From: Propionimicrobium sp. PCR01-08-3
GTDB taxonomy: Bacteria; Actinomycetota; Actinomycetes; Propionibacteriales; Propionibacteriaceae
DNA length: 64,000 nucleotides
Assembly: GCF_030286045.1 (NCBI RefSeq)
Contig: NZ_CP127390.1
Span: forward strand, 1,116,001-1,180,000
Reading direction: 5' to 3'
The position numbers and the translations under genes are program-made. Positions 1-64,000 of this stretch are shown one piece after another (position 1 is the first letter of the stretch; every line of letters starts with the position of its first letter). The notes below the pieces were generated by a model. The model searched no databases. It saw only the letters and a list, made by a program, of their open reading frames with translations, and had not been told where the DNA came from.

Positions 1-1
1 C

Positions 2-916
2 GCAGAACGCATCGCTTACGGCGACCTCGACCAACGGATGGCGGTCAAGGGCTCGGACGAACTGGCGAGGCTGGCCACCTCGATGAACAATATGGGCGCC
101 GAACTGCAACGTCAGATCGGGCAACTCGAAGACCTGTCCCGGGTTCAGCAACAGTTCGTCTCGGACGTCAGCCACGAATTGCGGACGCCGCTGACCACCA
201 TGCGCATGGCAACCGAGGTCCTGCACGACTCCCGCGACCAGTTCAGCCCCGAACTTGCGCGCAGCGTCGAACTCCTGCACGGCCAGGAGGAAAGGTTCGA
301 GTCGATGCTGGCCGATCTGCTCGAGATCTCGCGGTTCGATGCCGGAGCCGCACAACTCAGCTGCGATGACATCGACCTCGGCGATCTGGTGGCGGCCGAG
401 ATCAGTGCCCAGCAGGCGGTGGCCGCTTCGGCCGGCAGCGAACTCAACCTGCACCGAAGCGGGCCGTGTGTCGTTGAGGCTGACGCCAGGCGGGTGCAAC
501 GGATCGTCCGGAATCTGCTCAGCAACGCTCTGAATTATGGCGAGCATCGCCCGATCGATGTGCAGGTCGCCGGTGACTCCACGGCTGTTGGGTTGACGGT
601 CCGCGATCACGGTGCCGGCTTCGAACCCGGGCAGGCCGAGCAGGTCTTCCTGCGATTCTGGCGTGCGGACGAGTCGCGGAACCGTGTCATCGGCGGCACC
701 GGATTGGGGCTCGCCATCTCCTTGGAGGACGCCCGGCTGCACCACGGATGGCTCGACGCCTGGAGCCGGCCCGGAGAAGGCGCACAGTTCCGGCTGACAC
801 TGCCACGAACTCAACAGGTCGTCCTGGATCATTCACCGCTGCCCGCCCGCCCGGCCGATTCGAGCCCCGAGAGCACCGAACCGGCATCAGGCCACGAAAC
901 CGGAGCTGACCGATGA
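2..916 (+). CDS. mtrB: Sensor histidine kinase MtrB, 3' part only
   Basis: Partial: the frame is open to the left edge, leaving the last 304 residues. It starts inside a HAMP linker (GDLDQRM, then KGSDELARLA). The HisKA H-box VSDVSHELRTPL puts the phosphoacceptor His near fragment residue 58. The ATPase domain follows with N-box NLLSNALNYG, G1 box DHGAGF, F box FLRFWRADES and G2 box GGTGLGLAI. MtrB is the membrane kinase of the MtrAB system, which controls cell-wall and division genes in actinobacteria. Identity rests on domain order plus the following lpqB, whose ATG overlaps this stop (ATGA), the conserved mtrA-mtrB-lpqB arrangement. mtrA should lie just outside the window. Confidence 0.93.
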   Translation, partial: AERIAYGDLDQRMAVKGSDELARLATSMNNMGAELQRQIGQLEDLSRVQQQFVSDVSHELRTPLTTMRMATEVLHDSRDQFSPELARSVELLHGQEERFESMLADLLEISRFDAGAAQLSCDDIDLGDLVAAEISAQQAVAASAGSELNLHRSGPCVVEADARRVQRIVRNLLSNALNYGEHRPIDVQVAGDSTAVGLTVRDHGAGFEPGQAEQVFLRFWRADESRNRVIGGTGLGLAISLEDARLHHGWLDAWSRPGEGAQFRLTLPRTQQVVLDHSPLPARPADSSPESTEPASGHETGADR

Positions 917-2673
917 GACGTCGTGCCGTGATCTCGTTGCTGGTGCTGCTGGGCGTACTGTGCGGCTGCGGGAACTTCCCGACCTCGGGCCCGATCGAGA
1001 CGGTCGGCGACACCGGCAGCGGCGACCGCACAGCAGGCATCGACGTGGCAGCCCAGCCACCGGCGCCCGGGGCGAGCCCGGACGCAATACTGGAAGGCTT
1101 CTTCGCGGCGTGTGAATCACCGGCCGATGGCTACGGCGTGGCCAGACAATATCTGACCGACGAGGCGGCCGGCGAGTGGCGTCCCGAAACCGGTATCGAG
1201 GTATATGACCCCGCCGGCCATTCGCAGGTGATCACTTCGGACGGATCGGCCGTGGTCAAGGCGTCGCTGGTGGGCCACCTAGGCGCCGACCGTGTTTTCA
1301 CCGCGCTGCACGACGAGCCGTACGACCACAATTTCGAGCTCACGAAAGTCGGCGACGAGTGGCGAATCAGCAATCCGGGCGACGGCATCTTGATGTCCCG
1401 GCAGCGATTCCAGCAAGGGTTCGAAGGCGTGCCGGTCTATTTCTGGAGTTCTTCCGGTGATCGGCTGGTGAGTCAGCAGGTCTTCTTGAGGCAGCTGGAT
1501 TTCGGTCCGACAACGCCCGACGGGTTGGTCCGTGCCGTCATTCGCGGTCCCGGCGACTGGCTGCGTCCCTCGGTTCTGGAGGTGATACCCACCGACGCGA
1601 CCTCCAACGGAACCTGGGTCGACGATGACGGTATCGCCCACGTGTCGTTGAGCGCCGAGATCGAGGCCCTGAGCGCCGATCAGCGATTCCAGGCCGCCAC
1701 CCAGCTGTTGTTCACCCTCGCCTACTTCGACCAGATCACCGGGGTGCAGCTCAACGTGGGCGGGAATCCTTTGTCGATCAACGGGGCGGACGATGACGGG
1801 GTCGTGCATCTCGGCGCAGTTGCCAAGTATGACCCGCAGCGAGCCACTGCTTCCCGAGACCTGTATGTCGTGCAGGACGGTGGCGTCGTGCGGATTCCGG
1901 AATCCGATAACGCGGCGGCGCCTGTCCCGGTCGCGGGAGCGTTGGGTGCAGGCTGGGACGAGGGCATCGCCTCGATGGCGGTGTCGTCGTCCAGCGACGA
2001 GATCGCGGTCGTGAACGCGGCGGCCGACCGGCTCTACCGGGCGTCCGCCTCGGATGGCCAGCCCGAAGAGATCTATCACGGCAGCCAGTTGGCGAAGCCG
2101 CAATTCGACAGCGCCGGCACGCTTTGGACGCTGGACAACACCGCCGCGGGAGTGGCCGCCGTGACGATCACCAAGGCGGGCGAGCAGGCGATGATCCCGA
2201 TTCCGGAACTTGGTTCGGTCAGCGCGGTCAGTTTCGAGATCTCGCCCGACGGCGCGCGCATGGCGGTGGTCGTCCAAGATGGGCAGGCCACTCGGCTCGG
2301 TTGGCTCCGGCTACGAGGTAGTGCGGGCGACCTCACGATCGACGGCTGGCGCGAGCTTCCGCTCAACACGGCAGGGGGACAGATCGTGGCCCTCCGGCAG
2401 GTCGTGTTCGTCTCCGGTCAGCGGTTGATGGTGCTCGGCGCAACCGAGCGTGACGCCCAGTTAGCCGTCTATTCGTTCGACGCCGATGCTGCGCTGGTCA
2501 GCGCCCAAGGGCCGATCAGCGACACCGGCGCCCTGGCATTGGCCGCGATGCCGCAAGGTACCGGCGTCAGCGCCGCGATCGTCACCGCCGACGGGTTCGT
2601 GCTGCGGTATGAGGCCCAGTATCGCTGGGAGGAACTGCTCTCCGGAGCCACCGACGTCGCATTCCCGGGTTGA
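913..2673 (+). CDS. lpqB: Lipoprotein LpqB (GerMN and beta-propeller)
   Basis: 586-aa exported lipoprotein. The N-terminus has three arginines, a hydrophobic core and a lipobox LCGC, so Cys19 is the predicted lipidated residue. A GerMN-like domain follows (roughly residues 190-300, with VRAVIRGPGDWLRPS), then a C-terminal beta-propeller-like region. In mycobacteria LpqB interacts with the extracellular part of MtrB and modulates MtrA phosphorylation. The start overlaps the mtrB stop by four bases, indicating translational coupling. Length is typical of the family. Confidence 0.93.
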   Translation: MRRRAVISLLVLLGVLCGCGNFPTSGPIETVGDTGSGDRTAGIDVAAQPPAPGASPDAILEGFFAACESPADGYGVARQYLTDEAAGEWRPETGIEVYDPAGHSQVITSDGSAVVKASLVGHLGADRVFTALHDEPYDHNFELTKVGDEWRISNPGDGILMSRQRFQQGFEGVPVYFWSSSGDRLVSQQVFLRQLDFGPTTPDGLVRAVIRGPGDWLRPSVLEVIPTDATSNGTWVDDDGIAHVSLSAEIEALSADQRFQAATQLLFTLAYFDQITGVQLNVGGNPLSINGADDDGVVHLGAVAKYDPQRATASRDLYVVQDGGVVRIPESDNAAAPVPVAGALGAGWDEGIASMAVSSSSDEIAVVNAAADRLYRASASDGQPEEIYHGSQLAKPQFDSAGTLWTLDNTAAGVAAVTITKAGEQAMIPIPELGSVSAVSFEISPDGARMAVVVQDGQATRLGWLRLRGSAGDLTIDGWRELPLNTAGGQIVALRQVVFVSGQRLMVLGATERDAQLAVYSFDADAALVSAQGPISDTGALALAAMPQGTGVSAAIVTADGFVLRYEAQYRWEELLSGATDVAFPG

Positions 2674-2944
2674 GTGCCGCATCCCCGGTCGAACAGGGTC
2701 TGCCGCCGGAAACGGATCGGCCACGACCGGGATCATGATGCCTGGATTCAAGAACCAATCGGGCCGCCAGCGGCAGTGGGCTCAACTTCCCGATCTTGCG
2801 AAGTCGCCGGCCGAAATCGCTGGCCAAGGTGTCGCGTGGCGGAACATGTCAGGTGCCGGCTCCTCATGTTTCTCGGCAAGACCGGTTGTCCACAGCCGAA
2901 TATTTTTATGAACGGTTGCCGGGCCGCCCACCAATACTGGGGAC
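2674..2944. other. lpqB-comF spacer
   Basis: 271 bases with no credible gene; the frames present are not protein-like. A single DnaA-box-like 9-mer, TTGTCCACA, lies at 2886-2894. An AT-rich patch at about 2900-2911 just before the ComF gene could belong to its promoter. Confidence 0.5.
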
Positions 2945-3640
2945 ATGCCGCCAAACCTGCTGAAGCTGCGGGACGCCACCGCGGACCTGACTTTGGGCGC
3001 GGCCTGTCCGAGCTGCAAAATTCCCGGATGGGGACTGTGCCCTGCCTGCCGTGCGCGGCTTCCTGCCGAACCGCATCAGGTTGCGCGTCCGGCCTGGCTT
3101 CACGGTTTTCCGGTGATGGCCACGGGCTGGTATCTGGAACCGGTATCGCAGCTGATCATCGCGCACAAGGACGAAGGAGCCTGGCAGTTGTCCCGGTTGC
3201 TCGGCAGGCTGCTGGCATTGGCGGTCGATGCCGTCCGGTCGCCGGATCCCGAGCTGCCGTTGAGCCTGGTGCCGGTGCCGTCTGACCGATCGGCCACCAG
3301 GCGACGAGGCTACGATCATGGCCGCGCGCTGGCCCGTGCCGCTGCCGGACGACTCGGCATGCGCATGCTTCCGTTGCTGCGCAGGACCCGAGAGGCCAGC
3401 GACCAGGTGGGCAGGACGCAGCTGGCCCGGCTGGCCAGCCAGCGGCAGACCATGACCGCTACACGCACGGCCCGGTCGGTGGCGGTGATCGTGACCGATG
3501 ATGTGGTGACAACAGGATCAACGATGGCGGAGGCGATCCGTGCACTGCGATCGGCAGGCCACTTCGTGTACGGCGCGGCAGCCGTATGCGACACCCCGCG
3601 ATACTCGGTCTCACCGGGCTTCGGCGGACAGGTCCGGTGA
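2945..3640 (+). CDS. ComF family phosphoribosyltransferase-like protein
   Basis: 231 aa. The N-terminus carries a zinc-ribbon-like set of four cysteines (C21, C24, C32, C35) typical of ComFC proteins. The type I phosphoribosyltransferase fold ends in a PRPP-loop signature, VIVTDDVVTTGST, near residues 180-192. Family members support DNA uptake or recombination in competent bacteria; the substrate is unknown in actinobacteria. The place between lpqB and hpf matches the mycobacterial order (Rv3242c). ATG 2945 is chosen because the cysteine motif begins 20 residues later, as in relatives. Confidence 0.88.
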   Translation: MPPNLLKLRDATADLTLGAACPSCKIPGWGLCPACRARLPAEPHQVARPAWLHGFPVMATGWYLEPVSQLIIAHKDEGAWQLSRLLGRLLALAVDAVRSPDPELPLSLVPVPSDRSATRRRGYDHGRALARAAAGRLGMRMLPLLRRTREASDQVGRTQLARLASQRQTMTATRTARSVAVIVTDDVVTTGSTMAEAIRALRSAGHFVYGAAAVCDTPRYSVSPGFGGQVR

Positions 3641-3982
3641 ACGTGGGACCTCTTGGGGATTCGGCGGACGAGCCCGTCGAGGGGCGAGACAAGGAGAACC
3701 CGCAGGTTTCGGCAATCCGCGCGTCAACCGTTCGTCGGCCTCGGCAATCCGAGCAAGCTCGATTGTCCTCAACCTTCCTCGGGGTGTCGCTCATAGCGGA
3801 CGTGCATCGGCGGATTCAGGGTAACGTTGATGCATGGCACGATCTGTTGGCGCGTTGATCCGGTCCTATCCGGCCGGGGAAACGTTGCTGAGAGGTCGTG
3901 TCATTTGTTCTCCGCCCCCGGCGGCATGCTGCCGCTGGACGGCTGATTGGCAGCAATCAGTCCGCACTAGGAAGGAATGATC
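3641..3982 (+). promoter_or_regulatory. hpf leader with two tandem hairpins
   Basis: 342 bases without a gene. Two adjacent hairpins precede the hpf Shine-Dalgarno: a 6-bp stem at 3921-3926/3930-3935, and a stem of 7+3 bp with one bulged T at 3940-3949/3954-3964 (loop GCAG). The second ends about five bases before AGGAAGGA (3969-3976), close enough to affect ribosome access. The rest of the spacer shows nothing I can assign. Confidence 0.45.
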
Positions 3983-4600
3983 ATGGACGTCAGTATCACC
4001 GGTAGGCATCTGACCATCTCGGATGACACCCGCGAGCAGGTCAGCGACGAGCTGACCGCAACTGTCGAGAAACTCCGCGATCGCATGATCCGGGCCGAGG
4101 TTGAGTTCACTCAGGCCGAGACCAAGGGAGACCCGGACGGCGAGATCCGCTGCGAGATCACGCTGCGAGGCAAAGGACCGGTGATCCGGGCCGGAGCCAA
4201 CGCGTCCGACAAGATGATCGCTTTCGATCGTGCGGAAGAAAAGCTCAAGGCTCAACTACGTAAGGCCGCTGACCGGCGTAAGCGCCGTCGTGGGCTGCGC
4301 GGTGCGAAAGAATTCGTGGGCGCAGAGCCTTCGGCCACGGCAGTCGAAGAGAACATGGACGAAGAAGTCGCCACCCGCAAGGTTGCGGGCGACGTCGAGA
4401 TGACCGGCGACGGACCGCTGGTGGTGCGTGAGAAGCGGTTCGACACCGTTCCGCTGACCTTGGCGCAGGCGCTGGACGAGATGGAATTGGTCGGGCACGA
4501 CTTCTTCTTGTACGTCGATGCGGAGACTTCGGAACCGAGCGTGGTCTACCGCCGCAAGGCATACGACTACGGCGTCATTCACCTGGCGGTGAGCCAGTGA
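3983..4600 (+). CDS. hpf: Ribosome hibernation promoting factor, long form
   Basis: 205 aa. The N-terminal domain (MDVSITGRHLTISDD...) is the RaiA/HPF fold that binds the small subunit. The C-terminal domain, beginning near KRFDTVPLTLAQALDEMEL, is the long-HPF dimerisation tail that pairs ribosomes into 100S particles. A charged linker joins them. An ATG also occurs at 3977, but AGGAAGGA ends at 3976 and would abut it; the second ATG at 3983 has a six-base spacing and is preferred. secA follows, as in mycobacteria (Rv3241c-Rv3240c). Confidence 0.92.
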   Translation: MDVSITGRHLTISDDTREQVSDELTATVEKLRDRMIRAEVEFTQAETKGDPDGEIRCEITLRGKGPVIRAGANASDKMIAFDRAEEKLKAQLRKAADRRKRRRGLRGAKEFVGAEPSATAVEENMDEEVATRKVAGDVEMTGDGPLVVREKRFDTVPLTLAQALDEMELVGHDFFLYVDAETSEPSVVYRRKAYDYGVIHLAVSQ

Positions 4601-5062
4601 CGATCGGTGAAGAGATCTGAAAAGGTTGCGCCGATGGACTCGGTCGCACAAGACCACGCTCAACGCGCGTGAGCTTTGAGTGATGGGCGTGACAAAGAAG
4701 TAGTGCAGTAAGGTCCCTCCAGAGAATTACTGCTGCGTGACGCATTAATTCTCTGTCAGTCCCTAATCCTCCGGAGGGTCCTGGGTGGGGCGTCGCAGAT
4801 GCGGCGCCCCACACCTGTTCTCGCACCCCAGGATCTTCACCCTGACGGCAGCGATCGCCGTACCTTGGCCGGCACCAATTGTTGTCATACGCGAATCACG
4901 CGGCATCATTCGACGACTCACCGATAGAAGGTTCGATGGTTCGAACGCTGATTGATGACGGTGTGCGTCCATATTCGGCCACGAACTACACTGGTGCACG
5001 CTGCTGTCATAGGGGCGCATCCGGCGTGCCTGGCGGCGAGGATTCAGCAAAGGACGTATCCC
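4601..5062 (+). promoter_or_regulatory. Structured hpf-secA spacer
   Basis: 462 bases with no convincing gene but notable inverted repeats. Segment 4712-4720 can pair with 4773-4781 (8 of 9 positions). Directly inside it 4721-4729 pairs perfectly with 4746-4754. The palindrome CCTCCGGAGG (4768-4777) would compete with the outer stem. A 12-bp hairpin with loop AGAT follows (4785-4796/4801-4812) without a long T-run. It could terminate hpf, form a secA leader, or both. Confidence 0.5.
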
Positions 5063-8008
5063 GTGGGTTTCATGGACCGCCTGCTCAGTGTCGGCGAGGG
5101 ACGCACGCTGAAGCGAATGCAGAAGATCGCTCAGCAGATCAACAGCATCGAAGACGACTACGTCGAGATGGACGACGACGAACTGCGCGCCCAAACCACC
5201 GATTTCAAGCAGCGTCTGGAGAACGGGGAAGATCTCGACAAGCTGCTTCCCGAAGCCTTCGCCACCGTCCGTGAGGCCTCTAACCGAGTGCTCGGCAAGC
5301 GTCCATTCGATGTGCAGCTGGTCGGCGGTATCGCCCTTCATGAGGCCAACATCGCCGAGATGAAAACCGGTGAAGGCAAGACGATCGTCGCGCTGATGCC
5401 GAGCTATCTGAACGCGCTCAGCGGCGAGGGCGTCCACGTGGTCACGGTCAACGATTACCTGGCGCAATACCAGTCGGAGCAGATGGGCCGCGTCCACCAC
5501 TTTCTGGGTCTCGATGTCGGCGTGATCCTGTCGCAGATGACACCCGCTCAACGCCGGGTGGCCTACAACAAGGACATCACCTACGGCACGAACAACGAGT
5601 TCGGTTTCGACTACCTGCGCGACAACATGGCGCTCAGCCCCGACGACCTGGTGCAGCGCGGGCATCACTACGCGATCGTCGACGAGGTCGATTCGATCCT
5701 CGTCGATGAGGCCCGTACCCCGCTGATTATTTCCGGTCCGGCTACCGAGAACAAGCAGTGGTACCCGGTTTTCTCCAGGCTCGCCAACAGGCTGAAGCGC
5801 GACGTCGACTACGAGGTCGATGAGAAGAAGCGCACCGTTTCGGTGCTCTCGCATGGCATCGAGACCACCGAGGACGTGCTGGGTGTCGAGAACCTCTATG
5901 AGAGCGCGAACACCCCGCTGATCGGCTACCTCAACAACTCGATCCGGGCCAAGGAGCTTTTCCATCGTGACCGCGACTATGTGGTTGCTCAGGGCGAGGT
6001 GCTGATCGTCGACGAGCACACCGGCCGCACCCTGGTCGGACGCCGCTACAACGAGGGCCTGCACCAGGCGCTGGAGGCCAAGGAAGGTGTCTCGATCAAG
6101 GACGAGTACCAGACACTGGCCACGATCACCTTGCAGAACTACTTCCGGATGTACGACAAGCTCGCCGGCATGACCGGCACCGCGAAGACCGAAGAGAGCG
6201 AGTTCCAGAAGATCTACGGCCTCGGCGTGCTGGAGATCCCGACCAACAAGCCGATGATCCGCACCGACCAGTCCGACCTGATCTACCGCACCGAGGCCGC
6301 CAAGTTCGACGCCATCGTTGCCGACGTCGCCGAACGCTACGAGAACGGACAGCCGGTACTGATCGGAACCGCCTCGGTCAACAAATCCGAGCTGCTCAGC
6401 AAACAACTGAAGAAGGCCGGCATTCCACACGAGGTGCTGAACGCGAAACAGCACGCGCGGGAGGCCGCGATCGTCGCGATGGCCGGACGCAAGGGTGCCG
6501 TCACCGTCGCCACCAACATGGCCGGCCGCGGCACCGATATCATGCTGGGCGGCAACCCCGAATTCCTCGCCGACCAGGTTCTGCAGGAAAAAGGCATCGA
6601 TCCGGTCGAGAACCGTGAGGAGTACGAGGCCGAGTGGCCCGACACTCTGAAAGAGCTGAGCGAGCAGACCGAGTCACAACACGAGCAGGTCGTCGAGGCA
6701 GGCGGCCTGTATGTGGTGGGCTCCGAACGGCACGAGTCCAGGCGCATCGACAATCAGCTTCGCGGCCGATCCGGGCGTCAGGGTGACCCGGGTGAGAGCC
6801 GGTTCTATCTGTCTCTCGAGGACGATCTGCTCCGGCTGTTCAAGGGCGAGGTGATCGAGCGGGCAATGGTCTCGCTCAACGTGCCGGACGATGAGCCGAT
6901 CGAAATGAAGATGATCACCAAGGCCATCGAGAGTGCTCAGAAGCAGGTCGAGGCGCAGAACTTCGAAATGCGTAAGAACGTGCTGAAGTACGACGATGTC
7001 ATGAACCGTCAGCGGCATGCGATCTACGGTGACCGGATGAAGGTGCTGGAGGGCACGCCGGTCGACGACCAGTTGCGCGACACCGTCGACCATGTGGTGC
7101 GTTCGGGCGTCCAGCAGTACACCACCGGGCTGCCCGACGATTGGGATCTCGACGGGTTGTGGGCCGAGATGAAGAAGCTCTACCCGGTCACCCTCGACCA
7201 GGACGAGTGGGAGAGCGTCGACGACGAGAAGGAATTGGCCGATGCCTTCGGAGAAGACGCGGCCAAGGCCTACGACACTCGCGAAGAGACCCTCGGCGAA
7301 GAGAACATGCGCGAGCTCGAGCGTCAGGTGTGGCTGACCGTGCTCGACCGCAAATGGCGCGAGCATCTCTATGAGATGGACTACCTGCGCGAGGGCATCG
7401 GGCTGCGCGCCATGGCGCAGCGCGATCCGCTGGTGGAATACCAGCGCGAGGGCGCCCAGATGTTCGATCAGATGCGTGACGGCTTCTCCGAAGAGGTCGT
7501 CGGCTACCTGTTCAACATCGATGTGCAGGTCGTTCCGGACGACAAGTCCGCTGCGCCTCAACTGAGCACCGACAGCGCTGCTGCGGCCGCCGGCAAGCTG
7601 GGTGGAGTCAGTGCGGCCGCGACCACCGGTGCGGACGAGGCAGTCGCGGCGTCCAAGAAGGCCCAGGCGGCAAAGAAGAAGACGACCGCTGGAAAGACTG
7701 CTGCGAGCAGCAAGCCTGCGACTTCCAAGGCGGCGTCCACATCCACCACTGCTCCCAAACGCCGGGCAGGCGTCGATGGCGCCGAGCCGAAGCGGGCCGA
7801 GAAGGTGCGCATCAAGGGTGCCGAGTCGGCTGCGGACGCGAGCAAGCTGAGCTATTCGGCGCCCGACGAACAAGGTGACGCCGACAAGAAGAAGGACGCA
7901 GCCGCCGCCGCGGACCCGTACGCAGGTGTCGGCCGCAACCAGCCCTGCCCGTGCGGTTCGGGCAAGAAGTTCAAGATGTGCCACGGACGAAACCCGAACG
8001 CCGCCTGA
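5063..8008 (+). CDS. secA: Protein translocase ATPase SecA
   Basis: 981 aa from GTG 5063, chosen because AAAGGA (5049-5054) lies eight bases upstream and the product begins [13 protein letters not shown] as in relatives; ATG 5072 is the alternative. SecA drives preproteins through SecYEG. Visible are Walker A (MKTGEGKT, near residue 100), [20 protein letters not shown], the nucleotide-fold-2 signature [17 protein letters not shown], and a C-terminal zinc-binding SEC-C motif [14 protein letters not shown]. An Ala/Lys-rich low-complexity linker of about 130 residues separates the scaffold from SEC-C. This is the essential SecA1-type protein. Confidence 0.96.
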
Positions 8009-8009
8009 G

Positions 8010-8036
8010 CGCCTCGTCGCCTGCGAGGCGGGCTTT
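8010..8036 (+). terminator. secA terminator
   Basis: 7-bp GC stem at 8010-8016/8024-8030 with a seven-base loop, then GGCTTTT. It begins two bases after the secA stop. Confidence 0.8.
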
Positions 8037-8200
8037 TGCGGCCTCTCGATTGAGACAGAAGATCGTGGACCGCTCACAAGCAGATGCCTCGGCTTGTGAT
8101 CAGCGTTCACTGCAAGATCAATCGGCGATCCCGTTCCCATTGGTGCCTTGGGGCGCCGAGGCTTTGCCATCACGCGATGCGCTAGTTCTTTGTCAAGTCC

Positions 8201-8653
8201 TTACGGGCTCCAGGAGCAGCCGGGCAGCAGGATCTTCAGTCCGGGGCAGGTCCATCGTCCGCTTCGGGTCTCCAGGTACAGGCCGGCCGATAACACTCGG
8301 GTCGGGTAGGCGATCTGGATGCGTCCTTCGATGTGGCCCGGCCAGGTCTCGGCCAGATTGATCCGTGCGATACGAATCGGTTCCTCACGGTGCGCCCTGA
8401 TCCACGCGGACAAGGCCTCGCATTCGGAGAAGGACAACCAGCGTCCGAGCTGTTTGGGATCCCGGCGCCGGGTGAGTGTCTCGACGAGGCGTTGCGCCAG
8501 GTGGGTGGCCAGGATACGGGCGTCGGCGCAGACCGGGTTTGCCTGCCAGGTGGTCACATCGGCGAGCATGGCCAGTTCGTCCCAGCCATGCAGCCCGATC
8601 GATCTGGCGAGTAGCTGATCGGCGGGGACGAGTAGTTCAGTGGCGAATTCCAT
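8201..8653 (-). CDS. DUF6459 (Rv3235-like) protein
   Basis: 150 aa, convergent with secA. The central helix ATHLAQRLVETL, followed by QLGRWLSFSECEAL and the C-terminal strand pair ending SGRWTCPGLKIL, match my memory of the small Rv3235-like family encoded beside secA in many actinobacteria. No catalytic motif, signal peptide or membrane segment is visible and the function is unknown. It is divergent from the DUF6912 gene, its usual partner. Start ATG is at 8653. Family assignment is from recalled pattern. Confidence 0.75.
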   Translation of the reverse strand: MEFATELLVPADQLLARSIGLHGWDELAMLADVTTWQANPVCADARILATHLAQRLVETLTRRRDPKQLGRWLSFSECEALSAWIRAHREEPIRIARINLAETWPGHIEGRIQIAYPTRVLSAGLYLETRSGRWTCPGLKILLPGCSWSP

Positions 8654-8702
8654 GCCTCAGCATGGGCGTGTTTCCCGCCGGGACGAGCGAAGCCGGCAAT
8701 AT

Positions 8703-8751
8703 CTGTGGACAAGTCGAGCAACGCCGGCGAAAATCGTCGACTTGTCCACAG
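8703..8751. repeat. 15-bp inverted repeat with two opposed DnaA boxes
   Basis: A perfect 15-bp inverted repeat, 8703-8717 and 8737-8751, is separated by 19 bases. Each arm contains TGTGGACAA or its complement TTGTCCACA, the high-GC actinobacterial DnaA box. It lies in the 336-base divergent spacer (8654-8989) between DUF6459 and DUF6912; nothing else was seen in that spacer. Confidence 0.8.
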
Positions 8752-8989
8752 CTTTCGGGTTTACCTGGCTGCGACGGAGGGTCCCGAGCGTATCGACGAG
8801 TGTCGTAGCATCGGGCCGCGTCGCGGCGGCTGGGTGACAATGCGCCCTTGGCTCGCGAGCGACCGTGTCCGGTGCGGCGCGCGTCACGACTCGTCGACGG
8901 AGCCGGTGAGAACCTCCTACGTGCGCCGCCTACGGCTGGGCATTGATGATCGGCTACCCTCGAATGGCGGACAAGATGAGGAGCAAGCG

Positions 8990-9463
8990 ATGACGGAGCG
9001 AGTACTGGTGTGCGTCCCGGTCGATGCGGGTGAGGCGGGCCGGATAGCCGAGGGCCATACTCTGCCAGGGCCCGTGCAGGCGTTCACGGCGAATGATGCT
9101 CTGCTGGATGCTTTTGGCTTGCAGCCCTCCGATGATGAACAGGCCGAGTACGCGGTGCTGCTGCTGGCCGGACTGTATGGCCTGATCCGGTACGGCGCCC
9201 GCCTGGTATTGACGGCCTTGGTCGATCCGCAGACGCTGACCGAAGGCGAGGAGGCCGACAACGGGGGAGTGGCGCTGAGTGAACTTGCGGCCGGCAGCGT
9301 CGAGGCCTGGTTCAGCGATGAGGACGACGTCCTGCTGCCCGAGCTCCGCGAGGCGGTCTCCGGTCTGAGCTTGGACGATGCTTGGGACACGTCGGAGATA
9401 ACGGCGCTGCACGCCGACCACGATCTTGCCTGGCATTCGATCACGGAGTTACCCCGCCGCTGA
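8990..9463 (+). CDS. DUF6912 family protein
   Basis: 157 aa from ATG 8990, preceded by GAGGAG five bases upstream; the longer open frame before it has no site and poor protein character. The protein is small, acidic and soluble, with an N-terminal strand RVLVCVPVDAGEAG and C-terminal LAWHSITELPRR, matching the recalled DUF6912 pattern (ends in W-(Y/H)-x-x-x-E-L-P). The family is actinobacterial, unknown in function, and often next to DUF6459. The DnaA-box inverted repeat sits in its upstream region. Confidence 0.75.
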   Translation: MTERVLVCVPVDAGEAGRIAEGHTLPGPVQAFTANDALLDAFGLQPSDDEQAEYAVLLLAGLYGLIRYGARLVLTALVDPQTLTEGEEADNGGVALSELAAGSVEAWFSDEDDVLLPELREAVSGLSLDDAWDTSEITALHADHDLAWHSITELPRR

Positions 9464-9511
9464 ATAATTCGCCCGGATTCATCCGGCTCCATCGCGTTTG
9501 GCTACCAGAAA

Positions 9512-9545
9512 TCGGGTCCCGCCATGCGAAGGTGACGGGACCCGA
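9512..9545. terminator. Bidirectional terminator
   Basis: 10-bp stem at 9512-9521/9536-9545 with a 14-base loop, between the convergent DUF6912 and transaldolase-like genes. TTTCTGG follows on the minus strand and a T-rich stretch (TGTTTGTTC) on the plus strand. Confidence 0.75.
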
Positions 9546-9585
9546 CTGATGTTTGTTCAGCCCTTACCCGGGCATCAGCCTGGGG

Positions 9586-10905
9586 CTACTTTTGGCCTTG
9601 GGCGGCTTTCATGAAGCGGCGTTGGTAGCTGACGACTTGGTTGGTGGAGGTGAATCGGGCGAGGTAGCCGGGTTCTGCGGTGACGACGACGCGGTCGGCC
9701 ATATCGGAGAATTCGTCGCTGGCCAATAGTTTGTCGATGTCGGGATAGTTGAAGTCGCCTTCCATGGAGCAGATGATCAGCCGGGTGTCGGGCAGGTTCG
9801 CGTTGCGTAGGGCGCGCAGGTTGTGGCGGACCGAGTCCAGGCCGTCGGAGCCTTCGGGGTCTTGGATGTGCCGGTAGGCGACGATGGTGCGGGCCCGCGA
9901 GACGGCTTCGTCCGGGTTCATGCCGGTGTCGGTGCTGGCCAGGTAGTCGGTGGACACCATGTAATCGCGTAGTTCGGCGGCCGCGTCGTGATCGCCGCCA
10001 TCGAGGCGGGCGAGTAGTTCGACCATCTTCTGGGATTGCATCAGACGGTGCCGGATGAACGAGTTGATGAAGTAGGGGCGGGCCTGCAACGCCATCTGGG
10101 TTTGGTAGGGCTCGAACATCAGCGTGTAGTTGATCCGATACCCGGCCTCGGTCAACTTCAAGGTGAGGTTGTGGCCGCGCAGGGCGTCGGCGGTGGCGGG
10201 TTCCCAGTAGCGCTGGTCGAGCCTGCCATCACCTTCCAGCAGCTGGTGCACATTTTGTGCGTTGACCGGGCCGGTGTGCGGCACTTTGATGACGACCCGG
10301 TCTTGGCCGAGGAGTTCTTTGAAGAAGGCGGCCTCGTCCAGAATCTTGTTGAAATCTTCTTCGAATGGGTTGTTCAGTTCGACGGAGATGTCGCAGCCCG
10401 GCCCGAGGATGCGTCCGAGTTCTGCCATGACCTCGTCACGGGTGTTGAACTTGTGGTCGACGTTCGCCGCAGGATTGTTGATGAACAGGTCGTAGATGAT
10501 GCCCGGGTTACAGGTCAGGTTACCCAGCAGCGGCGCGATCGGCGCGATCTCGTACGGGTTCGCAGAATCGGCGGAATAGATGACCGCGGTCGGGCGCTTC
10601 CTGCCGTCGGTGTCGTAGCCGATGTCGCGCTTCAAATTGACGTTCAGCAGGCCGTCGGGTTCGAGGTCGTATTCGAACCGGAACCCTGCCGGGGTGTGAC
10701 CGGCCTCGGGCTTGAAATAGTCACAGATACGGACGAACTCGCTGGTGACCCCGATATGGGTGGCGTTCTCGGCGAGCAGCGAGAACTGCAGTTCGTCGAC
10801 AGGCTGGGCCAGCACCCGGTCGAGATGATCACTGGCGCCACGCGCAGGCTCCAAACCCAGCGAACGCAAACGTAGTTGTAGCGGAGGGGTTAACGGTTGG
10901 TGCAT
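9586..10905 (-). CDS. Divergent transaldolase-like (class I aldolase fold) protein
   Basis: 439 aa, longer than standard transaldolases (about 220-370). The order of strands fits the transaldolase family: LLGNLTCNPGIIYDLF (as in the TTNPSLI region), then CDISVELNNPF, VVIKVPHTGPVN, and NLTLKLTEAGYRINYTLMFE followed by YFINSFIRHR. The Lys in VVIKVP is the expected Schiff-base residue by position. ATG 10905 has GAGGAG nearby. It is the last gene of the aldolase-FGGY operon. A carbon-carbon lyase or transferase acting on a sugar phosphate is inferred; the substrate is unknown. Confidence 0.65.
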   Translation of the reverse strand: MHQPLTPPLQLRLRSLGLEPARGASDHLDRVLAQPVDELQFSLLAENATHIGVTSEFVRICDYFKPEAGHTPAGFRFEYDLEPDGLLNVNLKRDIGYDTDGRKRPTAVIYSADSANPYEIAPIAPLLGNLTCNPGIIYDLFINNPAANVDHKFNTRDEVMAELGRILGPGCDISVELNNPFEEDFNKILDEAAFFKELLGQDRVVIKVPHTGPVNAQNVHQLLEGDGRLDQRYWEPATADALRGHNLTLKLTEAGYRINYTLMFEPYQTQMALQARPYFINSFIRHRLMQSQKMVELLARLDGGDHDAAAELRDYMVSTDYLASTDTGMNPDEAVSRARTIVAYRHIQDPEGSDGLDSVRHNLRALRNANLPDTRLIICSMEGDFNYPDIDKLLASDEFSDMADRVVVTAEPGYLARFTSTNQVVSYQRRFMKAAQGQK

Positions 10906-10955
10906 CAGAAAATGCTCCTCACTTTTCGAATCGTTGTTATCAGCATTGATGAAAG

Positions 10956-11423
10956 TTATCGGGTAGGTTGCAGCGAATACCCGCGCGAGGCCAGCCCATT
11001 CTCAATAAGCGCGATCGAACGCGTCTGCTTGATAATGAAATAGCCGAGCGGAATGAACACCACGCACATTGCCAGGGCGAGCAGGCCGTTGCTCGGATAG
11101 ATATAGACGATGCCGATCACCACAATCAGTCCGAGGATGATCTCGGAGCGGCGCTTGCCCTTCAACATCTTGCGGGTGGTGAGCAGGTTGTCGACGATCT
11201 GCTGTTTTTCGGACGATGTTTTCTCGCCGGACATGTGGACGCCGAGGGCTTCCCGGTGGTCACGGTTCTCTTGTATCTGGCGGACGATGCCCCGCGCGAG
11301 ATAACCGAGCGCCAAAACCCCGAATCCGACGGCCAGCACGGTCTGCCCGCGGCCGGCGAAGATACTCGCCAGAATGCCCAAGCAGGCAACAGTCATCAGA
11401 TAGAAGCCCCAGCGCTGGTTCAT
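10956..11423 (-). CDS. Small four-helix membrane protein, unknown
   Basis: 155 aa. Two hydrophobic segments near residues 7-45, a charged cytoplasmic-looking stretch (IQENRDHREALGVHMSGEK), then two more near 93-133. I do not recognise the family. Its ATG overlaps the FGGY kinase stop (ATGA), so it is translationally coupled to the operon, and a 50-base gap leads to the transaldolase-like gene. The place suggests an accessory role in uptake or sensing, but nothing in the sequence proves it. Confidence 0.6.
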   Translation of the reverse strand: MNQRWGFYLMTVACLGILASIFAGRGQTVLAVGFGVLALGYLARGIVRQIQENRDHREALGVHMSGEKTSSEKQQIVDNLLTTRKMLKGKRRSEIILGLIVVIGIVYIYPSNGLLALAMCVVFIPLGYFIIKQTRSIALIENGLASRGYSLQPTR

Positions 11424-12754
11424 GCGGTCAGCTCTCCGTTGTAGTGGCGGACAAGTTCGACATTACCCAACACGGAACAATTGTCGACGACCTCGAAACT
11501 GAAGCCTGGGAACTGTTGTTCCTTCAGCTTGATGAATGCGGGGGTCGACATGCCGCCGGTCAGTTTGATGACCGAATCCATCGGCACCACTTCGCCGGCG
11601 AGCTTCACCACGTCGTACAGCACTGTGTTCATCGATTTCAGCATGGTGGCCAGCATTTCGTCGCGGGTGGCGGCCAGGGTCAGCCCGTGCCAGGCGCCGG
11701 TGCGTTTTTCGAGTGACTGCCGGTCACCGGTCAGGTACGGATCGAAGCTGACCTCGCCGTCATCGGCGAACCTGTCGATACACGAGGGCAGATAGTCGGT
11801 GTTGAACTGGTCACGGGTCATCTCTTTGCAGAACTGTTCAAAGAACCAGTCGATACCGAACCCGCCGGCGGTGGTGGCATAGATCTGCCAGATACCCGGC
11901 AGCGCGGAGTTCCGCAGATAGTAGCCGGGATTGGTGACGGGCTTGTCGATGAGGATCGACACCATGTCCGAGCTGCCGGCAGTGTTCATGATGCGTCCGG
12001 CGCGGTCGTTGTGGGCGCCCATCTGGGCCGACGCCATGTCGTTGGTGCCGACCGCCACCGGGATACCCGCCGGTACTCCCAGCCGATCAGCCGATTCCGG
12101 CAGCAGTGTGCCCAACAATTCGCCCGGATTACGGATCTCGGGGAACCATTCGTGTTTGAGGCCGAAAGTGTCGAGCAGTTCGGACGACCAACCACCCTGG
12201 GTGGTCGTCTCATACAGGCCGAGCATCGACGCGTTGACCAGATCGACCATCCACTCACCCGTGAGACGATGATGCACCAAGGTGGGCAGGTGACCGATGC
12301 GGTAGGTGCGCTCCAGCACCTCGGGCTGGTTCTGTTGCATCCACAGCACCGTCATGATGCCCGCCCCGCCCGCGAACGGATAGATACCGGCGATCGACAG
12401 ATACGTGTCCTTACCGACCACCTCGTTGATGACGTCGGTGATCGAGCGGCTGCGCCGATCCATGTGCGTGATGATGTTCGGATAGGCCAGCGTGCCGTCC
12501 TCGGCGATGAACACCGGGGAGGGCGAGAACGTGTCGTAACACAACACCCCGACCTGTTCCCGCAATTCGGCGGGCAACCTCTTCGACGCCTGGCCGGTCG
12601 CCTCGAACAGCACCTCCGGGTCGATCTCCACCTTCTCACCCGGCAACAAAATATAGGGATACTCCTGCTTCTCGGAGGCGAGCACCCTCAGATCATCATC
12701 GAGGATCTCCATCTTCACCGCAGAAGTGCCGAAATCAATGGACAGGTAATACAT
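11420..12754 (-). CDS. FGGY-family carbohydrate kinase
   Basis: 444 aa from ATG 12754 (GAAAGGA eight bases upstream); an upstream in-frame extension is rejected because MYYLSIDFGTSAVK is the usual FGGY start. Phosphate-1 motif DFGTSAVK, the catalytic-region Asp in GTNDMASAQMG, MNTAGSS and the C-terminal adenosine motif KLTGGMSTPAF are present. It should phosphorylate a ketose, polyol or related sugar. It follows the DHDPS-type aldolase after 13 bases. Length is slightly short for xylulokinases. Specificity cannot be inferred; apulose, xylulose or a tetrulose are possible given the island. Confidence 0.88.
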   Translation of the reverse strand: MYYLSIDFGTSAVKMEILDDDLRVLASEKQEYPYILLPGEKVEIDPEVLFEATGQASKRLPAELREQVGVLCYDTFSPSPVFIAEDGTLAYPNIITHMDRRSRSITDVINEVVGKDTYLSIAGIYPFAGGAGIMTVLWMQQNQPEVLERTYRIGHLPTLVHHRLTGEWMVDLVNASMLGLYETTTQGGWSSELLDTFGLKHEWFPEIRNPGELLGTLLPESADRLGVPAGIPVAVGTNDMASAQMGAHNDRAGRIMNTAGSSDMVSILIDKPVTNPGYYLRNSALPGIWQIYATTAGGFGIDWFFEQFCKEMTRDQFNTDYLPSCIDRFADDGEVSFDPYLTGDRQSLEKRTGAWHGLTLAATRDEMLATMLKSMNTVLYDVVKLAGEVVPMDSVIKLTGGMSTPAFIKLKEQQFPGFSFEVVDNCSVLGNVELVRHYNGELTA

Positions 12755-12767
12755 GGCAGGCGTCCTT

Positions 12768-13688
12768 TCAGGCCCCGAAGGTCGCGAGTTCGGCGAGACC
12801 CTGATCGAGGGCCTGACGGATCTGGGATTCAGCATCGGCGCTGACCCGGCAAACAGGCCGCCGGGGCGCTCCCGCGTGGTAGCCGCGGATATTCATCGCG
12901 GCTTTCAGGCTCGCCACACCCTGCTTACCGCCACCGCTCTTCGCGACCCGACTCAAAATGCGGTAGTACCGTTTCGCCGCATCAGGTGACTCGTTGAAAT
13001 AAAGATCAGTCAGCCGGGCGCATTCGTCCGGCAGATAATTCGCGGCCGACACCACACCACCCGGGCCGTCGAAAGCCAAACAGGTCATGACATTGGACAA
13101 CGAACCCGCCATCACAGCGAAATCATCACGCGCACCGGCGGCCACCATGTACTCGGTCATCATGGTCGGCGAGGTGTCCTTGACACCCGCGATATTAGGA
13201 TGATCGGCGAGCTCGGCCAGCACACTCGGCGGCACCGTCACACCGTTGGCGTATCCGGGTGCCACGTACAACAAGATCGGAACCGGACTCGCATCGGCCA
13301 CCGCCGTATAGAAATCGGCCAGCGCGGGCCCATCGTCCAACTTCGCGAAATAGTTCGGGGTGAGCACCGAGACGTAATCGATGGAGTCACCCCACGGCTC
13401 CAAGCTCCGGACGAACGAGATCGTCGTCCTGGTCGACTCGCGTCCGGCACCCACGATCAACGTCTTGTCACCCTTGTTGGCTGCCGCAGCCTTGATAACG
13501 GTGCGGGACTCTTCGTCATCGACCGCCTTGAACTCACCATTAGTGCCCAGCACCATATAGCCGGCCACACCGGTACCGTCCCACAACCCGAAATTGTGCT
13601 CCAAAGCCGCAACATCAACAGCTTCATCGCTACCGGCATCAAACGGGGTCGCAACCGGAATGATCACGCCTCGCAATTGGTCGTTCAT
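12768..13688 (-). CDS. DHDPS/N-acetylneuraminate-lyase family aldolase
   Basis: 306 aa from ATG 13688, with GGAG just upstream; the longer open frame is not supported. The family TIM barrel shows GTNGEFKAV, the Tyr of ILLYVAPGY and the Schiff-base Lys in IAGVKDTSP. Members cleave or condense 2-keto acids with aldehydes via a Lys imine. In a catabolic island a 2-keto-3-deoxy sugar acid aldolase or dehydratase is likelier than lysine biosynthesis. It is the first gene of a four-gene operon: aldolase, FGGY kinase, membrane protein, transaldolase-like. Confidence 0.88.
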   Translation of the reverse strand: MNDQLRGVIIPVATPFDAGSDEAVDVAALEHNFGLWDGTGVAGYMVLGTNGEFKAVDDEESRTVIKAAAANKGDKTLIVGAGRESTRTTISFVRSLEPWGDSIDYVSVLTPNYFAKLDDGPALADFYTAVADASPVPILLYVAPGYANGVTVPPSVLAELADHPNIAGVKDTSPTMMTEYMVAAGARDDFAVMAGSLSNVMTCLAFDGPGGVVSAANYLPDECARLTDLYFNESPDAAKRYYRILSRVAKSGGGKQGVASLKAAMNIRGYHAGAPRRPVCRVSADAESQIRQALDQGLAELATFGA

Positions 13689-14152
13689 TTCGCTCCAAAC
13701 AGGTCGACTCACCGAATACAAGCAGCCATTCGACCTCGGACGACTGCTGGGCATTGTATGGGCTGGAACTTCTTGGGGGTCGGATCTGCCGACGTGCGCC
13801 TTCAACAGCGCTCATCGTCGGATCGAAGCCTCGTCCGCCACAACGGTTATACGTACATGCTATAGGAAATGACAGAGCCGGGCCAATCGCCGATGCCATC
13901 AAATCGTCTGATACGCAGGCTCTCTCGAGGTTCGGCAAGGTTCTGCTTAATTGATTGCTGTGACGCTCGCTTGCCGATGCCATTCTACGGTCGATGGCCG
14001 GCCTGCCTGGAGATTGCCGGATGCAGCAGGAATGCCGGTCAGGGCAGTGTCCAGAATGAGGTCCGCGCCCGGGCTTTGAGAGCCCCTGGGCGCGAACCCC
14101 ACAACTTAGTGGTGCACACAGGCCGGTCACAGCTGTTGCGGAACTGGATTTG
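13689..14152. other. Promoter region of the aldolase operon
   Basis: 464 bases with no plausible gene. On the minus strand an AT-rich element (GTATAAC near 13846-13853) could serve as a -10 for the aldolase operon. GCTATAGGAA at 13859-13868 (minus strand TTCCTATAGC) resembles an element upstream of the dehydrogenase gene near 16331. Confidence 0.4.
14064..14094 (-). terminator. Hairpin after the Nramp-like gene
   Basis: 7+5 bp GC stem with a two-base bulge (14064-14075/14081-14094), starting about 60 bases after the transporter stop. No T-run follows, so it may be an RNA-stabilising structure and not an intrinsic terminator. Confidence 0.5.
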
Positions 14153-15646
14153 TCAGCTGAAGAAGCCGATCAGGCCGACGATGCCCATCACGGTCATCGC
14201 GATGGACGCGATCACCAGGATGACCTGGATGAGCGGCTTCATGCGCAACTGCTTGGGCAATACCTTGTATTCGGCGCGCAAGAGGCAGAAGCCCCACAGA
14301 CCGAGCGCGAAGACACCACCGAGGATGCCGGCGAAACCGATCACCGCCGTATAACTCGCCCCGGTCAGCGCCAAGATGATTGCGATGCCGAGGGTGTAGG
14401 TGGCGACGATGATGCGCAGTTTTTGCCAATGCTTGGGATTGTTCAGCACCGGGAAGGCTGGGCTGAACGCTTCACGCACGGTGTACGGATAGGTCACCGT
14501 CAACAATGCCTGTTGCGAGCCCCAGAAGGCACACCAGATGGCCACCATGTAGAGATACTTCAGTATCGGGTGCACATTGGTGAAGAATGCTGCCTGCTCA
14601 GTCAGGATGTTGTTATCGGCGGGGACCTGCTGCGCTCCGTCGGCGCCGAGCACCACGGTGCCGAGAACCATGAAGGTAACGGCGAAGATACCCACCGCGA
14701 TGAACGAGGTAACAGAGTCGATCTTGGCGGCTTTGACGCCGGTGGCGCAACGCTCCAGGTTCTCATCGTCCATGGCGATCGGAATCTGCTCGTCCTTGCC
14801 GAGGGCCTGCAGTTGCAGGTTGATCTCGGTGTTGTCAGCGCGACCGAGCATGCCCCAGTCCTTCTCGCGGAAGGTGCCGATGTAGCCGATGTAGTCGTAG
14901 ATGCCGCCGCCCAGCGCGCCCAGATAGGACAATATTTCAACCGGGATTGCCTTGGCTGCGACATCGGGGAACTTCTCCTGCACCCAGCCCGGGTACTCGG
15001 AGGGCACCTCCGGCACGAACAGGCCCTGCAGCACGTGCCCCCAGTTCGGGTTGGCCACGATCAATGCGATGATCGAGAAGACGATCAGCAAGCCGACGAT
15101 CGCGGTCTGCAGGTTCTCGACCTTGCTGAAGTCCTTCACCCACAAGGTGATGTAGGCGATGAGGCTCCAGGCGATGCCTGCCCACAGCCAGGGCTCCTGA
15201 GAGCCGGTGATGACCCACGGAGTCCACTGGCTCAGCGCCAGGATGTAGGCAACGCACCAGGCTGGGAAACAGACCGCTGCCAGCACGCCGAAGAAGGTGG
15301 CCAGCCAGTGCCTGCCGACACCGCTCTTGGTGAAACCTGGAATGACGTGGCCCATCCTGGCGAACGGGTGCTCGCCGGTGATGACCATGTAGCGGGCCGC
15401 GGCGTAGACGACGACTGCCTTGAAGATGGCGCCGAAGATGAATGTCCACAAGATGGTGTAGCCGAAGACCGCGCCACCTCGGGTGGCCTGGAAGATCTCG
15501 CCATTGCCGATCGTCACGGAGGCCAGGATGAATCCGGGGCCGACGATGCTCAGTAGATCGAGGAACTTCTTTGAAGCAAGCTTGGGATCTTGCTCGGGAT
15601 ACCGTAAGGGTTCCAGCGCGGGAGTTGTTTCAACCCCTGTACTCAT
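14153..15646 (-). CDS. Nramp-fold transporter lacking metal-binding motifs
   Basis: 497 aa with about 11-12 hydrophobic segments. The first helix region, GPGFILASVTIGNGEI followed by GYTILW, aligns with Nramp helix 1, where metal transporters have DPGN; here it reads IGNGE. The helix-6 region (LGALGGGIYDYIGYIGTF) lacks the MPH motif. It also has a roughly 50-residue polar loop after that helix. In canonical Nramps the Asp, Asn and Met of these motifs bind Mn/Fe, so a different substrate is likely. It is the only obvious transporter in the island. Start ATG 15646 follows GGAGGATCC on the minus strand. Confidence 0.78.
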   Translation of the reverse strand: MSTGVETTPALEPLRYPEQDPKLASKKFLDLLSIVGPGFILASVTIGNGEIFQATRGGAVFGYTILWTFIFGAIFKAVVVYAAARYMVITGEHPFARMGHVIPGFTKSGVGRHWLATFFGVLAAVCFPAWCVAYILALSQWTPWVITGSQEPWLWAGIAWSLIAYITLWVKDFSKVENLQTAIVGLLIVFSIIALIVANPNWGHVLQGLFVPEVPSEYPGWVQEKFPDVAAKAIPVEILSYLGALGGGIYDYIGYIGTFREKDWGMLGRADNTEINLQLQALGKDEQIPIAMDDENLERCATGVKAAKIDSVTSFIAVGIFAVTFMVLGTVVLGADGAQQVPADNNILTEQAAFFTNVHPILKYLYMVAIWCAFWGSQQALLTVTYPYTVREAFSPAFPVLNNPKHWQKLRIIVATYTLGIAIILALTGASYTAVIGFAGILGGVFALGLWGFCLLRAEYKVLPKQLRMKPLIQVILVIASIAMTVMGIVGLIGFFS

Positions 15647-16465
15647 CGGATCCTCCTTTGTAACCGGGGAACTGTGCCGGGTGCGACAGTTCCGATTGCT
15701 CCAGGGTTTGCAGGCTGCCGAGGCGGCTTGCAGACCTGAGAGCTGGCGGCCGTGCGAACCACTGACGGCCGGTGGAGACAGTGAAACGTCGCGCGCAGGA
15801 CTCGTGCATCAATGAGAGCTGATCTGCCCGGCTCCGCTGACGTTCGCCGGTTATGCTCTGGCGTCCATCGGTTGATTCGGAACTAGGCGCGATCAATCTC
15901 ATCGGGGTGAACGTCTGCACCATTTCTGGCAACGCTGCCTCCTTGAACTGGTGACTGGTCTTCTACGCCCAATCACAGCGCCTATAGGCTACAGAAAAAT
16001 ACGTCGCCAGTGCAAGACGCGGGACGAGACCGGTGCCAAGTGTTGCAGAAGGAGGCCACGAGGTGATTTACTATGCGGCCTGTGCTGTTTGATCACGGAT
16101 TCTTCGATGCCGGCTGGGTGCTTGTTATGCAGAGCGGGCAGGCTTGTCCCGGGCCGGTGGGCTCGAGCGAAATCGGCGGAGCTGCGGCCGATCGGAGTTC
16201 CGGCCGATCGGAATGGTGGTGGCAGAGCGCAAGATAGCTCGCGAGTTGAGGGGAGCCGAGTTTCTGGTTGTCGGCGGGTGAGGCGCGGACAAACGTGGAA
16301 TTATGCGCCCGCGTCACAGCTCAACCAAACTTCCTATATGATTATAGAAGTCAGTTGGTCACCGATCGATCATTGGCTGCAGACACGTAAGAATCCGATG
16401 GCATTGGTGCCCTGGAGGCGCACACTGACGAGTTGCTGCAGTCGCCCGAGGAGGGAATTATCTAG
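15647..16465. other. Long divergent spacer of the catabolic island
   Basis: 819 bases between the transporter (minus) and the dehydrogenase (plus). Open frames here look non-coding. It holds the palindrome GCCTATAGGC (15980-15989), a direct repeat CGGCCGATCGGA (16185-16196 and 16201-16212, 16-base period) and a promoter-like element at 16337. A 54-codon frame from ATG 16072 has a purine-rich upstream stretch but no recognisable protein. Confidence 0.5.
16337..16342 (+). promoter_or_regulatory. Candidate -10 (TATGAT) of the dehydrogenase unit
   Basis: TATGAT at 16337-16342 sits inside TTCCTATATGATTATAGAA, an imperfect inverted repeat that could also be an operator. A weak -35 candidate (GTCACA) lies about 18 bases upstream. 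Start codon is about 124 bases downstream. Confidence 0.4.
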
Positions 16466-17419
16466 ATGGCTATCAACAAAATCGCGGTTGTCGGTGCGGG
16501 TTACATGGGGGGTGGCATCGCGCAGGTTTTCGCGATTGCCGGTCATCAGGTCGTCCTCGCCGATGCGGACGCCGAGCTGACCAAGAAGAATCTCGAGCGG
16601 CTGATCGCCGAGGCGAAGGACTGGGAGGAGCGTGGCCTCTTCCTGCCGGGTAATGCTGTGCTTGTCGAAAGGAATCTGAGCGCTGCTGAAAGCATCGAGG
16701 ACGCCGTCGCCGATGCGGACTACATTCAAGAAGCCGTTCCCGAGAAGCCCCAAATCAAGGATGCGGTGCTCAGCCGCATCGAGGCCGCCGCGCGTCCGGA
16801 TGCGATCATCGCCTCCAACACCTCGACGCTGCCCATCGGCGGGCTCGCGAAGTCGCTGAAGAAGGCCGACCGTTTCCTGGGTGTGCATTTCTCCAACCCG
16901 TCGCCGTTCATCCCGGGCGTTGAGGTGATCTTGCACAAGGGAACCGATGAATCTTTGCTGCCCGAGATCGAAGAACTCGTTCGCTCGACGGGCAAACTGA
17001 CCGCGCGAGTCAACGACTCACCCGGTTTCGTGCTCAACCGCCTGCAGTATGCGCTGCTCAAGGAGGCCATCAGCATCGTCGATGACGGTGTGGCCGCCGC
17101 GGACGATGTCGACATCATCACCCGCACGACCTTCGGATTCCGGCTGCCGTTCTTCGGGCCGTTCGCCATCGCCGACATGGCCGGGCTGGACGTCTACCGC
17201 GATTGCTTCAAGACTTTCGAAGACAACTTCGGCGAGCGCTTCGCGACCCCCGAGGGCCTGAAGAATCTGGTCGACGAAGGACATCTGGGCACCAAGGCAG
17301 GCGGCGGCTTCGTCATTCCGGCGGGCGACACCACCGACCTGGTGGCCTACCGCAATACCGCCTATGCCAAACTGCAGCAGCTGCTCACCGAGTTGGGCCA
17401 GGCTCCCGGCGTGAAATAG
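16466..17419 (+). CDS. 3-hydroxyacyl-CoA/3-hydroxyacid dehydrogenase family protein
   Basis: 317 aa. The N-terminal Rossmann motif is VVGAGYMGGGIAQ, followed by the acidic strand end VLADAD that favours NAD. ASNTSTLPIG and the catalytic-type motif GVHFSNPSPF are present, then a helical C-terminal domain with VNDSPGFVLNR. The family includes 3-hydroxybutyryl-CoA, carnitine and L-gulonate 3-dehydrogenases. In this island oxidation of a sugar-acid 3-OH is plausible: the resulting 3-keto acid could lose CO2 to give a ketose. A fatty-acid role is possible but no other beta-oxidation gene is nearby. GAGGAGGG precedes the ATG. Confidence 0.82.
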   Translation: MAINKIAVVGAGYMGGGIAQVFAIAGHQVVLADADAELTKKNLERLIAEAKDWEERGLFLPGNAVLVERNLSAAESIEDAVADADYIQEAVPEKPQIKDAVLSRIEAAARPDAIIASNTSTLPIGGLAKSLKKADRFLGVHFSNPSPFIPGVEVILHKGTDESLLPEIEELVRSTGKLTARVNDSPGFVLNRLQYALLKEAISIVDDGVAAADDVDIITRTTFGFRLPFFGPFAIADMAGLDVYRDCFKTFEDNFGERFATPEGLKNLVDEGHLGTKAGGGFVIPAGDTTDLVAYRNTAYAKLQQLLTELGQAPGVK

Positions 17420-17561
17420 TTCACCATTTCGCCGCAAGGCCGAGAAGACGCGAGATCACGTCTGTTTTCTCGACCAAACGGGCGCGAGACGCCAACCAGC
17501 CGAACAAGCGCCCACCCAAGCAAGAAGCCCCGATCATCAACTAACAAGGAGACACCACACA

Positions 17562-18494
17562 ATGTCGAAATACACTGCCGAGAACTGGCCGATTGCCTGC
17601 CCGATGCTGCTGTTCGGCGGCCTCGACTCCAAGGGCGGCCCCATTCAGGACGCCGATCCCTCCGAGTGGCAGCGTCAGATGGCAGAAGTCGCCGCCATGG
17701 GCTTCACCGAAATGGACCCCCTTGATGTCTGGGTGCGCGTCGGTGACCTGTCGCCGGCCCGGCTGAACGACTTCAAGCAATGCCTCGCTGACACCGGGCT
17801 GACCGTGCCGGGCATCTCGACCTCGCGCAAGTCGCTGGTGGATGCTGAGCGCGGCGAGGAGTACCTGGCCTACGGCCACCGACTGATCGACACCGCGGTC
17901 GAGCTGGGTGCAGAGGTCGTGTCATTCGGCTTCTTCCAGCCCACGACACCGGCGCAGGACGCCGCGGTCTGGTTCTGGCTGGCTCCCGGCCATAAGGACT
18001 CCGATGACCCGGAGATCTACAAACTCGCCGTCAGCCGCATCCGCGAACTGGCCGAGCACGCTCAGTCGGTCGGCATCCAGATCACCTTGGAGATGTTCGA
18101 GGACACCTATCTCGGCAGCTCCGACCAGTGCGTGAAGTTCGTCACCGATGTCAACCATCCGGCCTGTGGCCTGAACCCGGACCTCGGCAACCTGGTGCGG
18201 TTGCATCGTCCGCTCGAGCCGGTCACCGAGGCATTCGAGAAGATGCTGCCCTACACCAACTACTGGCACATCAAGAACTACACGCGTGACTTCGACCCGG
18301 CGACCGGTGCCTACTCGACTCATCCTTCGCCGATGGCGGGTGGCTATGTGAACTACCGCAATGTCATCGCCCGGGCACTCGAACTCGGCTTCGAGATGCC
18401 GTTCATGGTGGAGCATTACGGCGCCGATTCGCTGTACAACCTGGCCGAGTCCAGGGAGTACATCCGTTCGGTGCTGCGCGCCAAGATGGCCTGA
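17562..18494 (+). CDS. Sugar phosphate isomerase/epimerase (xylose-isomerase-like TIM barrel)
   Basis: 310 aa, AP_endonuc_2-type TIM barrel. Likely metal ligands in order: Glu in ITLEMFED, Asp in GLNPDLGNL, His in NYWHIKNY and Glu in FMVEHYG. Such proteins interconvert keto- and aldo-sugars or epimerise sugars and sugar acids with a divalent metal. AAGGAG lies upstream of ATG 17562. It follows the dehydrogenase after 142 bases on the same strand, probably one transcript. Candidate roles from the family include apiose isomerase, 2-/3-oxotetronate isomerase and ketose 3-epimerase; sequence alone does not decide. Confidence 0.8.
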   Translation: MSKYTAENWPIACPMLLFGGLDSKGGPIQDADPSEWQRQMAEVAAMGFTEMDPLDVWVRVGDLSPARLNDFKQCLADTGLTVPGISTSRKSLVDAERGEEYLAYGHRLIDTAVELGAEVVSFGFFQPTTPAQDAAVWFWLAPGHKDSDDPEIYKLAVSRIRELAEHAQSVGIQITLEMFEDTYLGSSDQCVKFVTDVNHPACGLNPDLGNLVRLHRPLEPVTEAFEKMLPYTNYWHIKNYTRDFDPATGAYSTHPSPMAGGYVNYRNVIARALELGFEMPFMVEHYGADSLYNLAESREYIRSVLRAKMA

Positions 18495-18580
18495 CGTCCT
18501 CGTCACCATCGGTGCGGGATCTTCGTGCCTTGACCATAATTGAGGGTACGTACTCCGATTGCGATACGACTGGAGGAAAG

Positions 18581-18778
18581 ATGAGCGATAACCAGATTTC
18601 CGAAACCTCGAAGCTGACGCCCCAACCCGGTGACGACGAGACTCCCGCCATTGATGAGGCCGCTCCGTCTGCCGAGGACACCCAACACGTGGCTCAAGGC
18701 CATCCACGCGACTACGCGTCCGATCGCGAGGAGCCTACCGATCGGGAGAAGGAGTCTCGGCCCAAGCACATTCCCTGA
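18581..18778 (+). CDS. 65-aa acidic, disordered-looking small protein
   Basis: ATG 18581 is preceded directly by GGAGGAAAG. The product is hydrophilic, rich in Asp, Glu, Pro and Ser, with no hydrophobic segment, ending REKESRPKHIP. I do not recognise it. It lies 86 bases after the TIM-barrel gene; TTGACC near 18531 might start its own promoter. A strong hairpin follows. Coding status rests on the ribosome site and position. Confidence 0.5.
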   Translation: MSDNQISETSKLTPQPGDDETPAIDEAAPSAEDTQHVAQGHPRDYASDREEPTDREKESRPKHIP

Positions 18779-18831
18779 TCTCGTAGCCGATATACACGGC
18801 TTGCTCTGAGATCAAACTCGGACGATGACAA

Positions 18832-18873
18832 ACACTGCTCCCCTTGGCCAAGAACAGCCAAGGGGAGCAGTGT
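18832..18873. terminator. Bidirectional terminator, 17-bp stem
   Basis: Perfect 17-bp inverted repeat (18832-18848/18857-18873), loop CAAGAACA, between convergent units. On the minus strand TGTTTGTC follows the stem. It separates the dehydrogenase/isomerase unit from the LarA-like/DhaKL unit. Confidence 0.88.
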
Positions 18874-18951
18874 CATATAGGGGGTGATCGAGATCGGGCG
18901 TCACAGAGAATTATCGGTACTCGTCGGTACCCTCAAATCTTTGTCCGGTTC

Positions 18952-20241
18952 CTAATCCAGCGGCTCGGAGGCAGGGAACAGATCATCGTTTTCGTCGAAG
19001 ACCAGCTCGGTTGCGTCCGTCAGCTGGGTGAGGGCCGGATCGGCGGCCACCTCGTCGAGCAGCGGTTCGGAGACCCAGACCTCGGCGACGTCGAGCGTGT
19101 TGACGATGCGAACCATCCGCGACTTCGTCAGATCGGGAATCAGCGTCAGCCGGGAGGCACATTGCAGAGCCATCTTCTGGTTCGGCATGAACGGGGCGAT
19201 CCGCGATCCGGCGATGCCGTTCGAGGTGACGCCGTTGGTGAACATGGCGGTGAAATCGATCTGGTCGAACAGTCGTGCCGTGGTGATGTCGGCCAGGCCC
19301 AGGCCGGTGGCGTTGCCGTGTGACTCGGGTGTCATGTCGAGTACGACGATCTTGTTCACGTTCATCTCGGGATTCTTGATCCCGATCAGCGAGCGGCCCA
19401 AGACATTCGGATCCATGCCGTCGCCGGAGATGTTCTTGCCCATATAGTCGACGATCAGCACGTCGATGTCATGAATGAGCAATCTCGGCAGGTGCTTGCG
19501 TGATTCCTCCAGCAGCCTGGGCTCGGTCTCCTCGATCTTGTCGGTCTCGATCAGGACGACATCCCTGGTCTGGTCGAGCGAGTTCTCGAGCACCCCGACA
19601 CCGAAGATGATGTTGGCCTTCTTGAACATCACCGGAGCGATCTTCTGAATCATCTGCCCGGCCTTGTCCAGGCCACGGGAGTGCGCCTGCAGCGCCCCGC
19701 GATGCTTGCCGGCACCGATCGCCGCCATCTTGAACAGACCGGATTCGATCGGCCCGACAATGTCAGTGTGGGCCTTGATCCGGTTGCACAGAATCAATCC
19801 GTCGCAAGCGAGCGCATCGGATGAGAAGAGCACCTTCAGGCCGTCGACCTCACCCAGTTCGGTGACGTCGAGGCTGGAGACGATCTCGCAACCGGTGTTC
19901 TCTGGAGTGAATCCCATGCCGAGCAGCATCTGCTGCTGTCCCTCGGCGGTGGCTCCGCCGTGACTGCCCATCGCCGGGATGATCACCGGGGTGGCGCCCT
20001 TCGACTTCACCCAGTCGGCAAACGTGCGGACGATCAGCGGCATGTTGGCGATGCCGCGACTGCCCACGGTGATACCGATCCGCTGGCCGGCTTGTACGGT
20101 CTGATCGAACTCGGGCCTGGCCAGTTGCTCTGCGATGCGCCCGGGCACATCGTCCAACCGCGGAGCCGGGAGATCTTGGTGAACCTTGGCGAACCGCGGC
20201 AGTGGAACGTCGTCGAGAATCAGATTGAGCGAGTTCTTCAT
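18952..20241 (-). CDS. LarA-like (DUF2088) putative nickel-dependent racemase/epimerase
   Basis: 429 aa. Contains GSRGIANMP, the His-bearing IPAMGSHGGAT and the Lys/His signature LCNRIKAHTDI followed by GAGKHRGA, resembling lactate racemase LarA, where His and Lys residues hold a nickel-pincer cofactor. Characterised LarA homologues racemise or epimerise alpha-hydroxy acids, including malate and D-gluconate. AAAGGAG precedes ATG 20241, 15 bases after the DhaKL stop, so the two are probably co-transcribed. No cofactor-synthesis genes (larB, larC, larE) lie in the window. Inference: C2-epimerisation of a sugar acid. Confidence 0.75.
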   Translation of the reverse strand: MKNSLNLILDDVPLPRFAKVHQDLPAPRLDDVPGRIAEQLARPEFDQTVQAGQRIGITVGSRGIANMPLIVRTFADWVKSKGATPVIIPAMGSHGGATAEGQQQMLLGMGFTPENTGCEIVSSLDVTELGEVDGLKVLFSSDALACDGLILCNRIKAHTDIVGPIESGLFKMAAIGAGKHRGALQAHSRGLDKAGQMIQKIAPVMFKKANIIFGVGVLENSLDQTRDVVLIETDKIEETEPRLLEESRKHLPRLLIHDIDVLIVDYMGKNISGDGMDPNVLGRSLIGIKNPEMNVNKIVVLDMTPESHGNATGLGLADITTARLFDQIDFTAMFTNGVTSNGIAGSRIAPFMPNQKMALQCASRLTLIPDLTKSRMVRIVNTLDVAEVWVSEPLLDEVAADPALTQLTDATELVFDENDDLFPASEPLD

Positions 20242-20256
20242 TGCGATCTCCTTTGA

Positions 20257-21993
20257 TCAATCGGTTGTGCAGTCAAACAGTCCCGCTTCGCCAAGAGCGC
20301 TCATCAGCATGCAGAACGAGATGGCACCGGGATCGGCCACCCCGATCGACTTCTCGCCGAGCACATGTGAGCGTCCCAGCTTCGAGACGAAGTTAGCGGT
20401 GTCGTCGGCGGCCGCCTGAGCGGCGTCGGTGGCCTGCTTCCAGGCCTCGGGTAGTGCGACGCCGTCGTTCACCTTGGCGGTCAAGGTTTCGGTGAAGGGG
20501 ACGAGCGCGTCCACCAGGGTCTTGTCTCCCGGCTTCGCGCCACCGAGGCGCTGCACGGCATCGACGGCGTCGTGAACACCGGTCGCCACGGTCTGACCGG
20601 TGGCGGCGTCCTGATCGCCCAGCGCGTTGCCGAAGGCGTTGAGAATGCAACCCCACAACGCTCCGGAGGTGCCGCCGGCGCTCTCGGACCACTGCGCTCC
20701 GGCCCGGACGAGCAGGGTTCCGGCGCCGGCCTGCTGAGCGGCGGCGTCCTTGGCGGCTTCCAGGGCCCCGGTGGCGCCGAAACGCATGCCTTGGCCGTGG
20801 TCGCCGTCACCGGCGATGGCGTCCAGCTTGCCGAGCTCCGGCTCCTTGTCGACGGTGACCTGCTTGATGATTTCCAAGCCCTTGACGATCTCGGCCGCCA
20901 GCGCCTGGGAGGCCTCGCTGCCCGGTGTGATCGGGGGAGCGGCCTGTTCGCCTTCGTCGCGGACCTCACGCTCGGCCCGCTCGGCGACAGCACCACGCCG
21001 CAGGGCGATGGTGTCGACGGGGTCACGCCACAGGTCTTCCAGCTCGTCGTCGAGGAAGGTGATGGTGAGCGAGACGCCTGCCATGTCGAGGCTGGTCATC
21101 AGCTCGCCGACTTCGGGGAGCACCGGAGTGATGCCGGCCTCGGCCAGCCGCTCGGCTACCCGGTTCCAGATCACATACAACTCTTCGTACTTGACGGTGC
21201 CCAGCCCGTTCAACAACACGATGGCGTTGCCGTTGAATCCGTCGGTCGCGAGATCGATGGTCTCTTTCATAACGCCGTCGACCAGCAGATCGGCGATCTC
21301 GGTGGCCGTGCCCATCGGCACCTCGTAGACGCCCGGCTCGCCGTGCACGCCCAGGCCCACCGACATCTGGCCCTCGGGCACGGTGAACAGCGGCTCATCG
21401 GCGCCGGGCAGTGTGCAACCACCGAATGCCACCCCGAGCGAGCGGGTGCGGTCGTTGGCCCGCCACGCGAGTTCGGTGACCTGGTCGATGTTCTTGCCGC
21501 GTTCGGCGGCCGCCCCGGCGATCTTGAAGACGACCACGTCGCCGCAGACGCCGCGGCGCTTGCGGAGTTCTTCTGCCGGCCCGGACGCCACATCGTCCGA
21601 CACCTCGATGGTGCGCACGTCGTAACCCTCGGCGCGAAGACGCTCGGCGGCCTGCCCGAAGTGCAGCACGTCACCGGCATAGTTGCCGTAGCCGATGATG
21701 ATGCCGCCACCGTTGTCCGCCGCCTTGGCGACCGAGTAGGCCTGAGAGGCAGATGGGGAGGCGAAGACATTGCCGCAGACCACGCCGTGCGCCATGCCGG
21801 GCCCGACCCAACCGGCGAAGCCGGGGTAGTGACCCGAACCTCCGCCGACGATCAGCGCAACCTGGCCCTCGGGGCTGGCGGTTGCCCGCACGGCACCACC
21901 GTGCACGGTCTTCAGATATTGCGGATAAGCCGAAGCCATTCCCGACACGGCTTCGAGCGCAAAGTTGGATGGATCGTTGAACACACGAGTCAT
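20257..21993 (-). CDS. DhaK-DhaL fusion kinase (dihydroxyacetone/erythrulose type)
   Basis: 578 aa from ATG 21993 with AGGAG six bases upstream. The N-terminal DhaK domain has GGGSGHYPGF and the His of VGLGVHGEPG that forms a hemiaminal with the substrate carbonyl. The C-terminal DhaL domain, after about residue 380, has the Mg-binding Asp cluster AIAGDGDHGQGM. ATP-dependent single-chain enzymes of this type phosphorylate dihydroxyacetone, glyceraldehyde or erythrulose. Neighbours RpiB and split transketolase are compatible with tetrose phosphate or DHA as intermediate. No PTS DhaM is present, supporting an ATP-dependent enzyme. Confidence 0.88.
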   Translation of the reverse strand: MTRVFNDPSNFALEAVSGMASAYPQYLKTVHGGAVRATASPEGQVALIVGGGSGHYPGFAGWVGPGMAHGVVCGNVFASPSASQAYSVAKAADNGGGIIIGYGNYAGDVLHFGQAAERLRAEGYDVRTIEVSDDVASGPAEELRKRRGVCGDVVVFKIAGAAAERGKNIDQVTELAWRANDRTRSLGVAFGGCTLPGADEPLFTVPEGQMSVGLGVHGEPGVYEVPMGTATEIADLLVDGVMKETIDLATDGFNGNAIVLLNGLGTVKYEELYVIWNRVAERLAEAGITPVLPEVGELMTSLDMAGVSLTITFLDDELEDLWRDPVDTIALRRGAVAERAEREVRDEGEQAAPPITPGSEASQALAAEIVKGLEIIKQVTVDKEPELGKLDAIAGDGDHGQGMRFGATGALEAAKDAAAQQAGAGTLLVRAGAQWSESAGGTSGALWGCILNAFGNALGDQDAATGQTVATGVHDAVDAVQRLGGAKPGDKTLVDALVPFTETLTAKVNDGVALPEAWKQATDAAQAAADDTANFVSKLGRSHVLGEKSIGVADPGAISFCMLMSALGEAGLFDCTTD

Positions 21994-22348
21994 CGACGAC
22001 TCCTCAAGTACGGACGCTGCCAGCGTCTTGGCGGTGGTATACACGGCTTCCGGCATTCACTTCTGCGGGAATCCTGATGCCCTGGTCACGGTCGGCCCGA
22101 CCGCTCCCGGGCACTAAAAATCATACACGATCTTTTGCTACTGCCCCCTGTCGAGGCTATCGGGCTGGCGAGGTTGTTGCTGACGGGCTCTGCTGATGCA
22201 GCTCGATTCGAGATGGTTCGAGGTTCGCTGTCTCGTGATGGCCGGCGAAATACTTCGTCCAGCCATTCACGCCAAGGCTCCGGCACGCGAAAACGGCCCG
22301 GTGCGTGCTGGTTGGGCAACGCTCCGGGCCGTCTGGTGTCGGGGTGAA
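21994..22348 (-). promoter_or_regulatory. dhaKL promoter region
   Basis: 355 bases between the transketolase C-subunit stop and the kinase start. On the minus strand a TATGAT -10-like hexamer (complement of 22120-22125) lies about 125 bases before the ATG, suggesting a separate transcript. The upstream part holds a terminator at 22290-22332. Confidence 0.45.
22290..22332 (-). terminator. Terminator of the transketolase operon
   Basis: 9-bp GC stem (22293-22301 with 22324-22332) around a 22-base loop. On the minus strand it is followed by TTTTCG. Confidence 0.72.
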
Positions 22349-23281
22349 TCAGCGTCCCAGGAACTCGCTCACCCGCGAGGTGATGCTCGCGGCATCGATG
22401 CCGGCATTGGCCAGCAAACCGTCGTAGGGACCGACCGGCTGGTAGGCGTGCGGCACACCGATCGGCAGCCACCTGGTGGGCTGTTCGCGACCGAGCAGTT
22501 CGGCCACCGCGCCACCCATACCACCGGTGTCGTAGTGTTCCTCGACCGTGACGACCGCACCGGTGCATGCAGCCGAAGCGCAGATCAGTTCTGCGTCCAG
22601 ATGCGATGGGGTGGGCATACCGATCAGGTCGACCGAAATCCCGGCAGCGGTCAACTGCTTGACGGCCTCGACCGTTTGCACCGACTCGTATCCGGTCGTG
22701 ATGATCGTGACGTCGGAACCCTTCTGCAGATGCCGTCCCTTGCCGATCACCACCGGCTCTTCGTCGAAGAGATCCGGCAACGCCTGAGCGCCGATGCGCA
22801 TATAGGTCGGGCCGACATGCTCGATCATCGCCGCCGCACAGCTGCGGATCTCGCCGGGATCGCTGGGCGCGAAGACCACCAATCCGGGGATCATCCGCAT
22901 GATGGCGTAGTCCTCGAGTGACTGATGGGTGGCACCCAGGTCGGAATACGTGAAACCGCCGTTGCGTCCGACGATCTTGGCGTTCTCACCCATATAGCCG
23001 AGGTCATTGCGCACCATCTCGTAACTGCGCGCGGTGACGAACGGCGCGATTGCTGCGAAGACCGGGATCTTGCCGGTGCTCGCCAGCCCGGACGCGATGC
23101 CGGTGACGCCCTGCTCCATGATTCCGAACTCGAAGTAGCGCTCGGGGTGCTGTTGGGCGAAGTCGCCGAATCCGGAACTCTTACCGGAATCGGCAGACAG
23201 CACCACGATGCGCTCGTTCTCGGCGGCCAGAGCGGTCACCGCGCGCCCGAACTCCTTGCGCGGATCGGTCATTCCACTCAT
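22349..23281 (-). CDS. Transketolase, C-terminal subunit (split)
   Basis: 310 aa: pyrimidine-binding and C-terminal domains of transketolase. Shows FEFGIMEQGVTGIASGLA, with the Glu that activates thiamine diphosphate, then FAPSDPGEIR and a C-terminal Rossmann-like domain (VTIITTGYES). ATG 23281 overlaps the stop of the N-terminal subunit (ATGA). Split transketolases occur in archaea and in specialised catabolic clusters; known examples include apulose-4-phosphate transketolase AptAB. Together with the N-subunit it should transfer a two-carbon ketol unit. Confidence 0.9.
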   Translation of the reverse strand: MSGMTDPRKEFGRAVTALAAENERIVVLSADSGKSSGFGDFAQQHPERYFEFGIMEQGVTGIASGLASTGKIPVFAAIAPFVTARSYEMVRNDLGYMGENAKIVGRNGGFTYSDLGATHQSLEDYAIMRMIPGLVVFAPSDPGEIRSCAAAMIEHVGPTYMRIGAQALPDLFDEEPVVIGKGRHLQKGSDVTIITTGYESVQTVEAVKQLTAAGISVDLIGMPTPSHLDAELICASAACTGAVVTVEEHYDTGGMGGAVAELLGREQPTRWLPIGVPHAYQPVGPYDGLLANAGIDAASITSRVSEFLGR

Positions 23282-24129
23282 TGGTTCACCTTCTGTTCGC
23301 ATGCGGCGATGGCCTGATCGAGCTCGCTCACCGCTTGTTCCAGCTCTCCTGGTGCCGGCTTCCAGAAGTGATAGGGCAGCTTGTCCTCGGCGAAACTGAT
23401 GCCCTTGGCCTTGGTGGTGTGCGCAACGATGACGCTCGGCTTATCGGCCTCGAACGGCGTGGCGTCGAGCGCCTGCACAACCTCGGCCATGTCATTGCCA
23501 TTGATCTCGCGAGCGGCCCAGCCGAATGCTTCGAACTTGCCGGCGATCGGCGCCATATTCATCACGTCGGACACCCGGCCGGAGATCTGCATGCCGTTGT
23601 TGTCGACGACCGCCACCAGATTGCTGACCTTGTGATGGGCCGCGGCCGCGGCGGCTTCCCAATTCGAGCCTTCGGGAAGCTCACCGTCACCCATGATGGT
23701 GAATACCCGCGAACCGAATCCCGACAGGCGAAGACCGAGGGCCGTGCCCACCGAGATCGACAATCCATGCCCGAGCGCGCCGGTATTGGCCTCGACGCCG
23801 GGGCACTTGTGCATATCCGGGTGCCCGCCCAAGGCGGTGTTCATCGCGTCGTAGGTGTCGAGGAGCGACCGATCGAAGAATCCCCGCTCGGCAAGAACGG
23901 CATATTGGCCCATCGCCTTGTGTCCGGCACTGAGTAGGAAACGGTCTCGCTCGGGCCAGTCGGGACGGGCGGGATCGATATTCATGACGTCGAAATACAG
24001 TGCGGTGATGATGTCAATGGCCGACATCGCTCCGCCCAGGTGTCCGGCATGACCCGTCTGGATCATCCGGACGACGTTGCGCCTGGCCCGGGCAGCATGT
24101 AATTCGAGTTTGGCTACCCGATCGCTCAC
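23278..24129 (-). CDS. Transketolase, N-terminal subunit (split)
   Basis: 283 aa: the thiamine-diphosphate-binding half. The motif GDGELPEGSNWEA through VVDNNGMQISG is the GDG-x(n)-NN cofactor signature; GHAGHLGGAMSAIDI and LSAGHKAMGQYA carry the conserved His residues. GTG 24129 overlaps the RpiB stop (GTGA), so rpiB, tktN and tktC are translationally coupled. The organism presumably has a separate housekeeping transketolase outside the window. Confidence 0.9.
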   Translation of the reverse strand: MSDRVAKLELHAARARRNVVRMIQTGHAGHLGGAMSAIDIITALYFDVMNIDPARPDWPERDRFLLSAGHKAMGQYAVLAERGFFDRSLLDTYDAMNTALGGHPDMHKCPGVEANTGALGHGLSISVGTALGLRLSGFGSRVFTIMGDGELPEGSNWEAAAAAAHHKVSNLVAVVDNNGMQISGRVSDVMNMAPIAGKFEAFGWAAREINGNDMAEVVQALDATPFEADKPSVIVAHTTKAKGISFAEDKLPYHFWKPAPGELEQAVSELDQAIAACEQKVNQ

Positions 24130-24566
24130 AACGCCTCGGCTTCGATCTCGCAGACCCGGGCGACCTTGGCGCCACTGCGCGAGTTGGGATCGAAGGTGTT
24201 CGAAAGATAGATCTCGAGGAGCACTTTGGCGGTCTCGATGCCGGTGGTCTGAGCACCCATCGCGACCATGTTCGCGTTGTTGCTGAGGGTTGCGCGCTGA
24301 GCCGAGTAGGGATCGGCCAGCAGCGCGCAGTAGGCACCCTTCACCTTGTTGGCTGCGAGCGAAACGCCGATGCCGGTGCCGCAGACGACCACGCCGCGGT
24401 CGTACTTCTTATCGGCGACGGCATGGGCGACGTCGGCGGCGACATTCGCGTAGATCGGGTCCTCGGAACCGAAGTCGGTCACCTCGTGGCCGAGCGACTC
24501 CGCCTTGGCGATGAGTGCCTTCTTGAGTTCTGCGGCGTTGGGGTCGCAACCGAATGCGAGCTTCAT
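24126..24566 (-). CDS. RpiB/LacAB-family sugar phosphate isomerase
   Basis: 146 aa from ATG 24566, preceded by AGGAGAGGAAG. RpiB fold: FGCDPNAAELKKAL, the catalytic Cys in VVCGTGIGVS and SNNANMVAMGAQ. The family isomerises ribose 5-phosphate and, in tetritol pathways (DerI of Mycobacterium smegmatis, EryI of Brucella), D-erythrulose 4-phosphate to D-erythrose 4-phosphate. First gene of the operon with split transketolase, which could consume erythrose 4-phosphate. Ribose, allose or tetrose phosphate are the candidate substrates. Confidence 0.88.
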   Translation of the reverse strand: MKLAFGCDPNAAELKKALIAKAESLGHEVTDFGSEDPIYANVAADVAHAVADKKYDRGVVVCGTGIGVSLAANKVKGAYCALLADPYSAQRATLSNNANMVAMGAQTTGIETAKVLLEIYLSNTFDPNSRSGAKVARVCEIEAEAL

Positions 24567-24628
24567 GGATCTTCCTCTCCTGTGAAGATGACGATCGAGT
24601 GGCGGAAAACCCGCGCACAATCTGCCTC

Positions 24629-24641
24629 TATGATATATGAT
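24629..24641. promoter_or_regulatory. Divergent promoter core between RpiB and SDR
   Basis: TATGATATATGAT contains two overlapping -10-like hexamers on the plus strand (24629-24634 and 24636-24641) and a TATCAT on the minus strand. It is the only AT-rich stretch of the 195-base divergent spacer, so it probably serves both the rpiB operon and the SDR gene. Confidence 0.45.
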
Positions 24642-24761
24642 CTGTCACAGGCGCACAGGCTAACGAGAGCCGTAAAGCGCGACTCAGGCGAAGCTTGCGC
24701 CCGCTTGAATACCCAGCCTAGTGCCTGCGCTGATGCAGGCAACAATCCAAGGAGGATTGGA

Positions 24762-25541
24762 ATGTCGGAAACTGGAAACCCGTTCCCCGCCGAGCGCACT
24801 GCCGTCGTGACCGGTTGCGGAGCACCTGCCGGGATCGGTCGGCACGTGGCACGTAAGTTGGCCTCGTCGGGCTACAACGTCGCGGTTATCGACCTCAACC
24901 CCGCGGTACTGGACTTCGCGACCGAACTTGCCGGCGAATTCCCGGACAAGAAGGTCGTCGGCATCGTCACGGATATTGCCGATGACGCGTCGGTGAAGGA
25001 AGCTTGGGAGCGCATCGATGCGGAACTGCCGCAGGTGACCGGCCTGGCCAACCTCGCCGGTATTGCCTGCCCGACCCCGTTGCTCGAGCTGACCGTTCCC
25101 GAGTTCGACAAGGTGATGGCCGTCAACGCTCGCGGCACCATGCTGATGATGCAATACGGCGCTCGCCGCATGCAGAAGGCCCAAGTCGGGCGCATCGTCA
25201 ACTTCTCGTCCATCACCGCCTATGACGGCGGCGGCACCTTCTCGAAGATCGCCTACGCGGCCGGCAAAGCCGCTGTCATCGGTCTGACCCGCGGTGGGGC
25301 CCGCGAGCTCGGCCAGTACGGCATCACCACCAACTGCATCTGCCCCGGACCGATCGACACCGAGATCATGGGTGGCAAGTTGACTCCCGAGCGCAAGGCC
25401 TCCATGTCGGCCAATGTCCCGATCGGACGCGTCGGCCAGCCCGAGGAGATCGCGAATGTCGTCGACTTCCTGCTGTCGGAGGGCTCCAGCCTGATGAACG
25501 GTGCGACCTTCAACGTCGACGGCGGCAAGCATATGAAGTGA
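24762..25541 (+). CDS. SDR-family dehydrogenase
   Basis: 259 aa from ATG 24762 with an ideal AAGGAGG six bases upstream. Classical SDR: TGCGAPAGIGRHVA cofactor motif, acidic residue in VAVIDLNP suggesting NAD, NLAG in place of NNAG, catalytic Ser in NFSSITAYDG, and Tyr/Lys in IAYAAGKAAVIGL, with CPGPIDTEIM. It should oxidise a secondary alcohol of a polyol, sugar or sugar acid. It is divergent from the rpiB-transketolase operon and shares its regulatory spacer, so it likely provides the keto-substrate for that pathway. Confidence 0.9.
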   Translation: MSETGNPFPAERTAVVTGCGAPAGIGRHVARKLASSGYNVAVIDLNPAVLDFATELAGEFPDKKVVGIVTDIADDASVKEAWERIDAELPQVTGLANLAGIACPTPLLELTVPEFDKVMAVNARGTMLMMQYGARRMQKAQVGRIVNFSSITAYDGGGTFSKIAYAAGKAAVIGLTRGGARELGQYGITTNCICPGPIDTEIMGGKLTPERKASMSANVPIGRVGQPEEIANVVDFLLSEGSSLMNGATFNVDGGKHMK

Positions 25542-25881
25542 TGTCCGTCATCGTCCCGACAAGAATCGGCCGAGTGACATCAGCGCCAGTTCTTCGTCGA
25601 GCCCTGCATGGGCGAAGGGGTAGCGCGCGCATCTTCAGATGATCCGCGCAGTCCGGAAGGGCGGTCCCGGCAACGGGGCCGCCCCTCGTCTTTGCCCGGG
25701 CGGCCGGAGCAGTACGTGTGACCAACGCTGCCGGTCCAAGCAGAGACCGTTCGATTCGGGGTCGGCCTCGGTCGCCTCGCTCGAGTGGGCAGGCCTTCAC
25801 GGAGTCGTCGCTCGGCTCGGTCGGGTTGTGGTTCTTTCTTCGCCCTTCGACAGTCTCGCTCGCCTGAGCCGACGGGGTTCG
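25542..25881 (+). terminator. Terminator-containing spacer after the SDR gene
   Basis: 340 bases between convergent genes. An 11-bp hairpin with one G-T pair and loop GCAA (25659-25684), followed by CTCGTCTTT, is a good terminator for the SDR gene. No gene is visible in the rest. Confidence 0.75.
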
Positions 25882-26373
25882 TCAGGCGGTCAGTTTTCCT
25901 GCCAGGTAGTCGTCACCGACGGCCTGCTGGATATCGATGATCCGGCGCACATAGGGCGCCGCCGCCTGTTCCAGAGTCTTGCCCACCAGCGGCACCGTTA
26001 TGGTGAACTCCGCCAGGTAGTCGACGGTGCTGATCGCTTGCTCGGACGACAGATGCGCGGTCCCGTGCATGGAAGCGGGCATACCCGGTGTGGCGACAGT
26101 GATGTGGCCGTCGCTGCTGCCGTCGGCGCCGAGCGGACCCCACAGCAACGTGAGGTTGACCTTCATGGTCGCTCCGGTGAACTTCTGCGCCCTGGCGGGA
26201 GCGGGCAGCGCGGCTTGCAAGTGGCTGCCGTCTGCGTCAACCGACGCACTCCACTGCTCGGCACCTGCGCGCTTGGCAACTTCGGTGAGCCAGATCCGGT
26301 CGGCCATCATGGCCAGGACTTGATCGGGGGTGGCGGTGTATCTGTGCTGCGCGCTGATCTGCATGATCTCCAT
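25882..26373 (-). CDS. DUF2505 family protein
   Basis: 163 aa from ATG 26373 (a second ATG, 26364, is possible). Pattern QISAQHRYTATPDQVLAMMAD at the start, a central beta-rich part, and a C-terminal helix VPLVGKTLEQAAAPYVRRII resembles the actinobacterial DUF2505 family, a START/polyketide-cyclase-like fold that may bind a hydrophobic ligand. No catalytic residues are known. It is divergent from the glutamate dehydrogenase gene with an 87-base shared spacer. Confidence 0.78.
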   Translation of the reverse strand: MEIMQISAQHRYTATPDQVLAMMADRIWLTEVAKRAGAEQWSASVDADGSHLQAALPAPARAQKFTGATMKVNLTLLWGPLGADGSSDGHITVATPGMPASMHGTAHLSSEQAISTVDYLAEFTITVPLVGKTLEQAAAPYVRRIIDIQQAVGDDYLAGKLTA

Positions 26374-26460
26374 TGTGGCGTATCGGGCAATTCTTCTGCG
26401 CGGCCCCGGTCGTCCGCGGCTAGAGTTGGGCTCACGGATCACCCGGGTGTGGGAGTGGAA

Positions 26461-29400
26461 ATGAACAGCGACGCTCGTCGCCAACCAAGACCAAATCGTG
26501 ATCAATTGCTGCGCGAGGTGGCGCAGTCTCTTGCCGCCGACGGCGTGCAAGTGGCGGGTCCTGAACGTCTGAGCGAATTCTTGCGGCATTACTTCAAACA
26601 TGCGGACGGTTCGGCGCTGCTGACCCGGCCCGCTCCGATCATCGCACGCTCGCTTCTCCATCACGCCGAACTTGCCTGGCGCAGACTACCGGGCGAGTCT
26701 CACATCGGGCTGTATACCCCCGCTTTGGAGGACGACGGTTGGGAAGCCGGCGGTCACACGGTGCTCACAGTTGTCACCGACGACAAGGACTGGCTGGTCG
26801 ACACCGTCACAATGACCGTATCGCGGCTGGGCTGGGCGGTTCGTGAACTTCTGCATCCGCAATTTAACGTGGTACGCGACGCCGAGGGAAACCTGACCGA
26901 CGTCGTGCACCGCGGCCAGGGAGATTCGTCGATCGCCGAGGCCTGGCTGTGGATCGAGCTGTATCCGCCGGTGGGATCGTCGGCCGCCGACGCCCTGCCG
27001 GAACTGGCCGACGCCATCAATTCGAGCCTGGCCGACTTGGGGGCCGCGGTCGGCGACCATGACGCGATGCAGGCACGGCTATTGAGCGCCGCCGAAGAGG
27101 TCGAAGCGCTGGGTGGCGAGGAGGCGGAGATCACCGCTCAGACGCTGCGCTGGTGCGCCGATGACCGCCTGCTGCTGCTGGGCGCCCGAGACTTCGAGTT
27201 GGCAGATTCCCGGCTCGCACCATTGCCCGAAGGGCTGGGCATTCTTGCCGACGACGATCGGGCGTCGGCAAGTTTCGGCGCGGTTCCCGCCGATGATCAA
27301 TTGCTGGTCATCACCAAGGACTCGGTGCGCTCGACCGTGTTGCGGTCCAGCTATCTCGACTACGTGGCGGTGCATTTGCGGCTGCCCGACGGCCGCCGGA
27401 TAGAGCGCCGCTTCCTGGGCCTCTTCATGACCACGGCCCTGACCGAACCGGTGGCGCGCATTCCTGTGCTGCGTGGCAAGGCACGACAGATCAGTGCCGC
27501 CATCGGCTACGATCGAGCGTCCTATGGTGGACGATCGGTCTCCGCGGCCATCGAGGCGTATCCCCGCGATGACCTCTTCGAGGCGAGCGTCACCGAACTC
27601 GCACCGATCATCGCGAAGATTGTGGAGGCCGAGGACCCTCGCCGCGTCATCACCCAGCTGCGCCCCGGCCGGTGGGGCCGGTTCATCTCCGTGCTGGTTC
27701 ACATGCCGCGCGAACGCTACAACACGACCGTGCGCCAACGCATCGAACAGCTGCTGATGTCGGTGACCGGAGCCGCTTCGTCACAGTGGAGTGTGCAGGT
27801 CTCTGATACCCCGCTGGCCAGCCTGCACGTCACCTTGAAGATGCCGGACGGGCTGCCGCTGCCGGCCGTCGACGAGGAACGACTCGCCATGGCGGTGGAG
27901 GAGGTGTCTCGCAGCTGGGACGATCGCTTCCTACAGATCGCCGAACGCCTCGACAGCTCGCAGCGCGGTGTCGAATACCCGGATGGCTACAAGGAGCAGT
28001 ACACGCCGCTGGAGGCCATCGATGATCTGGTCTCGCTCAATCAGGTGGGCGGGCCCGACGACATGGTTCAGGTCATGTATGTGCCGACTCCGCCCGAGAA
28101 CGGTGTCGATTTCCGCGTCAAGATGTTCCGCGCCGGATCCGAGATGGTGCTCTCGCGGATTCTGCCGCATCTGTCGAGCCTGGGGGTCGACGTCGTGGAC
28201 GAGCGTCCGTTCGACCTGGAACTGCGTGGTGAACAGGCGCATGTCTATGACTTCGGGTTGAGGCTGCCGGGCGGGGCGGAGCGGCTGGACGGCTGGTCGC
28301 ACGCCGATCGTGGTCGTTTCACCGCAGCTGTGGGAGCCAGCTACGCCGGCTTGAGCGAGGCGGACCGGCTGAACCGGCTGGTGACCCAGACCGGGCTTGA
28401 CTGGCGGCAGGTTGGGTTGCTGCGGGCGATCTCGCGTTATCTTCGCCAGCTCGGCACCACTTATTCGCAGCCCTATATCGCGGAGACGCTGAACAAACAC
28501 CAACAGATCACGACCATGCTGATCGAGCTCTTCGAGGCGAAGTTCTCGCCCTGGGCTGCTCCGGACGCTGACCGGGAGCAGCGGGTGAACGAGCTCAGCG
28601 AGCGGGCGCAAGAGGCCATCGACGCCGTCCAGGTGCTGGACGAGGACCGGATGCTGCGGCAATATCTGGATGTCATCGGCGCCATGGTCCGGACGAACTT
28701 CTTCGCCTTGGACGACCCGCTCGGCCCGCCTGATGCTGCTCGCGGTGCGCTGGCCATCAAGATGGAGCCCCGGCAGTTGGGATTCGTCCGAGGTCCGCAA
28801 CCGGCTCATGAGATCTTCGTCTATTCCCCGCAGGTCGAAGGGGTTCATGTCCGGTATGGCAAGGTGGCCCGCGGCGGCATCCGTTGGTCGGATCGCGCGG
28901 AGGACTATCGCACCGAGGTGATGGACCTGGCCAAGGCCCAGACCGTGAAGAATGCGATCATCGTGCCGACCGGCGCCAAGGGCGGCTTCTATCCGCGACG
29001 CTTGGCAGGGCTGGAACCTGCCGCGAGGATCGCAGAGGCCAGGGCGAGCTACGCCAGGTTCATCAAGGCGTTGCTGAGCGTCACCGACAATGTGGCAGGC
29101 GGCGCCCTGCAGCGTCCGGATCGCGTTGTGGCCTGGGATGACGACGATTCCTATCTGGTGGTGGCCGCGGACAAGGGCACGGCCAGCTTCAGCGACATGG
29201 CCAACCGGATTTCGATCGGGCAGGGCTATTGGTTGGGCGATGCCTTCGCGTCCGGCGGGTCGACCGGCTACGACCACAAGAAGATGGGCATCACCGCCAG
29301 AGGTGCCTGGATATCGGTCGAACGTCACCTCGGCGAACTCGGAATCAATCCCGCGAGCCACGACTTCAGCTGCGTGGGGATCGGCGACATGTCCGGCGAC

Positions 29401-31257
29401 GTCTTCGGCAACGGCATGCTGCGATCCGAGCACATCAAGTTGGTGGCGGCGTTCAACCATCGGCACATCTTTCTCGACCCCGATCCCGATCCCGGGATTT
29501 CCTTCGCCGAGCGCTCCCGGTTGTTCGATGCGGGACGCAGTTGGGATGCCTATCGTCCGGACCTCATCAGCACCGGCGGCGGTGTCTACCTGCGCACGGC
29601 GAAGTCGGTCCGGATAACCGGACCGGCCCGCGAGGTGCTCGGCCTGGATTCATCGGTGACCTCGTTGACGCCCAGCGAGCTGATCAGGGCGATCCTGTGT
29701 GCGCCGGTCGATTTGATGTGGAACGGCGGGATCGGCACCTGGGTGAAGGCCACCGGGCAGTCGCACAGCGCGGCCGATGACCGGACCAATGATGCCGTGC
29801 GAGTCAACGCGGGCCAGGTTCGCGCCCGTTGTGTCGGCGAGGGCGGCAACCTGGGCTGGACGCAGGCCGCCCGTGTCGAATACGCCTTGGCCGGCGGCAA
29901 GATCAATACCGATTTCATCGACAATTCCGCCGGTGTCGCGACTTCCGATCACGAGGTCAATATCAAAATCCTGCTGGACGCGGCGGTCCGCAGCGGCAGG
30001 TTGACGACTGACGAGCGCAACATCTTGCTTCAGCAGATGACCGATGAAGTTGCCGACATCGTTCTGCACCAAAATGTGGTGCAGAACAGGGCCTTGGCGA
30101 ATTCGCTGCTGGAAGCACCGGCCAACGCGGGCGTCCATGATGACCTCATCTCGGCAATGGTGACGCAAGGCAGACTGAACCGGGCCCAGGACGGATTGCC
30201 CTCCAGCGAGCAGCTTGCCGCCCGGTCAGCCACCGGTCATGGATTGACCGATCCGGAACTCGCAATGGTGTTGACCACGGTGAAGAACGCGCTGTGCGAC
30301 GAGCTGCTGGAAAGTGACCTGCCGGACGATCCCTATCTGGCTGACCGCCTGGTCAAGTACTTCCCGGCGCCCTTGCGGGAGCGATTCGCGGATCTGATGA
30401 CCGAGCATCCGCTGGCCCGCCAGATCATCAGCACCGTCGCGGTCAATCGATTTGTCGATTCGCAGGGCATGAGTGCCGCGCACCGGCTGGCGACCGAGAC
30501 CGGGACCGGATCCGCAGATATCGTGCGTGCCCAATTGGTGGCTCGCAATCTGATGAACGCCGGCGGGCAGGAGACCGCACTGGCGGGCTCCCAGGTGAAT
30601 CCCGCGACCCAGACGCTGCTCAGGGTGCGTATCAGGCATCTCATCGAGCGCGCCACCAGGTGGATTCTGCAGACCTATCGCGGCGGCATCGATATCGAGA
30701 AGATCGTGGCCGAGCTGAAACCTGGCGTGAATGCGGTGGCCGCCGAGCTGCCCGAACTCATCACCAGCGCAGAACACGAACGCTACGAGGCAAGCGTGCA
30801 CGAGATGGTGGGCCGCGGCGTCGACGCCGAACTGGCCGAGAAACTGGCGCGATGGTCGCTATCGGCGGCGGCCTTGCCGATCGTGCGGATATCTCGCAAA
30901 TATCGGCGTGACGAGGCCGAATGCGCCCAGGTCTATTTCCAGCTGAGTGAGCGTCTGGGGATCGAGCGGGCGTTGCGGCGTTCGCTCGACCTGCCGCGGG
31001 TCGGCCGCTGGGAGATCATGGCCAGGGCAGCGGTGCGCGACGAGTTGATGAGTGCCCAGGCGGCGCTCACCGGGGCCGCGCTGACATTCGCCGGCGATAC
31101 GCTGAACGGTGCCGATGAGATCGTGTCCGCCTGGTGGCAGGAAAACCCCGAGGCCGAACGCCAGCAGGCAATACTGGACGAGCTTGCCTCGGGCCCGGTG
31201 GATTTGGCCCGGATGTCGGTAGCGGTCGCCTCGCTGCGTGGCCTGCTCGACAAATAG
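26461..31257 (+). CDS. NAD-dependent glutamate dehydrogenase, large (about 180 kDa) class
   Basis: 1598 aa from ATG 26461 with a GGAG site; the upstream in-frame extension is untypical. It converts glutamate to 2-oxoglutarate and ammonia using NAD. The regulatory N-terminal half carries ACT-like segments. The catalytic part begins near residue 780 with GKVARGGIRWSDRAEDYRTE and VPTGAKGGFYPRR, holding substrate-binding Lys residues. GIGDMSGDVFGNGML is the NAD-domain signature. Length matches the family (about 1600). The PHP gene follows after 14 bases. Confidence 0.94.
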   Translation: MNSDARRQPRPNRDQLLREVAQSLAADGVQVAGPERLSEFLRHYFKHADGSALLTRPAPIIARSLLHHAELAWRRLPGESHIGLYTPALEDDGWEAGGHTVLTVVTDDKDWLVDTVTMTVSRLGWAVRELLHPQFNVVRDAEGNLTDVVHRGQGDSSIAEAWLWIELYPPVGSSAADALPELADAINSSLADLGAAVGDHDAMQARLLSAAEEVEALGGEEAEITAQTLRWCADDRLLLLGARDFELADSRLAPLPEGLGILADDDRASASFGAVPADDQLLVITKDSVRSTVLRSSYLDYVAVHLRLPDGRRIERRFLGLFMTTALTEPVARIPVLRGKARQISAAIGYDRASYGGRSVSAAIEAYPRDDLFEASVTELAPIIAKIVEAEDPRRVITQLRPGRWGRFISVLVHMPRERYNTTVRQRIEQLLMSVTGAASSQWSVQVSDTPLASLHVTLKMPDGLPLPAVDEERLAMAVEEVSRSWDDRFLQIAERLDSSQRGVEYPDGYKEQYTPLEAIDDLVSLNQVGGPDDMVQVMYVPTPPENGVDFRVKMFRAGSEMVLSRILPHLSSLGVDVVDERPFDLELRGEQAHVYDFGLRLPGGAERLDGWSHADRGRFTAAVGASYAGLSEADRLNRLVTQTGLDWRQVGLLRAISRYLRQLGTTYSQPYIAETLNKHQQITTMLIELFEAKFSPWAAPDADREQRVNELSERAQEAIDAVQVLDEDRMLRQYLDVIGAMVRTNFFALDDPLGPPDAARGALAIKMEPRQLGFVRGPQPAHEIFVYSPQVEGVHVRYGKVARGGIRWSDRAEDYRTEVMDLAKAQTVKNAIIVPTGAKGGFYPRRLAGLEPAARIAEARASYARFIKALLSVTDNVAGGALQRPDRVVAWDDDDSYLVVAADKGTASFSDMANRISIGQGYWLGDAFASGGSTGYDHKKMGITARGAWISVERHLGELGINPASHDFSCVGIGDMSGDVFGNGMLRSEHIKLVAAFNHRHIFLDPDPDPGISFAERSRLFDAGRSWDAYRPDLISTGGGVYLRTAKSVRITGPAREVLGLDSSVTSLTPSELIRAILCAPVDLMWNGGIGTWVKATGQSHSAADDRTNDAVRVNAGQVRARCVGEGGNLGWTQAARVEYALAGGKINTDFIDNSAGVATSDHEVNIKILLDAAVRSGRLTTDERNILLQQMTDEVADIVLHQNVVQNRALANSLLEAPANAGVHDDLISAMVTQGRLNRAQDGLPSSEQLAARSATGHGLTDPELAMVLTTVKNALCDELLESDLPDDPYLADRLVKYFPAPLRERFADLMTEHPLARQIISTVAVNRFVDSQGMSAAHRLATETGTGSADIVRAQLVARNLMNAGGQETALAGSQVNPATQTLLRVRIRHLIERATRWILQTYRGGIDIEKIVAELKPGVNAVAAELPELITSAEHERYEASVHEMVGRGVDAELAEKLARWSLSAAALPIVRISRKYRRDEAECAQVYFQLSERLGIERALRRSLDLPRVGRWEIMARAAVRDELMSAQAALTGAALTFAGDTLNGADEIVSAWWQENPEAERQQAILDELASGPVDLARMSVAVASLRGLLDK

Positions 31258-31271
31258 AGAGGAGTTCAGCA

Positions 31272-32129
31272 ATGCGGATCGACCTGCATACGCACTCATG
31301 GGTTTCGGACGGCACCGACAGCCCCACCAGGCTGGTGCTGAATGCACAGCGTGCCGGGCTTGATGTGGTCGCCCTCACCGATCACGACACCTTGGCAGGA
31401 CTGGACGAGGCCAGAGAAGCCGGACGCAGGATCGGCGTGCGGGTGGTGCCGGGCGTCGAATTGAGTGCGAGGCTGCACGGCGGGGACGTCCATCTGCTCG
31501 GATACGGGCCACGTCGCGATAACGAAGAGTTCAACGCCGAGCTGAACAGGCTGCGATCCGGACGCCGGGATCGGTTGCCGAAGATGTTGGCCAAACTGGC
31601 GGATCTGGGCATGCCGCTCACCGTCGAAGACGTCCGGGCGCAGGTGAAGGACGCGGAGACGTCGCTGGGGCGTCCACATGTGGCGGACGCGATGGTGGCG
31701 AAGGGGTACGTGGCGAACCGCGACGAGGCCTTCGCGAAGTATCTTGACAGCAGTGCACCGGCCTATGTTTCTCGTCCGACCATCGAGCTGGCCGCCGGCA
31801 TCGATCTGCTGCACCGGGCAGGTGCGGCTGCGGTGATCGCGCATCCGGGTATTCGCGGCATGGACGATTATCTGACCGGCGACGACGTGAAACAGATGGC
31901 CATCGAACACGGCCTGGACGGGATCGAAGTGGACTATCCGCTGCATGATGCGGAAACCCGTGAGCTTTATCACCGGCTGGGGGAGCGTCTCGGACTGGTA
32001 CGGACCGGATCGAGCGACTATCACGGCGCGGGGAAGATCGACCACGACCTGGGTTGTGAGACGACGCGAGAATCTGCCCTGCGCGCGTTGTATGCCAGGA
32101 TCAGGAGTCACGGGGGAGTGACGGAATAG
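31272..32129 (+). CDS. PHP-domain phosphoesterase
   Basis: 285 aa from ATG 31272 with AGAGGAG seven bases upstream. Metal-binding motifs are in order: DLHTHSWVSDG, ALTDHDT, PGVELSA, AAVIAHPG and SSDYHG. The arrangement matches YciV/TrpH-like 3',5'-nucleoside bisphosphate phosphatases, which remove 3'-phosphoadenosine 5'-phosphate or degrade short RNA ends. It is cotranscribed with the glutamate dehydrogenase gene by spacing. The exact substrate is inferred from the family. Confidence 0.88.
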   Translation: MRIDLHTHSWVSDGTDSPTRLVLNAQRAGLDVVALTDHDTLAGLDEAREAGRRIGVRVVPGVELSARLHGGDVHLLGYGPRRDNEEFNAELNRLRSGRRDRLPKMLAKLADLGMPLTVEDVRAQVKDAETSLGRPHVADAMVAKGYVANRDEAFAKYLDSSAPAYVSRPTIELAAGIDLLHRAGAAAVIAHPGIRGMDDYLTGDDVKQMAIEHGLDGIEVDYPLHDAETRELYHRLGERLGLVRTGSSDYHGAGKIDHDLGCETTRESALRALYARIRSHGGVTE

Positions 32130-32351
32130 GGCTTCTTCCGCCACCGAGTGCTCAGCGGGCGAGTGACTTCTTGGCCGGTTGCCGCACCGGATGGCCTGGA
32201 GTCTCGGTTCGCGTCCCGCCTGCCTTTGGGTAGGACCCGCGGCCGGGACGCCTGGTCGCTCCTCGCGGAGTCCGGCACCCTTGGCGGCTGTTCGAATCCT
32301 GACAGTTCGGGGCCAAGAAGTCGGTGTGATGAGCCGGTGGCGTCGTGCTAG

Positions 32352-32394
32352 TAGAATGATCGCGCTCGGCCGCCCGGCTATTCGGGTCGGCCGG
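32352..32394 (+). promoter_or_regulatory. trpS promoter candidate and leader hairpin
   Basis: TAGAAT (32352-32357) could be a -10. Ten bases on, a 10-bp hairpin with one bulged T (32367-32376/32383-32393, loop GCTATT) would lie at the 5' end of the transcript, about ten bases before the Shine-Dalgarno. No T-box or short Trp-rich leader peptide is visible. The 5' part of the 290-base spacer (32130-32351) shows no gene. Confidence 0.4.
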
Positions 32395-32419
32395 AAGGAC
32401 CGAGAAGGAGTGCGTGACC

Positions 32420-33541
32420 ATGACCTCAGGTGATCTGCCCACAAGTTCGGCGGAATCTGGTGATGGCCTCGCGTCGTCCGTCGATGGATCGCTTCGGGCC
32501 AGCCTGCGGCGAAGCGAACACATCGAGGCGGATCTCGAGATCCATCCCGAGCGTTACCGGATGCTCACCGGAGATCGTCCGACCGGCAAATTGCATCTCG
32601 GACACTACTTCGGGTCTCTGAGCAACCGCGTCCGGCTACAAAACCTCGGCCTCGATTCATGGGTTCTGATCGCCGACTATCAGGTGATCTATGACCGTGA
32701 TGGCGTAGGCGACCTGAAAGCCAATGTCTACTCGGCTATCGCCGACTATCTGGCTGCGGGCATCGACCCGGCGCGGTCCACCATCTTCGCTCACTCCGCG
32801 GTGGCCTCCCTGAACCAGCTCTTGCTTCCGTTCCTCTCATTGGTGACCGATTCCGAGCTACGCCGTAACCCCACCGTCAAGGACGAGCTGGCGAACTCGG
32901 ATCGTCCGATGAGTGGGCTGATGCTGACCTTCCCGGTGCACCAGGCTGCCGACATCATGTTCTGCAAGGCAAACGTGGTGCCGGTCGGAAAGGACCAGCT
33001 GCCCCACCTGGAACTGACCCGATTGATCGCCAAACGTTTCGATGAGCGCTATGGGCGGGCGAATCCCGATCAGCAGGTGTTCCCCCTCGCGGACGCTTTG
33101 TTGTCGCCGGCGCCGAACATTCTCGGCCTGGACGGTACCAAGATGAGCAAGTCGCGCGGAAACGTGATCGAGATCGGGATGAGCGCCGAACAGACTGCCA
33201 AACTGATCAAGAAGGCCAAGACCGACTCCGATCGGCACATCAGCTATGACCCGGAGAATCGCCCCGAGGTGTCGAATCTGTTGTTGCTGGCGGCACTGGC
33301 GACCGGCGGCGATCCCGCCCGGATCGCGGACGAGATCGGCGACGGTGGTGGCGGTGGCTTGAAGAAGCTGGTCACCGAGGCCATCAACGAGCACCTGGCC
33401 CCGGTCCGGGCGCGCCGCACCGAACTGATGGCCGACCCAGGCTATCTGGAACAGGTGCTGCATGCCGGAAACGAGAAGGCGACCCAGGTTGCCGACCAGA
33501 CCCTGTCCGAAGTCCGCAAAGCCATGCAGATGGACTACTGA
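32420..33541 (+). CDS. trpS: Tryptophanyl-tRNA synthetase
   Basis: 373 aa from ATG 32420, nine bases after GAAGGAG; GTG 32414 is possible but only three bases from it. Class I synthetase charging tRNA-Trp: HIGH-type motif in GDRPTGKLHLGHYFGSL and the KMSKS loop in GTKMSKSRGN. It carries a polar N-terminal extension of about 45 residues before the catalytic core. The core wording (RPTGKLHLGHYFGS) belongs to the TrpRS clade distinct from the E. coli type (QPTGELHLGNY), from recalled patterns. Confidence 0.93.
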   Translation: MTSGDLPTSSAESGDGLASSVDGSLRASLRRSEHIEADLEIHPERYRMLTGDRPTGKLHLGHYFGSLSNRVRLQNLGLDSWVLIADYQVIYDRDGVGDLKANVYSAIADYLAAGIDPARSTIFAHSAVASLNQLLLPFLSLVTDSELRRNPTVKDELANSDRPMSGLMLTFPVHQAADIMFCKANVVPVGKDQLPHLELTRLIAKRFDERYGRANPDQQVFPLADALLSPAPNILGLDGTKMSKSRGNVIEIGMSAEQTAKLIKKAKTDSDRHISYDPENRPEVSNLLLLAALATGGDPARIADEIGDGGGGGLKKLVTEAINEHLAPVRARRTELMADPGYLEQVLHAGNEKATQVADQTLSEVRKAMQMDY

Positions 33542-33656
33542 ACCCGGCTCAGTAGAGTACTTCCGCATCATTGCTCGACGGATCCGTCAGGCGCCTGCCC
33601 TCTTATCTGTGAACGTCTGGGACACGCGCCGCCCGGGCTTACGGAACAGAACAAAG

Positions 33657-33691
33657 CGGAGGGCTGATGAGATGGTCTCATTAGCCCTCCG
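33657..33691. terminator. Bidirectional terminator, 16-bp stem
   Basis: 16-bp stem with one G-T pair (33657-33672/33676-33691) and loop TGG, between convergent trpS and the SDR gene. CTTGTTGTATT follows on the plus strand and CTTTGTTCTGTT on the minus strand. Confidence 0.88.
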
Positions 33692-33729
33692 CTTGTTGTA
33701 TTGGATGATTGCCGGCAAGCAGATCAGGC

Positions 33730-34491
33730 TCAGCTGAAGTAGGCGGCACCGTTGATGTCGATGGTGGCACCGGAGACGAATCCGGACGCCTGTGGATTCG
33801 CCAGGAAGACGACCGGCCCCGCGACATCGGCGGGATAGCCGGGCTTCTTCAGGGCGATGCCCTGGATGGCTGCGGCGCGTCCTTCGGCAGTGTTGAACAG
33901 TTCGTGGAACGGCGTGTCGAGAATCAGCCCCGGAGCGACGGCGTTCACGCGGATCTGCCGGGGTGCAAACTCCTTGGCCCAGGCCTTGGTCAACCCGATC
34001 ATGGCGGCCTTCGACGCACCGTAAACCGACGCCCCGTCGCCTCCGCCGTTCTCACCTGCCAGGGACGCGATGTTGACGACCGACGAGCCATCGGTCAGGT
34101 GCTTGAGTGCTGCGCGGGTCACCAGGAAAGCACTGGTCAGGTTGACGTCGAGCACGGTGCGCCACAGGTCGAGCGACATATCTTCGACGCTGGAGCGTTG
34201 CACCATGCCGCCCGCATTGTTCACCAGCACATCCAGGCCGCCGAGTCTCTCGGCGACCTCGGTGACCACGGCGTTGACCTGGTCCTCATCGGTGGCGTCC
34301 AGCTGAACCGCCAACGGACGGCGTCCGCCCGCCCCGGCGATCTCGTCGAGGAGCGCGTCGTCCGGCCGGTGACTGTTCCAGGTGAACGCGACCCGAGCGC
34401 CGAGTTCGGCGAAGCTCTTCACGATCCCCAGCCCGATGCCGACGCCGCCACCGGTAACGAGAACACGCTTGTCAGTGAAATCGAATGTCAT
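33730..34491 (-). CDS. SDR-family oxidoreductase
   Basis: 253 aa from ATG 34491; a GTG at 34497 that overlaps the helicase stop (GTGA) is an alternative start. Classical SDR: TGGGVGIGLGI cofactor motif, NNAGG, catalytic Ser in NIASLAG, Tyr/Lys in YGASKAAMIGL, and PGLILDTPF. The WNSHRPDD segment after strand two, lacking an early Asp, would suit NADP. Substrate unknown. It is immediately downstream of and probably coupled to the DEAD-box helicase gene, an unexpected pairing. Confidence 0.87.
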   Translation of the reverse strand: MTFDFTDKRVLVTGGGVGIGLGIVKSFAELGARVAFTWNSHRPDDALLDEIAGAGGRRPLAVQLDATDEDQVNAVVTEVAERLGGLDVLVNNAGGMVQRSSVEDMSLDLWRTVLDVNLTSAFLVTRAALKHLTDGSSVVNIASLAGENGGGDGASVYGASKAAMIGLTKAWAKEFAPRQIRVNAVAPGLILDTPFHELFNTAEGRAAAIQGIALKKPGYPADVAGPVVFLANPQASGFVSGATIDINGAAYFS

Positions 34492-34493
34492 GG

Positions 34494-35948
34494 TCACGAT
34501 TCTGCATCACGTTGCACGACCTCGCCATTGCGGCGGCGGACCCGCTTGCGGTGCGGCCTGTCGGACTTCTTGTCGTCCGACTTCTTGTTGCCGTCGCGGT
34601 GGTGGTCGTCGTGGCGTTCACGGTCGTGCTTTTTGCCGTGCTTGGCTCCCTTGCCGTGGCCATCGCGGTGGGAGTGATCGGGGCGCTCCTTGGGCTTGGC
34701 GCCGGGCAGGCGTCCTTTGATGCCTTCGGGAATCTGCAGATCGGCAAGCAACTGGGGAGTCGTCGAATAGGTTTCCTGGAGATCAGTGAAATCGAGGCCC
34801 AACGCCTTGTTGATCACCTTCCACATGGTCACATCCGACCAGTCGACCAGGGTGATCGCGACTCCGGAATGCCCGGCACGGCCGGTGCGTCCGATGCGGT
34901 GGACGTACTGCTTCGCATCGTCGGGAACCTCGTAGTTGATCACGTGGGTGACGCCCTCGACGTCAATGCCGCGAGCCGCCACATCGGTGGCAACCAAGAC
35001 CTTGATCTTGTCCTTGCGGAACTTCTTCAGCGTGCGCTCGCGACGATCCTGACTGAGATCCCCATGAATCGCGGCAGCATCGAATCCTCGATCTTCCAAT
35101 TCATCGGCGAGCCGCTGGGCTGCGCGTTTCGTTCGGGTGAACACCATCACCTTGCCGACATTCGGTGCCTGGAGGAGCTTGCCGATGATTTCCGGCTTGT
35201 CGAGCTCATGCGCCTGGTAGACGAATTGAGTGGTGTCGGGAACCGTCGCCTGGGCGTCCTGCCCCTCGGCACGCACATGCACGGGGTGGTTCAGATGGGT
35301 GCGCGCGAGAGCGACGATCTGGGAGGGCATCGTGGCGCTGAACATCAGCGTCTGCCGCGACTGCGGGGTCATAGAGGTGAGCTTCTCGACATCGGGAAGG
35401 AAACCCAGGTCGAGCATCTCGTCCGCCTCGTCCAAGACCATGATCTGCACATGAGACAGATCGAGGCTGCGCCGGTGAGCCAGATCGAGCAGGCGTCCGG
35501 GGGTGCCGACCACCACGTCGACTCCGGAGCGCAGCGTCTCCAGCTGCTCGTCATAGCTGACGCCGCCGTAGATGGTGAGGATGCGTGCTCCCAGCACTCG
35601 GGCCGCTGTGACAAGGTCAGAACTCACCTGCAGGGCCAACTCGCGGGTCGGCGCCATGACCAGTGCCTGTGGCTTGCCATAAAACTCGAAATCTTCGAAG
35701 TTGTCGCTATCCGGCAAGGTCAGGCGCTGGAGCAAGGGGGTGCCGAAGGCGAGCGTCTTGCCGGTGCCGGTGCGGGCCTGTCCGATGAGGTCGGCGCCGG
35801 TGAGCGCGATCGGAATGGCCAATTCTTGAATGGGGAAGGGGTGAGTGATGCCTTCATCCGCCAGGGCCTCGACGATCGGAGCGGCGATGCCCAGCTCTGC
35901 GAACGTGGTGGGTGCTGCGTTGTCGGCAATGATGTCAGTGTCAGTCAT
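34494..35948 (-). CDS. DEAD-box RNA helicase (RhlE-like)
   Basis: 484 aa from ATG 35948; earlier in-frame ATGs exist without better sites. Motifs in order: Q motif (HPFPIQELAIP), Walker A ARTGTGKT, VLDEADEML, SAT in MFSATMPS, ARGIDVEGV and HRIGRTGRAG. The C-terminal tail of about 65 residues is very rich in His, Lys, Arg and Asp, likely an RNA-binding tail. Corresponds by synteny to Rv3211, next to the ferritin-like gene. Role: ribosome assembly or RNA remodelling. Confidence 0.92.
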   Translation of the reverse strand: MTDTDIIADNAAPTTFAELGIAAPIVEALADEGITHPFPIQELAIPIALTGADLIGQARTGTGKTLAFGTPLLQRLTLPDSDNFEDFEFYGKPQALVMAPTRELALQVSSDLVTAARVLGARILTIYGGVSYDEQLETLRSGVDVVVGTPGRLLDLAHRRSLDLSHVQIMVLDEADEMLDLGFLPDVEKLTSMTPQSRQTLMFSATMPSQIVALARTHLNHPVHVRAEGQDAQATVPDTTQFVYQAHELDKPEIIGKLLQAPNVGKVMVFTRTKRAAQRLADELEDRGFDAAAIHGDLSQDRRERTLKKFRKDKIKVLVATDVAARGIDVEGVTHVINYEVPDDAKQYVHRIGRTGRAGHSGVAITLVDWSDVTMWKVINKALGLDFTDLQETYSTTPQLLADLQIPEGIKGRLPGAKPKERPDHSHRDGHGKGAKHGKKHDRERHDDHHRDGNKKSDDKKSDRPHRKRVRRRNGEVVQRDAES

Positions 35949-36087
35949 ATAGCTGTCTCTCGGGTCCGCCTCCATAGCGGAAACTTCGGGGGCGCGAAAT
36001 GCGCCTGAGCGCAAGTCTAACCTTTACCGCCGAATCCCGGCGCGTGCCGCGCAGCATCGGCGGGCGAGTCACCATATCCTTGGGATC

Positions 36088-36744
36088 GTGAGCACCGAGA
36101 TCGCATCCGAACCCTGTACCGCACTGCTGGCCTGGTTGGGCTACCAGAACTTGTGGGTGGCCGAGTCGTCCATCGTGCGATCCGGTAGCCAAACCGAGCT
36201 GGCCGATCGTTTGACGGTCGCCCGGCTCAGCGCGGACGCGCTGGACCGATGCTTGCAGGCTTGCGATGCGATACCCGGAGGCCAGAGCGCTGCCGCGGAG
36301 AAGATGGCCCCGATCGTCAGCCCGGTCGACGAGTTCTGGGCCGTAACGAAGCCGCGCGTCCAGGTGGAGCAGCGGCTGCGGCTGATGGTGCTGGCGAGCG
36401 TTGAACTGGAGCTGGTGCAGCGCCTGGAAGATCGGCTACCAGAACCGGCGAAAAGTGTGCTCACCAGCGAGGCGGGCCTGTGGCGGACCATCGACGATGG
36501 TGGTTCGCAGGTGGCCGATGCGATAAACGGCCATACGCGCAGCGCAGACGAACTGTCACTGTATGGACGGCGTCTGCTGGGGGAGGTTGTGGTGATGGCT
36601 CAGCGTCTCCTGGTCCGTCAGCCTGATCTGAGGATCGTGCTGGCCGGTGAGAGCGACGATGAACTGTCGATTTCGACCGCTGTGCTCGACGAGGTCTTGC
36701 AGTCCACCGCGGCCCGGCTGACCCAGTTGGGATTGTCCGTGTAA
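36088..36744 (+). CDS. Ferritin-like (MiaE-like) fold protein, degenerate
   Basis: 218 aa, divergent from the helicase gene as Rv3210c is from rhlE. All-helical pattern; KMAPIVSPVDEFWAVTKP matches the APFVAPFDAFHxRT region of actinobacterial ferritin-like proteins related to the tRNA hydroxylase MiaE. The expected metal-binding E-x-x-H (as EFxHF) appears as RLSADALDR, so the diiron site seems lost. Start at GTG 36088, translated as Met. Assignment leans on synteny and is moderately secure. Confidence 0.65.
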   Translation: MSTEIASEPCTALLAWLGYQNLWVAESSIVRSGSQTELADRLTVARLSADALDRCLQACDAIPGGQSAAAEKMAPIVSPVDEFWAVTKPRVQVEQRLRLMVLASVELELVQRLEDRLPEPAKSVLTSEAGLWRTIDDGGSQVADAINGHTRSADELSLYGRRLLGEVVVMAQRLLVRQPDLRIVLAGESDDELSISTAVLDEVLQSTAARLTQLGLSV

Positions 36745-36880
36745 TCCTGGTCCGTCGAGCTACAAAACCGGTGGACTCCGGTGTGGACCGGGGCTTTCGG
36801 CTCGGGCGCGGCCCTCAATCGAGCGCCGCGCCGGTGAGGCGACGAATCGGTATCGGCCCGGGCGGGTCGGTGGACCTTCT

Positions 36881-37114
36881 TCAGAGCTGCTGGCCGGGGA
36901 AACCGAAGCCGACCGGGCGGGCATGTTCTTGGCCCAGCTCGATATAGCCGATATTGGCAGCGGGCAACAGCACACGCCGGCCCTGGGTCGCGTCGATGAC
37001 CAGCAGACCATCGTCGCCGGCCTCGCGCAGATTCTTCTCGATCTCGTCAGCCGACTGATCGGTCTCGACATTCAGCTCGCGTCCGATATCGCGGACGCCA
37101 ATTTTGATCTCCAC
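36881..37114 (-). CDS. DUF3107 family protein
   Basis: 77 aa, ATG 37114. Sequence pattern MEIKIGVRDIGRELNVETD then LLVIDATQGRRVLLPAANIGYIELG is typical of the small actinobacterial DUF3107 family (Rv3208A/TB9.4 in mycobacteria). Function is unknown. It lies near the rhlE/ferritin-like pair as in mycobacteria; the TetR gene found between them there is absent here. Confidence 0.88.
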   Translation of the reverse strand: MEIKIGVRDIGRELNVETDQSADEIEKNLREAGDDGLLVIDATQGRRVLLPAANIGYIELGQEHARPVGFGFPGQQL

Positions 37115-37207
37115 GCAGCTAAACCTACCCGGTCACGAAACACCGTCCGGACAGGTTTTGCCTCGCGCGTAAAGGTGCTCATCGCTCGGAGGGCCGGCGG
37201 ACGAAAA

Positions 37208-37239
37208 GCAGGGGCTGTACCGATCGGTACAGCCCCTGC
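37208..37239 (-). terminator. Perfect 32-nt palindrome, csp terminator
   Basis: A perfect 32-base palindrome (37208-37239) lies 55 bases after the cold-shock gene stop; on the minus strand TTTTCGTC follows. It also sits upstream of DUF3107, so it would insulate that gene from csp transcription. Confidence 0.88.
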
Positions 37240-37294
37240 CGTGTTCGGGGAGATCGCGGGTTTGACACGCGACCTCGAAGTCTAATGTCTTACG

Positions 37295-37501
37295 TCAGCC
37301 GATGATGTGAACAGCGTCGGCCTGCTGACCCTTGGGCCCCTGCGTGATTTCGAATTCGACCTTCTGGCCCTCTTCCAGCGAACGGAAGCCCGCCGCGTCG
37401 ATGGCCGAGTAGTGAACGAAGACGTCGTCATTCGATCCGTCTACGGCAATGAAGCCGTAGCCCTTCTCGGCATTGAACCATTTGACGGTTCCCTGCGCCA
37501 T
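37295..37501 (-). CDS. cspA: Cold shock protein (CspA family)
   Basis: 68 aa, ATG 37501. Single OB-fold domain binding single-stranded RNA and DNA: RNP1 KGYGFI, RNP2 VFVHYSAI, starting [16 protein letters not shown]. Acts as an RNA chaperone, often with an autoregulated 5' leader. The 183-base spacer to the divergent adnA start holds its promoter and leader. Full length and normal. Confidence 0.96.
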
Positions 37502-37684
37502 GTGTACTCCTCATACTTACTGTGGTGGTCCGTACCTCACGGCCACCTGCCGTTCCAGCCCCGGTGGGTTGGAGCAAAAACGGGATACAGCCTAGGTACT
37601 GCAGCCTGAACTTGCCTGGCAGGTACCACTCTTCCACAGTCGGGGGCCCTAAGTCACGAAAAATTGTCAGAAGGGCGTGGTTCG

Positions 37685-40600
37685 ATGGTGCACATGATCC
37701 GATCCGAAGCACCCATCCTGCGTCCGGCCTGCGGCATTGCCGAGCCCGGCCGGTTGACCGAGGCCCAGCGGGCAGTGCTGAATGCGATCGGTGAACACGA
37801 TGGGTCATGCTGCGTGGTGGGCGGACCGGCCAGCGGCAAAACCAGCACCCTGGTGGCGGCCGTCGTGAACCGGGTCGAAACGGGTATCCCCTTGTCACAG
37901 ATGGTCGTGCTGACCGGTTCGCGGTCTCAGGCGCAACAGCTACGGGCCCGCATCGTGGCTGGCGTGGGAGCGAGCCAACGCGGTCTGCAGATCACCACCG
38001 TGCATGGCTGGTGCCTTCAACTGCTGCAACGATTCTCAGATCCCGCTTCGGGGGTGCCGCGCTTGCTGAGCGCCCCGGAACAGGAATATCGGGTTCGAGA
38101 ATTGTTGTCAGGTCGTGACCAATCGTCATGGCCGAGTGAGATTCGCCCGGCACTGGGCACCCGGGGGTTCGCGCGCCAGATCCGCGCGATCCTGGCCAGG
38201 GCCCGCCAGCTCGGTTTCGATCCGGACGATCTGGAGGCCGCGGGGCATCGGGCCGAGCGGCCGGAGTGGGTGGCAACGGCGAAGTTCTTCGCGGAGTATC
38301 TCGACGTGTTGGACGCGGAGGGCGTCATCGACTACACCGAGCTGGTCTTCCGGGCCCGGCTCGTGTTGAGCGAACCACAGAACTCGGCCCGCCTATCAGA
38401 GACTGCTTCGGTGATCTTTTGCGACGAATTCGCCGAACTCGACCGCGGCATGATCAATTTGCTCGCCGACGCGGGCCGGGCAGGGGGCCAGGTCATCGCA
38501 TTCGCCGATCCCGACACGGTGATTTCGCAGTTTCGGGGCGCCGATCAGCGGGCCGTCACCGATTTCACCGAAAGGTTCAGCCTGCCCGGGGCGACGGCGC
38601 GGCTGCTCCAGTTGGACGATCACCCCGGCTGCGATCCGCAGATCGCTACTGCGCTGGATGGGGTCGCGGCGCGGTTGCCTTCGCGCGGCCTGCCCCACCT
38701 GCAGCCCACCGCGGCCAAAGTGGGTCCGATGAGGGCCGCGGCTCGCGCTGCCACCGGTGGCGTGAATCTCTCCACCGATGCCGAGGACATCCCTGACAGC
38801 GCGATGAGGCGGGGCGACCATGATGATCGGGGCAACGCGGAGCCGCGGTCAAAGATCGATGGAGCGGCGCAGGCCGGTGAAGCCATGGCCAGGTCGTCCG
38901 CGGTGCGGGTGGAGCTCGTCCCCGACTCGTCTGCGCAATCCGAGCAGATCGCCGAGGTGTTGCGCGAGGCGCATGTTCGCCATGGGGTCGAATGGCAGCG
39001 CCAGGTGGTGATCTGTCCGCCCGGCGAGCAGGCGGTAACGGCGCTAGCGAGACGGCTGTCCGCCGCCGGTATTCCGGTGCAGTTGTCGGGAGACGAGAAC
39101 GCGCTGGCCGAAGAAGCTCCGGTACGTCAGTTGCTCCTGGTGCTGGAGGCGGCGGTTTCACGGGCCGCGGATGGGCGACTGGAGCAGACGCGGGCGGCCC
39201 AGGTGCTACGCACCTCGATGGGCACGCTTGATGCGGTCGGATTGCGCAGATTGAGCAGGCAGCTTCGTAAGCGCGCCGCCCAGGCCCACCCCGATGATCT
39301 GCTCCCCGCATCGGGCCGGCTGATAGCCGACGAGCTGTGCGCAGCCGCGTTGGTTCCCGATGATCAGACCGATCCGAGCCCGGAGCTGGCAGCTCTGATC
39401 ACCATGCGCACGCTGCTGAACGGGTTGGCCGAGATGATCAACGAAGGAGTCGATCTGTCAGGGCTGCTGTGGCACGCCTGGTCGGCGACCTCCTGGCCGC
39501 GAACACTGCAGAACGAGGCATTACGCGCCAGCGAGAACTCCGCTCGGGCACACCGCGACCTGGACGCGGTCGTCGCGCTTTTCGACCTGGCCGCGCGACA
39601 ACCGGAATGGAAGGGGATAGCAGGAGTCCGCTCGCTGATCGCCGAGGTCGAGGCCCAACAGATCGCTGCCGATACCGCACGGGAATCCGACCCGAGGCGT
39701 GACAGCGTTGCGGTGACCACGCCGTACCGGGCAAAGGGATACCAGTGGGATCTGGTGATTCTGGCCGGGGCACAAGAGGGCGAGTGGCCCAGAATCAGCA
39801 ATCCCGAAGGGCTGCTGCGTGCCGATCTGCTCGGACCGGAAGGGTTCCAGCCGCCGGAGGGTCCGGCAGATCGCATCGCGGCCGAACGGCGCTCCTTTCT
39901 GCTGGCGGCAAGCAGAGCGAGACAGAACCTGGTGGCAGTCGCCATTGACGACCCAGGCGGCGACACCGATCGTCCATCACGATTTCTTGCCGAGCTTGGT
40001 GTGCGGCCCATGCACCGGGAACCCGAGGCCATGCCGTCGTCTCTCGAGGGATTGGTGGCGAGACTGAGGCGGGTGAGCTCCGACACCTCGGCCGGCCCTG
40101 GCATCCGGCAGGCGGCCGCCCGGGAACTCGCCTGGCTTGCCGGCCAGAAAGATGGCAGCGGGCGGGCGCTGGCGGCAGGTGCCGACCCGGCCGACTGGTG
40201 GGGGCTGCGTATGCCGAGCGATCCCCATCGCCAGATCGCCGTGCCGGGTAAGCCGATCCGTCTGACGGGAAGCGCCGTGGAGACGATCTTGGCCTGTCCC
40301 CGGCGATGGTTTCTCGGCAGCCGGGCGAACGGACGCCCTCCCAAGGACATACGGGCGGTTTTCGGAACGCTGGTTCATCAGCTCATTGCCGAGGCAGCCG
40401 AGAACGGCACGCCTGCAGCCGACTCGGCAGATCGTCTGGCCGAGGTCTGGCCGCAGCTGCCATACGGCGCCGGGTGGTACGCCAAGGCAGAACTCGACGA
40501 AGCCGTGAAGACACTGCAGCGCTACGATCTCTGGGCTTCCTCCGGTGATCACCGCCGGCTGCTGGGGGTCGAGATCCCGTTTCGGCTGGACCTCGTGCTT

Positions 40601-41050
40601 GATGGCCGTGACGTGGTCGTGACAGGGGTTCTCGATCGGCTTGAAGCAGATGAGTCCAACAGGTTGCGAGTGGTCGACTTCAAAACAGCCAAAAGACCCC
40701 CTAGCGAAGAACAAGTACGCGAGATGGATCAGCTAGGGATCTACCAGCTGGCCGTCCGCGAGGGAGCCTTCGACGATCAAACCGGCGGGCTCCGGGAACT
40801 TGCCGACGCCGAGGTCGTCTATCTGCGGAAGGACAAGAGTGGACAGCCGACGGTGCTCAGCCAACCGGCTCTCGATTCATCTGCGGCGGCTACCGACTCC
40901 GGCACCGGAACTTGGGTGCATGAGCATCTCAGCCGGGCCGCCGAGATCATCGCCACCGAAGATTTCTACGCAAACATCAACCCCAACTGCCGCACCTGCG
41001 AATTCCGGCTGGGGTGCCCGGCTCAAACGACAGAAGAGGATCAGTGGTGA
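37685..41050 (+). CDS. adnA: AdnA-like helicase-nuclease subunit
   Basis: 1121 aa from ATG 37685, nine bases after AGAAGGG. UvrD-type helicase domain with Walker A GGPASGKTS near residue 45 and a Walker B DEFAELD. The C-terminal PD-(D/E)XK nuclease shows VVDFKTAKR near residue 997, then DQLGIYQLAV. Four cysteines, one in ILACPRRWF (near 870) and three in NCRTCEFRLGC (near 1102-1111), fit an AddB-type 4Fe-4S site framing the nuclease. With AdnB it forms the actinobacterial double-strand-break resection machine AdnAB. adnB overlaps by four bases. Confidence 0.88.
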   Translation: MVHMIRSEAPILRPACGIAEPGRLTEAQRAVLNAIGEHDGSCCVVGGPASGKTSTLVAAVVNRVETGIPLSQMVVLTGSRSQAQQLRARIVAGVGASQRGLQITTVHGWCLQLLQRFSDPASGVPRLLSAPEQEYRVRELLSGRDQSSWPSEIRPALGTRGFARQIRAILARARQLGFDPDDLEAAGHRAERPEWVATAKFFAEYLDVLDAEGVIDYTELVFRARLVLSEPQNSARLSETASVIFCDEFAELDRGMINLLADAGRAGGQVIAFADPDTVISQFRGADQRAVTDFTERFSLPGATARLLQLDDHPGCDPQIATALDGVAARLPSRGLPHLQPTAAKVGPMRAAARAATGGVNLSTDAEDIPDSAMRRGDHDDRGNAEPRSKIDGAAQAGEAMARSSAVRVELVPDSSAQSEQIAEVLREAHVRHGVEWQRQVVICPPGEQAVTALARRLSAAGIPVQLSGDENALAEEAPVRQLLLVLEAAVSRAADGRLEQTRAAQVLRTSMGTLDAVGLRRLSRQLRKRAAQAHPDDLLPASGRLIADELCAAALVPDDQTDPSPELAALITMRTLLNGLAEMINEGVDLSGLLWHAWSATSWPRTLQNEALRASENSARAHRDLDAVVALFDLAARQPEWKGIAGVRSLIAEVEAQQIAADTARESDPRRDSVAVTTPYRAKGYQWDLVILAGAQEGEWPRISNPEGLLRADLLGPEGFQPPEGPADRIAAERRSFLLAASRARQNLVAVAIDDPGGDTDRPSRFLAELGVRPMHREPEAMPSSLEGLVARLRRVSSDTSAGPGIRQAAARELAWLAGQKDGSGRALAAGADPADWWGLRMPSDPHRQIAVPGKPIRLTGSAVETILACPRRWFLGSRANGRPPKDIRAVFGTLVHQLIAEAAENGTPAADSADRLAEVWPQLPYGAGWYAKAELDEAVKTLQRYDLWASSGDHRRLLGVEIPFRLDLVLDGRDVVVTGVLDRLEADESNRLRVVDFKTAKRPPSEEQVREMDQLGIYQLAVREGAFDDQTGGLRELADAEVVYLRKDKSGQPTVLSQPALDSSAAATDSGTGTWVHEHLSRAAEIIATEDFYANINPNCRTCEFRLGCPAQTTEEDQW

Positions 41051-44000
41051 GCGTCGACCAAGATCTCGCGGTGCGAGCCATCGGATCGCCCGACGAGCTG
41101 TGCGCGTTGCTCGATATCCCGTTCAGCGATGAACAGCTGAAGGCCATCTGTGCGCCACTGGAGCCCGGCGTCATCATTGCCGGTGCGGGAACCGGCAAGA
41201 CCACGGTGATGGCGGCCAGAGTCGTCTGGTTGGTCGCGACCGGCCAGGTGCGTCCGGATCAGGTTCTCGGCCTCACGTTCACCCGCAAGGCCGCCGGTGA
41301 GCTCTCGCAGCGGGTGGACGCGGCGCTCGCCGCCGCGGGCCTCATCGATACCGCCCAAGGTGGCGATGACGGACGTCAACTCGTGACGACCTACGACTCG
41401 TTCGCGGCGAGTCTGGTGACCGACCATGGACTTCGGATCGGGATAGACACCGGCCAGATCCTGATCACCGGTGCGACGCGCTATCGGCTGGCTGACCAGG
41501 CGGTTTCGAGGACGAAAGACGAGTTGCAGGATCTAGCCTGCTGGCAGCCCGCCACGGTGACCGACCGGTTACTCAGACTCGATGGTGAACTGCGCAGCCA
41601 TCTCGTCGATTCGGCGCAGGTGCTCGCCGAGGACGCTGCGTTCGCTCATGAACTCGAGCAGGTGAAACGCGGACCTCGTGGCCTGCGGACGAAGGCGGTG
41701 TGCACCTCCCTTGGCACCGTCGGCGCCCGCGCCGAATTGCTGGGGCTGATCGATGATTATCGTGGCCTGAAACGCGAGCGCGGTTTCACCGACTTCGCCG
41801 ACCAGATGGCCCAGGCGGTGCGCGTTATCGAGGCCTCGCCGCAGGTTGCTGCAGCCATCAGGCAACGGTTCCAGGTGGTACTGCTCGACGAATACCAGGA
41901 CACCTCCTCGGCGCAGGCGCGCCTGCTGCGAGGACTGTTCTCGGACACGGTCATCTCGGGCGGACGAGGTTTTCCGGTGACCGCGGTCGGCGACCCGTTT
42001 CAGGCCATCTACGGCTGGCGGGGTGCTGCCCCAAGCAACATCCTGCAATTCTGTGACGACTTCCCTCACCGGGACGGCACGCCTGCTGCCCGCTTCACCT
42101 TGGGTATCAACCGCCGAAGCAAGCCCGCCATTCTCGACGTGGCGAACGCGTTGTCGGCAGCGCTTCGCAGTGATGAGCGCCTGCTCGGCGAGGGCGTCAC
42201 CTCGCAGCAGCGGCTGCTGCGTTCCCCCGACAACAACTCGGGCGGAGTGGTGCGGGTGGCGAGCTTCGACACCTGGCCGGAAGAGGTCGACTGGCTCGCC
42301 GGCCAGGTGCTGGCCGCGAAGCAGCTGGACCAGGTTGATCGCTGGTCCAAGATCGCTGTGCTGACCCGCACGAACTCGTCCATCGGCGCGATCTACGAAG
42401 CATTGAGCAGCCTCGACATACCGGTTGAGATCGTCGGTTTGGGCGGCTTGCTCGAAGTGCCCGAGATCGCCGAACTGGTGGCGACATTGCGGCTGATAGA
42501 TGACGTCAGCGCCAACCCCGAGGTCGTGCAGCTGCTCAGCGGGCGACGGTGGCGGATCGGGCCGAGGGACCTGGCCATCATCGGGGACCGGGCGCAGGAA
42601 CTGATGGCCCAGGCTCGCGACGAGCGCGAAGAGGACGGCGATGGCCTTGACAGGGTCGGAGAATCACTAGATCCCGGCCGTCCTGTCTTGGAGAATGCTG
42701 ATCCGCCCAGCGACCCGTTGGAGAGAATCGGCGAACAGTTCGATACCGGCCGTCCCAACTCGAAGAAGGCTGGTCCGTCCAGTGACGCGTTGGAGACAGT
42801 CGGCGAACAATTCGACCCCGCCAGTCAGCTGTGCCTGATGGACGCGGTCGAAGACCTGGGCAACGCTCCCGTTTCACCGGAGGCACGGGCGCGGATTGCC
42901 GCCTTCTCGTCCGAGCTTCGTGACCTGCGCAGACATCGTGACGAACCGCTGCCAGAACTCGTGCACCAGGTGATCAAGGCCAGCGGAATCGCGTTGGAGA
43001 TCGCCAGCGACAAGGATTCGTTCGCCTCGGGCCGCAAGCGCCAGCTGGAACGTTTCGCCGACGCCGTGGACGAATATGTCGACATCGACGGCGATGGCGC
43101 GCTCAGCGGCCTGTTGGCCTGGTTCGATGCCGAGCGGGCCGAAGGGCAAGGCCTCGACCAGGCGGTGCCCAGCAGCGACGACTCGGTCAAGCTGCTCACC
43201 GTGCACAGGTCGAAGGGGTTGGAATGGGACCGGGTCTTCTTGCCCGCCCTATGCGCGGAAGTGTTCCCGAGCAGCCGAGGCACAGACAACTGGACGACCC
43301 AGCCCGCGGTGCTGCCCTCGGCGCTACGCGGTGACGCGCAGTGGGTGCCCCAGCTGTCAGAAGTGACGACAAAACAACTCAACAAAGGGTATAGCGCAGA
43401 GCTGAAAGCCGCGCAGCGGCAGGCGGAGGATCGGCTGATCTACGTGGGCGTCACCCGCGCCCGCAACCAGCTGGTCGCCAGCTGCCACTACTGGGCGCCG
43501 GGACGAAAGAAGATCAAGGGACCTTCCGATTACTTCCTGACGCTGCGCGACGCCGCGGGAACCCGTGTCGAAGCCGAGGCCGAGGTCTCCGAAGACAATC
43601 CGCTGCTCGGCGTGGCGCTGCGCAGCCCGTGGCCGGTCCCGATGGACGAGGCGAAACTCGCCGGGCTGCGCGAAGCAGCCGATCTTGTTCATGAAGCTGG
43701 CTCCGCAGAGATCCTTGCAGATGCCGATCCGGATGCGCGAGAGCAGGGCGAGAGCTGGCACGCTCTCGCGCAGCTGCTGGTTTCCGCCGAGCGCAAGCGG
43801 CGTCGTCCACAATCCGAAGTGGTGCTGCCTGCGTCGATCTCCGCGTCCGCGCTGATGCTGGCCAATCGCGATCGCGCAGGTTTCGCGGCGCAGGTTCTGC
43901 GTCCGATGCCCAGGCCGATCAGCCGTCGCACCAGCGTGGGCACCAGGTTTCACGAGTGGCTGGAGCACAAGTTCGCGATGCCGGCGCTGTTCGATGACAG

Positions 44001-44442
44001 TTTCGATGACGAGCCCACCGAGGAGGCGCCGGCCGGAGGATATCCCGACGCCTCGGACCAGCTTCTCCGCCGACTCACCGAAGCATTCGAACGCGGCCGA
44101 TACGCGTCTCGCACCCCGCTACGCATCGAGGAACCATTCATCTTGACCGTCGGCGACCAACAGGTGCGCGGCCGGATGGATGCCGTCTTCGAGACCCCGG
44201 ACGATGCCGACCACGACTTTCAGATCGTCGACTGGAAGACCTCGGACGCGCCGGCCGATCCGTTGCAGCTGTCGATCTACCGGATGGCCTGGGCCAAAAG
44301 CCTCGGTATTGACCCTGAACGGGTGGACGCGGTCTTCTACCACGTGCTCAGCGACCACATCGAACGTCCACTGTTGCTGGATGAACGCTCCATGAGCAGC
44401 CTGCTGGCCGGACTCACGACACGCGATAACCTCAACCCATGA
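41047..44442 (+). CDS. adnB: AdnB-like helicase-nuclease subunit
   Basis: 1131 aa from GTG 41047, which overlaps the adnA stop (GTGA) and has AGAGGA upstream. Helicase motifs: Walker A IAGAGTGKTT near residue 45, TFTRKAAGEL, Walker B LLDEYQDTSSAQ, FRATIYGW-like AVGDPFQAIYGW, and VHRSKGLEWD. The C-terminal nuclease motif is QIVDWKTSD with LSIYRMAWA. About 70 residues after motif IV form a polar insertion with two near-repeats (DRVGESLDPGRP, ERIGEQFDTGRP). Pairs with AdnA; intact motifs suggest it is the motor subunit. Confidence 0.9.
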   Translation: MSVDQDLAVRAIGSPDELCALLDIPFSDEQLKAICAPLEPGVIIAGAGTGKTTVMAARVVWLVATGQVRPDQVLGLTFTRKAAGELSQRVDAALAAAGLIDTAQGGDDGRQLVTTYDSFAASLVTDHGLRIGIDTGQILITGATRYRLADQAVSRTKDELQDLACWQPATVTDRLLRLDGELRSHLVDSAQVLAEDAAFAHELEQVKRGPRGLRTKAVCTSLGTVGARAELLGLIDDYRGLKRERGFTDFADQMAQAVRVIEASPQVAAAIRQRFQVVLLDEYQDTSSAQARLLRGLFSDTVISGGRGFPVTAVGDPFQAIYGWRGAAPSNILQFCDDFPHRDGTPAARFTLGINRRSKPAILDVANALSAALRSDERLLGEGVTSQQRLLRSPDNNSGGVVRVASFDTWPEEVDWLAGQVLAAKQLDQVDRWSKIAVLTRTNSSIGAIYEALSSLDIPVEIVGLGGLLEVPEIAELVATLRLIDDVSANPEVVQLLSGRRWRIGPRDLAIIGDRAQELMAQARDEREEDGDGLDRVGESLDPGRPVLENADPPSDPLERIGEQFDTGRPNSKKAGPSSDALETVGEQFDPASQLCLMDAVEDLGNAPVSPEARARIAAFSSELRDLRRHRDEPLPELVHQVIKASGIALEIASDKDSFASGRKRQLERFADAVDEYVDIDGDGALSGLLAWFDAERAEGQGLDQAVPSSDDSVKLLTVHRSKGLEWDRVFLPALCAEVFPSSRGTDNWTTQPAVLPSALRGDAQWVPQLSEVTTKQLNKGYSAELKAAQRQAEDRLIYVGVTRARNQLVASCHYWAPGRKKIKGPSDYFLTLRDAAGTRVEAEAEVSEDNPLLGVALRSPWPVPMDEAKLAGLREAADLVHEAGSAEILADADPDAREQGESWHALAQLLVSAERKRRRPQSEVVLPASISASALMLANRDRAGFAAQVLRPMPRPISRRTSVGTRFHEWLEHKFAMPALFDDSFDDEPTEEAPAGGYPDASDQLLRRLTEAFERGRYASRTPLRIEEPFILTVGDQQVRGRMDAVFETPDDADHDFQIVDWKTSDAPADPLQLSIYRMAWAKSLGIDPERVDAVFYHVLSDHIERPLLLDERSMSSLLAGLTTRDNLNP

Positions 44443-45305
44443 GCTTCACCCGTCTGAATCTGTCGCCCTGGGATGGTCCATCAGCATTGAACAGGAGGGC
44501 AGACCATCGGGAGCCCGAGGTGATCCGGCGGGCCTGGCAGGACGAATCGGCGCAGGTCATCGAACTCGACCCGGAGTCACGATTCGTACTGGAGCCTTTC
44601 GGCGTGCAGGCCTCGGGAGAATTGAGCGATGACCTCGCCTACCTGGGCGAGATCGAGGGCACCCAGTGGTTCGCGAGACGAGTCGACGCGATCAACGACG
44701 GTGTGACGATCCGTGACGCGCGGTTGACCGACATGCAGTATCAGGTGGTCAGCGCCGGATTGGCAGTGTTGAACTGGATCGCCAACAGCCAGTACTGCCC
44801 CCGCTGCGGCGGGCCGCTGCTGCGCACCCACGGCGGTTTCGCGGCCGTCTGCAACGATTGCGGACGCGAACACTTTCCCCGCACCGATCCGGCGATCATC
44901 GTGGCCGTGCTCGACCCGGACGACCGGATCTTCCTCGCCCATCAGATGACCTGGGCCGCCAACCGCGTCTCCATTCTGGCGGGCTTCGTCGAGGCGGGGG
45001 AGAGCGCCGAAAACGCCCTCTACCGCGAGGTTCAAGAAGAGGCCCGGCTCGACATCGCCGGCTACCGTTTTCTCGGCTCGCAACCCTGGCCGTTCTCCCG
45101 CTCATTGATGCTCGGCTACGTGGCGCGTAGCCGATCGGCCGGCCAGGTCGACGGCGTCGAACTGGAGTGGGGGCGGTGGTACAGCCGTGACGATATCGAT
45201 CGCGGGGTGGCAGACGGTACCGTCATTTTGCCGGGCCCCGGCTCAATCGCCGCTCAGATCATCGGTGCCTGGCGACAAGGCACCCTGCCGGCCCCCGAAG
45301 ACTGA
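44439..45305 (+). CDS. nudC: NADH pyrophosphatase NudC
   Basis: 288 aa; ATG overlaps the adnB stop (ATGA). Zinc ribbon CPRCGG...CNDCG near residues 120-140, then the Nudix box GFVEAGESAENALYREVQEEARLDI near 180 with an Arg in place of the usual Gly near its end, followed by the NADH-specific SQPWPFSRSLMLGY. It hydrolyses NAD(H) and can remove NAD caps from RNA. Gene order adnAB-nudC matches mycobacteria. Confidence 0.94.
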   Translation: MSFTRLNLSPWDGPSALNRRADHREPEVIRRAWQDESAQVIELDPESRFVLEPFGVQASGELSDDLAYLGEIEGTQWFARRVDAINDGVTIRDARLTDMQYQVVSAGLAVLNWIANSQYCPRCGGPLLRTHGGFAAVCNDCGREHFPRTDPAIIVAVLDPDDRIFLAHQMTWAANRVSILAGFVEAGESAENALYREVQEEARLDIAGYRFLGSQPWPFSRSLMLGYVARSRSAGQVDGVELEWGRWYSRDDIDRGVADGTVILPGPGSIAAQIIGAWRQGTLPAPED

Positions 45306-45506
45306 CAAGCCTTTCACGAGGTGTCGAGGCGTCGCAGCTTCACCGGTGCAAAGCGTGTCAGCGGGGCAGACGCCACTCGCTGCGCTGATGAGCGGCGACG
45401 GGCGGCAGCTTTAGTCATTGTGAGTTCGGTCCCGACCTCCGGAATACGGCTTCACGTGATGGTCGTTGCCGCACAGTAGCGGATCGGTGCTGCTCTTCGG
45501 GAGGGC

Positions 45507-47405
45507 TTAGAGTCTGCTGGCCAGGCCCGTCGCCCGGCGGGCCGGAGTGGTGATCGCCTGGGTGATCGCTTCGGCACTCCCGATGATCCGTACCCGCTTC
45601 CTGGCCCGAGTGATGGCGGTATACAGCAATTCCCTGGTCAGCAGCGGAGAGTCGGTGCTCGGCACCACCAGGGTGATCGCCTCGTACTCGCTGCCCTGTG
45701 ATTTGTGCACGGTCATGGCATGCATGGTTTCGCTGGAATCCAGCAGCCAGGGGGAGCGGAACGTCGGCGCGTCGCCGCTGGCGATCGCGACCTGAGACTG
45801 GTCGTCCAGCCGGATCACCACGCCGGTGTCGCCGTTGGAGATCTGCAGATCCGGGGCGTTGCGGGTGATCAAGATCGGCCTGCCCAGGTACCACTCGCCT
45901 TCGCGTCCGTAGCCGGGGATCGCGCCCCGCAACTCGGCCTCGACGGCCCGCGACCAGGTCGCCACACCGTAGCGTCCCTGCCGGTGTGCGCACAACAGCC
46001 GATGGCAGTCGAGCGCTTCGAGAGCAGCCCGCGCGTCCCCCCTGCGGGCGGCGTTGACCATCGCCTCGCCCTGGCGCCGAAGCTCGGACGCCAGGGCGGG
46101 CATCGAGGTCACCATGGACGGATCCGGATCGGTGTCGAACCACTCCAGGTCTGCCGGGTGCGAGGCCAGCAGACCGAGTGCCTGCTGCGGGTCGGCTTCG
46201 ATGATCGAATCGGCCAGCTGCTGGATGGGTCCGGCGAACCGGTGGGACTGCGCCAGCACGGTGATGGCGTTCCCGCCCGCACCACCCGGTGACTCCAGCC
46301 CGGCGCTGACGATGTCGGCCAGGACGGCACCGGCGTCTACCGACGACAGCTGGTGGGGGTCTCCGACCATCACCAGGCGGGTGCCAGGACGCAGCGCCGT
46401 CATCAATGCCGACATCAGGTCCAATGAGACCATCGACATCTCGTCGATGATCACGACATCGTGGGGCAGCGGATTGTCGGCATTGCGGGCCATCTGCCCG
46501 CCCGGCCTGGCGCCCAGCAGGGAATGCAAGGTGGTGGCCGGTGCCACGTCGAGATGCTGCCAGAGCTGTCCTGTCATCGGGCCGGCATCCGGTGGCGGTC
46601 CGGGTGCATCAGTCGTCGCCGACAAACGGTCGATCTCATCTGGGCCCGCCGGTTCGGATGAGGTGCGTGCGCGCGAACCGGTCGATGGTTGTGGGTCGCG
46701 GGCCAGCGATGCGTTCAACGACTGCTGCATGCGCGCTGCCGCTTTTCCGGTGAAGGACGCCAAGGCCACGCTGGTGTGCGCTTGTGCCAGATCGTCGAGC
46801 ACCCGCAGCAGCTGCGCGATAGTGGTGGTCTTACCGGTGCCCGGGCCGCCCGCGATGACGCTGGTCCACCTCGACACCGCGGTTCCCACGGCTTGGCATT
46901 GGTCGACGGTCAGCCGGTGGTCGGCCGGAAGCCGATCGCAGGCCCGCCGGATCGCGGCGTCCAGTTCGGATGGGTCGACCACAGGTGCCGGCATCGCCAG
47001 CCTGGTGCGCAACGCGACCCGCACGGCCTCCTCGGCCTGCCAATTGCGCTCGAGATAGAGATTATGGCCGACCAGCCGCAGCGGACGCTGATTTGCCGGG
47101 GCGTCTGTTCCCTGCGCGACAAGCGGAGACTCTTGCAGCAGCGCCAGCCAGAGCGACGGATCAGGCCAGTCAAGCGCCGGCGCGCCCGGATGCGGCCCGT
47201 CCAGCGGCAAACACACCGAGCCTGATTCCTGGGCCTGAAGACACAAGGCAGCGGCGAGTAATACCTCAGGATGCTGCTCGCCGCTGAGCCACGCCAATGT
47301 GCGCGCAAGATGCACGCCACTCCAGTCGGCCAGACCAGCTTCGGCGAACTCGGCAAGCAGCCCGGTCGCGACCACAGGTATCTCGAAGACGCCTTCGCTC
47401 GTCAT
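45507..47405 (-). CDS. recD: Exodeoxyribonuclease V alpha subunit RecD
   Basis: 632 aa from ATG 47405, overlapping the recB stop (ATGA), with GGAGG upstream; a longer open frame is ignored. SF1B helicase: Walker A IAGGPGTGKTTTI near residue 185, VIIDEMSMVSL, VGDPHQLSS, and C-terminal MTVHKSQGSEYEA and YTAITRARKRV. It is the 5'-3' motor of RecBCD. A Pro/Ser/Thr-rich insertion of about 50 residues follows the first helicase motifs. Confidence 0.93.
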   Translation of the reverse strand: MTSEGVFEIPVVATGLLAEFAEAGLADWSGVHLARTLAWLSGEQHPEVLLAAALCLQAQESGSVCLPLDGPHPGAPALDWPDPSLWLALLQESPLVAQGTDAPANQRPLRLVGHNLYLERNWQAEEAVRVALRTRLAMPAPVVDPSELDAAIRRACDRLPADHRLTVDQCQAVGTAVSRWTSVIAGGPGTGKTTTIAQLLRVLDDLAQAHTSVALASFTGKAAARMQQSLNASLARDPQPSTGSRARTSSEPAGPDEIDRLSATTDAPGPPPDAGPMTGQLWQHLDVAPATTLHSLLGARPGGQMARNADNPLPHDVVIIDEMSMVSLDLMSALMTALRPGTRLVMVGDPHQLSSVDAGAVLADIVSAGLESPGGAGGNAITVLAQSHRFAGPIQQLADSIIEADPQQALGLLASHPADLEWFDTDPDPSMVTSMPALASELRRQGEAMVNAARRGDARAALEALDCHRLLCAHRQGRYGVATWSRAVEAELRGAIPGYGREGEWYLGRPILITRNAPDLQISNGDTGVVIRLDDQSQVAIASGDAPTFRSPWLLDSSETMHAMTVHKSQGSEYEAITLVVPSTDSPLLTRELLYTAITRARKRVRIIGSAEAITQAITTPARRATGLASRL

Positions 47406-50400
47406 GATCCTCCAGCCAATACTTCGGATGCCTGCACGATCAGCTGTGCCGGGGGGCGCCAAGTGAACACGCCGCTCGGCATGGTGCGGTTCGCCGGGTT
47501 GTCCGCCCCGCTCATGCCGCGGACGAACAGATAGCCCACACCGCCCAGATTCGATTCCGGCCGGTAACCGGGCAGCCGCCAACCGAGATAACGATGCAAC
47601 GCGACCTCGTACAGCAGGGCTTGCAGCGGATAGTGCGCCTGGCACATCGCGCTGGTCATGGTGGCCGGGTCGAATCCGGTCAACCGGTTCGTCTTGTAGT
47701 CGAGGATGACATATCGGTGCGGATCGGTTGGCAGTTGGAGCACCACGTCGATGGAGCCGGTCAAGAATCCGGCAAGCGTGGTGTGGGCTGCCCCCGATGA
47801 CTTCAACAGCTCGCCGTAACCATGCAGCGGATCGTTGTCGTCCAGCAGGTCGCTGAAGCAGTCGGCGAGATCGGCGACGGCGCGCCGGGAGGAGGAGCCT
47901 CCCAAAGGCACCTCGAAATCGAGTTCGGCAAGGCGATTCGCGGCACCCAGAGCACGTAGCGTCAGATCATCGGTCAGCACGCCCAGCGGTGTCGTGACGA
48001 TCTGTTCGAGCCCTGCGGTGAGCGCATCGGAATCCAGGCCGGCGAGTGGATACCGCGCCTGAAGGCGGCGCACGCTCTCGGAGAGGTCGGCCGCGAGCCG
48101 CGGGCTGGCCGGGTCGACCTCTTCGAGGACGGCGTGCACCAGGCTGCCGAATTGGGTTCCGCCCACCAGCTCCGCCAGTGCGGAAACCGGTGGCTCGCCG
48201 TCGGGATCTGTCGTGACGACCTCGTCAACGACATCGACCTCGTCGAATCCGGGCCCCCGATCAGGCGGCGTGGGCGAGTCATGCATGCCTGCCGTCAGGC
48301 CGGTGTAGGAGGTGCGCGTCCAATCGCGGTCGATGTGATCGCTGAAGCGGCGGGCGTCGAGCAGGCCGCTGTATCTGCCGATCTGGTGGCTGCTTTCGGT
48401 ACGGTGGGCGATCTGATCGGGGTGGACGGGCACGATGGCCACGCCGGGAGGACACCGCAATTGGTTCGCGAACCCGACCGGGAACCCGGGCTGCGGCACC
48501 TGGTGCCAGGAGTTGTTCATCAACAAACGGTGCAGCGGAGAACTCGAGGTGTTGTGCTTCGTGGGGGCCCACCAGCAGACCAGCAGCGATTGAGCGCGAG
48601 TGCAGGCGACATAGAACGACCGCAGCGATTCGGCGAGGTCTTCGGTCTGATAGGCCTCGATCCGCGATGCGCGACCGGCCGGGGAATCAACGTCGAGCAC
48701 GCGGCGGCCCTCGACGTGCCCGATAACCGGCTGATCATAATCGGCCGATCCGGCGAATCTGTCGGATGCCTCGGGCAACAGCACGATCGGAAACTGGAGG
48801 CCTTTCGCCTTGTGTACGGTCATCACCCGAACGGCCGGACGATCGGTCGGCAGCCGGCGGGTGCGTTCGTCCTCGTCGGCCGACCCGGCCTGATCGATGC
48901 TGCGCCGGAGAAACTCGGTCAGCGCCGACGGGCTCAGATGAGCCGCGGATTGGGCGTGATTCAGCAGCTCGGTCACATGACGCAGGTCACTGAGCAACTC
49001 CTCGCCACCCGGCTCACCCAGCAACTGCGCATCGAGGTGCCGTTCGGCCACCAGCGTCTCGAAGACCGCGGTGATGCCCTGATCGCTCAATCGGCGCGCG
49101 CAACGCGAGAACAACGAGGTCATCTCGACCAACGCGTCCTCGTCCGCGGAGGAAATATCGGCGCTCGTCCATCCGATCAGGCAGCTGAGCATGGCTCGCC
49201 GCCGATGCCAACGATCACGCTCGACGAGCGCCTCCAGGACGACCAGCCAGTCGGCTGCCGCCTGTGAGGCGAAGACGTTCTTCTCACCGGTGAACACCGA
49301 GGGATACCCGGCGGCCTGCAGGCTGGCATGAATCAAGCGGCCGACCTTGTTGGTGCTCACCAAGATCGCAATGTCATCGGCGCGGAGCGGCCGCCAGCGT
49401 CCCGAATCGTCGAGGATCTGATATCCGGTATCCAGCAGGCGACCGACGCGTGAGACCAGGTCGGCCACGATCAACGCGCGCGCGGCCTCGATTGCGAACG
49501 GCTGATCGGAACCGATCGCGCGCACCTGCACGGCCTCCGGCGACTGGGCAGCATCCTCCCGGCGCAGCCTGGGCTGCCGGTGGAAGCAGTCGACGCGTTG
49601 CATCTCGATGTTCACGCCGGGCGATCCGAGGTCGATGGGACCGAAAAGATTCTCGATGCCGGTGACCACTGCGGCGTCCGACCGATAGTTGGTGCCCAAC
49701 CGCTGCACGACGTCGGCCCGCTCGCGGGCTGCACTGTAGGTCTCGATATCGCCACCGCGGAAGCGGTAGATGGCCTGCTTCGGATCGCCGATCAGCAGCA
49801 CCGTCGAGCGGTGCGCAAAACCGGCTTCGAGGAATGCCCACTGGGCCGGGTCGGTGTCTTGAAACTCGTCGACGAGGACGACCGAGAACCGCTCGCTGAG
49901 AGTCCGGGCAGCCTGCGGCCCGCTGACCGGGTCGGTGAGCGCGGCGGCCAGCCGGGTGATCATGTCGTCATAGCCCAGTTGCCGCAGCGCGCGTTTGCGG
50001 GTCGCGAACACCGTGCGGACATCGGCGGCGAATCGCGCTCGGGCGGCTGCTTCGGGCCCGCCGGATGGGTAGATCGCGTCGGTGCCGTGCTGGGCGCTGG
50101 CGCGTCCGATAGCGACGGCGGTGCCGAAATTGAACTGTTGCCATCGCTCGTCGGCGAGATAGACATCGGCGATGACCTCGTCGATCAGCACCGAGGGATC
50201 GGTCTCCAGTCGGGTCATGGTGTCGTAGTCGGCGAGGATGCCCAGTTCGTCGAGCATTCGGGACGCGAAGGTGTGCAGGGTGAAAATAGGCGCGTCGTCC
50301 ACCCGGCCGATCGCTTCGGCGAGTCGTCGGGCCCGCAGCTCCACTTCCTCGGTTGAGCCGGCCGAGAGCAGCGCAGTCACCTGATCGGTCGCCGATTCGC

Positions 50401-50740
50401 CCGGATCAGCTGATGCTTCGCCGACCTGAGCGGCCGCCTGCGGCCCTTCTGATGGCCGAAGCGGGGCCTCGCTGACCGGGACCGGTCGCAGCCCGGCGAG
50501 CCGGCGGCGCAACTCGCCATGAGTGGAAATGAGTCGGTGGCGGATGCCGTCGCGCAGTTCATTGGTTGCCCGGCGCGAGAAGGTGACGGCCAAAACGCGA
50601 TCGAGCGGCGTTCCGGCGGCCACATAGCGCGCCACCATCGCGGCGATGGTGAAGGTCTTGCCGGTCCCGGCGCTGGCCTCCAGCACCAGGGTGGTCCCGG
50701 CGGCCGGAAGGGGCTGGTCGAGTCTGAAGATGTCGTTCAT
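47402..50740 (-). CDS. recB: Exodeoxyribonuclease V beta subunit RecB
   Basis: 1112 aa from ATG 50740, one base after the recC stop. Walker A LEASAGTGKTFTI near residue 25, VDEFQDTDPAQW, IGDPKQAIYRFRGGDI typical of RecB, VHKAKGLQFPIV. The C-terminal nuclease has YVILDYKTNRL near residue 1015 and YPLQALLYEVALHRYL. It supplies the 3'-5' motor and the nuclease of RecBCD. All catalytic residues seem intact. Confidence 0.94.
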   Translation of the reverse strand: MNDIFRLDQPLPAAGTTLVLEASAGTGKTFTIAAMVARYVAAGTPLDRVLAVTFSRRATNELRDGIRHRLISTHGELRRRLAGLRPVPVSEAPLRPSEGPQAAAQVGEASADPGESATDQVTALLSAGSTEEVELRARRLAEAIGRVDDAPIFTLHTFASRMLDELGILADYDTMTRLETDPSVLIDEVIADVYLADERWQQFNFGTAVAIGRASAQHGTDAIYPSGGPEAAARARFAADVRTVFATRKRALRQLGYDDMITRLAAALTDPVSGPQAARTLSERFSVVLVDEFQDTDPAQWAFLEAGFAHRSTVLLIGDPKQAIYRFRGGDIETYSAARERADVVQRLGTNYRSDAAVVTGIENLFGPIDLGSPGVNIEMQRVDCFHRQPRLRREDAAQSPEAVQVRAIGSDQPFAIEAARALIVADLVSRVGRLLDTGYQILDDSGRWRPLRADDIAILVSTNKVGRLIHASLQAAGYPSVFTGEKNVFASQAAADWLVVLEALVERDRWHRRRAMLSCLIGWTSADISSADEDALVEMTSLFSRCARRLSDQGITAVFETLVAERHLDAQLLGEPGGEELLSDLRHVTELLNHAQSAAHLSPSALTEFLRRSIDQAGSADEDERTRRLPTDRPAVRVMTVHKAKGLQFPIVLLPEASDRFAGSADYDQPVIGHVEGRRVLDVDSPAGRASRIEAYQTEDLAESLRSFYVACTRAQSLLVCWWAPTKHNTSSSPLHRLLMNNSWHQVPQPGFPVGFANQLRCPPGVAIVPVHPDQIAHRTESSHQIGRYSGLLDARRFSDHIDRDWTRTSYTGLTAGMHDSPTPPDRGPGFDEVDVVDEVVTTDPDGEPPVSALAELVGGTQFGSLVHAVLEEVDPASPRLAADLSESVRRLQARYPLAGLDSDALTAGLEQIVTTPLGVLTDDLTLRALGAANRLAELDFEVPLGGSSSRRAVADLADCFSDLLDDNDPLHGYGELLKSSGAAHTTLAGFLTGSIDVVLQLPTDPHRYVILDYKTNRLTGFDPATMTSAMCQAHYPLQALLYEVALHRYLGWRLPGYRPESNLGGVGYLFVRGMSGADNPANRTMPSGVFTWRPPAQLIVQASEVLAGGS

Positions 50741-50741
50741 G

Positions 50742-53700
50742 TCACTGATCACCCAACCTCGAAGCAGGCCGCCATTCGGCGAGGTGATCGGCGAGCGGGG
50801 CAAGCAGCCGATCTGCCAGCTTTTCGAAGCGACCGGGCCACGCCTGGGTCAGGTCATCGAAATCGGGAAAGAAATACTGCCAGTTCGCATCCTCGTCCCG
50901 GTAGGCCTGACGTGCGCGGACCATCGGCTCGCCCCATGTCCAGTTCAGCAGGTCCGCGTAGGCGGCCGCCGTTCGCAACGGCAACGGAAGCACGTGGCGA
51001 AGGCCCGCCCGGCGGGTTGTGACCAGCCAACCGAGTATCTCTCGTGCCTGTTCGCCCGAGGGTGCGGACAGGCGATAGCACCGTTTTCCGACCAGCAACC
51101 CTTCGGTACCCGGTTGTTCGGCGTCCGATTGCGCGACGACCAGAAGCAGCCGCAGCCAGCATGCGAGCGCATCATCCGGTTTGGGGAATCCGAACCGCTG
51201 CACCACGACCTTGTCATCGACCAATGGGACGCGGCCCTGGAGCTTTCCGTCGGCGTAGTCGATACGGCAGTCGCGTAATGTCCGCTCGCCGGTTTTCGCG
51301 CTTCGGACCGATGAGGCAACCTGGCAGGCGCGATCGAGTTGATCGTCGAGCAATTGCGCACCGGCAGGCCCGGGCAGCACCTGCCCCGACAACCAGACGT
51401 GGTTGCGCACCTGCGCCAGGCCGTGTCCTGCTGCCAGGGCGTCGAAAAGCTCGCGCCCGACCGACCATGCCTCGCGGGCATCCGGCGAGATCGGCAGGCT
51501 GGTTTTCAACTCGTGGTCGAACCGGGTACGGGTGGTGCCCACGGTCTCCTTGAGCAGGGCGCGGGCCGGGTTGCAGAAGAATCTGATGAGATCCTCGATG
51601 TCGGTCTGGGGAGAGGGGGTGCACCGATGCTGCAGCGTCCAGGTGGGCGGCGGAGCCTTGGGCGGGCTTTGCAGGGCCCTTGCGCCTTGCAGGCCCTGCT
51701 GATCGAAGCTGGCCACCCGTTCGTTGCCGCTCACCGCGAAGTCCTGCCAGCCATGCGGATGCAAAGGGTGCCAGCGGACGAGCGTGCCGTGGTAGCCGGC
51801 TTCGCCATCGGAGGAGCCCGCCCCGGTGTTCGCGAGCCCGTCCACGCGCCATGCCCCGGCCGGGCCCTGCACCGCGCAGGCATCCAGGAGTTCCGAGATG
51901 CACACCGGGGCCGGACGCACCCGTCCCGATGACTGCTCGGCGCCTTGGGTGACCACGACAAAGTGATCGGTGGCGCCCAGCAGAGCGTCCAGGAGCCGCT
52001 GCCGGCGGACGGCGCGGCGGCGCCACGTCCAATGCTGCCGGGCCTGGGATCCGTCGGTCCGCAGCAGATCGTCGCCGTCGAAGCCTGCCGGGCCAGGGAA
52101 GTGAGCATCGTCGAGGCCGAGAACGCAGATGACCCGCGCCCCGATACCTGCCAGATCGTTCAGATCGGTCACCAGCAGCGAACCGTTGCCGTAGTTGGGA
52201 CGCCGGCCGGCTGACCGGTCGAGACCGTCGAGCCAGCAGGAGATGTCGGTGGCGTCCAGTGGCGCCGTGCGCCCGGCGGCCTGCTGAGCGAAATCCGCGA
52301 TCGCGCTGAGAGCCTGGTTCAGCTGCCAGCTGTCCTCGAACGGCAGCGAAACCAGCAGATCGATGGCCTCCCGCAAGTGACCTGCCCAGGTTTCGGCAGT
52401 CGCTTCGCTGCCGAACCGGCCGATGACCTTGCGGACCCTCGAGACGAGTTCGGCGAGCCGGCCGATGAGTTGCGCATCCGATCCCTGCACCTGGCCGACC
52501 GGTGCACAGGTGCCCAGCGCGACAGGTGGCTCGGCAGCGAGCGCGAGGCTGATAGACAATCGTTGAACGCCGGCCAGCCAGGTCGACTGCGTGATGGCCA
52601 CGCCATTGCGGCTGCGCTGGGCCGCATCCACACCCCAGCGGATCTGGGCGTTCGCGATGAGCTCGCGCAGCCGCTCGATCTCGTCGGGCCCGAAGCCGAA
52701 CCGGTGCGATATCGCGGGTAGTTGGCAAAAGTCGAGGAGATCAATGCTGGTTGCGCGTCCGACGTAGAGCGCCAGCAGTCGACTGAGCACCGCCAACGCG
52801 GGGTTGACGCCTGCCAAACCTGCGGAGGCGAGTTGCACTCTCAGTCTGTGGCCGGGATGAAAGCCCGCGCCCGGGTCGAGACAGAACGACGCCTCGATCA
52901 ACGGTGCGTACTCGGCGAGATCGGTGCACAGCACCACCACATCACGCGGTTGCAGGCTGGGATCATCGCTGAACAGGCCGCACAACACGTCGCGGAGCAC
53001 CTCGACCTGCCGGTCCGGGCCGTGGCATGCGTGGATCTGCAAGGAGTCATCGGCCTCGGCCCGGGGGCCGGGCGGCAGATCGCGGCGCAACTCGTCTTGT
53101 ACCTGCCGCAGCAGGGTAGGCGGTTTGGGCTGCCGGAAGGCTGCGAAGGCGCTGGAGACAGGGTCCGGCCGGCCGTCGTCAGTTTCGGCCCGGCACCCGG
53201 ATGCCAGACCGGTTTCGGATCGTTGTTGCGGCCGGTCGAGTGATTCGCGCCCCGCATCACGACGACTGTTGTGGTGCCGCAGAAAGTCGGAGCCCGGCGC
53301 GTCATGGTGGCAGGCGATGCCGGCCACCTGAATCACCTGAACCTCGTGATGGCAGCCGAGGGCGTCGATGAGGCGGTTCGAGGCGGGATCCGGATCGTCG
53401 ACCAGGAGCAGGACGACCCGCTGCGGTATCTGCGGATCGGCCTGTTGCTCCAGCTGCCGGAGAGTTCGGTCATGCTGCTCGGCAGGATCTGAGCCGAGAA
53501 GCCGGACGACCGCACGCCACAAGGCAGGCTGCCACCGCTCTTCGGACGCAAGATCGGCGCCGGAAGGGCTTCGGTCGGAACCAGCCGACCATGAGGCGAC
53601 CATGTCGGGCGTCCGCCACAGGTAGCGGCGAAAAAGCCTGGCCAGCCTGGACGCAGCGGCATAGCGGCGCCCCGGCGAAAGCTGCGGCGTCGCGAGGTGG

Positions 53701-54017
53701 TGCAGGACCGGCGCGAGGACGTCGGCCTGCGCCGGGTCGGCGAGCACATCGCAGATGGCCAGGGTCAGCGACTCGCCTTGCCAGGCGTCGCTGCGGAACC
53801 GTTGGGAGAACACTCGCCAGGTTTCGACGTCGATACCTGCCGAGATTCGGGGCCCGCCGGTTCTGGTCGCAAGATATTGAGTGAACCACCGGCGATGCCC
53901 GGCCGCGGGAACCACGACGAGATCTGCCGCCATCGGTGCGGCAGGCGAGTCTTGCACGAGCACGGCAGCCTGCTCGCAGGCCTCGCGCCAGCCGGTCACC
54001 TCGACGTAGTTCTTCAT
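50742..54017 (-). CDS. recC: Exodeoxyribonuclease V gamma subunit RecC
   Basis: 1091 aa from ATG 54017 with AAGGTGAG upstream; GTG 54023 is possible. RecC is an inactivated helicase/nuclease that splits strands and recognises Chi. Typical RecC segments are visible: VVVPAAGHRRWFTQYLA near the N-terminus, CHGPDRQVEVLRDVLCGLF, VVVLCTDLAEYAPLIEASF, and LLVTDLNDLAGIGARVICVLGLDDAHFP. First gene of recC-recB-recD. It is divergent from uvrD2 with a 92-base spacer. Confidence 0.92.
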   Translation of the reverse strand: MKNYVEVTGWREACEQAAVLVQDSPAAPMAADLVVVPAAGHRRWFTQYLATRTGGPRISAGIDVETWRVFSQRFRSDAWQGESLTLAICDVLADPAQADVLAPVLHHLATPQLSPGRRYAAASRLARLFRRYLWRTPDMVASWSAGSDRSPSGADLASEERWQPALWRAVVRLLGSDPAEQHDRTLRQLEQQADPQIPQRVVLLLVDDPDPASNRLIDALGCHHEVQVIQVAGIACHHDAPGSDFLRHHNSRRDAGRESLDRPQQRSETGLASGCRAETDDGRPDPVSSAFAAFRQPKPPTLLRQVQDELRRDLPPGPRAEADDSLQIHACHGPDRQVEVLRDVLCGLFSDDPSLQPRDVVVLCTDLAEYAPLIEASFCLDPGAGFHPGHRLRVQLASAGLAGVNPALAVLSRLLALYVGRATSIDLLDFCQLPAISHRFGFGPDEIERLRELIANAQIRWGVDAAQRSRNGVAITQSTWLAGVQRLSISLALAAEPPVALGTCAPVGQVQGSDAQLIGRLAELVSRVRKVIGRFGSEATAETWAGHLREAIDLLVSLPFEDSWQLNQALSAIADFAQQAAGRTAPLDATDISCWLDGLDRSAGRRPNYGNGSLLVTDLNDLAGIGARVICVLGLDDAHFPGPAGFDGDDLLRTDGSQARQHWTWRRRAVRRQRLLDALLGATDHFVVVTQGAEQSSGRVRPAPVCISELLDACAVQGPAGAWRVDGLANTGAGSSDGEAGYHGTLVRWHPLHPHGWQDFAVSGNERVASFDQQGLQGARALQSPPKAPPPTWTLQHRCTPSPQTDIEDLIRFFCNPARALLKETVGTTRTRFDHELKTSLPISPDAREAWSVGRELFDALAAGHGLAQVRNHVWLSGQVLPGPAGAQLLDDQLDRACQVASSVRSAKTGERTLRDCRIDYADGKLQGRVPLVDDKVVVQRFGFPKPDDALACWLRLLLVVAQSDAEQPGTEGLLVGKRCYRLSAPSGEQAREILGWLVTTRRAGLRHVLPLPLRTAAAYADLLNWTWGEPMVRARQAYRDEDANWQYFFPDFDDLTQAWPGRFEKLADRLLAPLADHLAEWRPASRLGDQ

Positions 54018-54109
54018 CGGCACTCACCTTAGCCAGCGCTCCCGACATTTTTCGCGGCAGCCGGATGGCGTTCGAAAATTGTCTCAGCCGGCGCCTACAG
54101 TGAGCAGGC

Positions 54110-55915
54110 GTGAGTGGTGAAGCATCGCAGGCGGAGCGTGTTCTCGAGGGGCTGGACGCCGAGCAGCGTGCCGTCGCGACCTGCTTCGGGCGTCCGGTCG
54201 TGGTTCTGGCGGGCGCCGGCACCGGTAAGACCCGCGCCATCACGCACCGGATTGCCTACGGCGCGGCCAGCGGTGCGCTGGAGGCCAGGCATACCTTGGC
54301 GGTCACCTTCACCAGCAAGGCGGCCGCGGAATTGCGGCACCGGCTCGCCGGTCTGGGCGTACCCAGGGTGCAGGCCCGAACCTTTCACGCGGCCGCGTTG
54401 CGTCAACTCGGCTATTTCTGGCCCAAGGTCAACGGCGTCGAGCTGCCCCCGGTGGCCGGACGCAATTTCAGCATGATCGCGGAGGCCGCCCGAACCCTGC
54501 CGGTCAGCGTCGAGACCCCGCTGCTGCGTAACCTCGCCGCGGAGATCAGCTGGGCCAAGGTCTCGAATGTTCCGCAGGAGCGATATCCGCAGCTCGCCGG
54601 CAAGGCCGGGCGCGAGGTCGAGGGGCTGAATCTGGACCAGGTGGCCGACGTGCTCAGGCGCTACGAACAGGTCAAGAAGTATCGCGGGGTGATCGACTTT
54701 GACGACATCTTGTTGTGCACCATCGCGCTGTTGCACGAGCATCCCGAGGTGGCGGCCGAGGTGCATGACCAGTACCGGTCTTTCACCGTCGACGAGTTTC
54801 AAGATGTCAGCCCGATTCAGCGCACGCTGCTCGAACTATGGCTGGGCGATCGCAGCGACATCTGCGTGGTCGGCGATCCCAATCAGGCGATCCACACCTT
54901 CGCCGGCGCCCAGCCCGCCTACCTGGCCAATTTCGGTCGTGACCACCCTGGGGCGACGACCTTGAGATTGCGCACCAACTATCGCTCGACACCACAAGTG
55001 CTGGAGGCGGCCAATGCCTTGATCGCAGGAGGGGGACGGCTGCGGGCCAACCGTGAAGCCGGCCCGGCGGTGGAGGTGCAACCCGCCGCAGACGAGCCAA
55101 CGGAGGCGGCAGCGGTCACCGGGTGGCTGGTCGGCCGGCATCGGGACGGCGCACCCTGGGGCGATCTCGCCGTGCTGTACCGCATCAACGCGCAGGCCGA
55201 ACAGTTCGAGGCCGAACTCCGGGACGCGCAAGTGCCCTTCGTGGTGCGCGACGGCGACCAGGAGGCGCGGCCCGACGACGCGGTGACGTTGTCGACCATG
55301 CATTCGGCCAAGGGATTGGAATGGGAATCGGTGGCCGTCGTGGGCCTGTCGGAGGGGCTGATGCCCTTCGCGCTGGCGGATACTCAGGCCGAGGTGGCCG
55401 AAGAGAAGCGGCTGCTCTATGTGGCGCTGACCAGAGCAAAAACGAATCTGCGGATCTCCTGGGCGATCGGCGGTGCGCCAGGACGCGGCCATCGCGGGCC
55501 GTCCCGTTTTCTACGGCAGGCGGGGCTGGCCGGCGTTGCGGAGCCACATGTTTCCGGTCGGCGTGCGCGTCCGGGCCGAAAGTCGCGGACGCTGCCTGCC
55601 TGCTACGTCTGCGGGCAAGCCATGAGTGAGGCCGTCGAGATCAAACTCGGACGACACACCGGATGCGAGTCCACCTTGGACGAGGACCTGTTCGAGGCCT
55701 TGCGGCAGTGGCGGACGAGTCAGGCGCAAAGCCAGTCGGTTCCGGCCTTCGTGATTTTCACGGACGCAACCCTGCGTGCCTTGGCCGAGCAGCAGCCGGC
55801 TCAGCGGGCCCAGCTCACGAAAATTCCCGGCATCGGAAAGACCAAGTTGGATCGCTACGGTGATCAGCTGATCGAATTGATCAACGACCACGACTCGTGC
55901 GATGACCTCGCGTGA
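54110..55915 (+). CDS. uvrD2: UvrD2-type DNA helicase with HRDC domain
   Basis: 601 aa from GTG 54110. Helicase motifs: LAGAGTGKT (34-41), TFTSKAAAEL, VDEFQDVSP, VGDPNQAIHTF, STMHSAKGLEWE, YVALTRAK. The C-terminal HRDC domain (FVIFTDATLRALAEQQP, then IPGIGKTKLDRYG) is characteristic of UvrD2. Between them the zinc motif, tetracysteine in mycobacteria, reads C498-x2-C501-x14-H516-x2-C519, a CCHC variant. Shorter than the roughly 700-aa mycobacterial enzyme. A 3'-5' repair helicase. Confidence 0.92.
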   Translation: MSGEASQAERVLEGLDAEQRAVATCFGRPVVVLAGAGTGKTRAITHRIAYGAASGALEARHTLAVTFTSKAAAELRHRLAGLGVPRVQARTFHAAALRQLGYFWPKVNGVELPPVAGRNFSMIAEAARTLPVSVETPLLRNLAAEISWAKVSNVPQERYPQLAGKAGREVEGLNLDQVADVLRRYEQVKKYRGVIDFDDILLCTIALLHEHPEVAAEVHDQYRSFTVDEFQDVSPIQRTLLELWLGDRSDICVVGDPNQAIHTFAGAQPAYLANFGRDHPGATTLRLRTNYRSTPQVLEAANALIAGGGRLRANREAGPAVEVQPAADEPTEAAAVTGWLVGRHRDGAPWGDLAVLYRINAQAEQFEAELRDAQVPFVVRDGDQEARPDDAVTLSTMHSAKGLEWESVAVVGLSEGLMPFALADTQAEVAEEKRLLYVALTRAKTNLRISWAIGGAPGRGHRGPSRFLRQAGLAGVAEPHVSGRRARPGRKSRTLPACYVCGQAMSEAVEIKLGRHTGCESTLDEDLFEALRQWRTSQAQSQSVPAFVIFTDATLRALAEQQPAQRAQLTKIPGIGKTKLDRYGDQLIELINDHDSCDDLA

Positions 55916-55961
55916 TCTACCGGTGCCGGGAACAGTTCCGGGCTCGGCCCAGCTACAAAGC

Positions 55962-56123
55962 TCAGGCCCTACCCAGAATGCGGTTGAGGTTGGTGCCGCA
56001 GACCGGGCACTTTGCCTTGGCCATCTTGGTGCCTTTGTCGTTCACGACGACGTTTCCCTTGGCCTCGCGCTTCTCCTTGCACTTCACGCAGTAGAACTCG
56101 CCTTCGTAGGTTTCGTCAGCCAC
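55962..56123 (-). CDS. DUF5679 small zinc-ribbon protein
   Basis: 53 aa from GTG 56123 with AAGGAGA six bases upstream. Two Cys pairs, FYCVKCKEKRE and AKCPVCGTNLNRILGR, form a zinc ribbon separated by a Lys/Val-rich middle (NVVVNDKGTKMAKAK). Matches the DUF5679 family as I recall it: short, basic, unknown function, widespread in actinobacteria and others. Convergent with uvrD2 (46-base gap). Easily missed because of its size and GTG start. Confidence 0.85.
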   Translation of the reverse strand: MADETYEGEFYCVKCKEKREAKGNVVVNDKGTKMAKAKCPVCGTNLNRILGRA

Positions 56124-56601
56124 TGTTTTCTCCTTAGTCCGGGGCCGGGTTGCAGGCCACTGACGCCGATATTAGCTGCCAGCAGGTCGCCTCGCAGCCA
56201 GTCCGCCACGCGCGTAACGTCGAGATTTCCGCGTGCGATGCCGACAACCAGGGTTTCGGGTTTACCTGAAACCAGAGTAAACACAGGCGCTGAACAAGAA
56301 AAGGCTTCGGGCTCGGATCAAGGTGTCTTCTGCTGCATGGGTCCGCTGGCCGGAGGTGTCTTCTCCGGTATGGGTTCGCTCCCAGGCGGCGCCAGCAGAA
56401 AGGCTTCCGGGCTCGGATCTTGGTGTCCTCGGCCGGGTGGGGTCGGTCACCGGCGCCAGAAAGGTTCAGTATCCGGGGGCAGAAAAAGCTCCCGGAGCCG
56501 GATCGACATGCCTTCCCCTGCACGGATCCAATCTCCGGAAGCCTCACCAAGAAGCTAGTGCCGATCAGCCGGCCGCGTCAAGCCGATCTTTAGGAGCAGT
56601 C
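56124..56601. repeat. Non-coding spacer with three degenerate repeats
   Basis: 478 bases without a credible gene. Three diverged copies of a roughly 40-base unit, core AGAAAAGGCTTC(C)GGGCTCGGATC, start near 56298, 56397 and 56480. The first two match at most positions over 35 bases; the third is weaker. Shorter echoes (GGTGTCTTCT, CGCCAG(C)AGAAAGG) are interspersed. No terminal inverted repeats or transposase remnants were seen. Confidence 0.55.
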
Positions 56602-57237
56602 ATGCCACCTCCGAGCGAAACCTTGCCGACGGCCACCTTGCGCCTGCCGCCGCTGCCCGATGACATCGCCGGCGTGCGAGTGCGGCGCAGCGCCCGGCGT
56701 CGCAAGACCATCTCGGCACGGCTGGAAGATGGCGGAGTGGTGGTGTTTCTGCCGGCCGGGATGCCGGCGGCGCGCGAACAGGAGTGGATTGACAAAATGG
56801 TCGAGCGGATCGTCCGAAAGCGAACCCGCACTCACCACTCCGACGAGGAGTTGATGGCCAAGGCCAATCAGATAGCGCGGGACTTTCTGGACCGGCCTGC
56901 CGGAAGAAGGCTTCGTCCGAGCTCGGTGCGCTGGGTGACCAATATGAACCACCGGTGGGGATCGTGCAGCGTGGCGGCGGGCACAATCCGGCTGAGCGAC
57001 CGCCTTCAGCAGATGCCCGACTGGGTGATCGGCTATGTGCTGGCCCACGAACTGGCGCACCTCGAGCACACCGGACACACTCGTCAGTTCTGGGAGCTGG
57101 TCGGGCACTATCCGTCCAGCGAGCGGGCGGCAGGATATCTGGAAGGGTGGAGTGCGGCTCAGGCTACCGTCTGGGGACCAGGAGGCGGGGGCGAGATTGC
57201 GCCGGCCGGCGACGGAAGCGTCGATCTTTCGGAGTAG
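56602..57237 (+). CDS. YgjP-like (M48-related) zinc metallopeptidase
   Basis: 211 aa from ATG 56602 with TAGGAG upstream; the open frame extends farther upstream through the repeats but without a site. Signature: VRRSARRRKTISARLEDGG at the start, then MNHRWGSCS and the zinc motif AHELAHLEHTGH with His149, His153 and probably His159. Typical DUF45 family; soluble, function poorly known. Gene position near the Rv3195-like gene follows the mycobacterial order. Confidence 0.88.
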   Translation: MPPPSETLPTATLRLPPLPDDIAGVRVRRSARRRKTISARLEDGGVVVFLPAGMPAAREQEWIDKMVERIVRKRTRTHHSDEELMAKANQIARDFLDRPAGRRLRPSSVRWVTNMNHRWGSCSVAAGTIRLSDRLQQMPDWVIGYVLAHELAHLEHTGHTRQFWELVGHYPSSERAAGYLEGWSAAQATVWGPGGGGEIAPAGDGSVDLSE

Positions 57238-57403
57238 CGCACGCGGTCGGCGTCTCGCCGAGACAGACCGCGATCCGAAGATTCCCGGCGCGGTCCGGTC
57301 ATTGTGTGGCCGGTCACTGTTTGGGCGAAAGTCACCCGGCGGCACTCGGCGATTCGAAGGCGGTGCGGAACCAGCCGGTCGTCCGAACACGGCCGGCCGG
57401 TCA

Positions 57404-58738
57404 TTACTCGGAGCCGGTTCCCGGATCGTCGCGGCGCTCCTGCTCGGCCCGCTCGAGAAGCTTGGCCAGCTCGGCATCCATTTCGTCACCGGCGTTCGAC
57501 TCGTCGTCGGGGGCCAGAAGCCGCAGCGGATCATCGAGATCGGCGGCCGTCGGCATCAGATCGGGATGGGCCCACAATCCGTCGCGGCCTGCGATACCCC
57601 GCTCACGGGTGAGACCGGCCCACAAGTTCGCCGCATCGCGGATCCTGCGAGGCTTCAGGTCGAGCCCCACCAAGGCCGAGAACAGCTGCTGCGATGGGCC
57701 GTTGGTGGCCCGGCGCCGGCGAATCGCCTCCGCCAGCGCGTCGCCGGCATGCGGCATCCAGGTGTTGACGGTTGTCGCGGTCGCTTCGTCCACCCAGCCC
57801 TCCACCAGTGCCAACAACGTCTCGAGACGGTCCAAGATCTCACGCTGCGCATCGTTCTGGCCGGGGGAGAAGAGCCTGCCCTGCAGCTGCTCGCTGAGCT
57901 CGGCCAGTCTCTCGGGAGTCAGCGAACTGAGATCGTTCACCTCGATGGTCGAGGTGATGGCGCCGACATCGATGGTGATCTCTCGCGCGTAGTGCTCGAG
58001 AAGGGCCAGGATCTGAGGTGCCAACCAGCCGACCTGGGCAAAGAGACGCTGTCTGGCACCTTCTCGGACGGCGAGATAGATGCGGATGTCGTCGTCCGAA
58101 ATATGCAGGCCAGAACTGAACTCGGCCACATTCGTGGGCAGCAGGACCACTTGTGGCGTGCCGAGCAACTGGACGCCGATCTCGCTGCCGGATACCACCT
58201 GCCCGGAGATCTTGCCCATGGCCGACGCGAGCTGCGCCGTATACATCGCGCCGGCCGAGGTGCGCAGCATCGGTGCCATCATCGCGCCGAACTGGCCGAG
58301 CTCGGCGGGAAGCTCCTCCGACTGGTTGAACTGGTCGCCGAATGAGGCGGCCAGAGCATCGGCGATGCGCGTCACGATGGGTTCTGCGATGGTCCGCCAC
58401 GCACCCATGGTGTTCTCGACCCATTCCGCTCTGCTCCATGCGGCCGCCGGATGGGTCAGGGCTTCAAAAGCGATGTGCTGGTCGAGCCACATGCTTGCCA
58501 GCCGATCCGCCTCGGCCACGGCCGCTCTTTCGGGCCCACTGGGCACCGGATCGCTGCCCAGTGACGCCGTGACACGGCGCGCGGTGGCTTTGGCCTGGCT
58601 CCAATCGATGCCAGTGCTGTCGCCTTGACCAGCCATGGCGGCCATTGCCTGCTGCAGCTCGGCGATCAGCTTATTGAAGTCGAAGTCGCCGCCCGAGCCG
58701 CCGAACTGGGCGAACCAGTTGGCCATGTTGTCGTTCAT
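57404..58738 (-). CDS. Zincin_2-family (Rv3195-like) protein, probably inactive
   Basis: 444 aa; Gly-rich start near FGGSGGDFDFNKL. Conserved blocks of the DUF2342/Zincin_2 family are visible: QVVLLPTNVAEF, REGARQRLFAQVGWL, LLALVEGWVDEA. From memory relatives read REAAHxRLFxHVPWL here, with His at both variable places; this protein has Arg and Gln. It may therefore have no metal site. Acidic C-terminal tail. Divergent from the Lon/PDZ protease, as Rv3195 from Rv3194c. Confidence 0.82.
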   Translation of the reverse strand: MNDNMANWFAQFGGSGGDFDFNKLIAELQQAMAAMAGQGDSTGIDWSQAKATARRVTASLGSDPVPSGPERAAVAEADRLASMWLDQHIAFEALTHPAAAWSRAEWVENTMGAWRTIAEPIVTRIADALAASFGDQFNQSEELPAELGQFGAMMAPMLRTSAGAMYTAQLASAMGKISGQVVSGSEIGVQLLGTPQVVLLPTNVAEFSSGLHISDDDIRIYLAVREGARQRLFAQVGWLAPQILALLEHYAREITIDVGAITSTIEVNDLSSLTPERLAELSEQLQGRLFSPGQNDAQREILDRLETLLALVEGWVDEATATTVNTWMPHAGDALAEAIRRRRATNGPSQQLFSALVGLDLKPRRIRDAANLWAGLTRERGIAGRDGLWAHPDLMPTAADLDDPLRLLAPDDESNAGDEMDAELAKLLERAEQERRDDPGTGSE

Positions 58739-58960
58739 CGCTCACCGTCATTCCTGAATCCGGCATTGCCTGTCTCATCTATTCAAGCGCACGAAGCAAC
58801 CCCGGAGAAGCGCGGCCCGAGCCCGGTGACGGTTACCACCTGTCTTCGCTGGCGGATCGCGAACCGAATCATTTTGGGGCCGGGGTGCCGCCGGGTCGAT
58901 CCTGGTGAGAGTAACCGGTAGAGTCAATGAATACTCACCTGCATACGGAAAGGCAGGCCT

Positions 58961-60007
58961 ATGACTAAACAGGGCTGGACTGCGGTCGTTTCCACAGCCT
59001 TGTTCGTTGTGCTGATAGCTGCGATCTCGCTGGTGCCGGTGCCGTTCGTGCGCTGGTCGGCAGGTACGGCGATCAATCTCTTCGGTGAGAACGACGGCAC
59101 GCCCGTGTTGCAGGTCAGCGGAGCCATCACGTATTCGACTACCGGGGAGATACTGCTACCCACGGTCGCGGTGACCGACAAGGACTCGGAGATGACCTTG
59201 CCGCAGGCGTTCTTGTCCTATGTCTTGCCCGATCAAACGTTGTTGCCCCGGGAGAGCGTCTATCCGGAGGGGCGCCCCGCCGAGCAGCAAGAAGGCGACG
59301 AGAACAAGTTGATGAGCGAGTCACAAAGGGACGCCACCGTCGCCGCCTTGATGGCTGCCGGTCTCAGCGTCACCCCGCGGCCTCAGGTGACCACCGTCTC
59401 GAGTTCCGGGCCGTCCTACGGAAGGGTCGAGGTCGGAGACTTCATCACGACGGTGAATGGTTCGGTGGTGGAACGCCGTTCCGAGGTCGAGGCGATCCTC
59501 AGTCAGGAGGAGCCGGGGTCGGTGATCCGGCTGGGCATCTTGCGCGATGGGCAGGAATCCGAGGTGCTGGTGACGGCGGTCGCGTCCCGAGACGATCCGT
59601 CGGTGGCCAGGATCGGTTTGGATTGCGTGGACAGCTACGACTATCCGCTGGACGTGCAGGTGAATTTGGCCACCGATGTCGTGGGATCGTCCGGGGGCCT
59701 GGCCTTTGCCATCGCCATCTACGATCAGCTGACCTCCGGAGAACTGGTCGACGATCGTGTCGTCGCCGCCACCGGGACGATCACGGCTGCCGGCGATGTC
59801 GGTTCGATCGGCGCGGCGCGGCAGAAGTTGAACGGAGCCGAGGATTCCGGGGCCCAGATCATGTTGGTGCCGCAGGGCAACTGCGCAGATATCTCGGGGG
59901 TGGACAGTTCGGTGACCGTGGTGAAGGTGACCAAATTGAGCGACGCCATCACGAGCCTCGAATTGCTGAAGAATCCGGATACGGTCGATCAGGTGCTGAC
60001 ATGCTGA
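58961..60007 (+). CDS. PDZ/Lon-type membrane-anchored protease (YlbL-like)
   Basis: 348 aa. One N-terminal transmembrane helix (residues 6-27), an extracytoplasmic PDZ domain (GRVEVGDFITTVNGS), and a C-terminal Lon S16 domain with catalytic Ser244 in VVGSSGGLAF and Lys289 in GAARQKLNGA. Corresponds to Rv3194c. Processes or senses secreted proteins. Its end overlaps the PPA1309 start by seven bases. TAGAGT at 58919 might be a -10. Confidence 0.92.
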   Translation: MTKQGWTAVVSTALFVVLIAAISLVPVPFVRWSAGTAINLFGENDGTPVLQVSGAITYSTTGEILLPTVAVTDKDSEMTLPQAFLSYVLPDQTLLPRESVYPEGRPAEQQEGDENKLMSESQRDATVAALMAAGLSVTPRPQVTTVSSSGPSYGRVEVGDFITTVNGSVVERRSEVEAILSQEEPGSVIRLGILRDGQESEVLVTAVASRDDPSVARIGLDCVDSYDYPLDVQVNLATDVVGSSGGLAFAIAIYDQLTSGELVDDRVVAATGTITAAGDVGSIGAARQKLNGAEDSGAQIMLVPQGNCADISGVDSSVTVVKVTKLSDAITSLELLKNPDTVDQVLTC

Positions 60008-60552
60008 CCGATCATGAACAAGCCGCCGAGGTTCTGCTGGCCGGGCTCGTTGAGGTCGAGCGTTATGTCGGGCGCGCAGGCTGGGATCAGCCGGCCCGGC
60101 TGTTCGCTCTCGTTCCGACCGCCGAGCTACTGGCGGCCGACCCCTCGTTGGCCGGCCAGCTGAAGGTCACCGGACCCGATGCCTTGTCGTCGATCGAGCA
60201 GGACGATTTTCGTCCGGGCACCGATTTGATGACCGCACTGGCGCAGATCTATTGGCCGCCGGCGGTGGCGGGCTGTGCTTTGTCGACAGAGCGCGGTTTC
60301 TTGCCCGCGGGCCTCGAAGACGAGATTCCCGCCGATCCGGCGCGCGCCGCGGAATTCGTGGCGAATCATGCCCAACGCCAAGACCTCCGGGTGGTCGCAG
60401 GGGCATTGCGGCTATCCGACGGCACGATCGTCACGCACTGCGTGGCCCGTGTCGCCTCCAACCCCGACGACTTACTCGTGGGAGCCGACATGGCGCCGGC
60501 CCTGACACGAGCTGTTGCCTGGACACTGCAAGACAACGAAGGGAACTCATGA
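60001..60552 (+). CDS. PPA1309 family protein
   Basis: 183 aa from ATG 60001, overlapping the protease stop by seven bases. Pattern VERYVGRAGWDQPARLFALVPTAEL, IYWPPAVAGCALSTER and the C-terminal MAPALTRAVAWTL match the PPA1309 family described from propionibacteria and found next to UPF0182 genes. Soluble, unknown function. Coupled at both ends, so probably made with the flanking membrane proteins. Confidence 0.88.
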   Translation: MLTDHEQAAEVLLAGLVEVERYVGRAGWDQPARLFALVPTAELLAADPSLAGQLKVTGPDALSSIEQDDFRPGTDLMTALAQIYWPPAVAGCALSTERGFLPAGLEDEIPADPARAAEFVANHAQRQDLRVVAGALRLSDGTIVTHCVARVASNPDDLLVGADMAPALTRAVAWTLQDNEGNS

Positions 60553-63446
60553 GTTCGACGACCACCGGGGATCGTTCCGAGCGAGGGCGCCGCAGCGCGC
60601 TTGCCCCAACGATCGCCGTATTGGCAGTAGTAATTCTGCTGTACATTCTGTTCGCGCGGATCTGGACCGATCTGCTGTGGTATCGCTCGGTGAACGCCTC
60701 CGAGGTGTTCACGGTGCGGTTGACCACCACGGTGGGGCTTTTTCTCATCTTCGGCGTGTTGATGGGGGTGGCGGTATGGATCAACATGGCGATCGGCTAT
60801 CGGATGCGCCCCCGGGGCACGGCGAGCGGGTCATCGTCGGGCACGCTCAACCACTATCGGCAGATGATGGACAGGCGCACCAAGCTGGTCATCGCGATAC
60901 CGTCGGTGCTGCTCGCCATCATGGCCGGTGCAGGTGTGGTGTCGAACGTTGACACCTTCTTGGCCTGGCTGAATGCCACGCCTTTCGGCACCACCGATCC
61001 CTACTTCAACCTCGACGTGTCGTTCTACGTCTTCCAGCTGCCGTGGTGGCGCTTCGTGGTGGGCCAGGTCATCTGGACGCTGGTCATCGCGCTGGTCGCC
61101 GCGGCCGCGGTGCACTTCATCACCGGTTCGTTGCGCACCAATCCCATGCGGGTGGCCACCTCGGGGGCGGGCGCGGCTCCCGAGATCAAGTTCAGCAATC
61201 CCTTCACCAAGAAGGCACAGGCACATCTGTCGGTGTTGCTGGGCCTGATCACCTTGGCCATCGGCGTCGACCAATGGCTCGGACGCTACGGCTTCGCGGT
61301 GTCCGACAATGACACCCTGTTCACCGGTATCGGCTACACCGATGATCATTCGCGGATCACCGCCAAGTTGATCATGTCGATCATCTGCCTGGTCTGCGCC
61401 ATCGCGTTCTTCGTGAACGCCAAACTGCGTCGATGGGTGCTGCCCACCTCCGCGGTGGCGTTGGCGGTGGCTTCCAGCCTGATCGTGCAGGGCGCCTACC
61501 CGGCGCTGGTCCAGCAGTTCGATGTTCGCCCCAACGAGCCGGACCGTGAGCAGCCATATATCAGCAACCAGATAGCGGCCACCCGCGACGCCTACGGCGT
61601 CTCCGACGTGGAAATCACGGACTACTCGGCGACCACGACGGTCAGCGCGGGTCAGCTCGTCCAGGACGCATCCGTGCTGCCCGGCATCCGGCTGATGGAC
61701 CCGCAGGTCATCTCTGCCACCTTCGAACAGTTGCAGCAGGTACGTGGTTACTACCAGTTCCCCGATGTGCTGGATGTCGACCGGTACACGATCGACGACC
61801 AGGAGACCGACGCTATCATCGCGGCCCGTGAGATCAACGTCGCAGGCCTGCCCACCGACAACCAGACGTGGAACAACGTGCACACCGTCTACACCCATGG
61901 CTACGCAATGGTGGGCGCCTACGGCAATCAGCGGCAGGCCTCCGGCGAGCCCGAGTGGATCGTCCGCGATATTCCGCCGGTCGGTGAGCTCGATCAGGTG
62001 CAGCCGCGCGTCTACTTCGGTGAGAACACCACCGAGTATGCGGTGGTCGGCACCGATGAGGGTCTGGACCCGGTCGAGCTGGACACTCCGGGCGGCAACG
62101 AATCCGGTGGCGGTGAGACCTACAACACCTACGACGGCTCCGGCGGCGTGCCGATCGGCAACATCTTCACCCGCGCGCTGTTCGCCAGCCGGTTCGGCCA
62201 CATCAACCTGCTGTTGAGCAGCCGGGTGCATTCCGAATCGAAGGTCCTCTTCGACCGGACGCCCGCCGAGCGGGTGGCCAAGGTCGCGCCGTGGCTGAAC
62301 ATCGACAAGGATCCCTACCCGGCAGTCGTCGACGGGCGCGTGGTGTGGATCGTCGACGGCTACACGACCTCCGACTCCTACCCGAATGCGCAGCGCGTCG
62401 ACCTCGCGAATGCGACCAGCGACTCCACCACCGAGTGGACGCAGGTCGGAACCGAACGGCAGAACGTCAACTACATGCGTAACTCGGTGAAGGCAGTGGT
62501 CGACGCCTATGACGGTTCGGTCACGCTGTACGCCTGGGATACCGAGGATCCGATCCTGCAGACCTGGGAGAAGGTCTACCCGAATATGCTGCATTCGGCC
62601 GATGAGATCAGCCCTGATCTGATGGATCATCTGCGTTACCCGCAGGATCTGTTCAAGGTGCAGCGGCAGATCCTGGGCCGGTACCACATGACCGACCCGG
62701 ACGCCTGGTATCAGCAGTCCGATCTGTGGGTGGTGCCCGAGGATCCGCGGTCGTCCGAAACGAAGGAACCCGCCTACTACTTGTCGATCAAGTGGCCGGA
62801 GGACGAAGCGCCGGTGTTCAGTCAAACGGCGGTTTATGTGCCGAACGAACGTGAGAACCTGGGTGCCTACATGGCGGTGGTGGCCGATGCGGCCGACCCG
62901 GACTACGGCAAGATCAGGGTGCTGAGGCTGTCGGACACCCATCAGGTGCCGGGTCCGAATCAGACGTTCAACGCCATTCAGACCGATCCGTTGATCCAGC
63001 AGGCGTTGCTGCCGTTCACCAGCCAGGGTGCCGCCGAGCCGGTCTACGGGAACCTGCTGACGCTGCCACTGGGCGGTGGTCTGATCTATGTGAATCCGAT
63101 CTACACCCAGGGCAAGTCGCAGGGCTCCTATCCGGTGCTGCGGTTCATCGTGGTGCGATTCGGTGACCACATCGGATTGGGTTCGACCTTGCAGGAGGCG
63201 CTCGATCAGGTCTTCGAGGGTGACGCGGGGGCCGAAACCGGTGAGGAGACCACCGGCGGCGCCGAGGGGGAGACCCCGGCGACTCCGCAGACGGGCATGG
63301 CTGCGGTACAGGCCGCCCTGGAGGCCGCGGACGCTGCCTACACGGCCGCCGATGCGGCGCTGGCCGAGGGCGATCTGGGCGAGTATCAGGCTCAGATCGA
63401 GAACGCCCGGCAGCGGATGAGGGAGGCCGAGGAGGCCGCCAAGTAG
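60549..63446 (+). CDS. UPF0182 family membrane protein
   Basis: 965 aa from ATG 60549, overlapping the PPA1309 stop (ATGA). Seven predicted transmembrane helices in the first third, then a large extracytoplasmic domain (NQIAATRDAYGV, FASRFGHINLLLSS, LRYPQDLFKVQR). The C-terminal 70 residues are acidic and Ala-rich. Rv3193c relative, function unknown. The conserved neighbourhood with a Lon/PDZ protease suggests a shared envelope quality-control role (inference). Confidence 0.94.
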   Translation: MSSTTTGDRSERGRRSALAPTIAVLAVVILLYILFARIWTDLLWYRSVNASEVFTVRLTTTVGLFLIFGVLMGVAVWINMAIGYRMRPRGTASGSSSGTLNHYRQMMDRRTKLVIAIPSVLLAIMAGAGVVSNVDTFLAWLNATPFGTTDPYFNLDVSFYVFQLPWWRFVVGQVIWTLVIALVAAAAVHFITGSLRTNPMRVATSGAGAAPEIKFSNPFTKKAQAHLSVLLGLITLAIGVDQWLGRYGFAVSDNDTLFTGIGYTDDHSRITAKLIMSIICLVCAIAFFVNAKLRRWVLPTSAVALAVASSLIVQGAYPALVQQFDVRPNEPDREQPYISNQIAATRDAYGVSDVEITDYSATTTVSAGQLVQDASVLPGIRLMDPQVISATFEQLQQVRGYYQFPDVLDVDRYTIDDQETDAIIAAREINVAGLPTDNQTWNNVHTVYTHGYAMVGAYGNQRQASGEPEWIVRDIPPVGELDQVQPRVYFGENTTEYAVVGTDEGLDPVELDTPGGNESGGGETYNTYDGSGGVPIGNIFTRALFASRFGHINLLLSSRVHSESKVLFDRTPAERVAKVAPWLNIDKDPYPAVVDGRVVWIVDGYTTSDSYPNAQRVDLANATSDSTTEWTQVGTERQNVNYMRNSVKAVVDAYDGSVTLYAWDTEDPILQTWEKVYPNMLHSADEISPDLMDHLRYPQDLFKVQRQILGRYHMTDPDAWYQQSDLWVVPEDPRSSETKEPAYYLSIKWPEDEAPVFSQTAVYVPNERENLGAYMAVVADAADPDYGKIRVLRLSDTHQVPGPNQTFNAIQTDPLIQQALLPFTSQGAAEPVYGNLLTLPLGGGLIYVNPIYTQGKSQGSYPVLRFIVVRFGDHIGLGSTLQEALDQVFEGDAGAETGEETTGGAEGETPATPQTGMAAVQAALEAADAAYTAADAALAEGDLGEYQAQIENARQRMREAEEAAK

Positions 63447-63475
63447 CGGGCCTGGTTTCTCTTCGATTGCCAGGA

Positions 63476-63515
63476 GCGAGGGCTGAACGGATGCGTCCGT
63501 TCAGCCCTCGCTTTT
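63476..63515 (+). terminator. UPF0182 terminator, 16-bp perfect stem
   Basis: Perfect 16-bp stem (63476-63491/63496-63511), loop TGCG, followed directly by TTTT. It ends the protease-PPA1309-UPF0182 transcript. Confidence 0.93.
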
Positions 63516-63690
63516 GCTGAACGCGCGGAGCTTATTGGTTGCGGTTGTAGCGTTCGCCCGAATTGGCCGTCCGCCGTCAAACCCCATGATGACCACGACT
63601 GGTCGGCGAAGCTACGTATTTTTCGCGGTGTGCTGTCTTCGATGGCGGCCGACAACGGATTCAATGGACGCTGATTACCGCTAAATGTGT

Positions 63691-64000
63691 TCAGCCCTCG
63701 ATCGTCACGACCTCGGCCGCAAGCCCCTGAGCGTCCAGGTCGTCGAGCAGTTGTTCCGCATCTCCGCAGACCACGATGCTGAGCTGATCGGGCCGCACCG
63801 TACCAGCGAAAGCCGAGGTCGCCTGCTCGGCCGAGATCGCAGCGATCTCGGCTTGCTGCTGGTTGAACCAGGACGCGGCGAGCCCCGTGCCGGCGAGCAC
63901 CGAGGCCTCGTCGGCGATCGCGTCGGCGGTCTGGAAACGCAGCGGGGCGATGCCGAGCAGGAAGTTCTTGGCGTCGACGATCTCGGCGTCGGTGAACGGC
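63691..64000 (-). CDS. M16 family (insulinase-like) peptidase, 3' part only
   Basis: Partial at the right edge; 102 residues of the C-terminus. The wording FTDAEIVDAKNFLLGIAPLRFQT followed by AGTGLAASW and VRPDQLSIVVCGDAEQL resembles the C-terminal domain of bacterial M16 zinc peptidases (a helix after E-V-x-x-A-K, then the V-V-x-G-D strand). The HxxEH site would lie beyond the window. The GTG at 63900 is internal. Confidence 0.72.
   Translation of the reverse strand, partial: PFTDAEIVDAKNFLLGIAPLRFQTADAIADEASVLAGTGLAASWFNQQQAEIAAISAEQATSAFAGTVRPDQLSIVVCGDAEQLLDDLDAQGLAAEVVTIEG

Follow-up and report, generated by a model that had tools for sequence, protein, structure and literature searches.

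Whether a run of neighbouring genes for sugar enzymes makes up one pathway, or several that share a site, is the question raised by a locus in the actinobacterium Propionimicrobium sp. PCR01-08-3. It lies in a window of 64,000 nucleotides (the whole stretch of DNA that was analysed; contig NZ_CP127390.1, positions 1,116,001 to 1,180,000), flanked by secA and a glutamate dehydrogenase (GDH)-like gene, and open reading frames and family profiles place 13 intact genes at 9586-25541 (Table 1). A preliminary description of this DNA had named twelve of them, and all twelve were recovered as open reading frames with the families it gave; the one that it missed encodes a small membrane protein, for which profile searches returned no family match.

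Table 1. The 13 genes of the block in window coordinates. For the FGGY, DHDPS, DhaKL, RpiB and SDR genes the start given is the likely one, after correction.
Gene product	Coordinates	Strand	Evidence
Transaldolase/FSA-like enzyme (TAL)	9586..10905	-	439 aa; Pfam TAL_FSA 41.4 bits
Small membrane protein	10956..11423	-	155 aa; orthologue in place in 3 congeners
FGGY carbohydrate kinase	11420..12754	-	FGGY_N 111 bits
DHDPS-family (class I pyruvate-type) aldolase/lyase	12768..13688	-	Pfam DHDPS 111 bits
Nramp-like carrier	14153..15646	-	NCBIfam Nramp_1 86.8 bits (cut-off 50)
3-hydroxyacid dehydrogenase (3HCDH family)	16466..17419	+	3HCDH_N 163 bits
Xylose-isomerase-like TIM barrel (TIM; isomerase or decarboxylase)	17562..18494	+	AP_endonuc_2 97.5 bits
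LarA homologue (LarAH), nickel-pincer isomerase group 22	18952..20241	-	NF052515 477.6 bits (cut-off 400)
DhaKL-type ketose kinase	20257..21993	-	Dak1 371 and Dak2 159 bits; PRK14479 719.5 (cut-off 492)
Split transketolase, C-terminal subunit (TKC)	22349..23302 (start maybe 23281)	-	Transket_pyr and Transketolase_C
Split transketolase, N-terminal (TPP) subunit (TKN)	23278..24129	-	Transketolase_N 155 bits
RpiB-family isomerase	24126..24566	-	LacAB_rpiB; PRK05571 140.3 (cut-off 135)
SDR dehydrogenase	24762..25541	+	adh_short_C2 198 bits

No equivalog cut-off was reached in the profile search by the TAL, FGGY, DHDPS or TIM proteins, nor by 3HCDH and SDR among the 25 families listed for each; the FGGY kinase scores 135 against the 380 of the XylB model. 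The TIM barrel is related to the solved structure 5tnv (371.8 bits).

Within the genus the block is co-inherited. Three of seven congeners (G005, G006 and G007) carry all 13 genes, flanked as here by secA and the GDH-like gene and unchanged in order and orientation, which is more than chance would give; together with the window they stand for about three independent lineages. Comparison with G005 and G006 gave dN of 0.05-0.20 and dS of 0.71-1.82 for the twelve enzyme and carrier genes (without TKC in the case of G005), and dN of 0.24-0.44 and dS of 1.08-1.35 for the membrane protein; the block is kept under purifying selection. At the same site G004 carries a decayed remnant consisting of RpiB and a DhaL scar, G002 is empty, and G001 holds a different sugar cassette, with RpiB present without the rest of the block in both G001 and G004. 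A single mobile island, or recent insertion, was considered and dropped: there is no tRNA in the window and no Rfam element at 8000-27000, GC content is 0.586-0.670 within the block and 0.60-0.69 elsewhere, and the scar in G004 speaks for gene loss alongside gain. The mycobacterium-like gene order that the island was said to interrupt is the wrong frame, the nearest named relative being a congener deposited as Propionibacterium sp. MAG.

Outside the genus the block does not stay together, and in the neighbourhoods fetched it separates into two independently recurring modules and a set of additions. Module A, which comprises the TIM barrel, 3HCDH, DhaKL, RpiB and SDR, recurs in other actinobacteria, where a GntR gene, a carrier and a TPI-like isomerase usually go with it. 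In G277 (whose SDR is 61% identical to the window's), G058, G327, G156 and an Arthrobacter plasmid, one locus unites close relatives of TIM, 3HCDH, DhaKL and SDR, and a 3HCDH occurs in 8 of the 12 TIM loci outside the genus. The dehydrogenase beside TIM relatives is either a 3HCDH or a PdxA-like enzyme, while the carrier is of an acid type from unrelated families (GntP, TctABC) or belongs to the MFS. Identity between the window and this actinobacterial and rhizobial TIM-3HCDH(or PdxA)-DhaKL-RpiB-LerI-like module runs to 44-63% for TIM, 54-62% for 3HCDH, 47-59% for DhaKL (40-64% for the N-interrupted copy of G257) and 44-61% for SDR where present; the names LerK, LerI and DerI used for members of the TIM-DhaKL-RpiB module come from tetritol and apionate work. 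Unlike that module, the block has no GntR gene, none of the usual carriers and no TPI-like (LerI-type) isomerase, a relative of which is present in 8 of the 12 other TIM loci; it adds LarAH, the split transketolase, TAL, FGGY, DHDPS and the Nramp-like carrier. Its RpiB is of another lineage, 63% identical to the Cryobacterium RpiB of module B and 36-47% to those of module A.

Module B is built on a split transketolase, accompanied in varying combinations by RpiB, TAL, a DHA kinase and a class II aldolase; it is found repeatedly in Propionibacteriaceae and also on pA10BH1, a plasmid of Cryobacterium. The RpiB-split transketolase-DhaK/DhaL-FBA module of that type shares with the window its gene order and the 4-base overlap of the RpiB and TKN genes, and TKN and TKC are 60% and 57% identical; it differs in that no sugar-acid genes were seen in it and that its DhaK and DhaL are separate and only 32-36% alike. 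In G670 TAL stands ahead of RpiB-TKN-TKC, and in G030 it is found close to TKN-TKC.

The split transketolase departs from the canonical enzyme (E. coli numbering) by H461 to N, D469 to L and R520 to A, and keeps R358 and S385. The phosphate-binding residues H461 and R520 are retained in both full-length transketolases encoded elsewhere in the same genome, and the split enzyme, having lost the two, probably acts on a non-standard substrate. This loss also weakens the likeness to apiose catabolism drawn in the preliminary description, as does the position of the FGGY kinase, which lies 9.6 kb from the transketolase in a different unit; the AptAB type is a non-oxidative apiose pathway that pairs the two. 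The tetritol likeness fares no better, with RpiB at 128.7 bits, under the 240 of the DerI (D-erythrulose-4-phosphate isomerase) model NF051858, and with a TPI that is 36% alike as the only LerI-like relative in the genome.

TAL was at first suggested to be specific to the genus, on a match in 1 of 394 class genomes, a view overturned when it was found in 19 of 391 genomes of the order, 15 of these outside the genus; K207, E176 and D113 are invariant in 19 sequences, the window's included. Its relatives cluster with a DHA kinase in 4 of 14 neighbourhoods or with a split transketolase in 2 of 14, against none of 14 control neighbourhoods, and eight of the 14, some on short contigs, have neither. 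Early searches for TAL gave no plasmid match, and a genome-contig scan confirmed 2 relatives among 50 pattern matches. By sequence the PDB holds only an unrelated match (E 0.69), and a three-sequence AlphaFold model (pLDDT 39.8, pTM 0.27) reached no confident fold.

LarAH is a predicted 2-hydroxyacid C2 epimerase. Its R62, H94, H158, K171 and H187 are invariant in 9 of 9 aligned sequences and correspond by motif and spacing to the NPN and catalytic residues of LarA, given as R75, H108, H174, K184 and H200 in PMC11770544. The genome carries the NPN cofactor genes LarC (207 bits, cut-off 90), LarE (275, cut-off 150) and LarB (275, cut-off 175), and a search of the PDB by sequence found no relative of LarAH. 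Group membership was confirmed for five plasmid LarAHs, the four annotated ones lying beside UxaA dehydratases, a glucuronate isomerase, or a four-carbon-acid kinase with PdxA; unlike the window's, the other group-22 members examined lie in clusters for dehydratases, uronates or four-carbon acids, or elsewhere. The idea that LarAH generally accompanies module A was rejected, since it is absent from all 12 TIM loci outside the genus and cassette genes are missing from all 14 chromosomal LarAH neighbourhoods that were fetched.

In the neighbourhoods fetched, LarAH, the window's Nramp-like carrier and its FGGY kinase join the modules only in this genus. The carrier and the kinase were each found in 1 of 394 class genomes under strict limits with single-sequence queries, and so, as with TAL, their rarity may be overstated. 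By profile the carrier shares a family with the Nramp/MntH metal transporters, but both metal-coordinating motifs are replaced: against E. coli MntH (18% identity, in register) DPGN in TM1 becomes GNGE, a change also seen against Nramp1/2, and MPH in TM6 becomes YDY. Without them the carrier probably has a non-standard substrate; its 35% relatives in Haladaptatus adjoin UxaA/LUD/mandelate-racemase-type genes.

We see an even chance that the block is one co-inherited sugar-acid catabolic cassette, assembled from two older modules, with a five-carbon aldonate, linear or branched, as its most likely substrate. From gene content and context we infer the substrate, the order of steps and the transport function as follows. 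The Nramp-like carrier would import the sugar acid, LarAH would epimerise it at C2, and 3HCDH, with or without SDR, would oxidise it at C3; the TIM barrel would then isomerise or decarboxylate the beta-keto acid to a tetrulose, which DhaKL may phosphorylate (or dihydroxyacetone in its place), and RpiB, the split transketolase and TAL would pass the C4, C3 and C2 pieces to the pentose-phosphate pathway and glycolysis. Because the C2 centre is lost on decarboxylation, epimerisation there would open the pathway to either C2 epimer. The FGGY kinase and the DHDPS-type enzyme may form a second entry branch, outside the main sequence of steps. The sugar-acid cassette is favoured by the conserved and selected block in G005, G006 and G007, by the acid-type carriers beside TIM relatives, by the plasmid contexts and kept residues of LarAH together with LarB, LarC and LarE, by the carrier's lost metal motifs and Haladaptatus neighbours, and by the clustering of TAL with DHA kinase and split transketolase. 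Against it stand the missing regulator, operator and LerI-like isomerase, the module B type of RpiB and its occurrence without the other genes in G001 and G004, the lack of a defined step for FGGY and DHDPS, the eight TAL neighbourhoods without partners, the low pLDDT of the TAL model and the missed equivalog cut-offs. The sugar-acid chemistry proposed in the preliminary description agrees with what neighbourhoods elsewhere point to. Its treatment of the four units as one island stands within the genus and fails in the neighbourhoods fetched outside it: it had held that units which do not co-occur in other genomes, or which belong to separate characterised pathways, would speak against the island, and the two independent modules with additions bear out half of that objection.

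It is somewhat unlikely, in our estimate, that two or three independent pathways share one hot spot and stay together only by common descent, with 3HCDH, TIM, SDR, DhaKL and LarAH leading from sugar acid to tetrulose, RpiB, the split transketolase and TAL handling a ketose or dihydroxyacetone, and FGGY, DHDPS and the carrier apart. The separation of modules A and B outside the genus and the variable site (another sugar cassette, an empty site or a scar) fit such an arrangement. So does regulation: the block has no regulator gene, and among the seven intergenic regions compared in three genomes no 11-mer (up to 2 mismatches) is shared by at least three of them in every genome, so that one regulon through a shared operator is unsupported and co-regulation of the four units unproven. 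A conserved palindrome-like block, unique within the window, was seen in the Nramp/3HCDH interval. Independent pathways are harder to reconcile with a 13-gene order and orientation that stay constant although the congeners' flanking GDH shares no more than 60-76% identity with that of the window, and both modules could draw on DhaKL and RpiB.

In the open-licence literature no paper was recognised as describing this cassette, and PMC12445098, whose Nramp is the mouse gene, is unrelated to it. We regard as quite unlikely a new sugar-acid pathway in which aldonate import by an Nramp-fold carrier that has given up metal, nickel-pincer epimerisation that makes both C2 epimers usable, and oxidative decarboxylation would yield free tetrulose; a split transketolase lacking its phosphate anchors and a new transaldolase-type family would then reshuffle tetrulose and dihydroxyacetone in unphosphorylated form, and only afterwards would DhaKL trap the C3 and C4 products. 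The described D-apionate route consists of an oxidoisomerase, which is not known to be a 3HCDH enzyme, a 3-oxo-isoapionate decarboxylase, an L-erythrulose kinase and isomerases, its decarboxylase branch leading to L-erythrulose. A route of this kind, with TIM as the decarboxylase and DhaKL as the L-erythrulose kinase, is distinctly improbable here: the logic of TIM, tetrulose-type kinase, RpiB and acid transporter fits, and apiose and apionate enzymes are named in PMC11747546, but no apionolactonase or apiose dehydrogenase candidate was recognised among the 13 genes, the genome has no LerI-like isomerase beyond the TPI that is 36% alike, and the oxidoisomerase is probably of another type than the block's 3HCDH. 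We give very little weight to a sulfosugar pathway in which the split transketolase, RpiB-type isomerase and transaldolase would act on a sulfonated ketose, for although Faecalicatena has this trio too, in its bifurcated sulfoquinovose cluster (PMC11659671), and the window's transketolase likewise departs from the usual phosphate residues, its residues match neither the canonical RSFHR nor the SF-transketolase RAFDR set given there, no sulfoquinovosidase, sulfoquinovose isomerase or sulfoacetaldehyde/sulfolactaldehyde enzyme was recognised among the 13 genes, and LarAH, 3HCDH and DhaKL would have no role.

As a sugar-acid cassette, the block would give a concrete pathway context to nickel-pincer group 22, for which we recognised no assigned function. 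It connects DHA kinase and split transketolase with a transaldolase-type family that is poorly characterised, and its carrier provides a testable example of a member of the Nramp family whose substrate has probably switched from metal to organic acid.

All twelve genes of the preliminary description were recovered in the block by the open-reading-frame listing and the profile scans, and the cluster is upheld as a real observation, although a thirteenth gene, encoding a small membrane protein, had been missed. Here TAL denotes the transaldolase/FSA-like protein, TIM the xylose-isomerase-like TIM barrel, LarAH the LarA homologue, and TKN and TKC the N and C subunits of a split transketolase. The RpiB and TKN genes share 4 bases; the TKC and TKN genes share 25 with the listed start, a figure that falls to 4 should the C half begin at 23281. 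The block is flanked by secA on one side and a glutamate-dehydrogenase-like gene (GDH, named by reading) on the other, in a genome of 3.29 Mb on two contigs. The surrounding frame, previously called mycobacterium-like, is Propionibacteriaceae-like, since the congener G007 shows the same matches as contig JAAYVB010000025.1, which was deposited as a Propionibacterium sp. MAG.

Positions and content of the block and of the loci discussed with it
Feature	Sequence	Position	Content
Gene block	window	9586-25541	+ axis order: TAL-like (-), membrane protein (-), FGGY (-), DHDPS (-), Nramp-like (-), 3HCDH (+), TIM barrel (+), LarAH (-), DhaKL (-), TKC (-), TKN (-), RpiB (-), SDR (+)
Membrane protein gene	window	10956-11423	155 residues
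Palindrome-like block	window	15926-15942	central CG; Nramp/3HCDH divergent region
Cassette in congener G001	L101	7025-12054	FGGY kinase, zinc alcohol dehydrogenase, class II aldolase, GpsA-like dehydrogenase (last two family-checked, rest by reading)
Second RpiB/LacAB-like gene	L098 (G000, own genome)	18788-19264	about 8 kb from larC; 32-36% identical
Rubrobacter plasmid locus	L026	2994-11275	Nramp-like gene, four-carbon-acid kinase, PdxA, lactate-utilisation genes, group-22 LarAH (521.6 bits)
Ku (end-joining) gene, congener	L029	9294-10130	295 bits (> 150)
Ku (end-joining) gene, congener	L031	8974-9906	

The complete block lies between secA and GDH, with order and orientation unchanged, in four of the genus's eight genomes: the window's own and those of the congeners G005, G006 and G007. 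Since G005 and G007 are nearly identical, this represents about three independent lineages. In these congeners the block proteins share 76-92% identity with their counterparts in the window (49-68% for the membrane protein), compared with 60-76% for GDH and 80-87% for SecA at the flanks. In comparisons with G005 and G006, approximate values by the NG86 method are dN of 0.05-0.20 and dS of 0.71-1.82 for the twelve genes, leaving out TKC against G005, where the tblastn span extended beyond the stop codon, and dN of 0.24-0.44 and dS of 1.08-1.35 for the membrane protein. In the congener G004, RpiB (86%) and the secA side are separated by a decayed DhaL piece (53% over 81 residues) whose frame contains no open reading frame of at least 60 residues, an arrangement resembling a deletion scar. 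RpiB (86%) is also kept in G001, where it adjoins a different sugar cassette, marking the secA-GDH interval as a variable metabolic hot spot. The block is absent from G002, where GDH, two small flanking genes and secA are consecutive, while G003, whose contigs begin in GDH, stands outside this site comparison; G001-G004 gave no match to LarAH. In two congener loci TAL and the gene on the secA side are separated by a Ku gene, which is absent from the corresponding place in the window (9463-9586).

Outside the genus, parts of the block recur as two modules. At E <= 1e-50, 13 of 296 genomes of the class, the window's included, have a relative of TIM, and all 12 other loci were examined (G092 in an 11-kb stretch only). 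Near TIM lie DhaKL and RpiB (10/12 each), 3HCDH and a LerI-like TPI (8/12 each) and SDR (4/12). The carriers at these loci are GntP permeases in two, MFS proteins in four (G058's and three 31-83% alike) and TctA with PdxA in one; none was identified in the carrier comparison at the remaining five, among them G113, which has a Tct-like gene by reading. The full set is present on an Arthrobacter plasmid found through 3HCDH, and three of 94 plasmid records viewed, from Paracoccus and Sinorhizobium, carry TIM (50-52%) and DhaKL (51-53%) beside PdxA and a TctABC carrier. One core is thus joined to unrelated acid-type transporters and to two unrelated types of 3-hydroxyacid dehydrogenase. Given what is known of the families, this suggests a route in which a sugar acid would be oxidised at C3, CO2 lost and the resulting tetrulose captured by the kinase. 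The names LerK, LerI, OiaC, ApnO and AptAB come from work on tetritols, apiose or apionate; DerI is an NCBIfam name too. The window's genome has a second RpiB/LacAB-like gene, so the cassette's RpiB is not its only one.

The second module is built around the split transketolase. The closest plasmid relative of the C half (57%) is encoded on the Cryobacterium plasmid pA10BH1, where RpiB, TKN and TKC follow one another in that order and overlap by 4 bases each time; their neighbours are DhaL, DhaK, TPI, an aquaporin, a HAD hydrolase and a class II aldolase. The window's RpiB is 63% identical to the pA10BH1 protein, against 36-47% to the RpiBs of the TIM module. TAL had seemed nearly unique in early searches, an impression overturned by a three-sequence profile that found it in 19 of 391 genomes of the order: four of the genus (window included), 14 of other genera of the family and one of another family. 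Fourteen of the 15 neighbourhoods outside the genus were fetched (all but the G668 fragment), several being short contigs. DhaK/DhaL lie near TAL in 4/14, split transketolase in 2/14, once as TAL-RpiB-TKN-TKC, and class II aldolase in 3/14, one of them also with DhaK/DhaL; none of the three was seen in 6/14. When the same limit was applied, a control of 14 LarAH neighbourhoods (278,613 bases, against 223,098 around TAL) contained no DhaKL, TKC, TKN or TAL. At three loci of the family, a protein 22-23% alike to FGGY lies in the stretch around TAL, and in a termite-gut Bifidobacteriaceae MAG TAL (61%) accompanies an FGGY kinase (22%), a DeoC-type aldolase and an iron-type alcohol dehydrogenase.

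Phosphate is bound in ordinary transketolase by H461 and R520. The split enzyme was compared with E. coli TktA and with its own genome's two full-length transketolases, which both retain these residues. It keeps H26, H66, H100, G114, D155, N185, R358, S385, E411 and H473, whereas H461 is replaced by N, D469 by L and R520 by A. The Cryobacterium, G030 and G670 split enzymes likewise have N at 461, with G, N or S at 520; on other plasmids, that of Collinsella keeps both residues and that of Croceibacterium R520 only. We predict from the alignment a non-standard substrate, perhaps unphosphorylated; the phosphate-orienting motif is reported to differ in sulfofructose transketolases (PMC11659671).

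LarAH and all eight tested relatives exceed the NCBIfam cut-off for nickel-pincer isomerase group 22. R62, H94, H158, K171 and H187 are invariant across nine members, with spacings (32, 64, 13, 16) close to the 33, 66, 10 and 16 of LarA, whose residues are R75, H108, H174, K184 and H200 (PMC11770544). Searched with this LarAH as query, the genome gave no other LarAH, and LarB, LarC and LarE exceed their cut-offs there. The portions consulted of PMC7583248, PMC11770544 and PMC12611868 give no function for group 22, and the terms 'group 22' and 'LarAH22' are absent from the main texts of the first two. Of 113 plasmid records that hold a relative, five were viewed (39-42% identical), with the gene in settings with UxaA dehydratases, with IlvD/Edd and DHDPS, with glucuronate isomerase and LarE/B/C, or with four-carbon-acid kinase and PdxA; the Niallia record is unannotated. 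On the Rubrobacter plasmid, too, LarAH adjoins a hydroxyacid dehydrogenase, here from a different family, which makes this locus a second such case.

Compared with E. coli MntH (18% identity), the Nramp-like carrier has GNGE for DPGN, a replacement also evident against the solved Nramp1/2, and YDY for MPH. Because these metal motifs are replaced, the carrier has likely lost its metal function. Relatives in Haladaptatus (35%) share G[NS]GE and GGGIYDYIGY and adjoin UxaA, LUD and mandelate-racemase-type genes; the Nramp-like protein near the Rubrobacter LarAH is more distant (21%). From its neighbour genes, the carrier may transport an organic acid. All four genomes share the palindrome-like block CTGGCAACGCTGCCTCC beside its gene without a difference, and the window contains no further copy at up to three mismatches; the block resembles a LacI-type operator, although the thirteen genes include no regulator, and no common operator was found.

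Searches of an open-licence library yielded no account of the cluster. The proposed co-occurrence of its units holds within the genus, where they form one unbroken block, and in the neighbourhoods fetched elsewhere gives way to the two recurring modules. That all thirteen genes serve a single pathway strikes us as an evenly balanced proposition, because its basis is unbroken co-inheritance and compatible chemistry; RpiB and DhaKL could serve both modules. The block is a composite of recurring modules and not a new kind of system.
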